Shown here piece by piece: positions 1 through 64,000 of a stretch of DNA of 64,000 nt. The notes beneath the pieces are model-generated. The model was not told where the DNA came from. It worked only from the letters and a program-made list of their open reading frames with translations, and searched no databases. The stretch's first letter is position 1. Each line of letters opens with the position of its first letter. The DNA comes from Limnomonas spitsbergensis (taxonomy: Eukaryota; Chlorophyta; Chlorophyceae; Chlamydomonadales): NCBI GenBank assembly GCA_037349105.1, contig JAYJMM010000036.1, positions 6,050,001 through 6,114,000 of the forward strand. The letters run 5' to 3'. The position numbers and the translations under genes are program-made.

Positions 1-850
1 GGCTCGGCACAATCAGTACAGCCGACACTGGGGGAAGGCGCGGCGGTCAAAAGCGTGACACACGCTGTTGTCATCGATGTTGGTCAAGGGGAGACGGCGA
101 GCATGGAGAGGACGCATTGTATGCTTGCTTCCAATGCCCCTGCATGCGAGATCACCTTGGTGACCGGGGCTGGGCAGGTCCCCCAGTCGGTGCTTCAGAC
201 TTCCACGCTTTGTACCCAGGTCAGGCTAAGGTGGGAGGCTCCGACTATTATGGAGGATGTGGTAGCTTTCGTTAAGGCTAAGTTGTTTCAGAGGCTGGGG
301 CTTCCCTTCTCTTACTTGTTTCCTCTCTTAGCCATTTGTGTGTCCCTTCACTTTGTTTCCTTTTTCCGGTTTTTCTTGACCTTCTGTCACGTATGTTTGT
401 TTTGCTCTCTTTTTATTGAGGGCTAGGATCCAGACGGGCTGGGGTTTCTTTTGACTTCCTTCGCGTTATAAGAAGGTATTTTTCATTCTCCTTTTTCTGT
501 CTGTTCCTTTCCTTTCTCCTCTAGCCTTTGGTTTATTCTGACCAGACAGTCAGGCGCCCATGCAGCCGAGCCTTTGCAGCATGGCCCAAAGGTGTCATGT
601 CATTGACAGATAAAGCTGTATAGAAGATGTGGCACATATCGTTGAGACTCAGACTGTCAGAGGTAGGGGCTTCCACTTTTCTGATAGACCTATTTCCCTG
701 TCTTTTGTGTGTCCCTTCATTTCACATTTTCTCATGTTTCCCACTTGTTTTCTTCTGACCATTCCTCTCCCCCTCCCTACCAATTTATTGGCTGTCCGCG
801 CGGCTGAGACTTCGGAGCAGGGCCCAGAGGTGTGACTTCATTGACAGATA
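1..850 (+). mobile_element. 3'-end remnant of a non-LTR retrotransposon
   Basis: This stretch shares its layout with the reverse complement of the better LINE remnant at 4772-6130. Both have a pyrimidine-rich region, a TTATTGAGGGCTAG-like motif (414-427 here), and a terminal block with GGCGCCCA, CCGAGC, then (C)CA(A/G)AGGTGT and CATTGACA. The terminal block occurs twice, near 556-612 and 795-850, so two 3' tails lie in tandem. The open frame at 55-426 ends in low-complexity hydrophobic sequence and shows no recognisable domain, so I do not call it a gene. The 5' limit lies outside the window. Assignment to LINE rests on homology to the other copy, not on its own coding sequence. Confidence 0.45.
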
Positions 851-1018
851 CCGCTAATATTATTTAGCCTTTCCTTTATGGGAGAGGGTCTTAACTTTCT
901 CACACTTGCTCCCCCGTAGCTTGATGTTTCCCTTTCTCCCACTCATACAGTTGTCATTGACGTCATATCTCCTTTCAGATCGTGCTATCTTCCTTCAGAC
1001 TATGTGGATACTGACTAC

Positions 1019-2007
1019 TAGAGCTGGCTGATGGCGTATATGGAAATATACGTTTATGTGTATATACGCCGTATATACGTGTATATTGTAACCCCCGTAT
1101 ACGCGTATATGTTTGAAATGCGTATATACGGCAGGCGTATAAAGTCAAATTTTAAAAGCGCGCGCCCTGCTCTAGTGCTCTGCTCTGCGCAATTGCTCGT
1201 TAATCCACGCCGCATCAGCGTTTTCGGTTATTCACTTTTCATTCGCTTTCAATGAACGACTGGACTGCGTACGATGGTGATGGGAACGAGTTTACCCCCG
1301 CGTATCGACAGACTATACTGACCTGCAAAGACCTCATCACGCCCCACGACGCCTACGTCAAAATGAAATAGAAAGGCAAAACTCCGTGGTGGGACAAGCT
1401 AAAAATATGTCAGGCACGAAATGAGGAAGCAGGCAGCCAGGGCGCAGCCGTTCAGGATGAGGAGCCTTTTCTTATGATGCTTAGCTGCTGATAGCTAGCT
1501 GCCCGCCTGCTAGTAGCCTACAGGTTCGCTAGCAGGAGTAGAGGGCTTGACGAGCTGACCCTGATCAGACTGCGCATGGCTGGCATCTGTCTGTGCCCTA
1601 AGGCCGCGAACCCGACACTTGATTTGTTGTTGTATTTGAGCTGAATTTGAGGCAGACATGTGTAAACTTAATTTTTTAATTTATCAAGCACGGTAAAAGG
1701 TGGAGGTCAAGGCATGAAATGCCCTAGGTTTCTGACGCTGATCAAACTGCGCATGTCCGGCATTTGTCTGTGCCCCAAGGCCGCGAACCCGATACTTGAT
1801 TGTTGTTTTATTTGAGCTGGATTTGAGGCTGGCATGAGTAAACTCAATTTTTCAAATGATGAAGTGATAGGTGGAGGTCAGGGCATGAAATGCCCTAGGT
1901 TTCAAGGCTTTTTAAGATTTCCAGGCCCCCATATACGTATACATATACGATATATACGCGTATATACGTGTATGTTTCAGTAGAATATACGGTATATACC
2001 AGCCCTA
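1019..2007. mobile_element. Non-autonomous hAT-family DNA transposon (989 bp)
   Basis: The left end reads TAGAGCTGG and the right end CCAGCCCTA, a 9-bp terminal inverted repeat with one mismatch, typical of hAT elements. It is flanked by a perfect 8-bp target-site duplication, CTGACTAC, at 1011-1018 and 2008-2015. The subterminal regions (about 1030-1140 and 1925-1995) are dense in alternating TATACG/CGTATA motifs in both orientations, the kind of arrangement that binds hAT transposase. The interior (about 1255-1500) has short open stretches broken by stops and no intact transposase, so it would depend on an autonomous relative. It sits beside the LINE tails at the window start. The perfect duplication suggests a fairly recent insertion. 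Confidence 0.88.
1555..1902. repeat. Internal tandem duplication in the hAT element (2 x ~175 bp)
   Basis: Copy 1 (1555-1731) and copy 2 (1732-1902) share blocks such as CTGATCA(G/A)ACTGCGCATG, AAGGCCGCGAACCCGA and GGCATGAAATGCCCTAGG. They differ by scattered substitutions and small indels. GGGCATGAAATGCCC inside copy 2 is itself a short palindrome. The duplication belongs to the transposon interior. Confidence 0.85.
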
Positions 2008-2015
2008 CTGACTAC

Positions 2016-2713
2016 TGAGGAAATTTGAAGGAACAGAACCTGGGGTGGAAGCTAAAGAGAAAACAAGTTATGTGAAAGGACATGACCGGCAAACAAATTA
2101 AGCCAAGGTTGGGCAGGGGCATGCGTTTGGTAGATGCATCATGATTCCCATTTCCTCGAGGTCGATATCTTACAGAGGGTTTCACTTGCTTAGAAAATTG
2201 AGAACTGCAGAGCTACTTACATATCTTGAATGCCATTCAAGTTCAGCAACTTCAATTTCACGACCTGCCTACTGCACAAATTAATGATGTGCAGATGCCA
2301 CCAGGGTTGCCTTAAATGTGCAGTGCGGAGCCTGCTACGCGCTCTGCACTAGTCAGGTGGGGACCTAGACCGACCTACGCTGGTAGCTGAGGCAGCGGCG
2401 CTTGCTGCACCAGCACCTCACCCCATATATCACCCCACGATAGGCTGTAATGATGTTGAAGCGCCATAAGATAAACACAGTTAGTCACCTGTCAATGCAT
2501 ATGCTGCAAATCTAGCCAACAGTCCAACACCATCGAAACAGTTTAGATGTGTGATGGCATGAAAATGCTTGCCGAGTGCCCTATATGTAACCCAAATGTC
2601 TCTGTTTGTGGTACGTTTCATCACCTAGTTTGAACACAGTCTAGCCATCTCGCGCGCAATTCAACCCTCTCTTCGTGAGTTTGCGCCCTTCATTCCATCA
2701 CCATTCTGTCAAA
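2016..2713. other. Interval without a gene; probable ORANGE 3' UTR and spacer
   Basis: No coding signal is visible. It lies downstream of the ORANGE stop codon. On the minus strand TGTAA motifs occur at 2217-2221 and 2170-2174, possible poly(A) signals about 500 nt after the stop; long 3' UTRs of this kind are known in chlorophycean algae. This is a weak call. Confidence 0.3.
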
Positions 2714-4473
2714 TTAGTCAAAAGGGTCAATGCGAGGGTCATGCTCCGTGGCCAGCTGCTTCCCAGTACAGAGACAGCCCGTGCACATGACCTTGCCGCT
2801 CTTGGCGCAGTACACACAAGACCTGTTGGTTGAGGCGTCAAGGCCCAAGCCGACACAGTTGCCGCACATCAGGTATCCAGTGCCCTTGCAGTAGTGGCAC
2901 CTGCATGCAGGACGAGGAGCAGACAATACATGAGACCAGGGGACAATATGATCATGGATTCACGTCATGGTCATAGATATGGTGCACTCTTGTATCTTGA
3001 GATCTGTAATCTTGAGAACAGGTCCCTCCAGTCTGACAGGGCCCGGCAAAAAGTGTGATCCTTCAGCAGGGATCCTAAAGTTTGCAACAGATTCCAGCAA
3101 CTGGTTGAGATTCAGACCCTTACCCTCCCGCCTGCCACCTCCCTTGCCCTCCTGCCTCCTGCCTCCCACCTGGCTTTCTGCTGATGCCTCATGTTGTTCT
3201 TCTCGACCACCAGAAGCGCCGACAGAACCCCGATGCCGCCTCCACAGAAGGAGGCCACAATGGGATCCACCTGCGCCAGCTGCGGCGGAAGGTTCATCCA
3301 CTCCACAAAGTCGTAGTACGATCCCATACCGTAGAGACCCAGCTTCACTTCCAGGATGGGAGCCACCAGCCCTCCAAATGTGAGGATGGCCATCAGCAAG
3401 CCAGCGTAGGTGTAGTAGTACTGCGACAGGGTCTTCTCCTCCAGTGGCGGCAAGAACGGGAGCACTGAGCTGAACTTATCTCGACCTAGCTCCTGCGCTT
3501 GCGTCACTTCCCCACCCTGTTCAGAAACACATGCAATAACTGTACATTTCAGGTTGGCTCGAGCACAACTCAGCCTGCAGAGGGGGGACTTTGTGCAGCA
3601 AGCCATGCTGATTGCGTCACCGATCGTAGGCTGGAGGAGCTTTGGCAGCATCCCAAAGGTGGTCTGGTGCGCACTAAAATCAACACTGGTTGCAGACTCG
3701 CAGGATGAAAGTCATGGGCATGGGCGTAACTCGTGAAGTGCAAGGATGATTCTGGTATGGACACATGAGAATGAAAGATGGCATAGAGGCATTCATGGCC
3801 ATGAAGCAAAACACACAGATCTAAGCCTTGAGGAACAGACAGCCATGCTAAAACTGATTCTCACTTTTAGCCTCTGCTCTATCCTGAGCCGGCGAACCTC
3901 CTCCATCAGCAGGAATATCCTCGTTCGCCGGTTCTGTATTGCTGACGTGATCTCAGTAGAGTCATACGTTTCAAAGTCCTATCAAGGAAGAAGAGGGCAA
4001 GAGAAGCCAATCTTTAAGTGTCCAGCGTAAAACATTGCCAGCAGCAGCACTTGTTTTCCCCGCAGGTTAGGAGCCTGCATGGACCATGTCAATGCAAAGG
4101 TACCTTTCACATGCCCATGCATCGTTGGTCAGCCGGACAGGGTCCATGTTTTATGACTCACCTTCACGTCATCAATGCTGGATAAAATACAGGTCAGTTC
4201 ATCGCGGGTCTTCCTACGAGGCACGAAGCCAGCGGCAGTGATTGAGTGAGTCAAATGATTCGGTCTCAAATCTGCACCCAATTCATACCCGGCATCGGGA
4301 GAAGAGGAAGGGGATGGCGAATCTCCGTTCAACGACGACGAGCAAATGCTGGTCTTCAGGTTATCTCTGTCTTTCAACCCAAGGTACTTGCCACGCCTAG
4401 ACAGGCCTAGGCCTTTCGGCTGCTGAACGCATGTGCACCCTAGTTGCCGGCCTGGCAGCTGTAAGAGACTCAT
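2714..4473 (-). CDS. OR: ORANGE (OR) plastid DnaJ-type zinc-finger protein, 4 exons, 319 aa
   Basis: ORANGE is a plastid membrane holdase that stabilises phytoene synthase and promotes carotenoid accumulation and chromoplast formation in plants. I read exons 4473-4162, 3978-3865, 3516-3170 and 2900-2714. All splice at GT-AG and total 960 nt including the stop. Residues 1-104 are a Ser/Arg-rich, transit-peptide-like and poorly conserved leader. Residues 105-142 hold the conserved helix with RIFLLMEEVRRLRIEQRLK. Membrane segments lie near 175-197 and 226-246, around the conserved QVDPIVASF. Four CxxC pairs start at 259, 270, 286 and 297 and form the DnaJ-like cysteine-rich domain. The C-terminus ATEHDPRIDPFD is the family hallmark. 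There is no J domain, as expected. The start is the first ATG in the open exon; the length matches plant OR (about 310 aa). The first ~90 residues are the least certain part. Confidence 0.95.
3517..3864 (-). other. ORANGE intron 2, carrying a dispersed-repeat end
   Basis: This 348-nt intron separates the MEEVRRLRIEQRLK exon from the membrane-segment exon. Its donor is AAA|GTGAGA and its acceptor AACAG|GGTGG on the minus strand. It contains, in plus orientation at 3655-3690, one of three copies in the window of a motif around GGTGGTCTGGTGCGCACTAA. That motif is probably the end of an uncharacterised mobile element. Confidence 0.7.
3655..3690 (+). repeat. Dispersed repeat end, copy 1 (GGTGGTCTG motif)
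   Basis: The sequence AAAGGTGGTCTGGTGCGCAC and its continuation CTAAAATCAACACTG recur in diverged form at 11487-11524 and 12048-12080. All three are on the same strand and all lie inside introns of the window's genes. Only about 35 bp can be aligned by eye among the three, so the full element is undefined. Confidence 0.6.
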
Positions 4474-4599
4474 ATCGCAAATAATTTCATCCGTCCTGGC
4501 AGGAAGATGTTTTTTCTGCGGAGGGCAAACTTGTGAGGATGAGAACTTATGTTAGCAAAGGCAGGCCCCGGCCCACAGCAGTGGGCATGACCCACCCGA

Positions 4600-4620
4600 G
4601 GGGGGGCGGGGACGGGGGGG
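4600..4620 (+). promoter_or_regulatory. G-quadruplex-capable G tract upstream of ORANGE
   Basis: Runs of 7, 4 and 7 G separated by C and AC lie about 130 bp upstream of the ORANGE start codon, with the C-rich strand as the ORANGE sense strand. The tract is long enough to supply four G runs. A promoter role is inference only. Confidence 0.4.
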
Positions 4621-4771
4621 CCGTGGTGGGCTGGAGCTGGTGAAGGGATCTGGCCGCAGGGGCGTTATCGCGGTTTTCATTTTTAGTACCGTGCCTGGTA
4701 ATCCTGCCAGATATCATCTCTGCTTCTATCCCCTGCGTGCTTTGCTGTGAGGACCTTGATGTTGAGGGCCC

Positions 4772-6130
4772 ATGTCAATAACGTTACACCTCTGGCCCGC
4801 TCAAAGCTCGGCCACGTGGGCGCCCAGCTGTTCAGAAGGGAGTAAAGAAGGAACTAAAAGGAAGAGAGGGGGAAAGGAACAAAAGGAGAGGCCGGGAGGC
4901 AAAGAAGACCAAGTCCACACGTGAGTTCCACTAGAGACTAGCCCTCAACAAAGCCGCTAAGAAAAGAAAAGCCCAGAAAAACAAGCGTATCCCACCCCTG
5001 TTTGGCCACGAGGGCACCCTACTGATCAGAAGGGAGAAGTAAAGAAACTCAAATGGGGGCAAACAACAACAACAACAATAAAAGGACCAAAAGAGAAGGC
5101 CGGAAAGGCCAACGACACCGGCCTCAGAAACCCTGGAGACTAACCCTCAATAATGCCCACAGCGCAGTCCACAAAAGCAAGTGCGTCCCACCCCTGCTCA
5201 GCCTGGTTAAACTAGTTGAAGTTAGTGGCAGCGTCCGGAGGACCTGCCCCCCCCGCTCCTGTAACTGCTCCCTGACACTAGGGCACTGGAAGCACACATG
5301 CTGCGCATCCTCAACCTGCTCGCTATCTCCCTGTGCCAAACACCGCTGGCAGCAGCGTGCCTCTCGCCGCTGACCGTTGCGCCGTCCTCTGGTATCAGCA
5401 GTGCTGATCGCGCCAAGCCGCAGTCCCAAATTGATGCGCACACAAGCACACTCCCTCTGACTAGTGCAGCTCTTGGCTTGCGCCAGCACGGCACCCGCCG
5501 TGGACTGGAACCAGGCGCGGTAGGTCGCCGCAAATCTGTGCTCGGTGGTAGGGTCCCCACCGCCGCTTGCGTCCAGCCGAGCTTGCTCGTAGGCTGCGTC
5601 AATGAGTGCCAACACCTCTGTGACGGGTAGGCGCTGTAGGGCAGCTGCTGCCTCGCGCAAGGTGGGGGTGGCTGCCCCCCGCTCCAGCTCCACTAATGCA
5701 CCCAGCAGATCAGAGCACCAGGTGCGGCCGCCAGTGCCCTGGCTGATTGCAAGCTGCATATCTGCTGCCATGGCTTGAGCCATGAGAGGGCTGGATTGCT
5801 GTGCCTCCAGTGCCACCGCTGCATTGTAGAAGCGGAGGATACGGGCCCACCAGTCTCGCTGTAGTGGCTGGAGTTGCAGCTCTCTCATGACTCCCCAACT
5901 GGCGGCTGATGCAGGTAGCCCCGCAGCCTGGCATAGGTACTGAAGCAAGCTGGACTGCATTTTGCTGGAGAGACATTGCCGCGGCCGAAGGTGGCTGGTG
6001 GCCCACACCACGTCGCCGTAGTTGGCCGTAGGCGCTGCCTACACAGATGCCAGCCTGCTGCGGGTTGGTTGAGGGCCCAGGTAAAAATTCGCCATACCGT
6101 ACTGGCACTCTTGCAGGGTAACAATTTCCC
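4772..6130 (-). mobile_element. 5'-truncated non-LTR retrotransposon (LINE)
   Basis: The element reads on the minus strand. At the high-coordinate end is a degraded reverse-transcriptase-downstream region (see 5124-6011). It is followed by a long pyrimidine-rich 3' UTR in two diverged tandem copies (about 5200-5010 and 5010-4820). Each copy carries a TTRTTGAGGGYTAG-like motif and a TTCTGA(T/A)CAG motif. The end is a block containing GGCGCCCACGTGGCCGAGC and CCAGAGGTGTAACGTTATTG. Matching tail blocks occur at 556-612, 795-850 and 13678-13712. The 5' part is missing, as is usual for LINE insertions. The 5' boundary near 6130 is approximate. Confidence 0.65.
5124..6011 (-). pseudogene. C-terminal fragment of LINE ORF2 (zf-RVT-like CCHC end)
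   Basis: The open segment of 295 codons has no catalytic reverse-transcriptase YxDD motif, so it covers only the region downstream of the polymerase. Near its C-terminus is CQRC followed by HVCFQCP, giving the C-x2-C ... H-x4-C pattern typical of LINE ORF2 C-termini. The rest is Ala/Gln/Leu-rich and helical in character. Upstream, the reading continues only in other frames (related peptide in a shifted frame at about 6012-6108), so the element is broken by at least one frameshift and is 5'-truncated. It is not expected to make a functional protein. Its neighbours ORANGE and DPY30 are host genes. Confidence 0.6.
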
Positions 6131-6748
6131 CTTCTCCCCAGCCTGCTCCCCTGACCATTTCATTACCGCACAAAACCGGTGCTAAGAGAGCTCCATACTC
6201 TGCATACCGGTACTGTGAAGCTATATTTTGAGCGAACCGGACATTGCATTAGCAATATGTTGTTTTTTAGCGGTATTAAGTCAGGATGGATGACCTACAG
6301 CCCCTGACCTACAGTATATGACTCACAGATGAAAACCACCCTATTTTTCTCGAGTGTTGCCATCTTGGCATGATCAAACCAACCCGGGAACCTCATACTA
6401 AGCAAGCGTATTTTTCAATTAAAAAAACTGAGATATATGCGGATAAATGCCTTTTTTACATGAAGGTACCGTATTCTGATCAGGATGGTGAAATCATGGT
6501 GATGGAAATAAATCCAATACAAATTGACAGTCCTAGGGCACTACATCTTGACATAAGTTACGTTTCTACAGTCCAGCAGGGCAAAACACCTTTTAGTATC
6601 AGACGTGTGCATGCGCATCATGCATGCCAGAAATTGGCATGCCTACATAATACTTCCTCCTATTCAAAAGCAGAAGGAAGCAATGTTAACACATTAAACC
6701 CTCAGCCTGACCAGTGACACCAGCGAGAACATATGTGCATAGCTTTTA
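6131..6748. other. Intergenic interval; one unrecognised open frame
   Basis: This stretch lies between the LINE remnant and the 3' end of the DPY30 gene. A plus-strand frame at 6370-6717 (115 codons) is AT-richer than the surrounding genes. It matches no family I recognise and has no splice partner that I can see. I do not call it a gene. Nothing else stands out. Confidence 0.3.
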
Positions 6749-6753
6749 TTACA
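6749..6753 (-). terminator. TGTAA polyadenylation signal of the DPY30 gene
   Basis: TGTAA on the minus strand lies about 45 nt after the DPY30 stop codon. TGTAA is the established poly(A) signal of Chlamydomonas and other chlorophycean algae, so it supports both the gene end and the lineage. Confidence 0.55.
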
Positions 6754-6797
6754 TAAACATAAACGAAAACCCCATAACACTCCCGAAGATAAGCAAT

Positions 6798-7980
6798 TTA
6801 TTGAGGAGGCGGACCCACAGCAGCAGTCACTGCCGCCCTTGCCGATGGGAGCTTTGAGCCTTGAGGATTGTTGGATAGCAGGTAGTAGGCCAAATACTCC
6901 ACAGGATTCTCAGGTCGCTCCTTGCAAACTGCTTGGAGACCCTGCATCACCGTGGGAACCACCATTGCTGACTGAAGCAAATGGGCCAAGTGTGCAGTTT
7001 CAGTGTCAAAGTCTCATTTCCTGATCTTCATGATGAGCTCCACAGTGCGACTGAAGGATGGGATGCCTACGCTTGCAGCCAATCCATACAGTTCTCATCA
7101 CGGATTATTTATTGATTTGGACTAGCATTTGAAGCTCTTCTGCTCATTCCGCCATGGTGGATAGCCTTCGCATTTTCCAAACATGAGTGGCCTGTAGTAT
7201 GGGGTGTCAGAAGGCATGGGGTCGAAACGGAGGGGCTAAATCCAGATAAAGCATGCAAATAAAAAAACATGTCCCTGCCTGTAAATCACATTTCAGCGGT
7301 CAAAAAAGTGACATTCTCATGGCCAGGTCGACAAGCTACAGCAAGCAGTCAGTTAGTCAGTGACTGTCACTGGGCACCAGCTTGCATACTAGTTATGGGA
7401 GTAGACAAGCATAACAAGAAGATTGCCCCAGAGCCCCACAATGGTTTGAAGTCCTGGACACAGAAAATAGTTATAACAATCGTAGTACCCCGATAATGCC
7501 AATACAGGGGCACACCAATGCACACCCGGCCAGATACTAAAAATGGTAGGTATCTGAGGACTTTTCATGATGAGGTAATTGCTGTCCCTTTCCTCATACA
7601 TGCTGACCAAGGGACGAGACCAGAGCGGACAGCCAAGTACATGCATGATCGCATGATTGCATACGGTAGGTACTGAAGCATGCATGCGATCAAGTTATTG
7701 CTGATGTGCCTCTACATACCGGCGGCTGCACACAAGTAGTTAGGACGCACCAAGTATTGCCGAATTGGTGCGGCTTGAAGGTTTAGTTTCTTGTGTACGT
7801 TGAGAGCAGCTGCTTCAGCTGCCTTCACCTGATTTCGCCATGCAGATCAGGATGTCAACACACCGATTATAGTCTTGCGCACATGCAATCTCCATGCAGA
7901 TGACTGACCGCTTCGGGTGTCTGTATGACGAGAGGAGCTTCCGCTTGAACCTCAGGAGGGCTAGGTTCAGACATGTCCAT
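6798..7980 (-). CDS. DPY30: DPY30-domain protein, 3 exons, 107 aa
   Basis: DPY30 proteins form a small helical dimer that docks onto amphipathic helices. They serve in the COMPASS/SET1 histone H3K4 methyltransferase complex and, in flagellated algae, in ciliary radial-spoke and AKAP-type assemblies. Exons read 7980-7909, 7828-7751 and 6971-6798, all phase 0 with GT donors (GTCAGT, GTGCGT) and AG acceptors. Residues 1-24 are an acidic/proline-rich leader. Exon 2 is an Ala/Lys helix ending APIRQYL. Exon 3 gives MVVPTVMQGLQAV, then CKERPENPVEYLAYYLL, the DPY30 signature (L-x-x-RPxNPxEYLAxYLL). The tail is Ala/Pro-rich. The start ATG at 7980 lies just after a 3' splice acceptor, implying a 5' UTR intron. 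Intron 2 (779 nt) holds exon-like segments that could indicate alternative 3' ends. Which complex it serves cannot be told from sequence. Confidence 0.85.
7122..7235 (-). other. Exon-like open segment inside DPY30 intron 2
   Basis: A strong acceptor (T-rich tract, then TGGATTTAG) precedes a phase-0 open segment of 37 codons ending in TAG. It contains RFDPMPSDTPYYRPL and EGYPPWRNEQ, aromatic-rich and protein-like. Because DPY30 exon 2 also ends in phase 0, it could be an alternative last exon. It could also belong to a nested or decayed gene. A second in-frame segment follows at about 7017-7085 after stops. I recognise no family. Confidence 0.25.
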
Positions 7981-8096
7981 GTTTTACCATGACCTGCAAA
8001 TACAGCAGGAAAATAATTAATGAGCAGCTCTGCATCGGCTCTGCATTGAAACGGTCCTGTCTTAGTCAGTTGCGACCGACCTGCTTCTTCTGACAT

Positions 8097-8338
8097 TGAC
8101 TATGGAAAGAGATTTCGACAATTCCACAGTTTAAGAGATGTAAGTGCAGTCAGGCGCTTGACTTATCTAGACAATTGCGAACGTGTACGGTTTGGTTTGG
8201 TGGTTGGTCCGTGTTCAGGGCTAGCAGGTTCTCCTCAGCTCTCAGTTGCAATTTCCTATCTGATCTGCCCTGGCACAGTATATAAGCAGATTCGTCTGCC
8301 CCAGATTTATCAGCAGCTTCTCATTTCAGCTTCGTAGG
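8097..8338. promoter_or_regulatory. Divergent promoter region, DPY30 / AspRS
   Basis: The 5' end of the minus-strand DPY30 gene (coding start 7980, probable 5' UTR exon near 8000-8100) and the plus-strand AspRS start at 8339 face away from each other. A TATA box, TATATAAG at 8279-8286, stands 53 bp before the AspRS ATG and fits its orientation. No TATA-like element is obvious for DPY30. Confidence 0.6.
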
Positions 8339-11300
8339 ATGAGCACGGAAGAGGCCAGCGTCGCGAGCCTCAGTCTCGGAGATGCCAATCCTGGACGATC
8401 TGAGGAGGAGAAGGCGGCTAAAAAGGCTGCCAAAGCTGCTGAAAAGGCTGCCAAGGAGATCGAGAAGGCTGCAAAGGCGAGTAGTGGCTGCGCTGTCGGT
8501 ACGTATCAGCCTTGTTTCATCTGAGTGCTTCCACAGGCTGCCATGCGGGGCGTGAAGCAGGCCGCAACCACTAGCGCCGATCCTGACGACCCTCTAAAGG
8601 ACCAGTACGGCGACATGGAGATGGTGCAAAGCAAAACCTCGAACACGAAGAGCTTTGTCAAGGTTGAGGACCTCAGCGTCGACATGAAGGGCCAGCGGGT
8701 AAGCTGCGTTAACTCTTGATAAGCTCAAAACAAGGCCACCAGCGCCTGGCTGCATGGTTGCATGGCCGCATGGCGGTATGGCTGCATGGTGGTCCCATTG
8801 GCCAGGTCTGCAACATTGGAGGAACCTGCTCTTCTTCACATCTACTGCTACACTTTGCAGGTCCTGATTCGAAGCCGAATCCACAATGTGCGAAGCAAGG
8901 GCAAATCAGCATTCTTAGTGCTACGTCAACGAACCGACACGGTTCAGGTGAGGTGGCTTTGTACAGTACCGTATCAGAGCCGATGTGCGGGGCTGAGTAT
9001 GGGGGATGAAAGGCTGTGCTGAATATCTGGGCGCATGATCGGTGCTGAGTAGTGGAGCTGAGTTGCGGGAGGTTTCATGATTCTTACAGCCTGGTGCAGC
9101 ATACCAGGCTGAAGTTTCACAGACGGACAGGCACTGCCCGTGAGCCCGTCACCCTGGAGCTGCTCGACCCCCTTCCCTCACACATGCAACGTCATGATAC
9201 GCTCTTTTAAGGCTGCTGCTGACTTTTAAGTCCTCCACAACGCAACGTCAGATTACTGACGACTTTTGCAACCTCCTTGATGCAGGCGCTGATGTTTGCT
9301 GACGAGACCACCGTGAGCAAGGGCATGGTCAAGTACGCCTCGCAGATCACGCGCGAGTCCATTGCGGATGTAGGCGGCATTATCAGTGTCCCTGAAGCCC
9401 CCATTGAGGGCTGCTCACAGACCCTGGTAAGGGCAAGCGCTGGCGAACTGCAATACTTAATACACGTAAAATAGTTCTGGCATCAGGTCAAGACGTGTTG
9501 AATGCAGAGACAACAAAGTACATTGAAGTGACACCAGCTGCGCTGGTGATCCCTTTGCTTGCTGTAACATGTGCAAGTGCCTGATGTTTGATCATGTGCA
9601 TGCGTCCACCTGTCTCATGTGATCATGTAATGATGCCTCTTGTGCCCTCCAGGTGGAGCTGCGTGTGGACTTTATCAAGGTGGTTAGCCGCGCTTCCGTG
9701 ATGCCGTTCGAAATCACGGATGCTGCACGCTCCGAGGTGAGACCCAACCATACCTCCATGTATCGATTCCTCCATATCTTCATACTTCCTCCATGATGCC
9801 GTTTTAATTGACGGTATGGTATGGAGGTATGGTCTCATCTCAGTGCAGAATACCATACCATACCATGACTCCTGTGTGATGCCGTATGGAATCACCGGTG
9901 CAGCATGCTCCAAAATGCGACCGTGCTATGCCCCCTTCATGGGCACCCTCCTCGGTTTCAGACTTTGTTTCCTTGGCATGCGGCCCATGGTGAACATTGA
10001 TGCAGGGGCTGATTGTGTGCTTTGCCCTTGCTCAACCACCACTCTTGGTACAGTGTTTATTTAGTGTACGACAGGCTACATTCAGGGGGCCACCACTTCA
10101 GGACTGTACCCTGATAGGCCAACAGCGGACGGCCCAGTCAGCATGACACGCTGCACCAGGACCCCAAGGGCGTGGACCTTATGTTGCTTATTTTGTGCAG
10201 TCGAAGCACCCTAAAATAATCACTGCTGTGCGCCCCCCTTGCTGGACCACCGCCCCCAACAGGAGGAAATCAAGGCTGCTGAGGCTCGGGGGGAGAAGAT
10301 GGCGACTGTGAGCCAAGACATTCGGCTGGACAACCGCTTCCTGGACCTGAGGACACCGGCCAACCAGGCAATCTTTAAGGTCCAAAGTGGAGTTTGTCAG
10401 GTACAACCAGGGGTATGTCCTCTAGTATGACCGAGGGTATGACAAAACGTGTGACACGGTGTATTGATTTAGGTGTAACTGAAAGTGATGATTGTATTCG
10501 TAGGAATTTGAACAGCTGGCTTGTGGAATCGAAACATTTGTCACATCTACTGATTGGCATAGCATGTTTGCCGTATCTTTTTTGAACACCTCCTCCCCTC
10601 CCTTTGTGCAGGCCCCCTGAAGCTGTTCAAGGTGCTTCTGGGCGAAGGCCACCCAGACATTCACTTCCCCGACCTGATCCACCCTGCCAGATTGTGACCT
10701 CTTTCCTCAGCCCCCTTCCTCCTCCTGGTGTGCTTGACCCTGCAGCTGTTCAAGGAGGTGCTCCTGGGCGAAGGCTTCCAAGAGATCCATTCCCCTAAGC
10801 TGATTGCGGGAGCTAGCGAGGGCGGGGCCTCTGTCTTCAAGCTGGACTACAAGGGGATCCCGGCTTGCCTGGCACAGTCACCTCAGCTGTACAAGCAGAT
10901 GGCCATCTGCGCCGACCTTGAACGAGTGTTTGAGATCGGCCCTGTGTTCAGGTGATAGGGGGATGCGAGCCTGAGGGGACTTCAGTGCTTAGGGCTGATG
11001 TGATTTGGAGTTTATGCGGAGGGCTGATATGATTTGGAGTTTATGCGGTGTCGTTGGCCAAGCTAGCCTCAGAAAGAACTGTCATGCATTTTGTCTAGAT
11101 AGCGTTTGCGGTCAATTGTTTAATTATTCTCCCTCTGAACAGCATGTTTCTTGATGTGCTGTCTCAGAGCTGAGGATTCGTTCACTCACCGCCACCTCTG
11201 CGAGTTCACGGTTAGTAGGCAGTTGAGCCTTGGGTATCAGGTATTGTTTGAGTTCTCCTGCTGCCGCGGGTGCGCTTGCCGTGCAGCATTTCAGCTGACG

Positions 11301-13571
11301 TTCCAGTGATCTGTACCCATGTCCTTCAACTTTTATTTAAAGGTGCTTCAGTGACAATTCAGCTACCTGTTCTGGGGCCAGTAGGGTTTGGTGCTGCAAG
11401 CCCTGATGCCCTGGCTGCTGGCTGCCGGCTGGCCAAATTTGGGTCCTAATTGGCCTATTGTTAGCCACTCGACTACTGTACCCCCAGATGGTGGTCTGGT
11501 GAGCGCTGAAATTAGCACTTGTTGTTTTTTCCTCGCAGGGTCTGGATTTTGAGATGCAGATCTACGAGCACTACTTTGAGGTCATGGACATGATTGAGAA
11601 GGTGTTTGAGCACATCTTCAGCGGCCTGGCCACACGATTCAGTAAGTCAGGAGATCATTAACGTGTTGAACACATGTTGAATGGCCTGACCATGTAATTC
11701 AGGATGCCAGGAATTTTAGAAAGTGTTCGAACACATCTTCAATTGCCTGACAACATGACTTTAGAAGATGGAAGCAGGGCTTGACATTGGCGTGCTCAGA
11801 TGATGGCAAAGGGCTGATCAGCTAGGGTTGTTGATGAGATCAGGGATACCATGATCATGTGCATGTTCTTCAGCAACAAATCAGCTTCATCAGGGGATTC
11901 ATGGATTACCGCCGGGTAGCAGGGTGCAGTAAGTCTCACGGCTTACATGCCTGGACCACCGTCCTACAACTGGTGGCCGAAGCTGGCCTACAGCCGGTCT
12001 AGGTTTGCTCCTCATCGGCCAAGAGGCGGCCACCCAGCGGCCCTTCTAAAGGTGGTCTGATGCGCACTAAGAAAATCACTGATGCCGCCATTATGAGTGT
12101 CCAATCGTAATTGGTACAAGGTTGCAAAGAAACATGAAACATCACGGATGTCTGGTTTTCTGCAAGATTTGGGACCCCTTGCCTAGCGGAGTGCCCACTT
12201 TGTACTATATTTGCGCGATCCTCCTCGTCCTCCTGCCATCCCTCTGTAGGCAAGGAGCTTTCTGTGATCTCGCAGCAGTTCCCCTTTGAGCTGCCAGTCT
12301 TTAAGCCGGTACGCCTCACCTTCCCTGAGGGCATCAAGATGCTGCAAGACTCGGGATACCCGGATGTGAGTTTGTTCGGATCCAGCGAAGCTTCCCATTG
12401 AATGCTGATGCAAGGACACGGTCCAAAGCTCCCCAAAGTCTCCATGCTTTTGAAAAGTGTGGGTCAGGCACTGCAGCTGATCCAACCTTTTGGAAGAATG
12501 TAGGAGCGATGATCCTAGCTCATAGCTCTCCCTCTTGTAGGTGGACCCTCTTGGCGATCTCAACACGGCTTCTGAGCGGCACCTGGGTGCGCTGGTGAAG
12601 CAAAAGTACGGCACGGACTTCTACATCCTGCACAGGCAAGCTGTAGGGCATATGATTAGAAAGCCACAGAATTGATTGATGTGGTGGAAAGCAAGCTTCT
12701 AGCCTGCTTGGCCTCTGATTCTCACCCCACCAAAACTCTCTGGTCTGCAATATGGTTTGATAGGGCACCAGAGGAGGGCTCATGCTGGCGCTCCAAACAC
12801 TGATATGATGAGCATCATAGTTTCAAACATTAATACAGAAGCTGGTCCCTGAAATACTAGGACATCTAGCTGCATAGCCTCCCTTTATAACTTGGAAATC
12901 TGCGTAGGGGGCGATGAATGTATGAGGTCAGGATGGGGCATTACTCGTAGTCTGTAATTGAGGTAGCTCAACAGCCTGGCAAATATTATAATTTATACGT
13001 TGACTGCTGACATACTTAGCGGACCGTATCTGCCAATGTGCCTGATGAGTTGCCCCCTGTTGGTCTCTATCTGCCTCAGATACCCGTCCTCTGTGCGCCC
13101 ATTCTACACGATGCCCTGCTCCGACGACCCCCAGTACAGCAACTCCTACGACGTCTTCATTCGGGGGGAAGAGATCATCTCGGGAGCCCAGAGGGTGCAC
13201 GACCCAGACATGCTAACAGGTCCGTGCGTGGCTCTTCTGCCTTACATGCTTCACTTGGTTGAATCTGTAGATGTTTTAGCACCTAAATACTTCCTTTTAA
13301 AGGTAAACATATGATGGCTCATCATCCTGGCTTGTTATGTCCATCTTCATCTTGAAGCTGCCCCAACTCCCACACACTTGCAGAACGAGCTATCGCTTGC
13401 GGTATCGAGGTGGACACCATCAAGTCATACATAGACTCGTTCAGGTACGGCGCCCCGCCCCATGGTGGCGCTGGCGTTGGCATGGAGCGTGTCGTCATGT
13501 TGTACTGCGGCCTGGACAACATCAGGAAGACGTCTCTATTCCCTCGCGATCCCAAGAGGTTGACGCCCTAA
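8339..13571 (+). CDS. DARS: Cytosolic aspartyl-tRNA synthetase, 13 exons, 546 aa
   Basis: This class II synthetase charges tRNA-Asp with aspartate in the cytosol. Exons: 8339-8476, 8537-8698, 8861-8947, 9286-9426, 9653-9736, 10263-10400, 10746-10951, 11168-11210, 11539-11641, 12250-12365, 12541-12635, 13080-13219, 13384-13571 (1641 nt with stop). Residues 15-46 are a Lys/Ala-rich amphipathic extension of the eukaryotic tRNA-binding type. The OB-fold anticodon-binding domain spans about 95-205. Motif 1 is FQEIHSPKL (261-269). Motif 2 starts at FRAED (318-322) and runs through RHLCEF (327-332). Motif 3 is GAGVGMER (513-520) with the ATP-binding Arg 520. The C-terminus [10 protein letters not shown] is typical. 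Introns 1 (donor AAAG|GCGAGT) and 11 (CACAG|GCAAGC) are GC-AG; a GT donor at 8495 is an in-phase alternative for intron 1. No plastid or mitochondrial presequence is evident. Confidence 0.97.
8751..8790. repeat. 8-bp minisatellite in AspRS intron 2
   Basis: Five tandem 8-mers (TGCATGGT, TGCATGGC, CGCATGGC, GGTATGGC, TGCATGGT) lie within the intron at 8699-8860. No function is apparent. Confidence 0.8.
9813..9864. repeat. Perfect 12-bp inverted repeat in AspRS intron 5
   Basis: GGTATGGTATGG (9813-9824) and CCATACCATACC (9853-9864) are perfect inverted copies separated by 28 nt, able to form a hairpin in the intron transcript. It may be a small foldback element or a product of local slippage, since CCATACC/CCATA motifs already occur just after exon 5. 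Confidence 0.75.
9875..9922 (+). pseudogene. Degenerate copy of the exon 5 / intron 5 boundary of AspRS
   Basis: The segment TGTGATGCCGTATGGAATCA and its continuation through GCAGCATGCTCC and GCGACC aligns without gaps to the end of exon 5 and its donor at 9698-9745. The match is roughly 36 of 48 bases by eye. The donor GT has become AT, so it cannot splice as an exon end. It is a decayed partial exon duplication. Confidence 0.7.
10618..10690 (+). pseudogene. Degenerate copy of the start of AspRS exon 7 in intron 6
   Basis: It reads [21 protein letters not shown] against [20 protein letters not shown] of the true exon at 10746. One codon (Glu) has been lost, and the motif 1 residues have changed (IHFPDL for IHSPKL). 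An acceptor-like TTTGTGCAG stands at 10603-10611. The reading frame soon meets a stop. It is a tandem partial exon duplication, about 125 bp upstream of the functional exon. Confidence 0.8.
10991..11048. repeat. 29-bp tandem duplication in AspRS intron 7
   Basis: AGGGCTGATGTGATTTGGAG plus TTTATGCGG at 10991-11019 is repeated at 11020-11048 with a single G-to-A change. Confidence 0.9.
11487..11524 (+). repeat. Dispersed repeat end, copy 2 (GGTGGTCTG motif)
   Basis: GATGGTGGTCTGGTGAGCGC and the following TGAAATTAGCACTTG match the copies at 3655-3690 and 12048-12080. This one ends immediately before the polypyrimidine tract of the exon 9 acceptor. Confidence 0.55.
11592..11762 (+). repeat. Triplicated exon 9 / intron 9 boundary of AspRS
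   Basis: The functional exon end (from 11592, with GTGTTTGAGCACATCTTCA) is followed inside intron 9 by two diverged copies. These begin near 11654 (GTGTTGAACACATGTTGA) and 11712 (GTGTTCGAACACATCTTCAA). Each keeps GGCCTG or TGCCTG, then A(T/C)GA(C/T)T or TAATTC. Spacing is about 62 and 58 bp. The first and second copies keep a CAGGA / CCAGGA join. Only the first junction has a GTAAGT donor. Confidence 0.75.
12048..12080 (+). repeat. Dispersed repeat end, copy 3 (GGTGGTCTG motif)
   Basis: AAAGGTGGTCTGATGCGCAC then TAAGAAAATCACTG lies in AspRS intron 9 and is closest to the copy at 3655-3690. Confidence 0.6.
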
Positions 13572-13677
13572 ACTGCGAGCTGGTTGACTGGCTATGTACG
13601 AGTTTAACACCCTAGGTTATGCGATGCTGCGTACTACAGATTGAAAGTGGGATTTTTTTCCCCGGCTTCGAATGAGA

Positions 13678-13712
13678 TGTGAATAACGTTCCACCTCTGG
13701 GCCCGCTAAAAG
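13678..13712 (-). mobile_element. Short LINE 3'-tail fragment
   Basis: On the minus strand AGCGGGCCCAGAGGTGGAAC followed by GTTATTCAC matches the terminal block of the LINE at 4772-6130. It lies about 110 bp after the AspRS stop codon. Neither the rest of the element nor a target duplication is visible. Confidence 0.6.
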
Positions 13713-14359
13713 AGAGACATGTGAGTATTTCTTGGTAACACAAGGCATCGAAGTAAACAATCATGTTCAGTAACGAGGAAAACTGTGACCTGACGATGTG
13801 CCTATTGAGTCTTGACTGCCACTGAATGCTGCGGATTGCGGTTCTTTCACTGACTTCATTCTGGCTCCAGCCATTTCTCAATTTCCTGTGAAGACCTGCA
13901 CCAATAAATAAGTCAATGCCGAATTGCATAAAGATAAACACACTTGGCAAAAATGCTGGCCATGAAGAGCAAAGCACTATTGGCAATGAGGTTGGCAATA
14001 CAATGCCATAGTGTTAGTCCTGGGCAGGCTTTTCCCTGAGAAGGGACACACAGTGCACTCTGATATTCATTACATCAACGATGCCCATATGTTGTCCATA
14101 TCGTACAATTATATTCTTACGCTCCTGCATCGGCACCCGAATAATTCGTATACCGGCCACTATTCTCGACCCAAGAAAAACCAGTGGCAATTGTGTGCCA
14201 CACACCCAAAGTGCCGTGTGTACCCTATCAGGTAGGCATTGTTCTTTTTGGTCGTTGACATCCGAAGAAGCGAAAGGTTGCAGGTGCAAATGGGAAAGCC
14301 AACCGGGAAAACGAAATACCGGTGAAATACCGGCTGTCATGCGCTCCTATCTTCTGGGT
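13713..14359. other. Gene-free interval between AspRS and the satellite array
   Basis: Open frames on both strands here (for example 108 codons on the minus strand at 14014-14340) have no recognisable domain and no clear exon structure. No TGTAA signal for AspRS was found. I see no supported gene. Confidence 0.4.
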
Positions 14360-14383
14360 CACCCTGCTCTTGGGAGTGGGGTG
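14360..14383. repeat. Imperfect hairpin, left flank of the array (copy 1)
   Basis: CACCCTGCTC and GAGTGGGGTG can pair with two mismatches around TTGG. The right-hand flank GTGTCTTCTG is shared with copy 2 at 14474-14498. Confidence 0.6.
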
Positions 14384-14473
14384 TCTTCTGCTTTGTATCA
14401 TGTTTGCTAGAGGCCCCCATAGGCCCCGATCCTCCTAAGAAGAGGGGCTTCATGCTTTTCTGTCGTTTTGAGT

Positions 14474-14498
14474 CACCCTTACTCTTAAGAGTAGGGTG
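14474..14498. repeat. Near-perfect palindrome, left flank of the array (copy 2)
   Basis: CACCC, T, TACTCTTAAGAGTA (a perfect 14-bp palindrome), then GGGTG. With copy 1 it forms a direct repeat about 114 bp apart, ending some 20 bp before the satellite array begins. Confidence 0.75.
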
Positions 14499-14911
14499 TC
14501 TTCTGTCAGGTATAGTTGGGCAAAGTAAATTTTACGACTCACAGAAAGTGTTGTTAAATTGCTTGTTACGAACTTGCTTCGCAACATAACAAGCAACTTG
14601 TTTTATAACATACACGTGCACAAAGTAGAGTACTTTTTGCTTGCGCAACAAATTTGATATATTTGTCATCCAAAGGGGTGCGCGGACTCTATTCGATTTC
14701 ACGGTACAACTATGGTTGAGTCTGTGCGGACAAGTCGCGATGTACATATCAAGCTCCTAGCACGAGAGGTTGATAGGCTCCCTCTTAAATATATGAGTGC
14801 ATGTAAGATTCTTGCGCTCTACCATCCCACCCTACCTCACTGGGCACACTTGGAGGTTTGCATGCTCCTTGTGCATCCTATTCACCGCTAAAATGTTTAG
14901 GTGCGTGCGTG

Positions 14912-14990
14912 TAAGAGTCTTGCGCTCTGCCAACTGAGCTAACCGGGCAGTCTTCGCCCAATGAGGGGCTCAAACCCTCGACCACAAGAT
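14912..14990 (-). tRNA. trnK-CUU: Permuted tRNA-Lys(CUU), unit 1 (degenerate)
   Basis: The same arrangement as the unit 3 copy at 19182-19260. The T loop reads TTTGAGC, so invariant C56, which pairs with G19, is replaced by T, and the B box is damaged. This edge copy is probably inactive. Confidence 0.6.
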
Positions 14991-16931
14991 TTCACGCTCA
15001 TGACGGTCTCAAACCTGCTCACCAGCCAATCATAGCTTCGTAAACAGTCTCTTTAAAGCCACGGACACGACTGCTCTTGATCACTCTTTCTCCAAGACGA
15101 CGGCAGAATCGGCGACCGAGCCAAGGTGCGGCGAGACACACCGCTTTCACGGAACCCTCTTAAGGACAAGGCCTCCGGGGAGATGACCCTGCAACACGCC
15201 TTGCGTCGTTTAAAAGCAAACGGCTGGCCATATATAGGAGGGCGATTTCAGGAGACCTCTCCCCTCGGCCAAACGACCTGCTCCAACACGCGTCGTTGTT
15301 ATTTCGTCCGGGTGGAACGCTTGTCCTTGGCTGAGGCCGGCGTCCGGAACCACGCCAAAAGCTCAATGGCACCCACTTGAGGGTGTTCGACAGCCGCAAC
15401 CCATAGGAGCTCGCCGTTCACCGACAGCGTTGGCCCACTTTTCTGGGGGCGCGTCAATTAGGCCACCGGGCCCAACCGACCGATCGCCCAAGTCGACCGC
15501 ACCGACCAAGCTCCTCGTCACCACCCTTCGTGGATGGCGCTTCCCGCCATCGATTTGCTGTATGCGAGACTTGAAGGGCCTCGCTCCTACGGTCTTGTGA
15601 GGTTTCTCCTCGTTGTTCCGCTTGGGTAGTTCATGCTTCTTGCCATGCCTATAGGTTGGCTTGTTTCAAGACGCGACTCGAAGAATCGGCGAGCCCATTT
15701 CCGGCAAAGCCTACTGAAATTGGGGCTTGACATGATTGTGCCCCCGGTACACGCCGGGGTTATTTTACATGCTCGTGCAAAGTCCCGGTTCATGTCTTTC
15801 CTTCAAATAACTGATTGCGACTCACATAGCGACTCGGAGATGAACGTTGACCATTAAGTCTATAGTCAAAGTCGTGGACTACTCGTGGTTGTGCCATATC
15901 ATGTTCTTTAGCGTCGAGTTTTGACGCATGTCTTTCAAAGATTTATATTGTATGTGATCGCTTCTCAACTTCTCATTTTTTGATCACATGCATTTGGATC
16001 TCGGTTGTAGTCGAAGAAGGGCCGGTCGAAGACTCGAAAACATCTGCTATAGACAAGTTTCTTACGTTTTTCTGGTATCAACCTCAATCACACGGACTAT
16101 GCAGCATGTGGAGACGCAAAAAGGACACCTGCCACATTGCCGTTTCTACGCCTCCGTCGGTAACTGACAATAAACCTTTGCCGTCGTGCTCATCATAATC
16201 TTGGGGCTGACTAAACTACGGGTAGATAAAATCGTCCCACACTATCGGCCTTTTTAAGAACCTCTGCTTGGCCAGGGCCGGCTACAAAGAGAACCTCGCA
16301 TGTCAAAAACGGTTACTTGGCAGACCCTCGGTGCTTCCCTTGTGCACGGTAAATTCGCACTTTGACATGTCCCCAACATGCATACTGAATATGTTACTAG
16401 TTAAATATTTTGGGGGTGAGCGGGTACATGCGCGATAGAATAACAATTAGCAAAAAGTGTGTGCGGCCGGTCAGTAACAGGCCCAACCAACTATTTTGTC
16501 AGTGCGCGGGGTATTTTCTGTACCTACCATCAAAAACTGATTAAGACTGATTTATGCCACATCCATTCACATATTGCTGACCGTGTACTTTTCTTTCAAG
16601 CATCAAACTAGGTTTTTAAACGAGTCGACAATACGTAGTGGTTGCAAGAGTTGCGCAAAGTAAATTTTACGACTCACAGAAAGTGTTGTTAAATTGCTTG
16701 TTACGAACTTGCTTCGCAACATAACAAGCAACTTGTTTTATAACATACACGTGCACAAAGTAGAGTACTTTTTGCTTGTGCAACAAATTTGATATATTTG
16801 TCATCCAAAGGGGTGCGCGGACTCTATTCGATTTCACGGTACAACTATGGTTGAGTCTGTGCGGACAAGTCGCGATGTACATATCAAGCTCCTAGCACGA
16901 GAGGTTGATAGGCTCCCTCTTAAATATATGA

Positions 16932-16982
16932 GTGCATGTAAGATTCTTGCGCTCTACCATCCCACCCTACCTCACTGGGCAC
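16932..16982 (-). pseudogene. Decayed tRNA 5'-half-like relic (repeated in every unit)
   Basis: On the minus strand it reads GCCCAGT, later GGTAGAGCGCAAGA, then TCTTACATGCAC. This closely follows the intact 5' half and its trailer (GCCCGGT, GGCAGAGCGCAAGA, TCTTACACGCAC). The D arm and anticodon loop are altered and there is no good T arm, only GGAG/CTCC pairing just upstream. It lies 65 nt or more beyond the intact permuted tRNA, at anchor +265 to +315 in each unit. It looks like an old tandem duplicate. Confidence 0.55.
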
Positions 16983-17024
16983 ACTTGGAGGTTTGCATGC
17001 TCCTTGTGCATCCTATTCACCGCT

Positions 17025-17028
17025 AAAA
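17025..17028 (-). terminator. Pol III-type TTTT stop downstream of the permuted tRNA (unit 2 example)
   Basis: TTTT lies 18 nt past the end of the 5' half on the minus strand, the usual position and form of an RNA polymerase III terminator. It recurs at anchor +358 to +361 in the other units. Confidence 0.6.
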
Positions 17029-17046
17029 TGTTTAGGTGCGTGCGTG

Positions 17047-17125
17047 TAAGAGTCTTGCGCTCTGCCAACTGAGCTAACCGGGCAGTCTTCGCCCAATGAG
17101 GGGCTCGAACCCTCGACCACGAGAT
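17047..17125 (-). tRNA. trnK-CUU: Permuted tRNA-Lys(CUU), unit 2
   Basis: 5' half at 17047-17083, spacer 17084-17089, 3' half at 17090-17125. The 3' anticodon strand is TCTCG instead of TCTTG, so pair 28-42 becomes A-C. The flanking GCGTG (17132-17128) and CACGC (17046-17042) are intact. Same variant as units 6 and 7. Confidence 0.75.
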
Positions 17126-19181
17126 TTCACGCTCATGACGGTCTCAAACCTGCTCACCAGCCAATCATAGCTTCGTAAACAGTCTCTTTAAAGCCACGGA
17201 CACGACTGCTCTTGATCACTCTTTCTCCAAGACGACGGCAGAATCGGCGACCGAGCCAAGGTGCGGCGAGACACACCGCTTTCACGGAACCCTCTTAAGG
17301 ACAAGGCCTCCGGGGAGATGACCCTGCAACACGCCTTGCGTCGTTTAAAAGCAAACGGCTGGCCATATATAGGAGGGCGATTTCAGGAGACCTCTCCCCT
17401 CGGCCAAACGACCTGCTCCAACACGCGTCGTTGTTATTTCGTCCGGGTGGAACGCTTGTCCTTGGCTGAAGCCGGCGTCCGGAACCACGCCAAAAGCTTA
17501 ATGGCACCCACTTGAGGGTGTTCGACAGCCGCAACCCATAGGAGCTCGCCGTTCACCGACATCGTTGGCCCACTTTTCCGGGGGCGCGTCAATTAGGCCA
17601 CCGGGCCCAACCGACCGATCGCCCAAGTCGACCGCACCGACCAAGCTCCTCGTCACCACCCTTCGTGGATGGCGCTTCCCGCCATCGATTTGCTGTATGC
17701 GAGACTTGAAGGGCCTCGCTCCTACGGTCTTGTGAGGTTTCTCCTCGTTGTTCCGCTTGGGTAGTTCATGCTTCTTGCCATGCCTATAGGTTGGCTTGTT
17801 TCAAGACGCGACTCGAAGAATCGGCGAGCCCATTTCCGGCAAAGCCTACTGAAATTGGGGCTTGACATGATTGTGCCCCCGGTACACGCCGGGGTTATTT
17901 TACATGCTCGTGCAAAGTCCCGGTCCATGTCTTTCCTTCAAATAACTGATTGCGACTCACATAGCAACTCGGAGATGAACGTTGACCATTAAGTCTATAG
18001 TCAAAGTCGTGGACTACTCGTGGTTGTGCCATATCATGTTCTTTAGAGTCGAGTTTTGACGCATGTCTTTCAAAGATTTATATTGTATGTGATCGCTTCT
18101 CAACTTCTCATTTTTTGATCACATGCATTTGGATCTCGGTTGTAGTCGAAGAAGGGCCGGTCGAAGACTCGAAAACATCTGCTATAGACAAGTATCTTAC
18201 GTTTTTCTGGTATCAACCTCAATCACACGGACTATGCAGCATGTGGAGACGCAAAAAGGACACCTGCCACATTGCCGTTTCTACGCCTCCGTCGGTAACT
18301 GACAATAAACCTTTGCCGTCGTGCTCATCATAATCTTGGGGCTGACTAAACTACGGGTAGATAAAATCGTCCCACACTATCGGCCTTTTTAAGAACCTCT
18401 GCTTGGCCAGGGCCGGCTACAAAGAGAACCTCGCATGTCAAAAACGGTTACTTGGCAGACCCTCGGTGCTTCCCTTGTGCACGGTAAATTCGCACTTTGA
18501 CATGTCCCCAACATGCATACTGAATATGTTACTAGTTAAATATTTTGGGGGTGAGCGGGTACATGCGCGATAGAATAACAATTAGCAAAAAGTGTGTGCG
18601 GCCGGTCAGTAACAGGCCCAACCAACTATTTTGTCAGTGCGCGGGGTATTTTCTGTACCTACCATCAAAAACTGATTAAGACTGATTTATGCCACATCCA
18701 TTCACATATTGCTGACCGTGTACTTTTCTTTCAAGCATCAAACTAGGTTTTTAAACGAGTCGACAATACGTAGTGGTTGCAAGAGTTGCGCAAAGTAAAT
18801 TTTACGACTCACAGAAAGTGTTGTTAAATTGCTTGTTACGAACTTGCTTCGCAACATAACAAGCAACTTGTTTTATAACATACACGTGCACAAAGTAGAG
18901 TACTTTTTGCTTGCGCAACAAATTTGATATATTTGTCATCCAAAGGGGTGCGCGGACTCTATTCGATTTCACGGTACAACTATGGTTGAGTCTGTGCGGA
19001 CAAGTCGCGATGTACATATCAAGCTCCTAGCACGAGAGGTTGATAGGCTCCCTCTTAAATATATGAGTGCATGTAAGATTCTTGCGCTCTACCATCCCAC
19101 CCTACCTCACTGGGCACACTTGGAGGTTTGCATGCTCCTTGTGCATCCTATTCACCGCTAAAATGTTTAGGTGCGTGCGTG

Positions 19182-19260
19182 TAAGAGTCTTGCGCTCTGC
19201 CAACTGAGCTAACCGGGCAGTCTTCGCCCAATGAGGGGCTCGAACCCTCGACCACAAGAT
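19182..19260 (-). tRNA. trnK-CUU: Circularly permuted tRNA-Lys(CUU), unit 3 (consensus copy)
   Basis: Transcribed from the minus strand, the order is 3' half (19260-19225), spacer AAGACT (19224-19219), 5' half (19218-19182). Joined in tRNA order the 73 nt fold fully. Acceptor GCCCGGT pairs with ATTGGGC (two G-U pairs), with discriminator G73. D arm is GCTC/GAGC around AGTTGGCA. Anticodon stem is CAAGA/TCTTG with loop CTCTTAA, anticodon CUU. Variable region is TGGTC. T arm is GAGGG/CCCTC with TTCGAGC. A box TAGCTCAGTTGG and B box GGTTCGAGCCC are intact but in reversed order. The breakpoint falls between positions 37 and 38, the canonical tRNA intron site. Leader GCGTG and trailer CACGC can pair beyond the anticodon stem, resembling a relaxed bulge-helix-bulge. 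It decodes AAG. Expression is unproven. Confidence 0.87.
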
Positions 19261-21315
19261 TTCACGCTCATGACGGTCTCAAACCTGCTCACCAGCCAAT
19301 CATAGCTTCGTAAACAGTCTCTTTAAAGCCACGGACACGACTGCTCTTGATCACTCTTTCTCCAAGACGACGGCAGAATCGGCGACCGAGCCAAGGTGCG
19401 GCGAGACACACCGCTTTCACGGAACCCTCTTAAGGACAAGGCCTCCGGGGAGATGACCCTGCAACACGCCTTGCGTCGTTTAAAAGCAAACGGCTGGCCA
19501 TATATAGGAGGGCGATTTCAGGAGACCTCTCCCCTCGGCCAAACGACCTGCTCCAACACGCGTCGTTGTTATTTCGTCCGGGTGGAACGCTTGTCCTTGG
19601 CTGAAGCCGGCGTCCGGAACCACGCCAAAAGCTTAATGGCACCCACTTGAGGGTGTTCGACAGCCGCAACCCATAGGAGCTCGCCGTTCACCGACAGCGT
19701 TGGCCCACTTTTCCGGGGGCGCGTCAATTAGGCCACCGGGCCCAACCGACCGATCGCCCAAGTCGACCGCACCGACCAAGCTCCTCGTCACCACCCTTCG
19801 TGGATGGCGCTTCCCGCCATCGATTTGCTGTATGCGAGACTTGAAGGGCCTCGCTCCTACGGTCTTGTGAGGTTTCTCCTCGTTGTTCCGCTTGGGTAGT
19901 TCATGCTTCTTGCCATGCCTATAGGTTGGCTTGTTTCAAGACGCGACTCGAAGAATCGGCGAGCCCATTTCCGGCAAAGCCTACTGAAATTGGGGCTTGA
20001 CATGATTGTGCCCCCGGTACACGCCGGGGTTATTTTACATGCTCGTGCAAAGTCCCGGTCCATGTCTTTCCTTCAAATAACTGATTGCGACTCACATAGC
20101 AACTCGGAGATGAACGTTGACCATTAAGTCTATAGTCAAAGTCGTGGACTACTCGTGGTTGTGCCATATCATGTTCTTTAGAGTCGAGTTTTGACGCATG
20201 TCTTTCAAAGATTTATATTGTATGTGATCGCTTCTCAACTTCTCATTTTTTGATCACATGCATTTGGATCTCGGTTGTAGTCGAAGAAGGGCCGGTCGAA
20301 GACTCGAAAACATCTGCTATAGACAAGTATCTTACGTTTTCTGGTATCAACCTCAATCACACGGACTATGCAGCATGTGGAGACGCAAAAAGGACACCTG
20401 CCACATTGCCGTTTCTACGCCTCCGTCGGTAACTGACAATAAACCTTTGCCGTCGTGCTCATCATAATCTTGGGGCTGACTAAACTACGGGTAGATAAAA
20501 TCGTCCCACACTATCGGCCTTTTTAAGAACCTCTGCTTGGCCAGGGCCGGCTACAAAGAGAACCTCGCATGTCAAAAACGGTTACTTGGCAGACCCTCGG
20601 TGCTTCCCTTGTGCACGGTAAATTCGCACTTTGACATGTCCCCAACATGCATACTGAATATGTTACTAGTTAAATATTTTGGGGGTGAGCGGGTACATGC
20701 GCGATAGAATAACAATTAGCAAAAAGTGTGTGCGGCCGGTCAGTAACAGGCCCAACCAACTATTTTGTCAGTGCGCGGGGTATTTTCTGTACCTACCATC
20801 AAAAACTGATTAAGACTGATTTATGCCACATCCATTCACATATTGCTGACCGTGTACTTTTCTTTCAAGCATCAAACTAGGTTTTTAAACGAGTCGACAA
20901 TACGTAGTGGTTGCAAGAGTTGCGCAAAGTAAATTTTACGACTCACAGAAAGTGTTGTTAAATTGCTTGTTACGAACTTGCTTCGCAACATAACAAGCAA
21001 CTTGTTTTATAACATACACGTGCACAAAGTAGAGTACTTTTTGCTTGCGCAACAAATTTGATCTATTTGTCATCCAAAGGGGTGCGCGGACTCTATTCGA
21101 TTTCACGGTACAACTATGGTTGAGTCTGTGCGGACAAGTCGCGATGTACATATCAAGCTCCTAGCACGAGAGGTTGATAGGCTCCCTCTTAAATATATGA
21201 GTGCATGTAAGATTCTTGCGCTCTACCATCCCACCCTACCTCACTGGGCACACTTGGAGGTTTGCATGCTCCTTGTGCATCCTATTCACCGCTAAAATGT
21301 TTAGGTGCGTGCGTG

Positions 21316-21394
21316 TAAGAGTCTTGCGCTCTGCCAACTGAGCTAACCGGGCAGTCTTCGCCCAATGAGGGGCTCGAACCCTCGACCACAAGAT
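21316..21394 (-). tRNA. trnK-CUU: Permuted tRNA-Lys(CUU), unit 4
   Basis: Consensus copy, same halves and spacer as unit 3. Confidence 0.85.
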
Positions 21395-23450
21395 TTCACG
21401 CTCATGACGGTCTCAAACCTGCTCACCAGCCAATCATAGCTTCGTAAACAGTCTCTTTAAAGCCACGGACACGACTGCTCTTGATCACTCTTTCTCCAAG
21501 ACGACGGCAGAATCGGCGACCGAGCCAAGGTGCGGCGAGACACACCGCTTTCACGGAACCCTCTTAAGGACAAGGCCTCCGGGGAGATGACCCTGCAACA
21601 CGCCTTGCGTCGTTTAAAAGCAAACGGCTGGCCATATATAGGAGGGCGATTTCAGGAGACCTCTCCCCTCGGCCAAACGACCTGCTCCAACACGCGTCGT
21701 TGTTATTTCGTCCGGGTGGAACGCTTGTCCTTGGCTGAAGCCGGCGTCCGGAACCACGCCAAAAGCTTAATGGCACCCACTTGAGGGTGTTCGACAGCCG
21801 CAACCCATAGGAGCTCGCCGTTCACCGACAGCGTTGGCCCACTTTTCCGGGGGCGCGTCAATTAGGCCACCGGGCCCAACCGACCGATCGCCCAAGTCGA
21901 CCGCACCGACCAAGCTCCTCGTCACCACCCTTCGTGGATGGCGCTTCCCGCCATCGATTTGCTGTATGCGAGACTTGAAGGGCCTCGCTCCTACGGTCTT
22001 GTGAGGTTTCTCCTCGTTGTTCCGCTTGGGTAGTTCATGCTTCTTGCCATGCCTATAGGTTGGCTTGTTTCAAGACGCGACTCGAAGAATCGGCGAGCCC
22101 ATTTCCGGCAAAGCCTACTGAAATTGGGGCTTGACATGATTGTGCCCCCGGTACACGCCGGGGTTATTTTACATGCTCGTGCAAAGTCCCGGTCCATGTC
22201 TTTCCTTCAAATAACTGATTGCGACTCACATAGCAACTCGGAGATGAACGTTGACCATTAAGTCTATAGTCAAAGTCGTGGACTACTCGTGGTTGTGCCA
22301 TATCATGTTCTTTAGAGTCGAGTTTTGACGCATGTCTTTCAAAGATTTATATTGTATGTGATCGCTTCTCAACTTCTCATTTTTTGATCACATGCATTTG
22401 GATCTCGGTTGTAGTCGAAGAAGGGCCGGTCGAAGACTCGAAAACATCTGCTATAGACAAGTATCTTACGTTTTTCTGGTATCAACCTCAATCACACGGA
22501 CTATGCAGCATGTGGAGACGCAAAAAGGACACCTGCCACATTGCCGTTTCTACGCCTCCGTCGGTAACTGACAATAAACCTTTGCCGTCGTGCTCATCAT
22601 AATCTTGGGGCTGACTAAACTACGGGTAGATAAAATCGTCCCACACTATCGGCCTTTTTAAGAACCTCTGCTTGGCCAGGGCCGGCTACAAAGAGAACCT
22701 CGCATGTCAAAAACGGTTACTTGGCAGACCCTCGGTGCTTCCCTTGTGCACGGTAAATTCGCACTTTGACATGTCCCCAACATGCATACTGAATATGTTA
22801 CTAGTTAAATATTTTGGGGGTGAGCGGGTACATGCGCGATAGAATAACAATTAGCAAAAAGTGTGTGCGGCCGGTCAGTAACAGGCCCAACCAACTATTT
22901 TGTCAGTGCGCGGGGTATTTTCTGTACCTACCATCAAAAACTGATTAAGACTGATTTATGCCACATCCATTCACATATTGCTGACCGTGTACTTTTCTTT
23001 CAAGCATCAAACTAGGTTTTTAAACGAGTCGACAATACGTAGTGGTTGCAAGAGTTGCGCAAAGTAAATTTTACGACTCACAGAAAGTGTTGTTAAATTG
23101 CTTGTTACGAACTTGCTTCGCAACATAACAAGCAACTTGTTTTATAACATACACGTGCACAAAGTAGAGTACTTTTTGCTTGCGCAACAAATTTGATCTA
23201 TTTGTCATCCAAAGGGGTGCGCGGACTCTATTCGATTTCACGGTACAACTATGGTTGAGTCTGTGCGGACAAGTCGCGATGTACATATCAAGCTCCTAGC
23301 ACGAGAGGTTGATAGGCTCCCTCTTAAATATATGAGTGCATGTAAGATTCTTGCGCTCTACCATCCCACCCTACCTCACTGGGCACACTTGGAGGTTTGC
23401 ATGCTCCTTGTGCATCCTATTCACCGCTAAAATGTTTAGGTGCGTGCGTG

Positions 23451-23529
23451 TAAGAGTCTTGCGCTCTGCCAACTGAGCTAACCGGGCAGTCTTCGCCCAA
23501 TGAGGGGCTCGAACCCTCGACCACAAGAT
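23451..23529 (-). tRNA. trnK-CUU: Permuted tRNA-Lys(CUU), unit 5
   Basis: Consensus copy. Confidence 0.85.
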
Positions 23530-25585
23530 TTCACGCTCATGACGGTCTCAAACCTGCTCACCAGCCAATCATAGCTTCGTAAACAGTCTCTTTAAAGCCA
23601 CGGACACGACTGCTCTTGATCACTCTTTCTCCAAGACGACGGCAGAATCGGCGACCGAGCCAAGGTGCGGCGAGACACACCGCTTTCACGGAACCCTCTT
23701 AAGGACAAGGCCTCCGGGGAGATGACCCTGCAACACGCCTTGCGTCGTTTAAAAGCAAACGGCTGGCCATATATAGGAGGGCGATTTCAGGAGACCTCTC
23801 CCCTCGGCCAAACGACCTGCTCCAACACGCGTCGTTGTTATTTCGTCCGGGTGGAACGCTTGTCCTTGGCTGAAGCCGGCGTCCGGAACCACGCCAAAAG
23901 CTTAATGGCACCCACTTGAGGGTGTTCGACAGCCGCAACCCATAGGAGCTCGCCGTTCACCGACAGCGTTGGCCCACTTTTCCGGGGGCACGTCAATTAG
24001 GCCACCGGGCCCAACCGACCGATCGCCCAAGTCGACCGCACCGACCAAGCTCCTCGTCACCACCCTTCGTGGATGGCGCTTCCCGCCATCGATTTGCTGT
24101 ATGCGAGACTTGAAGGGCCTCGCTCCTACGGTCTTGTGAGGTTTCTCCTCGTTGTTCCGCTTGGGTAGTTCATGCTTCTTGCCATGCCTATAGGTTGGCT
24201 TGTTTCAAGACGCGACTCGAAGAATCGGCGAGCCCATTTCCGGCAAAGCCTACTGAAATTGGGGCTTGACATGATTGTGCCCCCGGTACACGCCGGGGTT
24301 ATTTTACATGCTCGTGCAAAGTCCCGGTCCATGTCTTTCCTTCAAATAACTGATTGCGACTCACATAGCAACTCGGAGATGAACGTTGACCATTAAGTCT
24401 ATAGTCAAAGTCGTGGACTACTCGTGGTTGTGCCATATCATGTTCTTTAGAGTCGAGTTTTGACGCATGTCTTTCAAAGATTTATATTGTATGTGATCGC
24501 TTCTCAACTTCTCATTTTTTGATCACATGCATTTGGATCTCGGTTGTAGTCGAAGAAGGGCCGGTCGAAGACTCGAAAACATCTGCTATAGACAAGTATC
24601 TTACGTTTTTCTGGTATCAACCTCAATCACACGGACTATGCAGCATGTGGAGACGCAAAAAGGACACCTGCCACATTGCCGTTTCTACGCCTCCGTCGGT
24701 AACTGACAATAAACCTTTGCCGTCGTGCTCATCATAATCTTGGGGCTGACTAAACTACGGGTAGATAAAATCGTCCCACACTATCGGCCTTTTTAAGAAC
24801 CTCTGCTTGGCCAGGGCCGGCTACAAAGAGAACCTCGCATGTCAAAAACGGTTACTTGGCAGACCCTCGGTGCTTCCCTTGTGCACGGTAAATTCGCACT
24901 TTGACATGTCCCCAACATGCATACTGAATATGTTACTAGTTAAATATTTTGGGGGTGAGCGGGTACATGCGCGATAGAATAACAATTAGCAAAAAGTGTG
25001 TGCGGCCGGTCAGTAACAGGCCCAACCAACTATTTTGTCAGTGCGCGGGGTATTTTCTGTACCTACCATCAAAAACTGATTAAGACTGATTTATGCCACA
25101 TCCATTCACATATTGCTGACCGTGTACTTTTCTTTCAAGCATCAAACTAGGTTTTTAAACGAGTCGACAATACGTAGTGGTTGCAAGAGTTGCGCAAAGT
25201 AAATTTTACGACTCACAGAAAGTGTTGTTAAATTGCTTGTTACGAACTTGCTTCGCAACATAACAAGCAACTTGTTTTATAACATACACGTGCACAAAGT
25301 AGAGTACTTTTTGCTTGCGCAACAAATTTGATCTATTTGTCATCCAAAGGGGTGCGCGGACTCTATTCGATTTCACGGTACAACTATGGTTGAGTCTGTG
25401 CGGACAAGTCGCGATGTACATATCAAGCTCCTAGCACGAGAGGTTGATAGGCTCCCTCTTAAATATATGAGTGCATGTAAGATTCTTGCGCTCTACCATC
25501 CCACCCTACCTCACTGGGCACACTTGGAGGTTTGCATGCTCCTTGTGCATCCTATTCACCGCTAAAATGTTTAGGTGCGTGCGTG

Positions 25586-25664
25586 TAAGAGTCTTGCGCT
25601 CTGCCAACTGAGCTAACCGGGCAGTCTTCGCCCAATGAGGGGCTCGAACCCTCGACCACGAGAT
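25586..25664 (-). tRNA. trnK-CUU: Permuted tRNA-Lys(CUU), unit 6
   Basis: Carries the T42-to-C change (TCTCG) seen in units 2 and 7, giving one mismatch in the anticodon stem; otherwise consensus. Confidence 0.75.
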
Positions 25665-27720
25665 TTCACGCTCATGACGGTCTCAAACCTGCTCACCAGC
25701 CAATCATAGCTTCGTAAACAGTCTCTTTAAAGCCACGGACACGACTGCTCTTGATCACTCTTTCTCCAAGACGACGGCAGAATCGGCGACCGAGCCAAGG
25801 TGCGGCGAGACACACCGCTTTCACGGAACCCTCTTAAGGACAAGGCCTCCGGGGAGATGACCCTGCAACACGCCTTGCGTCGTTTAAAAGCAAACGGCTG
25901 GCCATATATAGGAGGGCGATTTCAGGAGACCTCTCCCCTCGGCCAAACGACCTGCTCCAACACGCGTCGTTGTTATTTCGTCCGGGTGGAACGCTTGTCC
26001 TTGGCTGAAGCCGGCGTCCGGAACCACGCCAAAAGCTTAATGGCACCCACTTGAGGGTGTTCGACAGCCGCAACCCATAGGAGCTCGCCGTTCACCGACA
26101 TCGTTGGCCCACTTTTCCGGGGGCGCGTCAATTAGGCCACCGGGCCCAACCGACCGATCGCCCAAGTCGACCGCACCGACCAAGCTCCTCGTCACCACCC
26201 TTCGTGGATGGCGCTTCCCGCCATCGATTTGCTGTATGCGAGACTTGAAGGGCCTCGCTCCTACGGTCTTGTGAGGTTTCTCCTCGTTGTTCCGCTTGGG
26301 TAGTTCATGCTTCTTGCCATGCCTATAGGTTGGCTTGTTTCAAGACGCGACTCGAAGAATCGGCGAGCCCATTTCCGGCAAAGCCTACTGAAATTGGGGC
26401 TTGACATGATTGTGCCCCCGGTACACGCCGGGGTTATTTTACATGCTCGTGCAAAGTCCCGGTCCATGTCTTTCCTTCAAATAACTGATTGCGACTCACA
26501 TAGCAACTCGGAGATGAACGTTGACCATTAAGTCTATAGTCAAAGTCGTGGACTACTCGTGGTTGTGCCATATCATGTTCTTTAGAGTCGAGTTTTGACG
26601 CATGTCTTTCAAAGATTTATATTGTATGTGATCGCTTCTCAACTTCTCATTTTTTGATCACATGCATTTGGATCTCGGTTGTAGTCGAAGAAGGGCCGGT
26701 CGAAGACTCGAAAACATCTGCTATAGACAAGTATCTTACGTTTTTCTGGTATCAACCTCAATCACACGGACTATGCAGCATGTGGAGACGCAAAAAGGAC
26801 ACCTGCCACATTGCCGTTTCTACGCCTCCGTCGGTAACTGACAATAAACCTTTGCCGTCGTGCTCATCATAATCTTGGGGCTGACTAAACTACGGGTAGA
26901 TAAAATCGTCCCACACTATCGGCCTTTTTAAGAACCTCTGCTTGGCCAGGGCCGGCTACAAAGAGAACCTCGCATGTCAAAAACGGTTACTTGGCAGACC
27001 CTCGGTGCTTCCCTTGTGCACGGTAAATTCGCACTTTGACATGTCCCCAACATGCATACTGAATATGTTACTAGTTAAATATTTTGGGGGTGAGCGGGTA
27101 CATGCGCGATAGAATAACAATTAGCAAAAAGTGTGTGCGGCCGGTCAGTAACAGGCCCAACCAACTATTTTGTCAGTGCGCGGGGTATTTTCTGTACCTA
27201 CCATCAAAAACTGATTAAGACTGATTTATGCCACATCCATTCACATATTGCTGACCGTGTACTTTTCTTTCAAGCATCAAACTAGGTTTTTAAACGAGTC
27301 GACAATACGTAGTGGTTGCAAGAGTTGCGCAAAGTAAATTTTACGACTCACAGAAAGTGTTGTTAAATTGCTTGTTACGAACTTGCTTCGCAACATAACA
27401 AGCAACTTGTTTTATAACATACACGTGCACAAAGTAGAGTACTTTTTGCTTGTGCAACAAATTTGATATATTTGTCATCCAAAGGGGTGCGCGGACTCTA
27501 TTCGATTTCACGGTACAACTATGGTTGAGTCTGTGCGGACAAGTCGCGATGTACATATCAAGCTCCTAGCACGAGAGGTTGATAGGCTCCCTCTTAAATA
27601 TATGAGTGCATGTAAGATTCTTGCGCTCTACCATCCCACCCTACCTCACTGGGCACACTTGGAGGTTTGCATGCTCCTTGTGCATCCTATTCACCGCTAA
27701 AATGTTTAGGTGCGTGCGTG

Positions 27721-27799
27721 TAAGAGTCTTGCGCTCTGCCAACTGAGCTAACCGGGCAGTCTTCGCCCAATGAGGGGCTCGAACCCTCGACCACGAGAT
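27721..27799 (-). tRNA. trnK-CUU: Permuted tRNA-Lys(CUU), unit 7
   Basis: Carries the T42-to-C change shared with units 2 and 6; otherwise consensus. Confidence 0.75.
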
Positions 27800-29855
27800 T
27801 TCACGCTCATGACGGTCTCAAACCTGCTCACCAGCCAATCATAGCTTCGTAAACAGTCTCTTTAAAGCCACGGACACGACTGCTCTTGATCACTCTTTCT
27901 CCAAGACGACGGCAGAATCGGCGACCGAGCCAAGGTGCGGCGAGACACACCGCTTTCACGGAACCCTCTTAAGGACAAGGCCTCCGGGGAGATGACCCTG
28001 CAACACGCCTTGCGTCGTTTAAAAGCAAACGGCTGGCCATATATAGGAGGGCGATTTCAGGAGACCTCTCCCCTCGGCCAAACGACCTGCTCCAACACGC
28101 GTCGTTGTTATTTCGTCCGGGTGGAACGCTTGTCCTTGGCTGAAGCCGGCGTCCGGAACCACGCCAAAAGCTTAATGGCACCCACTTGAGGGTGTTCGAC
28201 AGCCGCAACCCATAGGAGCTCGCCGTTCACCGACAGCGTTGGCCCACTTTTCCGGGGGCACGTCAATTAGGCCACCGGGCCCAACCGACCGATCGCCCAA
28301 GTCGACCGCACCGACCAAGCTCCTCGTCACCACCCTTCGTGGATGGCGCTTCCCGCCATCGATTTGCTGTATGCGAGACTTGAAGGGCCTCGCTCCTACG
28401 GTCTTGTGAGGTTTCTCCTCGTTGTTCCGCTTGGGTAGTTCATGCTTCTTGCCATGCCTATAGGTTGGCTTGTTTCAAGACGCGACTCGAAGAATCGGCG
28501 AGCCCATTTCCGGCAAAGCCTACTGAAATTGGGGCTTGACATGATTGTGCCCCCGGTACACGCCGGGGTTATTTTACATGCTCGTGCAAAGTCCCGGTCC
28601 ATGTCTTTCCTTCAAATAACTGATTGCGACTCACATAGCAACTCGGAGATGAACGTTGACCATTAAGTCTATAGTCAAAGTCGTGGACTACTCGTGGTTG
28701 TGCCATATCATGTTCTTTAGAGTCGAGTTTTGACGCATGTCTTTCAAAGATTTATATTGTATGTGATCGCTTCTCAACTTCTCATTTTTTGATCACATGC
28801 ATTTGGATCTCGGTTGTAGTCGAAGAAGGGCCGGTCGAAGACTCGAAAACATCTGCTATAGACAAGTATCTTACGTTTTTCTGGTATCAACCTCAATCAC
28901 ACGGACTATGCAGCATGTGGAGACGCAAAAAGGACACCTGCCACATTGCCGTTTCTACGCCTCCGTCGGTAACTGACAATAAACCTTTGCCGTCGTGCTC
29001 ATCATAATCTTGGGGCTGACTAAACTACGGGTAGATAAAATCGTCCCACACTATCGGCCTTTTTAAGAACCTCTGCTTGGCCAGGGCCGGCTACAAAGAG
29101 AACCTCGCATGTCAAAAACGGTTACTTGGCAGACCCTCGGTGCTTCCCTTGTGCACGGTAAATTCGCACTTTGACATGTCCCCAACATGCATACTGAATA
29201 TGTTACTAGTTAAATATTTTGGGGGTGAGCGGGTACATGCGCGATAGAATAACAATTAGCAAAAAGTGTGTGCGGCCGGTCAGTAACAGGCCCAACCAAC
29301 TATTTTGTCAGTGCGCGGGGTATTTTCTGTACCTACCATCAAAAACTGATTAAGACTGATTTATGCCACATCCATTCACATATTGCTGACCGTGTACTTT
29401 TCTTTCAAGCATCAAACTAGGTTTTTAAACGAGTCGACAATACGTAGTGGTTGCAAGAGTTGCGCAAAGTAAATTTTACGACTCACAGAAAGTGTTGTTA
29501 AATTGCTTGTTACGAACTTGCTTCGCAACATAACAAGCAACTTGTTTTATAACATACACGTGCACAAAGTAGAGTACTTTTTGCTTGCGCAACAAATTTG
29601 ATCTATTTGTCATCCAAAGGGGTGCGCGGACTCTATTCGATTTCACGGTACAACTATGGTTGAGTCTGTGCGGACAAGTCGCGATGTACATATCAAGCTC
29701 CTAGCACGAGAGGTTGATAGGCTCCCTCTTAAATATATGAGTGCATGTAAGATTCTTGCGCTCTACCATCCCACCCTACCTCACTGGGCACACTTGGAGG
29801 TTTGCATGCTCCTTGTGCATCCTATTCACCGCTAAAATGTTTAGGTGCGTGCGTG

Positions 29856-29934
29856 TAAGAGTCTTGCGCTCTGCCAACTGAGCTAACCGGGCAGTCTTCG
29901 CCCAATGAGGGGCTCGAACCCTCGACCACAAGAT
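29856..29934 (-). tRNA. trnK-CUU: Permuted tRNA-Lys(CUU), unit 8
   Basis: Consensus copy. Confidence 0.85.
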
Positions 29935-31990
29935 TTCACGCTCATGACGGTCTCAAACCTGCTCACCAGCCAATCATAGCTTCGTAAACAGTCTCTTTAA
30001 AGCCACGGACACGACTGCTCTTGATCACTCTTTCTCCAAGACGACGGCAGAATCGGCGACCGAGCCAAGGTGCGGCGAGACACACCGCTTTCACGGAACC
30101 CTCTTAAGGACAAGGCCTCCGGGGAGATGACCCTGCAACACGCCTTGCGTCGTTTAAAAGCAAACGGCTGGCCATATATAGGAGGGCGATTTCAGGAGAC
30201 CTCTCCCCTCGGCCAAACGACCTGCTCCAACACGCGTCGTTGTTATTTCGTCCGGGTGGAACGCTTGTCCTTGGCTGAAGCCGGCGTCCGGAACCACGCC
30301 AAAAGCTTAATGGCACCCACTTGAGGGTGTTCGACAGCCGCAACCCATAGGAGCTCGCCGTTCACCGACAGCGTTGGCCCACTTTTCCGGGGGCGCGTCA
30401 ATTAGGCCACCGGGCCCAACCGACCGATCGCCCAAGTCGACCGCACCGACCAAGCTCCTCGTCACCACCCTTCGTGGATGGCGCTTCCCGCCATCGATTT
30501 GCTGTATGCGAGACTTGAAGGGCCTCGCTCCTACGGTCTTGTGAGGTTTCTCCTCGTTGTTCCGCTTGGGTAGTTCATGCTTCTTGCCATGCCTATAGGT
30601 TGGCTTGTTTCAAGACGCGACTCGAAGAATCGGCGAGCCCATTTCCGGCAAAGCCTACTGAAATTGGGGCTTGACATGATTGTGCCCCCGGTACACGCCG
30701 GGGTTATTTTACATGCTCGTGCAAAGTCCCGGTCCATGTCTTTCCTTCAAATAACTGATTGCGACTCACATAGCAACTCGGAGATGAACGTTGACCATTA
30801 AGTCTATAGTCAAAGTCGTGGACTACTCGTGGTTGTGCCATATCATGTTCTTTAGAGTCGAGTTTTGACGCATGTCTTTCAAAGATTTATATTGTATGTG
30901 ATCGCTTCTCAACTTCTCATTTTTTGATCACATGCATTTGGATCTCGGTTGTAGTCGAAGAAGGGCCGGTCGAAGACTCGAAAACATCTGCTATAGACAA
31001 GTATCTTACGTTTTTCTGGTATCAACCTCAATCACACGGACTATGCAGCATGTGGAGACGCAAAAAGGACACCTGCCACATTGCCGTTTCTACGCCTCCG
31101 TCGGTAACTGACAATAAACCTTTGCCGTCGTGCTCATCATAATCTTGGGGCTGACTAAACTACGGGTAGATAAAATCGTCCCACACTATCGGCCTTTTTA
31201 AGAACCTCTGCTTGGCCAGGGCCGGCTACAAAGAGAACCTCGCATGTCAAAAACGGTTACTTGGCAGACCCTCGGTGCTTCCCTTGTGCACGGTAAATTC
31301 GCACTTTGACATGTCCCCAACATGCATACTGAATATGTTACTAGTTAAATATTTTGGGGGTGAGCGGGTACATGCGCGATAGAATAACAATTAGCAAAAA
31401 GTGTGTGCGGCCGGTCAGTAACAGGCCCAACCAACTATTTTGTCAGTGCGCGGGGTATTTTCTGTACCTACCATCAAAAACTGATTAAGACTGATTTATG
31501 CCACATCCATTCACATATTGCTGACCGTGTACTTTTCTTTCAAGCATCAAACTAGGTTTTTAAACGAGTCGACAATACGTAGTGGTTGCAAGAGTTGCGC
31601 AAAGTAAATTTTACGACTCACAGAAAGTGTTGTTAAATTGCTTGTTACGAACTTGCTTCGCAACATAACAAGCAACTTGTTTTATAACATACACGTGCAC
31701 AAAGTAGAGTACTTTTTGCTTGCGCAACAAATTTGATCTATTTGTCATCCAAAGGGGTGCGCGGACTCTATTCGATTTCACGGTACAACTATGGTTGAGT
31801 CTGTGCGGACAAGTCGCGATGTACATATCAAGCTCCTAGCACGAGAGGTTGATAGGCTCCCTCTTAAATATATGAGTGCATGTAAGATTCTTGCGCTCTA
31901 CCATCCCACCCTACCTCACTGGGCACACTTGGAGGTTTGCATGCTCCTTGTGCATCCTATTCACCGCTAAAATGTTTAGGTGCGTGCGTG

Positions 31991-32069
31991 TAAGAGTCTT
32001 GCGCTCTGCCAACTGAGCTAACCGGGCAGTCTTCGCCCAATGAGGGGCTCGAACCCTCGACCACAAGAT
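31991..32069 (-). tRNA. trnK-CUU: Permuted tRNA-Lys(CUU), unit 9
   Basis: Consensus copy. Confidence 0.85.
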
Positions 32070-34125
32070 TTCACGCTCATGACGGTCTCAAACCTGCTCA
32101 CCAGCCAATCATAGCTTCGTAAACAGTCTCTTTAAAGCCACGGACACGACTGCTCTTGATCACTCTTTCTCCAAGACGACGGCAGAATCGGCGACCGAGC
32201 CAAGGTGCGGCGAGACACACCGCTTTCACGGAACCCTCTTAAGGACAAGGCCTCCGGGGAGATGACCCTGCAACACGCCTTGCGTCGTTTAAAAGCAAAC
32301 GGCTGGCCATATATAGGAGGGCGATTTCAGGAGACCTCTCCCCTCGGCCAAACGACCTGCTCCAACACGCGTCGTTGTTATTTCGTCCGGGTGGAACGCT
32401 TGTCCTTGGCTGAAGCCGGCGTCCGGAACCACGCCAAAAGCTTAATGGCACCCACTTGAGGGTGTTCGACAGCCGCAACCCATAGGAGCTCGCCGTTCAC
32501 CGACAGCGTTGGCCCACTTTTCCGGGGGCGCGTCAATTAGGCCACCGGGCCCAACCGACCGATCGCCCAAGTCGACCGCACCGACCAAGCTCCTCGTCAC
32601 CACCCTTCGTGGATGGCGCTTCCCGCCATCGATTTGCTGTATGCGAGACTTGAAGGGCCTCGCTCCTACGGTCTTGTGAGGTTTCTCCTCGTTGTTCCGC
32701 TTGGGTAGTTCATGCTTCTTGCCATGCCTATAGGTTGGCTTGTTTCAAGACGCGACTCGAAGAATCGGCGAGCCCATTTCCGGCAAAGCCTACTGAAATT
32801 GGGGCTTGACATGATTGTGCCCCCGGTACACGCCGGGGTTATTTTACATGCTCGTGCAAAGTCCCGGTCCATGTCTTTCCTTCAAATAACTGATTGCGAC
32901 TCACATAGCAACTCGGAGATGAACGTTGACCATTAAGTCTATAGTCAAAGTCGTGGACTACTCGTGGTTGTGCCATATCATGTTCTTTAGAGTCGAGTTT
33001 TGACGCATGTCTTTCAAAGATTTATATTGTATGTGATCGCTTCTCAACTTCTCATTTTTTGATCACATGCATTTGGATCTCGGTTGTAGTCGAAGAAGGG
33101 CCGGTCGAAGACTCGAAAACATCTGCTATAGACAAGTATCTTACGTTTTTCTGGTATCAACCTCAATCACACGGACTATGCAGCATGTGGAGACGCAAAA
33201 AGGACACCTGCCACATTGCCGTTTCTACGCCTCCGTCGGTAACTGACAATAAACCTTTGCCGTCGTGCTCATCATAATCTTGGGGCTGACTAAACTACGG
33301 GTAGATAAAATCGTCCCACACTATCGGCCTTTTTAAGAACCTCTGCTTGGCCAGGGCCGGCTACAAAGAGAACCTCGCATGTCAAAAACGGTTACTTGGC
33401 AGACCCTCGGTGCTTCCCTTGTGCACGGTAAATTCGCACTTTGACATGTCCCCAACATGCATACTGAATATGTTACTAGTTAAATATTTTGGGGGTGAGC
33501 GGGTACATGCGCGATAGAATAACAATTAGCAAAAAGTGTGTGCGGCCGGTCAGTAACAGGCCCAACCAACTATTTTGTCAGTGCGCGGGGTATTTTCTGT
33601 ACCTACCATCAAAAACTGATTAAGACTGATTTATGCCACATCCATTCACATATTGCTGACCGTGTACTTTTCTTTCAAGCATCAAACTAGGTTTTTAAAC
33701 GAGTCGACAATACGTAGTGGTTGCAAGAGTTGCGCAAAGTAAATTTTACGACTCACAGAAAGTGTTGTTAAATTGCTTGTTACGAACTTGCTTCGCAACA
33801 TAACAAGCAACTTGTTTTATAACATACACGTGCACAAAGTAGAGTACTTTTTGCTTGCGCAACAAATTTGATCTATTTGTCATCCAAAGGGGTGCGCGGA
33901 CTCTATTCGATTTCACGGTACAACTATGGTTGAGTCTGTGCGGACAAGTCGCGATGTACATATCAAGCTCCTAGCACGAGAGGTTGATAGGCTCCCTCTT
34001 AAATATATGAGTGCATGTAAGATTCTTGCGCTCTACCATCCCACCCTACCTCACTGGGCACACTTGGAGGTTTGCATGCTCCTTGTGCATCCTATTCACC
34101 GCTAAAATGTTTAGGTGCGTGCGTG

Positions 34126-34204
34126 TAAGAGTCTTGCGCTCTGCCAACTGAGCTAACCGGGCAGTCTTCGCCCAATGAGGGGCTCGAACCCTCGACCACA
34201 AGAT
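34126..34204 (-). tRNA. trnK-CUU: Permuted tRNA-Lys(CUU), unit 10
   Basis: Consensus copy. Confidence 0.85.
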
Positions 34205-36260
34205 TTCACGCTCATGACGGTCTCAAACCTGCTCACCAGCCAATCATAGCTTCGTAAACAGTCTCTTTAAAGCCACGGACACGACTGCTCTTGATCACTC
34301 TTTCTCCAAGACGACGGCAGAATCGGCGACCGAGCCAAGGTGCGGCGAGACACACCGCTTTCACGGAACCCTCTTAAGGACAAGGCCTCCGGGGAGATGA
34401 CCCTGCAACACGCCTTGCGTCGTTTAAAAGCAAACGGCTGGCCATATATAGGAGGGCGATTTCAGGAGACCTCTCCCCTCGGCCAAACGACCTGCTCCAA
34501 CACGCGTCGTTGTTATTTCGTCCGGGTGGAACGCTTGTCCTTGGCTGAAGCCGGCGTCCGGAACCACGCCAAAAGCTTAATGGCACCCACTTGAGGGTGT
34601 TCGACAGCCGCAACCCATAGGAGCTCGCCGTTCACCGACAGCGTTGGCCCACTTTTCCGGGGGCGCGTCAATTAGGCCACCGGGCCCAACCGACCGATCG
34701 CCCAAGTCGACCGCACCGACCAAGCTCCTCGTCACCACCCTTCGTGGATGGCGCTTCCCGCCATCGATTTGCTGTATGCGAGACTTGAAGGGCCTCGCTC
34801 CTACGGTCTTGTGAGGTTTCTCCTCGTTGTTCCGCTTGGGTAGTTCATGCTTCTTGCCATGCCTATAGGTTGGCTTGTTTCAAGACGCGACTCGAAGAAT
34901 CGGCGAGCCCATTTCCGGCAAAGCCTACTGAAATTGGGGCTTGACATGATTGTGCCCCCGGTACACGCCGGGGTTATTTTACATGCTCGTGCAAAGTCCC
35001 GGTCCATGTCTTTCCTTCAAATAACTGATTGCGACTCACATAGCAACTCGGAGATGAACGTTGACCATTAAGTCTATAGTCAAAGTCGTGGACTACTCGT
35101 GGTTGTGCCATATCATGTTCTTTAGAGTCGAGTTTTGACGCATGTCTTTCAAAGATTTATATTGTATGTGATCGCTTCTCAACTTCTCATTTTTTGATCA
35201 CATGCATTTGGATCTCGGTTGTAGTCGAAGAAGGGCCGGTCGAAGACTCGAAAACATCTGCTATAGACAAGTATCTTACGTTTTTCTGGTATCAACCTCA
35301 ATCACACGGACTATGCAGCATGTGGAGACGCAAAAAGGACACCTGCCACATTGCCGTTTCTACGCCTCCGTCGGTAACTGACAATAAACCTTTGCCGTCG
35401 TGCTCATCATAATCTTGGGGCTGACTAAACTACGGGTAGATAAAATCGTCCCACACTATCGGCCTTTTTAAGAACCTCTGCTTGGCCAGGGCCGGCTACA
35501 AAGAGAACCTCGCATGTCAAAAACGGTTACTTGGCAGACCCTCGGTGCTTCCCTTGTGCACGGTAAATTCGCACTTTGACATGTCCCCAACATGCATACT
35601 GAATATGTTACTAGTTAAATATTTTGGGGGTGAGCGGGTACATGCGCGATAGAATAACAATTAGCAAAAAGTGTGTGCGGCCGGTCAGTAACAGGCCCAA
35701 CCAACTATTTTGTCAGTGCGCGGGGTATTTTCTGTACCTACCATCAAAAACTGATTAAGACTGATTTATGCCACATCCATTCACATATTGCTGACCGTGT
35801 ACTTTTCTTTCAAGCATCAAACTAGGTTTTTAAACGAGTCGACAATACGTAGTGGTTGCAAGAGTTGCGCAAAGTAAATTTTACGACTCACAGAAAGTGT
35901 TGTTAAATTGCTTGTTACGAACTTGCTTCGCAACATAACAAGCAACTTGTTTTATAACATACACGTGCACAAAGTAGAGTACTTTTTGCTTGCGCAACAA
36001 ATTTGATCTATTTGTCATCCAAAGGGGTGCGCGGACTCTATTCGATTTCACGGTACAACTATGGTTGAGTCTGTGCGGACAAGTCGCGATGTACATATCA
36101 AGCTCCTAGCACGAGAGGTTGATAGGCTCCCTCTTAAATATATGAGTGCATGTAAGATTCTTGCGCTCTACCATCCCACCCTACCTCACTGGGCACACTT
36201 GGAGGTTTGCATGCTCCTTGTGCATCCTATTCACCGCTAAAATGTTTAGGTGCGTGCGTG

Positions 36261-36339
36261 TAAGAGTCTTGCGCTCTGCCAACTGAGCTAACCGGGCAGT
36301 CTTCGCCCAATGAGGGGCTCGAACCCTCGACCACAAGAT
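36261..36339 (-). tRNA. trnK-CUU: Permuted tRNA-Lys(CUU), unit 11
   Basis: Consensus copy. Confidence 0.85.
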
Positions 36340-38395
36340 TTCACGCTCATGACGGTCTCAAACCTGCTCACCAGCCAATCATAGCTTCGTAAACAGTCTC
36401 TTTAAAGCCACGGACACGACTGCTCTTGATCACTCTTTCTCCAAGACGACGGCAGAATCGGCGACCGAGCCAAGGTGCGGCGAGACACACCGCTTTCACG
36501 GAACCCTCTTAAGGACAAGGCCTCCGGGGAGATGACCCTGCAACACGCCTTGCGTCGTTTAAAAGCAAACGGCTGGCCATATATAGGAGGGCGATTTCAG
36601 GAGACCTCTCCCCTCGGCCAAACGACCTGCTCCAACACGCGTCGTTGTTATTTCGTCCGGGTGGAACGCTTGTCCTTGGCTGAAGCCGGCGTCCGGAACC
36701 ACGCCAAAAGCTTAATGGCACCCACTTGAGGGTGTTCGACAGCCGCAACCCATAGGAGCTCGCCGTTCACCGACAGCGTTGGCCCACTTTTCCGGGGGCG
36801 CGTCAATTAGGCCACCGGGCCCAACCGACCGATCGCCCAAGTCGACCGCACCGACCAAGCTCCTCGTCACCACCCTTCGTGGATGGCGCTTCCCGCCATC
36901 GATTTGCTGTATGCGAGACTTGAAGGGCCTCGCTCCTACGGTCTTGTGAGGTTTCTCCTCGTTGTTCCGCTTGGGTAGTTCATGCTTCTTGCCATGCCTA
37001 TAGGTTGGCTTGTTTCAAGACGCGACTCGAAGAATCGGCGAGCCCATTTCCGGCAAAGCCTACTGAAATTGGGGCTTGACATGATTGTGCCCCCGGTACA
37101 CGCCGGGGTTATTTTACATGCTCGTGCAAAGTCCCGGTCCATGTCTTTCCTTCAAATAACTGATTGCGACTCACATAGCAACTCGGAGATGAACGTTGAC
37201 CATTAAGTCTATAGTCAAAGTCGTGGACTACTCGTGGTTGTGCCATATCATGTTCTTTAGAGTCGAGTTTTGACGCATGTCTTTCAAAGATTTATATTGT
37301 ATGTGATCGCTTCTCAACTTCTCATTTTTTGATCACATGCATTTGGATCTCGGTTGTAGTCGAAGAAGGGCCGGTCGAAGACTCGAAAACATCTGCTATA
37401 GACAAGTATCTTACGTTTTTCTGGTATCAACCTCAATCACACGGACTATGCAGCATGTGGAGACGCAAAAAGGACACCTGCCACATTGCCGTTTCTACGC
37501 CTCCGTCGGTAACTGACAATAAACCTTTGCCGTCGTGCTCATCATAATCTTGGGGCTGACTAAACTACGGGTAGATAAAATCGTCCCACACTATCGGCCT
37601 TTTTAAGAACCTCTGCTTGGCCAGGGCCGGCTACAAAGAGAACCTCGCATGTCAAAAACGGTTACTTGGCAGACCCTCGGTGCTTCCCTTGTGCACGGTA
37701 AATTCGCACTTTGACATGTCCCCAACATGCATACTGAATATGTTACTAGTTAAATATTTTGGGGGTGAGCGGGTACATGCGCGATAGAATAACAATTAGC
37801 AAAAAGTGTGTGCGGCCGGTCAGTAACAGGCCCAACCAACTATTTTGTCAGTGCGCGGGGTATTTTCTGTACCTACCATCAAAAACTGATTAAGACTGAT
37901 TTATGCCACATCCATTCACATATTGCTGACCGTGTACTTTTCTTTCAAGCATCAAACTAGGTTTTTAAACGAGTCGACAATACGTAGTGGTTGCAAGAGT
38001 TGCGCAAAGTAAATTTTACGACTCACAGAAAGTGTTGTTAAATTGCTTGTTACGAACTTGCTTCGCAACATAACAAGCAACTTGTTTTATAACATACACG
38101 TGCACAAAGTAGAGTACTTTTTGCTTGCGCAACAAATTTGATCTATTTGTCATCCAAAGGGGTGCGCGGACTCTATTCGATTTCACGGTACAACTATGGT
38201 TGAGTCTGTGCGGACAAGTCGCGATGTACATATCAAGCTCCTAGCACGAGAGGTTGATAGGCTCCCTCTTAAATATATGAGTGCATGTAAGATTCTTGCG
38301 CTCTACCATCCCACCCTACCTCACTGGGCACACTTGGAGGTTTGCATGCTCCTTGTGCATCCTATTCACCGCTAAAATGTTTAGGTGCGTGCGTG

Positions 38396-38474
38396 TAAGA
38401 GTCTTGCGCTCTGCCAACTGAGCTAACCGGGCAGTCTTCGCCCAATGAGGGGCTCGAACCCTCGACCACAAGAT
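38396..38474 (-). tRNA. trnK-CUU: Permuted tRNA-Lys(CUU), unit 12
   Basis: Consensus copy. Confidence 0.85.
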
Positions 38475-40530
38475 TTCACGCTCATGACGGTCTCAAACCT
38501 GCTCACCAGCCAATCATAGCTTCGTAAACAGTCTCTTTAAAGCCACGGACACGACTGCTCTTGATCACTCTTTCTCCAAGACGACGGCAGAATCGGCGAC
38601 CGAGCCAAGGTGCGGCGAGACACACCGCTTTCACGGAACCCTCTTAAGGACAAGGCCTCCGGGGAGATGACCCTGCAACACGCCTTGCGTCGTTTAAAAG
38701 CAAACGGCTGGCCATATATAGGAGGGCGATTTCAGGAGACCTCTCCCCTCGGCCAAACGACCTGCTCCAACACGCGTCGTTGTTATTTCGTCCGGGTGGA
38801 ACGCTTGTCCTTGGCTGAAGCCGGCGTCCGGAACCACGCCAAAAGCTTAATGGCACCCACTTGAGGGTGTTCGACAGCCGCAACCCATAGGAGCTCGCCG
38901 TTCACCGACAGCGTTGGCCCACTTTTCCGGGGGCGCGTCAATTAGGCCACCGGGCCCAACCGACCGATCGCCCAAGTCGACCGCACCGACCAAGCTCCTC
39001 GTCACCACCCTTCGTGGATGGCGCTTCCCGCCATCGATTTGCTGTATGCGAGACTTGAAGGGCCTCGCTCCTACGGTCTTGTGAGGTTTCTCCTCGTTGT
39101 TCCGCTTGGGTAGTTCATGCTTCTTGCCATGCCTATAGGTTGGCTTGTTTCAAGACGCGACTCGAAGAATCGGCGAGCCCATTTCCGGCAAAGCCTACTG
39201 AAATTGGGGCTTGACATGATTGTGCCCCCGGTACACGCCGGGGTTATTTTACATGCTCGTGCAAAGTCCCGGTCCATGTCTTTCCTTCAAATAACTGATT
39301 GCGACTCACATAGCAACTCGGAGATGAACGTTGACCATTAAGTCTATAGTCAAAGTCGTGGACTACTCGTGGTTGTGCCATATCATGTTCTTTAGAGTCG
39401 AGTTTTGACGCATGTCTTTCAAAGATTTATATTGTATGTGATCGCTTCTCAACTTCTCATTTTTTGATCACATGCATTTGGATCTCGGTTGTAGTCGAAG
39501 AAGGGCCGGTCGAAGACTCGAAAACATCTGCTATAGACAAGTATCTTACGTTTTTCTGGTATCAACCTCAATCACACGGACTATGCAGCATGTGGAGACG
39601 CAAAAAGGACACCTGCCACATTGCCGTTTCTACGCCTCCGTCGGTAACTGACAATAAACCTTTGCCGTCGTGCTCATCATAATCTTGGGGCTGACTAAAC
39701 TACGGGTAGATAAAATCGTCCCACACTATCGGCCTTTTTAAGAACCTCTGCTTGGCCAGGGCCGGCTACAAAGAGAACCTCGCATGTCAAAAACGGTTAC
39801 TTGGCAGACCCTCGGTGCTTCCCTTGTGCACGGTAAATTCGCACTTTGACATGTCCCCAACATGCATACTGAATATGTTACTAGTTAAATATTTTGGGGG
39901 TGAGCGGGTACATGCGCGATAGAATAACAATTAGCAAAAAGTGTGTGCGGCCGGTCAGTAACAGGCCCAACCAACTATTTTGTCAGTGCGCGGGGTATTT
40001 TCTGTACCTACCATCAAAAACTGATTAAGACTGATTTATGCCACATCCATTCACATATTGCTGACCGTGTACTTTTCTTTCAAGCATCAAACTAGGTTTT
40101 TAAACGAGTCGACAATACGTAGTGGTTGCAAGAGTTGCGCAAAGTAAATTTTACGACTCACAGAAAGTGTTGTTAAATTGCTTGTTACGAACTTGCTTCG
40201 CAACATAACAAGCAACTTGTTTTATAACATACACGTGCACAAAGTAGAGTACTTTTTGCTTGCGCAACAAATTTGATCTATTTGTCATCCAAAGGGGTGC
40301 GCGGACTCTATTCGATTTCACGGTACAACTATGGTTGAGTCTGTGCGGACAAGTCGCGATGTACATATCAAGCTCCTAGCACGAGAGGTTGATAGGCTCC
40401 CTCTTAAATATATGAGTGCATGTAAGATTCTTGCGCTCTACCATCCCACCCTACCTCACTGGGCACACTTGGAGGTTTGCATGCTCCTTGTGCATCCTAT
40501 TCACCGCTAAAATGTTTAGGTGCGTGCGTG

Positions 40531-40609
40531 TAAGAGTCTTGCGCTCTGCCAACTGAGCTAACCGGGCAGTCTTCGCCCAATGAGGGGCTCGAACCCTCGA
40601 CCACAAGAT
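40531..40609 (-). tRNA. trnK-CUU: Permuted tRNA-Lys(CUU), unit 13
   Basis: Consensus copy. Confidence 0.85.
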
Positions 40610-42665
40610 TTCACGCTCATGACGGTCTCAAACCTGCTCACCAGCCAATCATAGCTTCGTAAACAGTCTCTTTAAAGCCACGGACACGACTGCTCTTGAT
40701 CACTCTTTCTCCAAGACGACGGCAGAATCGGCGACCGAGCCAAGGTGCGGCGAGACACACCGCTTTCACGGAACCCTCTTAAGGACAAGGCCTCCGGGGA
40801 GATGACCCTGCAACACGCCTTGCGTCGTTTAAAAGCAAACGGCTGGCCATATATAGGAGGGCGATTTCAGGAGACCTCTCCCCTCGGCCAAACGACCTGC
40901 TCCAACACGCGTCGTTGTTATTTCGTCCGGGTGGAACGCTTGTCCTTGGCTGAAGCCGGCGTCCGGAACCACGCCAAAAGCTTAATGGCACCCACTTGAG
41001 GGTGTTCGACAGCCGCAACCCATAGGAGCTCGCCGTTCACCGACAGCGTTGGCCCACTTTTCCGGGGGCGCGTCAATTAGGCCACCGGGCCCAACCGACC
41101 GATCGCCCAAGTCGACCGCACCGACCAAGCTCCTCGTCACCACCCTTCGTGGATGGCGCTTCCCGCCATCGATTTGCTGTATGCGAGACTTGAAGGGCCT
41201 CGCTCCTACGGTCTTGTGAGGTTTCTCCTCGTTGTTCCGCTTGGGTAGTTCATGCTTCTTGCCATGCCTATAGGTTGGCTTGTTTCAAGACGCGACTCGA
41301 AGAATCGGCGAGCCCATTTCCGGCAAAGCCTACTGAAATTGGGGCTTGACATGATTGTGCCCCCGGTACACGCCGGGGTTATTTTACATGCTCGTGCAAA
41401 GTCCCGGTCCATGTCTTTCCTTCAAATAACTGATTGCGACTCACATAGCAACTCGGAGATGAACGTTGACCATTAAGTCTATAGTCAAAGTCGTGGACTA
41501 CTCGTGGTTGTGCCATATCATGTTCTTTAGAGTCGAGTTTTGACGCATGTCTTTCAAAGATTTATATTGTATGTGATCGCTTCTCAACTTCTCATTTTTT
41601 GATCACATGCATTTGGATCTCGGTTGTAGTCGAAGAAGGGCCGGTCGAAGACTCGAAAACATCTGCTATAGACAAGTATCTTACGTTTTTCTGGTATCAA
41701 CCTCAATCACACGGACTATGCAGCATGTGGAGACGCAAAAAGGACACCTGCCACATTGCCGTTTCTACGCCTCCGTCGGTAACTGACAATAAACCTTTGC
41801 CGTCGTGCTCATCATAATCTTGGGGCTGACTAAACTACGGGTAGATAAAATCGTCCCACACTATCGGCCTTTTTAAGAACCTCTGCCTGGCCAGGGCCGG
41901 CTACAAAGAGAACCTCGCATGTCAAAAACGGTTACTTGGCAGACCCTCGGTGCTTCCCTTGTGCACGGTAAATTCGCACTTTGACATGTCCCCAACATGC
42001 ATACTGAATATGTTACTAGTTAAATATTTTGGGGGTGAGCGGGTACATGCGCGATAGAATAACAATTAGCAAAAAGTGTGTGCGGCCGGTCAGTAACAGG
42101 CCCAACCAACTATTTTGTCAGTGCGCGGGGTATTTTCTGTACCTACCATCAAAAACTGATTAGGACTGATTTATGCCACATCCATTCACATATTGCTGAC
42201 CGTGTACTTTTCTTTCAAGCATCAAACTAGGTTTTTAAACGAGTCGACAATACGTAGTGGTTGCAAGAGTTGCGCAAAGTAAATTTTACGACTCACAGAA
42301 AGTGTTGTTAAATTGCTTGTTACGAACTTGCTTCGCAACATAACAAGCAACTAGTTTTATAACATACACGTGCACAAAGTAGAGTACTTTTTGCTTGCGC
42401 AACAAATTTGATCTATTTGTCATCCAAAGGGGTGCGCGGACTCTATTCGATTTCACGGTACAACTATGGTTGAGTCTGTGCGGACAAGTCGCGATGTACA
42501 TATCAAGCTCCTAGCACGAGAGGTTGATAGGCTCCCTCTTAAATATATGAGTGCATGTAAGATTCTTGCGCTCTACCATCCCACCCTACCTCACTGGGCA
42601 CACTTGGAGGTTTGCATGCTCCTTGTGCATCCTATTCACCGCTAAAATGTTTAGGTGCGTGCGTG

Positions 42666-42744
42666 TAAGAGTCTTGCGCTCTGCCAACTGAGCTAACCGG
42701 GCAGTCTTCGCCCAATGAGGGGCTCGAACCCTCGACCACAAGAT
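42666..42744 (-). tRNA. trnK-CUU: Permuted tRNA-Lys(CUU), unit 14
   Basis: Consensus copy. Confidence 0.85.
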
Positions 42745-44800
42745 TTCACGCTCATGACGGTCTCAAACCTGCTCACCAGCCAATCATAGCTTCGTAAACA
42801 GTCTCTTTAAAGCCACGGACACGACTGCTCTTGATCACTCTTTCTCCAAGACGACGGCAGAATCGGCGACCGAGCCAAGGTGCGGCGAGACACACCGCTT
42901 TCACGGAACCCTCTTAAGGACAAGGCCTCCGGGGAGATGACCCTGCAACACGCCTTGCGTCGTTTAAAAGCAAACGGCTGGCCATATATAGGAGGGCGAT
43001 TTCAGGAGACCTCTCCCCTCGGCCAAACGACCTGCTCCAACACGCGTCGTTGTTATTTCGTCCGGGTGGAACGCTTGTCCTTGGCTGAGGCCGGCGTCCG
43101 GAACCACGCCAAAAGCTTAATGGCACCCACTTGAGGGTGTTCGACAGCCGCAACCCATAGGAGCTCGCCGTTCACCGACATCGTTGGCCCACTTTTCCGG
43201 GGGCGCGTCAATTAGGCCACCGGGCCCAACCGACCGATCGCCCAAGTCGACCGCACCGACCAAGCTCCTCGTCACCACCCTTCGTGGATGGCGCTTCCCG
43301 CCATCGATTTGCTGTATGCGAGACTTGAAGGGCCTCGCTCCTACGGTCTTGTGAGGTTTCTCCTCGTTGTTCCGCTTGGGTAGTTCATGCTTCTTGCCAT
43401 GCCTATAGGTTGGCTTGTTTCAAGACGCGACTCGAAGAATCGGCGAGCCCATTTCCGGCAAAGCCTACTGAAATTGGGGCTTGACATGATTGTGCCCCCG
43501 GTACACGCCGGGGTTATTTTACATGCTCGTGCAAAGTCCCGGTCCATGTCTTTCCTTCAAATAACTGATTGCGACTCACATAGCAACTCGGAGATGAACG
43601 TTGACCATTAAGTCTATAGTCAAAGTCGTGGACTACTCGTGGTTGTGCCATATCATGTTCTTTAGAGTCGAGTTTTGACGCATGTCTTTCAAAGATTTAT
43701 ATTGTATGTGATCGCTTCTCAACTTCTCATTTTTTGATCACATGCATTTGGATCTCGGTTGTAGTCGAAGAAGGGCCGGTCGAAGACTCGAAAACATCTG
43801 CTATAGACAAGTATCTTACGTTTTTCTGGTATCAACCTCAATCACACGGACTATGCAGCATGTGGAGACGCAAAAAGGACACCTGCCACATTGCCGTTTC
43901 TACGCCTCCGTCGGTAACTGACAATAAACCTTTGCCGTCGTGCTCATCATAATCTTGGGGCTGACTAAACTACGGGTAGATAAAATCGTCCCACACTATC
44001 GGCCTTTTTAAGAACCTCTGCCTGGCCAGGGCCGGCTACAAAGAGAACCTCGCATGTAAAAAACGGTTACTTGGCAGACCCTCGGTGCTTCCCTTGTGCA
44101 CGGTAAATTCGCACTTTGACATGTCCCCAACATGCATACTGAATATGTTACTAGTTAAATATTTTGGGGGTGAGCGGGTACATGCGCGATAGAATAACAA
44201 TTAGCAAAAAGTGTGTGCGGCCGGTCAGTAACAGGCCCAACCAACTATTTTGTCAGTGCGCGGGGTATTTTCTGTACCTACCATCAAAAACTGATTAGGA
44301 CTGATTTATGCCACATCCATTCACATATTGCTGACCGTGTACTTTTCTTTCAAGCATCAAACTAGGTTTTTAAACGAGTCGACAATACGTAGTGGTTGCA
44401 AGAGTTGCGCAAAGTAAATTTTACGACTCACAGAAAGTGTTGTTAAATTGCTTGTTACGAACTTGCTTCGCAACATAACAAGCAACTTGTTTTATAACAT
44501 ACACGTGCACAAAGTAGAGTACTTTTTGCTTGTGCAACAAATTTGATATATTTGTCATCCAAAGGGGTGCGCGGACTCTATTCGATTTCACGGTACAACT
44601 ATGGTTGAGTCTGTGCGGACAAGTCGCGATGTACATATCAAGCTCCTAGCACGAGAGGTTGATAGGCTCCCTCTTAAATATATGAGTGCATGTAAGATTC
44701 TTGCGCTCTACCATCCCACCCTACCTCACTGGGCACACTTGGAGGTTTGCATGCTCCTTGTGCATCCTATTCACCGCTAAAATGTTTAGGTGCGTGCGTG

Positions 44801-44879
44801 TAAGAGTCTTGCGCTCTGCCAACTGAGCTAACCGGGCAGTCTTCGCCCAATGAGGGGCTCGAACCCTCGACCACAAGAT
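44801..44879 (-). tRNA. trnK-CUU: Permuted tRNA-Lys(CUU), unit 15
   Basis: Consensus tRNA in the first of the five units that lack 68 bp elsewhere. Confidence 0.85.
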
Positions 44880-45360
44880 TTCACGCTCATGACGGTCTCA
44901 AACCTGCTCACCAACCAATCATAGCTTCGTAAACAGTCTCTTTAAAGCCACGGACACGACTGCTCTTGATCACTCTTTCTCCAAGACGACGGCAGAATCG
45001 GCGACCGAGCCAAGGTGCGGCGAGACACACCGCTTTCACGGAACCCTCTTAAGGACAAGGCCTCCGGGGAGATGACCCTGCAACACGCCTTGCGTCGTTT
45101 AAAAGCAAACGGCTGGCCATATATAGGAGGGCGATTTCAGGAGACCTCTCCCCTCGGCCAAACGACCTGTTCCAACACGCGTCGTTGTTATTTCGTCCGG
45201 GTGGAACGCTTGTCCTTGGCTGAGGCCGGCGTCCGGAACCACGCCAAAAGCTCAATGGCACCCACTTGAGGGTGTTCGACAGCCGCAACCCATAGGAGCT
45301 CGCCGTTCACCGACAGCGTTGGCCCACTTTTCCGGGGGCGCGTCAATTAGGCCACCGGGC

Positions 45361-45378
45361 CCAACCGACATCGATTTG
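45361..45378. other. 68-bp deletion junction (unit 15; recurs in units 16-19)
   Basis: CCAACCGAC joins directly to ATCGATTTG at 45369/45370. The intact unit has 68 bp between them, beginning CGATCGCCCAAG and ending CTTCCCGCC. The identical junction occurs at 47433/47434, 49500/49501, 51566/51567 and 53632/53633. It does not touch the tRNA. Confidence 0.95.
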
Positions 45379-46865
45379 CTGTATGCGAGACTTGAAGGGC
45401 CTCGCTCCTACGGTCTTGTGAGGTTTCTCCTCGTTGTTCCGCTTGGGTAGTTCATGCTTCTTGCCATGCCTATAGGTTGGCTTGTTTCAAGACGCGACTC
45501 GAAGAATCGGCGAGCCCATTTCCGGCAAAGCCTACTGAAATTGGGGCTTGACATGATTGTGCCCCCGGTACACGCCGGGGTTATTTTACATGCTCGTGCA
45601 AAGTCCCGGTCCATGTCTTTCCTTCAAATAACTGATTGCGACTCACATAGCAACTCGGAGATGAACGTTGACCATTAAGTCTATAGTCAAAGTCGTGGAC
45701 TACTCGTGGTTGTGCCATATCATGTTCTTTAGAGTCGAGTTTTGACGCATGTCTTTCAAAGATTTATATTGTATGTGATCGCTTCTCAACTTCTCATTTT
45801 TTGATCACATGCATTTGGATCTCGGTTGTAGTCGAAGAAGGGCCGGTCGAAGACTCGAAAACATCTGCTATAGACAAGTATCTTACGTTTTTCTGGTATC
45901 AACCTCAATCACACGGACTATGCAGCATGTGGAGACGCAAAAAGGACACCTGCCACATTGCCGTTTCTACGCCTCCGTCGGTAACTGACAATAAACCTTG
46001 CCGTCGTGCTCATCATAATCTTGGGGCTGACTAAACTACGGGTAGATAAAATCGTCCCACACTATCGGCCTTTTTAAGAACCTCTGCCTGGCCAGGGCCG
46101 GCTACAAAGAGAACCTCGCATGTCAAAAACGGTTACTTGGCAGACCCTCGGTGCTTCCCTTGTGCACGGTAAATTCGCACTTTGACATGTCCCCAACATG
46201 CATACTGAATATGTTACTAGTTAAATATTTTGGGGTGAGCGGGTACATGCGCGATAGAATAACAATTAGCAAAAAGTGTGTGCGGCCGGTCAGTAACAGG
46301 CCCAACCAACTATTTTGTCAGTGCGCGGGGTATTTTCTGTACCTACCATCAAAAACTGATTAGGACTGATTTATGCCACATCCATTCACATATTGCTGAC
46401 CGTGTACTTTTCTTTCAAGCATCAAACTAGGTTTTTAAACGAGTCGACAATACGTAGTGGTTGCAAGAGTTGCGCAAAGTAAATTTTACGACTCACAGAA
46501 AGTGTTGTTAAATTGCTTGTTACGAACTTGCTTCGCAACATAACAAGCAACTTGTTTTATAACATACACGTGCACAAAGTAGAGTACTTTTTGCTTGTGC
46601 AACAAATTTGATCTATTTGTCATCCAAAGGGGTGCGCGGACTCTATTCGATTTCACGGTACAACTATGGTTGAGTCTGTGCGGACAAGTCGCGATGTACA
46701 TATCAAGCTCCTAGCACGAGAGGTTGATAGGCTCCCTCTTAAATATACGAGTGCATGTAAGATTCTTGCGCTCTACCATCCCACCCTACCTCACTGGGCA
46801 CACTTGGAGGTTTGCATGCTCCTTGTGCATCCTATTCACCGCTAAAATGTTTAGGTGCGTGCGTG

Positions 46866-46943
46866 TAAGAGTCTTGCGCTCTGCCAACTGAGCTAACCGG
46901 GCAGTCTTCGCCCAATGAGGGGCTCGAACCCTCGACCAAAGAT
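46866..46943 (-). tRNA. trnK-CUU: Permuted tRNA-Lys(CUU), unit 16 (1-nt deletion)
   Basis: The 3' half reads ATCTTTGGTC instead of ATCTTGTGGTC. One G is lost at the anticodon stem/variable loop edge, so C27 loses its partner or the variable region shortens. Shared with units 18 and 19. Confidence 0.65.
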
Positions 46944-48931
46944 TTCACGCTCATGACGGTCTCAAACCTGCTCACCAGCCAATCATAGCCTCGTAAACAG
47001 TCTCTTTAAAACCACGGACACGACTGCTCTTGATCACTCTTTCTCCAAGACGACGGCAGAATCGGCGACCGAGCCAAGGTGCGGCGAGACACACCGCTTT
47101 CACGGAACCCTCTTAAGGACAAGGCCTCCGGGGAGATGACCCTGCAACACGCCTTGCGTCGTTTAAAAGCAAACGGCTGGCCATATATAGGAGGGCGATT
47201 TCAGGAGACCTCTCCCCTCGGCCAAACGACCTGTTCCAACACGCGTCGTTGTTATTTCGTCCGGGTGGAACGCTTGTCCTTGGCTGAGGCCGGCGTCCGG
47301 AACCACGCCAAAAGCTCAATGGCACCCACTTGAGGGTGTTCGACAGCCGCAACCCATAGGAGCTCGCCGTTCACCGACAGCGTTGGCCCACTTTTCCGGG
47401 GGTGCGTCAATTAGGCCACCGGGCCCAACCGACATCGATTTGCTGTATGCGAGACTTGAAGGGCCTCGCTCCTACGGTCTTGTGAGGTTTCTCCTCGTTG
47501 TTCCGCTTGGGTAGTTCATGCTTCTTGCCATGCCTATAGGTTGGCTTGTTTCAAGACGCGACTCGAAGAATCGGCGAGCCCATTTCCGGCAAAGCCTACT
47601 GAAATTGGGGCTTGACATGATTGTGCCCCCGGTACACGCCGGGGTTATTTTACATGCTCGTGCAAAGTCCCGGTCCATGTCTTTCCTTCAAATAACTGAT
47701 TGCGACTCACATAGCAACTCGGAGATGAACGTTGACCATTAAGTCTATAGTCAAAGTCGTGGACTACTCGTGGTTGTGCCATATCATGTTCTTTAGAGTC
47801 GAGTTTTGACGCATGTCTTTCAAAGATTTATATTGTATGTGATCGCTTCTCAACTTCTCATTTTTTGATCACATGCATTTGGATCTCGGTTGTAGTCGAA
47901 GAAGGGCCGGTCGAAGACTCGAAAACATCTGCTATAGACAAGTATCTTACGTTTTTCTGGTATCAACCTCAATCACACGGACTATGCAGCATGTGGAGAC
48001 GCAAAAAGGACACCTGCCACATTGCCGTTTCTACGCCTCCGTCGGTAACTGACAATAAACCTTTGCCGTCGTGCTCATCATAATCTTGGGGCTGACTAAA
48101 CTACGGGTAGATAAAATCGTCCCACACTATCGGCCTTTTTAAGAACCTCTGCCTGGCCAGGGCCGGCTACAAAGAGAACCTCGCATGTCAAAAACGGTTA
48201 CTTGGCAGACCCTCGGTGCTTCCCTTGTGCACGGTAAATTCGCACTTTGACATGTCCCCAACATGCATACTGAATATGTTACTAGTTAAATATTTTGGGG
48301 GTGAGCGGGTACATGCGCGATAGAATAACAATTAGCAAAAAGTGTGTGCGGCCGGTCAGTAACAGGCCCAACCAACTATTTTGTCAGTGCGCGGGGTATT
48401 TTCTGTACCTACCATCAAAAACTGATTAGGACTGATTTATGCCACATCCATTCACATATTGCTGACCGTGTACTTTTCTTTCAAGCATCAAACTAGGTTT
48501 TTAAACGAGTCGACAATACGTAGTGGTTGCAAGAGTTGCGCAAAGTAAATTTTACGACTCACAGAAAGTGTTGTTAAATTGCTTGTTACGAACTTGCTTC
48601 GCAACATAACAAGCAACTTGTTTTATAACATACACGTGCACAAAGTAGAGTACTTTTTGCTTGCGCAACAAATTTGATATATTTGTCATCCAAAGGGGTG
48701 CGCGGACTCTATTCGATTTCACGGTACAACTATGGTTGAGTCTGTGCGGACAAGTCGCGATGTACATATCAAGCTCCTAGCACGAGAGGTTGATAGGCTC
48801 CCTCTTAAATATATGAGTCCATGTAAGGTTCTTGCGCTCTACCATCCCACCCTACCTCACTGGGCACACTTGGAGGTTTGCATGCTCCTTGTGCATCCTA
48901 TTCACCGCTAAAATGTTTAGGTGCGTGCGTG

Positions 48932-49010
48932 TAAGAGTCTTGCGCTCTGCCAACTGAGCTAACCGGGCAGTCTTCGCCCAATGAGGGGCTCGAACCCTCG
49001 ACCACAAGAT
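48932..49010 (-). tRNA. trnK-CUU: Permuted tRNA-Lys(CUU), unit 17
   Basis: Consensus copy, lying between the deleted copies of units 16 and 18. Confidence 0.85.
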
Positions 49011-50998
49011 TTCACGCTCATGACGGTCTCAAACCTGCTCACCAGCCAATCATAGCTTCGTAAACAGTCTCTTTAAAGCCACGGACACGACTGCTCTTGA
49101 TCACTCTTTCTCCAAGACGACGGCAGAATCGGCGACCGAGCCAAGGTGCGGCGAGACACACCGCTTTCACGGAACCCTCTTAAGGACAAGGCCTCCGGGG
49201 AGATGACCCTGCAACACGCCTTGCGTCGTTTAAAAGCAAACGGCTGGCCATATATAGGAGGGCGATTTCAGGAGACCTCTCCCCTCGGCCAAACGACCTG
49301 TTCCAACACGCGTCGTTGTTATTTCGTCCGGGTGGAACGCTTGTCCTTGGCTGAGGCCGGCGTCCGGAACCACGCCAAAAGCTCAATGGCACCCACTTGA
49401 GGGTGTTCGACAGCCGCAACCCATAGGAGCTCGCCGTTCACCGACAGCGTTGGCCCACTTTTCCGGGGGCGCGTCAATTAGGCCACCGGGCCCAACCGAC
49501 ATCGATTTGCTGTATGCGAGACTTGAAGGGCCTCGCTCCTACGGTCTTGTGAGGTTTCTCCTCGTTGTTCCGCTTGGGTAGTTCATGCTTCTTGCCATGC
49601 CTATAGGTTGGCTTGTTTCAAGACGCGACTCGAAGAATCGGCGAGCCCATTTCCGGCAAAGCCTACTGAAATTGGGGCTTGACATGATTGTGCCCCCGGT
49701 ACACGCCGGGGTTATTTTACATGCTCGTGCAAAGTCCCGGTCCATGTCTTTCCTTCAAATAACTGATTGCGACTCACATAGCAACTCGGAGATGAACGTT
49801 GACCATTAAGTCTATAGTCAAAGTCGTGGACTACTCGTGGTTGTGCCATATCATGTTCTTTAGAGTCGAGTTTTGACGCATGTCTTTCAAAGATTTATAT
49901 TGTATGTGATCGCTTCTCAACTTCTCATTTTTTGATCACATGCATTTGGATCTCGGTTGTAGTCGAAGAAGGGCCGGTCGAAGACTCGAAAACATCTGCT
50001 ATAGACAAGTATCTTACGTTTTTCTGGTATCAACCTCAATCACACGGACTATGCAGCATGTGGAGACGCAAAAAGGACACCTGCCACATTGCCGTTTCTA
50101 CGCCTCCGTCGGTAACTGACAATAAACCTTTGCCGTCGTGCTCATCATAATCTTGGGGCTGACTAAACTACGGGTAGATAAAATCGTCCCACACTATCGG
50201 CCTTTTTAAGAACCTCTGCTTGGCCAGGGCCGGCTACAAAGAGAACCTCGCATGTCAAAAACGGTTACTTGGCAGACCCTCGGTGCTTCCCTTGTGCACG
50301 GTAAATTCGCACTTTGACATGTCCCCAACATGCATACTGAATATGTTACTAGTTAAATATTTTGGGGGTGAGCGGGTACATGCGCGATAGAATAACAATT
50401 AGCAAAAAGTGTGTGCGGCCGGTCAGTAACAGGCCCAACCAACTATTTTGTCAGTGCGCGGGGTATTTTCTGTACCTACCATCAAAAACTGATTAGGACT
50501 GATTTATGCCACATCCATTCACATATTGCTGACCGTGTACTTTTCTTTCAAGCATCAAACTAGGTTTTTAAACGAGTCGACAATACGTAGTGGTTGTAAG
50601 AGTTGCGCAAAGTAAATTTTACGACTCACAGAAAGTGTTGTTAAATTGCTTGTTACGAACTTGCTTCGCAACATAACAAGCAACTTGTTTTATAACATAC
50701 ACGTGCACAAAGTAGAGTACTTTTTGCTTGCGCAACAAATTTGATATATTTGTCATCCAAAGGGGTGCGCGGACTCTATTCGATTTCACGGTACAACTAT
50801 GGTTGAGTCTGTGCGGACAAGTCGCGATGTACATATCAAGCTCCTAGCACGAGAGGTTGATAGGCTCCCTCTTAAATATATGAGTGCATGTAAGATTCTT
50901 GCGCTCTACCATCCCACCCTACCTCACTGGGCACACTTGGAGGTTTGCATGCTCCTTGTGCATCCTATTCACCGCTAAAATGTTTAGGTGCGTGCGTG

Positions 50999-51076
50999 TA
51001 AGAGTCTTGCGCTCTGCCAACTGAGCTAACCGGGCAGTCTTCGCCCAATGAGGGGCTCGAACCCTCGACCAAAGAT
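50999..51076 (-). tRNA. trnK-CUU: Permuted tRNA-Lys(CUU), unit 18 (1-nt deletion)
   Basis: The same single-base loss as unit 16. Confidence 0.65.
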
Positions 51077-53064
51077 TTCACGCTCATGACGGTCTCAAAC
51101 CTGCTCACCAGCCAATCATAGCTTCGTAAACAGTCTCTTTAAAGCCACGGACACGACTGCTCTTGATCACTCTTTCTCCAAGACGACGGCAGAATCGGCG
51201 ACCGAGCCAAGGTGCGGCGAGACACACCGCTTTCACGGAACCCTCTTAAGGACAAGGCCTCCGGGGAGATGACCCTGCAACACGCCTTGCGTCGTTTAAA
51301 AGCAAACGGCTGGCCATATATAGGAGGGCGATTTCAGGAGACCTCTCCCCTCGGCCAAACGACCTGTTCCAACACGCGTCGTTGTTATTTCGTCCGGGTG
51401 GAACGCTTGTCCTTGGCTGAGGCCGGCGTCCGGAACCACGCCAAAAGCTCAATGGCACCCACTTGAGGGTGTTCGACAGCCGCAACCCATAGGAGCTCGC
51501 CGTTCACCGACAGCGTTGGCCCACTTTTCCGGGGGCGCGTCAATTAGGCCACCGGGCCCAACCGACATCGATTTGCTGTATGCGAGACTTGAAGGGCCTC
51601 GCTCCTACGGTCTTGTGAGGTTTCTCCTCGTTGTTCCGCTTGGGTAGTTCATGCTTCTTGCCATGCCTATAGGTTGGCTTGTTTCAAGACGCGACTCGAA
51701 GAATCGGCGAGCCCATTTCCGGCAAAGCCTACTGAAATTGGGGCTTGACATGATTGTGCCCCCGGTACACGCCGGGGTTATTTTACATGCTCGTGCAAAG
51801 TCCCGGTCCATGTCTTTCCTTCAAATAACTGATTGCGACTCACATAGCAACTCGGAGATGAACGTTGACCATTAAGTCTATAGTCAAAGTCGTGGACTAC
51901 TCGTGGTTGTGCCATATCATGTTCTTTAGAGTCGAGTTTTGACGCATGTCTTTCAAAGATTTATATTGTATGTGATCGCTTCTCAACTTCTCATTTTTTG
52001 ATCACATGCATTTGGATCTCGGTTGTAGTCGAAGAAGGGCCGGTCGAAGACTCGAAAACATCTGCTATAGACAAGTATCTTACGTTTTTCTGGTATCAAC
52101 CTCAATCACACGGACTATGCAGCATGTGGAGACGCAAAAAGGACACCTGCCACATTGCCGTTTCTACGCCTCCGTCGGTAACTGACAATAAACCTTTGCC
52201 GTCGTGCTCATCATAATCTTGGGGCTGACTAAACTACGGGTAGATAAAATCGTCCCACACTATCGGCCTTTTTAAGAACCTCTGCTTGGCCAGGGCCGGC
52301 TACAAAGAGAACCTCGCATGTCAAAAACGGTTACTTGGCAGACCCTCGGTGCTTCCCTTGTGCACGGTAAATTCGCACTTTGACATGTCCCCAACATGCA
52401 TACTGAATATGTTACTAGTTAAATATTTTGGGGGTGAGCGGGTACATGCGCGATAGAATAACAATTAGCAAAAAGTGTGTGCGGCCGGTCAGTAACAGGC
52501 CCAACCAACTATTTTGTCAGTGCGCGGGGTATTTTCTGTACCTACCATCAAAAACTGATTAGGACTGATTTATGCCACATCCATTCACATATTGCTGACC
52601 GTGTACTTTTCTTTCAAGCATCAAACTAGGTTTTTAAACGAGTCGACAATACGTAGTGGTTGCAAGAGTTGCGCAAAGTAAATTTTACGACTCACAGAAA
52701 GTGTTGTTAAATTGCTTGTTACGAACTTGCTTCGCAACATAACAAGCAACTTGTTTTATAACATACACGTGCACAAAGTAGAGTACTTTTTGCTTGCGCA
52801 ACAAATTTGATATATTTGTCATCCAAAGGGGTGCGCGGACTCTATTCGATTTCACGGTACAACTATGGTTGAGTCTGTGCGGACAAGTCGCGATGTACAT
52901 ATCAAGCTCCTAGCACGAGAGGTTGATAGGCTCCCTCTTAAATATATGAGTGCATGTAAGATTCTTGCGCTCTACCATCCCACCCTACCTCACTGGGCAC
53001 ACTTGGAGGTTTGCATGCTCCTTGTGCATCCTATTCACCGCTAAAATGTTTAGGTGCGTGCGTG

Positions 53065-53142
53065 TAAGAGTCTTGCGCTCTGCCAACTGAGCTAACCGGG
53101 CAGTCTTCGCCCAATGAGGGGCTCGAACCCTCGACCAAAGAT
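53065..53142 (-). tRNA. trnK-CUU: Permuted tRNA-Lys(CUU), unit 19 (1-nt deletion)
   Basis: The same single-base loss as unit 16. Confidence 0.65.
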
Positions 53143-55130
53143 TTCACGCTCATGACGGTCTCAAACCTGCTCACCAGCCAATCATAGCTTCGTAAACAGT
53201 CTCTTTAAAACCACGGACACGACTGCTCTTGATCACTCTTTCTCCAAGACGACGGCAGAATCGGCGACCGAGCCAAGGTGCGGCGAGACACACCGCTTTC
53301 ACGGAACCCTCTTAAGGACAAGGCCTCCGGGGAGATGACCCTGCAACACGCCTTGCGTCGTTTAAAAGCAAACGGCTGGCCATATATAGGAGGGCGATTT
53401 CAGGAGACCTCTCCCCTCGGCCAAACGACCTGTTCCAACACGCGTCGTTGTTATTTCGTCCGGGTGGAACGCTTGTCCTTGGCTGAGGCCGGCGTCCGGA
53501 ACCACGCCAAAAGCTCAATGGCACCCACTTGAGGGTGTTCGACAGCCGCAACCCATAGGAGCTCGCCGTTCACCGACAGCGTTGGCCCACTTTTCCGGGG
53601 GCGCGTCAATTAGGCCACCGGGCCCAACCGACATCGATTTGCTGTATGCGAGACTTGAAGGGCCTCGCTCCTACGGTCTTGTGAGGTTTCTCCTCGTTGT
53701 TCCGCTTGGGTAGTTCATGCTTCTTGCCATGCCTATAGGTTGGCTTGTTTCAAGACGCGACTCGAAGAATCGGCGAGCCCATTTCCGGCAAAGCCTACTG
53801 AAATTGGGGCTTGACATGATTGTGCCCCCGGTACACGCCGGGGTTATTTTACATGCTCGTGCAAAGTCCCGGTCCATGTCTTTCCTTCAAATAACTGATT
53901 GCGACTCACATAGCAACTCGGAGATGAACGTTGACCATTAAGTCTATAGTCAAAGTCGTGGACTACTCGTGGTTGTGCCATATCATGTTCTTTAGAGTCG
54001 AGTTTTGACGCATGTCTTTCAAAGATTTATATTGTATGTGATCGCTTCTCAACTTCTCATTTTTTGATCACATGCATTTGGATCTCGGTTGTAGTCGAAG
54101 AAGGGCCGGTCGAAGACTCGAAAACATCTGCTATAGACAAGTATCTTACGTTTTTCTGGTATCAACCTCAATCACACGGACTATGCAGCATGTGGAGACG
54201 CAAAAAGGACACCTGCCACATTGCCGTTTCTACGCCTCCGTCGGTAACTGACAATAAACCTTTGCCGTCGTGCTCATCATAATCTTGGGGCTGACTAAAC
54301 TACGGGTAGATAAAATCGTCCCACACTATCGGCCTTTTTAAGAACCTCTGCCTGGCCAGGGCCGGCTACAAAGAGAACCTCGCATGTCAAAAACGGTTAC
54401 TTGGCAGACCCTCGGTGCTTCCCTTGTGCACGGTAAATTCGCACTTTGACATGTCCCCAACATGCATACTGAATATGTTACTAGTTAAATATTTTGGGGG
54501 TGAGCGGGTACATGCGCGATAGAATAACAATTAGCAAAAAGTGTGTGCGGCCGGTCAGTAACAGGCCCAACCAACTATTTTGTCAGTGCGCGGGGTATTT
54601 TCTGTACCTACCATCAAAAACTGATTAGGACTGATTTATGCCACATCCATTCACATATTGCTGACCGTGTACTTTTCTTTCAAGCATCAAACTAGGTTTT
54701 TAAACGAGTCGACAATACGTAGTGGTTGCAAGAGTTGCGCAAAGTAAATTTTACGACTCACAGAAAGTGTTGTTAATTTGCTTGTTACGAACTTGCTTCG
54801 CAACATAACAAGCAACTTGTTTTATAACATACACGTGCACAAAGTAGAGTACTTTTTGCTTGCGCAACAAATTTGATATATTTGTCATCCAAAGGGGTGC
54901 GCGGACTCTATTCGATTTCACGGTACAACTATGGTTGAGTCTGTGCGGACAAGTCGCGATGTACATATCAAGCTCCTAGCACGAGAGGTTGATAGGCTCC
55001 CTCTTAAATATATGAGTGCATGTAAGATTCTTGCGCTCTACCATCCCACCCTACCTCACTGGGCACACTTGGAGGTTTGCATGCTCCTTGTGCATCCTAT
55101 TCACCGCTAAAATGTTTAGGTGCGTGCGTG

Positions 55131-55209
55131 TAAGAGTCTTGCGCTCTGCCAACTGAGCTAACCGGGCAGTCTTCGCCCAATGAGGGGCTCGAACCCTCGA
55201 CCACAAGAT
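55131..55209 (-). tRNA. trnK-CUU: Permuted tRNA-Lys(CUU), unit 20
   Basis: Consensus copy. Confidence 0.85.
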
Positions 55210-57265
55210 TTCACGCTCATGACGGTCTCAAACCTGCTCACCAGCCAATCATAGCTTCGTAAACAGTCTCTTTAAAACCACGGACACGACTGCTCTTGAT
55301 CACTCTTTCTCCAAGACGACGGCAGAATCGGCGACCGAGCCAAGGTGCGGCGAGACACACCGCTTTCACGGAACCCTCTTAAGGACAAGGCCTCCGGGGA
55401 GATGACCCTGCAACACGCCTTGCGTCGTTTAAAAGCAAACGGCTGGCCATATATAGGAGGGCGATTTCAGGAGACCTCTCCCCTCGGCCAAACGACCTGC
55501 TCCAACATGCGTCGTTGTTATTTCGTCCGGGTGGAACGCTTGTCCTTGGCTGAGGCCGGCGTCCGGAACCACGCCAAAAGCTTAATGGCACCCACTTGAG
55601 GGTGTTCGACAGCCGCAACCCATAGGAGCTCGCCGTTCACCGACATCGTTGGCCCACTTTTCCGGGGGCGCGTCAATTAGGCCACCGGGCCCAACCGACC
55701 GATCGCCCAAGTCGACCGCACCGACCAAGCTCCTCGTCACCACCCTTCGTGGATGGCGCTTCCCGCCATCGATTTGCTGTATGCGAGACTTGAAGGGCCT
55801 CGCTCCTACGGTCTTGTGAGGTTTCTCCTCGTTGTTCCGCTTGGGTAGTTCATGATTCTTGCCATGCCTATAGGTTGGCTTGTTTCAAGACGCGACTCGA
55901 AGAATCGGCGAGCCCATTTCCGGCAAAGCCTACTGAAATTGGGGCTTGACATGATTGTGCCCCCGGTACACGCCGGGGTTATTTTACATGCTCGTGCAAA
56001 GTCCCGGTCCATGTCTTTCCTTCAAATAACTGATTGCGACTCACATAGCAACTCGGAGATGAACGTTGACCATTAAGTCTATAGTCAAAGTCGTGGACTA
56101 CTCGTGGTTGTGCCATATCATGTTCTTTAGAGTCGAGTTTTGACGCATGTCTTTCAAAGATTTATATTGTATGTGATCGCTTCTCAACTTCTCATTTTTT
56201 GATCACATGCATTTGGATCTCGGTTGTAGTCGAAGAAGGGCCGGTCGAAGACTCGAAAACATCTGCTATAGACAAGTATCTTACGTTTTTCTGGTATCAA
56301 CCTCAATCACACGGACTATGCAGCATGTGGAGACGCAAAAAGGACACCTGCCACATTGCCGTTTCTACGCCTCCGTCGGTAACTGACAATAAACCTTTGC
56401 CGTCGTGCTCATCATAATCTTGGGGCTGACTAAACTACGGGTAGATAAAATCGTCCCACACTATCGGCCTTTTTAAGAACCTCTGCCTGGCCAGGGCCGG
56501 CTACAAAGAGAACCTCGCATGTCAAAAACGGTTACTTGGCAGACCCTCGGTGCTTCCCTTGTGCACGGTAAATTCGCACTTTGACATGTCCCCAACATGC
56601 ATACTGAATATGTTACTAGTTAAATATTTTGGGGGTGAGCGGGTACATGCGCGATAGAATAACAATTAGCAAAAAGTGTGTGCGGCCGGTCAGTAACAGG
56701 CCCAACCAACTATTTTGTCAGTGCGCGGGGTATTTTCTGTACCTACCATCAAAAACTGATTAGGACTGATTTATGCCACATCCATTCACATATTGCTGAC
56801 CGTGTACTTTTCTTTCAAGCATCAAACTAGGTTTTTAAACGAGTCGACAATACGTAGTGGTTGCAAGAGTTGCGCAAAGTAAATTTTACGACTCACAGAA
56901 AGTGTTGTTAAATTGCTTGTTACGAACTTGCTTCGCAACATAACAAGCAACTTGTTTTATAACATACACGTGCACAAAGTAGAGTACTTTTTGCTTGCGC
57001 AACAAATTTGATATATTTGTCATCCAAAGGGGTGCGCGGACTCTATTCGATTTCACGGTACAACTATGGTTGAGTCTGTGCGGACAAGTCGCGATGTACA
57101 TATCAAGCTCCTAGCACGAGAGGTTGATAGGCTCCCTCTTAAATATATGAGTGCATGTAAGATTCTTGCGCTCTACCATCCCACCCTACCTCACTGGGCA
57201 CACTTGGAGGTTTGCATGCTCCTTGTGCATCCTATTCACCGCTAAAATGTTTAGGTGCGTGCGTG

Positions 57266-57344
57266 TAAGAGTCTTGCGCTCTGCCAACTGAGCTAACCGG
57301 GCAGTCTTCGCCCAATGAGGGGCTCGAACCCTCGACCACAAGAT
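57266..57344 (-). tRNA. trnK-CUU: Permuted tRNA-Lys(CUU), unit 21
   Basis: Consensus copy. The 411-bp duplication of this unit begins 6 nt upstream of it in the transcript sense, so the tRNA itself is single. Confidence 0.85.
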
Positions 57345-57349
57345 TTCAC

Positions 57350-58171
57350 GCTCATGACGGTCTCAGACCTGCTCACCAGCCATTCATAGCTTCGTAAACA
57401 GTCTCTTTAAAGCCACGGACACGACTGCTCTTGATCACTCTTTCTCCAAGACGACGGCAGAATCGGCGACCGAGCCAAGGTGCGGCGAGACACACCGCTT
57501 TCACGGAACCCTCTTAAGGACAAGGCCTCCGGGGAGATGACCCTGCAACACGCCTTGCGTCGTTTAAAAGCAAACGGCTGGCCATATATAGGAGGGCGAT
57601 TTCAGGAGACCTCTCCCCTCGGCCAAACGACCTGCTCCAACACGCGTCGTTGTTATTTCGTCCGGGTGGAACGCTTGTCCTTGGCTGAGGCCGGCGTCCG
57701 GAACCACGCCAAAAGCTCAATGGCACCCACTTGAGGGTGTTCGACAGCCGCAACTCATAGGCTCATGACGGTCTCAGACCTGCTCACCAGCCATTCATAG
57801 CTTCGTAAACAGTCTCTTTAAAGCCACGGACACGACTGCTCTTGATCACTCTTTCTCCAAGACGACGGCAGAATCGGCGACCGAGCCAAGGTGCGGCGAG
57901 ACACACCGCTTTCACGGAACCCTCTTAAGGACAAGGCCTCCGGGGAGATGACCCTGCAACACGCCTTGCGTCGTTTAAAAGCAAACGGCTGGCCATATAT
58001 AGGAGGGCGATTTCAGGAGACCTCTCCCCTCGGCCAAACGACCTGCTCCAACACGCGTCGTTGTTATTTCGTCCGGGTGGAACGCTTGTCCTTGGCTGAG
58101 GCCGGCGTCCGGAACCACGCCAAAAGCTCAATGGCACCCACTTGAGGGTGTTCGACAGCCGCAACCCATAG
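57350..58171. repeat. 411-bp internal tandem duplication in unit 21
   Basis: 57350-57760 is repeated at 57761-58171. The join reads CAACTCATAG|GCTCATGACGG, while the outer end keeps CAACCCATAG|GAGCTCG. Both copies carry the local variant GGTCTCAGACC and CCATTCATAG, which unit 22 also has. Confidence 0.95.
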
Positions 58172-59811
58172 GAGCTCGCCGTTCACCGACAGCGTTGGCC
58201 CACTTTTCCGGGGGCGCGTCAATTAGGCCACCGGGCCCAACCGACTGATCGCCCAAGTCGACCGCACCGACCAAGCTCCTCGTCACCACCCTTCGTGGAT
58301 GGCGCTTCCCGCCATCGATTTGCTGTATGCGAGACTTGAAGGGCCTCGCTCCTACGGTCTTGTGAGGTTTCTCCTCGTTGTTCCGCTTGGGTAGTTCATG
58401 CTTCTTGCCATGCCTATAGGTTGGCTTGTTTCAAGACGCGACTCGAAGAATCGGCGAGCCCATTTCCGGCAAAGCCTACTGAAATTGGGGCTTGACATGA
58501 TTGTGCCCCTGGTACACGCCGGGGTTATTTTACATGCTCGTGCAAAGTCCCGGTTCATGTCTTTCCTTCAAATAACTGATTGCGACTCACATAGCAACTC
58601 GGAGATGAACGTTGACCATTAAGTCTATAGTCAAAGTCGTGGACTACTCGTGGTTGTGCCATATCATGTTCTTTAGAGTCGAGTTTTGACGCATGTCTTT
58701 CAAAGATTTATATTGTATGTGATCGCTTCTCAACTTCTCATTTTTTGATCACATGCATTTGGATCTCGGTTGTAGTCGAAGAAGGGCCGGTCGAAGACTC
58801 GAAAACATCTGCTATAGACAAGTATCTTACGTTTTTCTGGTATCAACCTCAATCACACGGACTATGCAGCATGTGGAGACGCAAAAAGGACACCTGCCAC
58901 ATTGCCGTTTCTACGCCTCCGTCGGTAACTGACAATAAACCTTTGCCGTCGTGCTCATCATAATCTTGGGGCTGACTAAACTACGGGTAGATAAAATCGT
59001 CCCACACTATCGGCCTTTTTAAGAACCTCTGCCTGGCCAGGGCCGGCTACAAAGAGAACCTCGCATGTCAAAAACGGTTACTTGGCAGACCCTCGGTGCT
59101 TCCCTTGTGCACGGTAAATTCGCACTTTGACATGTCCCCAACATGCATACTGAATATGTTACTAGTTAAATATTTTGGGGGTGAGCGGGTACATGCGCGA
59201 TAGAATAACAATTAGCAAAAAGTGTGTGCGGCCGGTCAGTAACAGGCCCAACCAACTATTTTGTCAGTGCGCGGGGTATTTTCTGTACCTACCATCAAAA
59301 ACTGATTAGGACTGATTTATGCCACATCCATTCACATATTGCTGACCGTGTACTTTTCTTTCAAGCATCAAACTAGGTTTTTAAACGAGTCGACAATACG
59401 TAGTGGTTGCAAGAGTTGCGCAAAGTAAATTTTACGACTCACAGAAAGTGTTGTTAAATTGCTTGTTACGAACTTGCTTCGCAACATAACAAGCAACTTG
59501 TTTTATAACATACACGTGCACAAAGTAGAGTACTTTTTGCTTGCGCAACAAATTTGATATATTTGTCATCCAAAGGGGTGCGCGGACTCTATTCGATTTC
59601 ACGGTACAACTATGGTTGAGTCTGTGCGGACAAGTCGCGATGTACATATCAAGCTCCTAGCACGAGAGGTTGATAGGCTCCCTCTTAAATATATGAGTGC
59701 ATGTAAGATTCTTGCGCTCTACCATCCCACCCTACCTCACTGGGCACACTTGGAGGTTTGCATGCTCCTTGTGCATCCTATTCACCGCTAAAATGTTTAG
59801 GTGCGTGCGTG

Positions 59812-59890
59812 TAAGAGTCTTGCGCTCTGCCAACTGAGCTAACCGGGCAGTCTTCGCCCAATGAGGGGCTCGAACCCTCGACCACAAGAT
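59812..59890 (-). tRNA. trnK-CUU: Permuted tRNA-Lys(CUU), unit 22
   Basis: Consensus copy. Confidence 0.85.
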
Positions 59891-61946
59891 TTCACGCTCA
59901 TGACGGTCTCAGACCTGCTCACCAGCCATTCATAGCTTCGTAAACAGTCTCTTTAAAGCCACGGACACGACTGCTCTTGATCACTCTTTCTCCAAGACGA
60001 CGGCAGAATCGGCGACCGAGCCAAGGTGCGGCGAGACACACCGCTTTCACGGAACCCTCTTAAGGACAAGGCCTCCGGGGAGATGACCCTGCAACACGCC
60101 TTGCGTCGTTTAAAAGCAAACGGCTGGCCATATATAGGAGGGCGATTTCAGGAGACCTCTCCCCTCGGCCAAACGACCTGCTCCAACACGCGTCGTTGTT
60201 ATTTCGTCCGGGTGGAACGCTTGTCCTTGGCTGAGGCCGGCGTCCGGAACCACGCCAAAAGCTCAATGGCACCCACTTGAGGGTGTTCGACAGCCGCAAC
60301 CCATAGGAGCTCGCCGTTCACCGACAGCGTTGGCCCACTTTTCCGGGGGCGCGTCAATTAGGCCACCGGGCCCAACCGACTGATCGCCCAAGTCGACCGC
60401 ACCGACCAAGCTCCTCGTCACCACCCTTCGTGGATGGCGCTTCCCGCCATCGATTTGCTGTATGCGAGACTTGAAGGGCCTCGCACCTACGGTCTTGTGA
60501 GGTTTCTCCTCGTTGTTCCGCTTGGGTAGTTCATGCTTCTTGCCATGCCTATAGGTTGGCTTGTTTCAAGACGCGACTCGAAGAATCGGCGAGCCCATTT
60601 CCGGCAAAGCCTACTGAAATTGGGGCTTGACATGATTGTGCCCCTGGTACACGCCGGGGTTATTTTACATGCTCGTGCAAAGTCCCGGTTCATGTCTTTC
60701 CTTCAAATAACTGATTGCGACTCACATAGCAACTCGGAGATGAACGTTGACCATTAAGTCTATAGTCAAAGTCGTGGACTACTCGTGGTTGTGCCATATC
60801 ATGTTCTTTAGAGTCGAGTTTTGACGCATGTCTTTCAAAGATTTATATTGTATGTGATCGCTTCTCAACTTCTCATTTTTTGATCACATGCATTTGGATC
60901 TCGGTTGTAGTCGAAGAAGGGCCGGTCGAAGACTCGAAAACATCTGCTATAGACAAGTATCTTACGTTTTTCTGGTATCAACCTCAATCACACGGACTAT
61001 GCAGCATGTGGAGACGCAAAAAGGACACCTGCCACATTGCCGTTTCTACGCCTCCGTCGGTAACTGACAATAAACCTTTGCCGTCGTGCTCATCATAATC
61101 TTGGGGCTGACTAAACTACGGGTAGATAAAATCGTCCCACACTATCGGCCTTTCTAAGAACCTCTGCTTGGCCAGGGCCGGCTACAAAGAGAACCTCGCA
61201 TGTCAAAAACGGTTACTTGGCAGACCCTCGGTGCTTCCCTTGTGCACGGTAAATTCGCACTTTGACATGTCCCCAACATGCATACTGAATATGTTACTAG
61301 TTAAATATTTTGGGGGTGAGCGGGTACATGCGCGATAGAATAACAATTAGCAAAAAGTGTGTGCGGCCGGTCAGTAACAGGCCCAACCAACTATTTTGTC
61401 AGTGCGCGGGGTATTTTCTGTACCTACCATCAAAAACTGATTAAGACTGATTTATGCCACATCCATTCACATATTGCTGACCGTGTACTTTTCTTTCAAG
61501 CATCAAACTAGGTTTTTAAACGAGTCGACAATACGTAGTGGTTGCAAGAGTTGCGCAAAGTAAATTTTACGACTCACAGAAAGTGTTGTTAAATTGCTTG
61601 TTACGAACTTGCTTCGCAACATAACAAGCAACTTGTTTTATAACATACACGTGCACAAAGTAGAGTACTTTTTGCTTGCGCAACAAATTTGATATATTTG
61701 TCATCCAAAGGGGTGCGCGGACTCTATTCGATTTCACGGTACAACTATGGTTGAGTCTGTGCGGACAAGTCGCGATGTACATATCAAGCTCCTAGCACGA
61801 GAGGTTGATAGGCTCCCTCTTAAATATATGAGTGCATGTAAGATTCTTGCGCTCTACCATCCCACCCTACCTCACTGGGCACACTTGGAGGTTTGCATGC
61901 TCCTTGTGCATCCTATTCACCGCTAAAATGTTTAGGTGCGTGCGTG

Positions 61947-62025
61947 TAAGAGTCTTGCGCTCTGCCAACTGAGCTAACCGGGCAGTCTTCGCTCAATGAG
62001 GGGCTCGAACCCTCGACCACAAGAT
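61947..62025 (-). tRNA. trnK-CUU: Permuted tRNA-Lys(CUU), unit 23 (acceptor-stem change)
   Basis: The 3' acceptor strand reads ATTGAGC instead of ATTGGGC, so C3 faces A70. Otherwise consensus. Unit 24 (63702 onward) leaves the window before its tRNA. Confidence 0.7.
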
Positions 62026-64000
62026 TTCACGCTCATGACGGTCTCAAACCTGCTCACCAGCCAATCATAGCATCGTAAACAGTCTCTTTAAAGCCACGGA
62101 CACGACTGCTCTTGATCACTCTTTCTCCAAGACGACGGCAGAATCGGCGACCGAGCCAAGGTGCGGCGAGACACACCGCTTTCACGGAACCCTCTTAAGG
62201 ACAAGGCCTCCGGGGAGATGACCCTGCAACACGCCTTGCGTCGTTTAAAAGCAAACGGCTGGCCATATATACGAGGGCGATTTCAGGAGATCTCTCCCCT
62301 CGGCCAAACGACCTGCTCCAACACGCGTCGTTGTTATTTCGTCCGGGTGGAACGCTTGTCCTTGGCTGAAGCCGGCGTCCGGAACCACGCCAAAAGCTTA
62401 ATGGCACCCACTTGAGGGTGTTCGACAGCCGCAACCCATAGGAGCTCGCCGTTCACCGACAGCGTTGGCCCACTTTTCCGGGGGCGCGTCAATTAGGCCA
62501 CCGGGCCCAACCGACCGATCGCCCAAGTCGACCGCACCGACCAAGCTCCTCGTCACCACCCTTCGTGGATGGCGCTTCCCGCCATCGATTTGCTGTATGC
62601 GAGACTTGAAGGGCCTCGCTCCTACGGTCTTGTGAGGTTTCTCCTCGTTGTTCCGCTTGGGTAGTTCATGCTTCTTGCCATGCCTATAGGTTGGCTTGTT
62701 TCAAGACGCGACTCGAAGAATCGGCGAGCCCATTTCCGGCAAAGCCTACTGAAATTGGGGCTTGACATGATTGTGCCCCTGGTACACGCCGGGGTTATTT
62801 TACATGCTCGTGCAAAGTCCCGGTTCATGTCTTTCCTTCAAATAACTGATTGCGACTCACATAGCAACTCGGAGATGAACGTTGACCATTAAGTCTATAG
62901 TCAAAGTCGTGGACTACTCGTGGTTGTGCCATATCATGTTCTTTAGAGTCGAGTTTTGACGCATGTCTTTCAAAGATTTATATTGTATGTGATCGCTTCT
63001 CAACTTCTCATTTTTTGATCACATGCATTTGGATCTCGGTTGTAGTCGAAGAAGGGCCGGTCGAAGACTCGAAAACATCTGCTATAGACAAGTATCTTAC
63101 GTTTTTCTGGTATCAACCTCAATCACACGGACTATGCAGCATGTGGAGACGCAAAAAGGACACCTGCCACATTGCCGTTTCTACGCCTCCGTCGGTAACT
63201 GACAATAAACCTTTGCCGTCGTGCTCATCATAATCTTGGGGCTGACTAAACTACGGGTAGATAAAATCGTCCCACACTATCGGCCTTTTTAAGAACCTCT
63301 GCCTGGCCAGGGCCGGCTACAAAGAGAACCTCGCATGTCAAAAACGGTTACTTGGCAGACCCTCGGTGCTTCCCTTGTGCACGGTAAATTCGCACTTTGA
63401 CATGTCCCCAACATGCATACTGAATATGTTACTAGTTAAATATTTTGGGGGTGAGCGGGTACATGCGCGATAGAATAACAATTAGCAAAAAGTGTGTGCG
63501 GCCGGTCAGTAACAGGCCCAACCAACTATTTTGTCAGTGCGCGGGGTATTTTCTGTACCTACCATCAAAAACTGATTAGGACTGATTTATGCCACATCCA
63601 TTCACATATTGCTGACCGTGTACTTTTCTTTCAAGCATCAAACTAGGTTTTTAAACGAGTCGACAATACGTAGTGGTTGCAAGAGTTGCGCAAAGTAAAT
63701 TTTACGACTCACAGAAAGTGTTGTTAAATTGCTTGTTACGAACTTGCTTCGCAACATAACAAGCAACTTGTTTTATAACATACACGTGCACAAAGTAGAG
63801 TACTTTTTGCTTGCGCAACAAATTTGATCTATTTGTCATCCAAAGGGGTGCGCGGACTCTATTCGATTTCACGGTACAACTATGGTTGAGTCTGTGCGGA
63901 CAAGTCGCGATGTACATATCAAGCTCCTAGCACGAGAGGTTGATAGGCTCCCTCTTAAATATATGAGTGCATGTAAGATTCTTGCGCTCTACCATCCCAC

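What the first reader, a model, noticed from the sequence alone, without database searches (positions are those of the whole stretch)
14912..62025. Tandem array of circularly permuted tRNA-Lys(CUU) genes
In each of 23 units the minus strand reads T arm and 3' acceptor, a 6-nt spacer, then 5' acceptor, D arm and half anticodon loop. Put in normal order the halves form a complete 73-nt tRNA-Lys(CUU) with every stem paired, G73, and A and B boxes. Permuted tRNA genes are known in the red alga Cyanidioschyzon, in some prasinophytes and in a chlorarachniophyte nucleomorph, mostly as single loci. I know of none arranged as a high-copy satellite. Linear tRNA finders would probably report nothing or a pseudogene here.
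Basis: partly seen in the sequence, partly recalled or inferred. Interest (0 to 1): 0.96.

Follow-up and report, generated by a model that had tools for sequence, protein, structure and literature searches.

The report
Permuted lysine-tRNA gene satellite array
In this green alga the gene for a lysine transfer RNA is written with its two halves swapped, at about ten scattered places and again in a block of some fifty near-identical repeats, and no normally ordered copy was found, so the cell probably has to make this essential molecule by way of a small RNA circle.

Summary
The window carries 23 permuted tRNA-Lys(CUU) loci on the minus strand in a 2,135-bp tandem repeat; 15 of 23 are perfect, 16 of 23 have all stems paired. 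The array runs past the window: 52 loci over 111.6 kb, about 7 kb from an (ATCGGC)n satellite.

The stronger result lies outside the window. The 260-Mb genome holds 10 complete dispersed permuted Lys(CUU) loci with halves 99.7% identical, while the spacer between the halves (36%), leader and trailer (30%) are near random. A second family is permuted Lys(UUU) (6 loci, 5 complete). All 17 loci compared have G at -3, able to pair with C32 (the anticodon-intron pair of eukaryotic tRNA splicing), and TTTT within 22 nt. No linear Lys(CUU) was found; one linear intron-bearing Lys(UUU)-like gene was.

These are most likely real permuted tRNA genes, processed through a circular intermediate. The array is a satellite grown from a tRNA-Ser/permuted-Lys pair. 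Its copies are not visibly protected by selection: 30 of 52 carry a change, and the 3' half and leader are the most variable part of the unit. No RNA data were available. New variant of a known kind.

The parts
14514..64000 (-). Part in the window of a 52-locus tandem array (2,135-bp unit; unit homology continues to C36:6176103)
   Evidence: unit-against-region BLAST
14912..14990 (-). permuted tRNA-Lys(CUU) 1: 5' half 14912-14948, then spacer, then 3' half up to 14990; C56 to T
17047..17125 (-). permuted tRNA-Lys(CUU) 2; A28xC42 mismatch
19182..19260 (-). permuted tRNA-Lys(CUU) 3, perfect (reference copy)
21316..21394 (-). permuted tRNA-Lys(CUU) 4, perfect
23451..23529 (-). permuted tRNA-Lys(CUU) 5, perfect
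25586..25664 (-). permuted tRNA-Lys(CUU) 6; A28xC42 mismatch
27721..27799 (-). permuted tRNA-Lys(CUU) 7; A28xC42 mismatch
29856..44879 (-). stretch with permuted tRNA-Lys(CUU) 8 to 15, all perfect, each 79 bp, starting at 29856, 31991, 34126, 36261, 38396, 40531, 42666, 44801
46866..46943 (-). permuted tRNA-Lys(CUU) 16; G43 deleted
48932..49010 (-). permuted tRNA-Lys(CUU) 17, perfect
50999..51076 (-). permuted tRNA-Lys(CUU) 18; G43 deleted
53065..53142 (-). permuted tRNA-Lys(CUU) 19; G43 deleted
55131..55209 (-). permuted tRNA-Lys(CUU) 20, perfect
57266..57344 (-). permuted tRNA-Lys(CUU) 21, perfect
59812..59890 (-). permuted tRNA-Lys(CUU) 22, perfect
61947..62025 (-). permuted tRNA-Lys(CUU) 23; C3xA70 mismatch
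19160..19163 (-). TTTT, candidate Pol III terminator of the reference copy; present in 52 of 52 array loci
17132..17209 (-). decayed tRNA-Ser(AGA) just upstream of a permuted Lys (about 75% identity to the stretches with intact Ser genes at C25 and C110)
   Evidence: BLAST, ARAGORN on the C25 and C110 loci; coordinates worked out from the alignment
19074..19115 (-). decayed second 5'-half-like stretch downstream of the permuted gene (31 nt at 87% in self-comparison)
   Evidence: extent read by eye

Best explanation
These are true circularly permuted (type II, junction 37/38) nuclear tRNA-Lys genes of a green alga. Pol III makes a linear precursor in the order leader, 3' half, spacer, 5' half, trailer, ending at the T run (inferred). 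Leader and trailer lie where the two ends of an ordinary anticodon-loop intron would lie; tRNA splicing endonuclease cuts at 37/38 and ligase joins A37 to A38, making a circle (inferred). RNase P and tRNase Z then cut out the 5-6 nt spacer in the acceptor loop and CCA is added (inferred, by analogy with Cyanidioschyzon and green algae). The dispersed loci are kept by selection and, with the array, are the only Lys(CUU) genes found. The array in the window is a satellite amplified from an old tRNA-Ser/permuted-Lys pair; 22 of its 52 copies still encode a perfect tRNA, and its present contribution to the tRNA pool is unknown.
For: Ten dispersed Lys(CUU) loci: halves 99.7% identical, with 10 different spacers between them (36%), leader -30 to -11 30%, trailer 30%. 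Conservation starts at A38 and ends at A37, the canonical splice position. G at -3, opposite C32, in 17 of 17 loci; the 17 include the array once, two decayed loci, and three loci sharing an upstream tRNA-Ser. TTTT within 22 nt of the trailer in 17 of 17 against a shuffled mean of 1.7, maximum 6. AT content rises to 0.70-0.73 at -65 to -45 in 11 loci. A second permuted family, Lys(UUU), with the same layout. No linear Lys(CUU): the 63 Lys 5' halves found within 3 mismatches of the pattern are 52 in the array and 11 dispersed, all in permuted order, one of them (C82:24602) with its 3' half partly deleted; none of the 11 has a 3' half within 207-400 nt downstream. Array consensus is identical to the dispersed tRNA while the adjoining tRNA-Ser has fallen to about 75%. 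A partial tRNA_int_endo match is present (30.0 bits, cut-off 27, 35 of 85 positions).
Against: No RNA evidence. Within the array the tRNA is not under visible purifying selection: 23 of 73 sites segregate against 215 of 2062 elsewhere, and the most variable 79-nt window of the unit covers most of the 3' half and the leader. Leader-trailer pairing is only moderate: 48 of 85 cells against 38 on shuffling, p 0.003, but other registers reach 41-42, and C93 shows none. In the four distinct complete Lys(UUU) loci the spacer is not random (67% identity against 98% for the halves), so the internal control is weaker there. A linear intron-bearing Lys(UUU)-like gene exists at C118, so not all lysine tRNAs are permuted. 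Unconstrained folding of pre-tRNA and of the mature sequence does not give the exact cloverleaf as minimum.
Confidence: 0.87

Rival explanations
1. The array is a dead satellite: it caught a permuted tRNA gene when it formed and now evolves without function, while only the dispersed loci make tRNA. (A rival for the array only; compatible with the best explanation for the dispersed loci.)
For: 30 of 52 copies carry a change, and 97% of 79-nt unit windows have no more segregating sites than the tRNA locus. The upstream tRNA-Ser, a possible promoter source, is decayed. Right-hand copies decay on the side toward an (ATCGGC)n satellite. The Arabidopsis SYY cluster is a mostly silent tDNA array with pseudogene-rich flanks (PMC12308677).
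Against: Consensus tRNA, -3 G and TTTT are intact, and 22 of 52 copies are perfect. Consensus stayed 73/73 while the adjoining Ser fell to about 75%.
Confidence: 0.5
2. Not tRNA genes but Y-RNA-like (YrlA-type) RNAs: a basal stem plus a tRNA-like domain, working with a Ro60 protein.
For: Rfam YrlA scores 31-47 bits on 6 of 6 dispersed permuted loci given, 47.3 on C110, and 27-33 on two array copies; YrlA has a terminal stem and D, T and acceptor-like arms (PMC8394870 passages).
Against: All scores are below the gathering score of 69; no TROVE/Ro60 domain found in the genome. Y RNAs need no Lys anticodon, no 37/38 boundary and no C32:G(-3) pair (general knowledge), and the genome would then lack a Lys(CUU) gene.
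Confidence: 0.03
3. Relics: halves left by decay of tandem linear tRNA-Lys genes, none functional.
For: Permuted genes are thought to arise from tandem intron-bearing tRNAs (PMC3978253 section 10); a linear intron-bearing Lys-like gene and decayed halves exist here.
Against: Halves 99.7% identical at 10 loci with randomised spacers and flanks; no linear replacement for Lys(CUU) found.
Confidence: 0.04
4. The array acts as a chromatin boundary between unique sequence and the large hexamer satellite, independent of tRNA output.
For: It ends about 7 kb from 40.8 kb of (ATCGGC)n that runs to the end of the stretches read; a human tRNA tandem repeat is proposed as a boundary element (PMC4041453, search listing only).
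Against: Position only; no functional evidence; sites of the T arm (B box) are among those that vary most.
Confidence: 0.1

Closest known systems
Circularly permuted tRNA genes of Cyanidioschyzon, prasinophytes, Bigelowiella nucleomorph, Thermofilum (PMC3978253: sections 5, 6, 8 and the first parts of 4 and 10 read)
   Same: 3' half before 5' half, junction 37/38 (type II, the usual green-algal type), short intervening sequence, downstream T run, AT-rich upstream; an extra 5' half downstream is reported for O. lucimarinus tRNA-Cys, as in the unit here
   Different: 34 genes listed in all, one or two per isoacceptor and species; the only Lys is Lys(TTT) of C. merolae with junction 59/60. Here Lys(CUU) and Lys(UUU), multicopy, dispersed and in a satellite
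Permuted tRNA genes of Auxenochlorella (PMC12633428, four passages seen)
   Same: Permuted tRNAs in a green alga that is not a prasinophyte (its class recalled)
   Different: Passages give no copy number or array; isotypes are in a figure I could not see
Arabidopsis SYY tRNA-Ser/Tyr cluster (PMC12308677, abstract and one section read)
   Same: Tandem tDNA array with a homogeneous core, pseudogene-rich flanks and separate dispersed genes; includes Ser
   Different: Linear genes, different isotypes
Entamoeba tRNA arrays (PMC2652664, abstract and outline seen)
   Same: tRNA genes as units of tandem arrays
   Different: Almost all tRNA genes are in arrays; no permuted genes mentioned in the abstract
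YrlA bacterial Y RNA (RF02553; PMC8394870 passages)
   Same: Terminal stem plus tRNA-like arms; sub-threshold covariance score
   Different: Below gathering score, no Ro60 gene found, complete tRNA-Lys here

Membership tests
Circularly permuted tRNA gene, type II | 3' half upstream of 5' half with an intervening sequence | tested here: met
   23 of 23 in window, 52 loci in the array of which the last three lack 8 nt, 10 complete dispersed loci of 11 found by the 5'-half pattern
Circularly permuted tRNA gene, type II | Rejoined halves give a complete cloverleaf with conserved tRNA bases | tested here: met
   21 of 21 stem pairs formed in the consensus; 22 of 52 array copies and 9 of 10 complete dispersed loci identical to it, C110 differing by one D-loop base
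Circularly permuted tRNA gene, type II | Junction at 37/38 with splicing-endonuclease features | tested here: met
   conservation boundary at 37/38 and G(-3) in 17 of 17
Circularly permuted tRNA gene, type II | hBH/BHB motif formed by leader and trailer | tested here: inconclusive
   48 of 85 cells pair, shuffled 38, p 0.003; other registers 41-42; absent in C93
Circularly permuted tRNA gene, type II | Downstream T run, upstream TATA-like or AT-rich stretch | tested here: met
   TTTT 17 of 17; AT-rich stretch over 11 loci taken together, TATA-like words in some only
Circularly permuted tRNA gene, type II | Circular intermediate and charged mature tRNA | not testable with these tools
   no RNA data
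YrlA Y RNA | Rfam gathering score | tested here: not met
   best 47.3 against 69
YrlA Y RNA | Ro60/TROVE protein in genome | tested here: not met
   0 candidates; exons split by introns could be missed

The most novel reading that the evidence does not exclude
In this alga every tRNA with the anticodon for AAG comes from permuted genes, so translation as a whole depends on RNA circularisation; and the satellite is transcribed, making a large pool of circular pre-tRNA-Lys, with substitutions piling up at the start of the transcript because of that transcription or because surplus copies are selected to be silenced.
Probability: 0.3. Interest if true: 0.9.

Novelty: new variant of a known kind. 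Interest (0 to 1): 0.77.

Why it matters
Permuted tRNA genes have been listed as rare oddities, one or two per isoacceptor and species. Here a whole isoacceptor, that for one of the two lysine codons, appears to exist only in permuted form, spread over unlinked loci and amplified into a satellite, in a large green-algal genome, with a linear intron-bearing Lys gene still present. With many loci whose leaders, trailers and spacers have drifted, nature has done a mutagenesis of what the splicing machinery needs: the G at -3 is fixed, the Lys(CUU) spacer is free. That makes the origin and the substrate rules of permuted tRNAs directly testable, and warns that linear tRNA finders can miss essential genes.

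Tried and rejected
Other permuted isotypes: pattern searches with TAGCTCAG (53 hits, all Lys; reversed control 0), TAGYVNAR (32 hits against 26 for the reversed control) and TGGYNNAR (297 and 126 hits against 72 and 48 for the reversed control, only about the first hundred of each listed; much of the excess is Lys loci, a tRNA-like repeat and a microsatellite). I checked 57 non-Lys strings for acceptor pairing; none has 6 or more of 7 pairs, two have 5, both Lys controls have 7. Left out of that check: most strings of the tRNA-like repeat tail (two kept), a microsatellite on C9, duplicates, Ser-Lys junctions, Lys copies, and everything not listed. So other permuted isotypes are not excluded.

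Linear Lys: AGAGCNNNNGACTYTTAATC has no exact hit and three hits with one mismatch, of which one is a linear intron-bearing Lys(UUU)-like tRNA and two gave no tRNA with ARAGORN; four of the two-mismatch hits fetched gave none either. Of its 137 hits only about the first hundred were listed, in order of mismatches. Of 57 RF00005 matches (63 of 8791 candidates scored) I fetched 40; ARAGORN named none Lys, left several unnamed and one without a gene. A linear Lys(CUU) with a diverged body and an intron is therefore not excluded.

Function of the rest of the unit: no stop-to-stop frame over 110 aa, no Rfam match at gathering score. Pfam found nothing in three left-flank ORFs. The decayed second 5' half has no CM match.

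Taxon: LHCII-type proteins place it in the green lineage. The top E-values go to longer proteins of mixed algae and land plants; the highest identities are 84% to unnamed proteins and 82% to Chlamydomonas eustigma among named ones. Class not settled.
Full report
What is in the window. The minus strand holds 23 permuted tRNA-Lys(CUU) loci, mostly at 2,135-bp spacing, with five shorter units (2,065-2,067 bp) and one longer one (2,546 bp). The 5' half (1-37) is perfect in 23 of 23; the whole locus is perfect in 15 of 23, and all stems are paired in 16 of 23. The changes are A28xC42 (3 units), loss of G43 (3), C56 to T (1) and C3xA70 (1). ARAGORN finds no tRNA in the window and Rfam nothing at gathering score.

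The whole array. The window is C36:6050001-6114000 of a 260-Mb, 124-contig genome. The array has 52 loci, C36:6064912-6175500, unit homology 6064514-6176103. 22 of 52 copies are perfect; the last three lack 8 nt and have 3 or 4 mismatches. The last nine leader bases are GAGCGTGAA in 52 of 52, and a TTTT follows in 52 of 52. Beyond the array lie short repeats and then (ATCGGC)n from 6183181 to 6224000, the end of the stretches read; the contig is 6224886 long.

Dispersed loci. A pattern for the 5' half running into a linear 3' half, up to 3 mismatches, gave 64 hits: 52 in the array, 11 dispersed, and one unrelated tRNA. Of the 11, 10 are complete permuted loci (C25 twice, C19, C65, C110, C62, C82, C109, C112 twice) and one (C82:24602) has lost part of its T arm and acceptor. 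A further, decayed one lies on C120. Among the 10, the halves are 99.7% identical; the spacer, which sits between them, differs in all ten (36% identity), and leader (-30 to -11) and trailer are at 30%. This built-in control shows selection on both halves in the permuted order and suggests that the loci are old, not fresh copies.

A second family. The generic pattern gave 53 hits and none for the reversed pattern: 36 array, 10 dispersed Lys(CUU), C120, and 6 of a second family. That family is tRNA-Lys(UUU): C75 twice (a duplicate with identical flanks), C93, C105, C112, C119; C112 has a damaged anticodon loop. Two of the other five have an A50xC64 mismatch by my reading of the sequences. In the four distinct complete loci the halves are 98.4% identical and the spacer 67%, so here the spacer is partly conserved.

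Processing signals. In 17 of 17 loci (C75 duplicate dropped; array counted once; C120 and the damaged C112 kept) the base at -3 is G, able to pair with C32. This matches the anticodon-intron pair used by eukaryotic splicing endonuclease; the review speaks of A.I base pairs, while the exact position 32:-3 is recalled and was not looked up. Leader-trailer pairing in the register with A37 opposite -4 is 48 of 85 cells, 38.2 on shuffling trailers (p 0.003), but registers -5 and +4 reach 41 and 42. TTTT occurs within 22 nt in 17 of 17, shuffled mean 1.7. AT content peaks at 0.73 at -65 to -55 over 11 loci. At C25 and C110 a linear tRNA-Ser(AGA) ends about 6 nt before A38, so there a joint Ser-Lys transcript is likely (inference); this would supply internal promoter boxes that the permuted gene has in the wrong order.

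No linear Lys(CUU). A perfect linear copy would have topped the search with the rejoined tRNA; each best match listed is a half (40 of 62 candidates scored). None of the 11 dispersed 5' halves has a 3' half in the 207-400 nt downstream. A diverged linear gene with an intron could have escaped; the search meant for identical halves with an intron did not complete. A linear Lys(UUU)-like gene with a 13-nt intron exists on C118 (ARAGORN; RF00005 50.2 bits).

Origin and present state of the array. Just upstream of the array copy examined is a stretch about 75% identical to the tRNA-Ser stretches of C25 and C110, and downstream a decayed second 5' half. So the unit most likely descends from a Ser-permuted-Lys pair. 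The Lys consensus is unchanged while Ser has decayed, which argues for selection on Lys before or during amplification. Now the picture differs: in 51 aligned units, 23 of 73 tRNA sites segregate against 215 of 2062 others (Fisher p 1.5e-6, treating sites as independent). The excess is in the 3' half (17 of 36) and leader (11 of 40), not in the 5' half (6 of 37) or trailer (4 of 40). I cannot explain this; transcription-linked mutation and selection against surplus copies are both possible.

Rivals. YrlA-like scores (27-47 bits, gathering 69) probably reflect a shared topology: terminal stem and tRNA-like arms. No TROVE protein was found. One partial tRNA_int_endo match over the cut-off was found.

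Organism. 111 chlorophyll a/b-binding domain matches show a photosynthetic eukaryote, and the LHC protein read is of the LHCII type of the green lineage. The class was not settled.

Literature. Searches for 'permuted tRNA' alone (45 papers, 40 listed), with 'green alga' from 2015 (6, 5 listed), with 'Chlamydomonas' (7, 6 listed), with 'tandem repeat' and 'array' (2, 1 listed), and for tRNA-Lys satellite arrays (1) showed no permuted tRNA satellite and no permuted Lys(CUU) in the listings, passages and sections seen; the library lacks most subscription papers. The Soma review (sections 5, 6, 8 and the first parts of 4 and 10) says Chlamydomonas reinhardtii has no permuted tRNAs. Only passages were seen of PMC12633428, PMC13353863, PMC12652284, PMC8394870, PMC10085705 and PMC4033280.

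Verdict. The permuted genes are real and probably essential; the array is a real satellite of such genes, partly decayed, activity unknown.

Noticed in passing
C75, C93, C105, C112, C119 (L062-L067): Second permuted tRNA family, Lys(UUU), six loci, one with a damaged anticodon loop.
   Followed up: yes
C118:2305628-2305714 (L111:59-145): Linear tRNA-Lys(UUU)-like gene with a 13-nt intron in the anticodon loop and, by eye, G at -3; possible relic of the ancestral form.
   Followed up: partly
L086 and L095 (C54, C112): Linear tRNAs with anticodons CUA and UCA that resemble each other, high RF00005 scores (61.4 and 54.9 bits); function not worked out.
   Followed up: no
e.g. L096-L105; strings: Dispersed tRNA-like repeat (GGTTCCGTAGCTC...) with a shared downstream tail, SINE-like.
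   Followed up: no
C36:6183181-6224000 (L017-L020, L054): Hexamer satellite (ATCGGC)n fills 40.8 kb next to the array, up to the end of the stretches read.
   Followed up: partly
window 57350-58172: A 411-bp tandem duplication inside one array unit.
   Followed up: no
C36:6133334-6137023: One array unit is 3,690 bp long, with extra sequence of unknown nature.
   Followed up: no
111 chlorophyll a/b-binding domain matches, several close together on one contig (e.g. C109, C110), some with an in-frame TAG.
   Followed up: no
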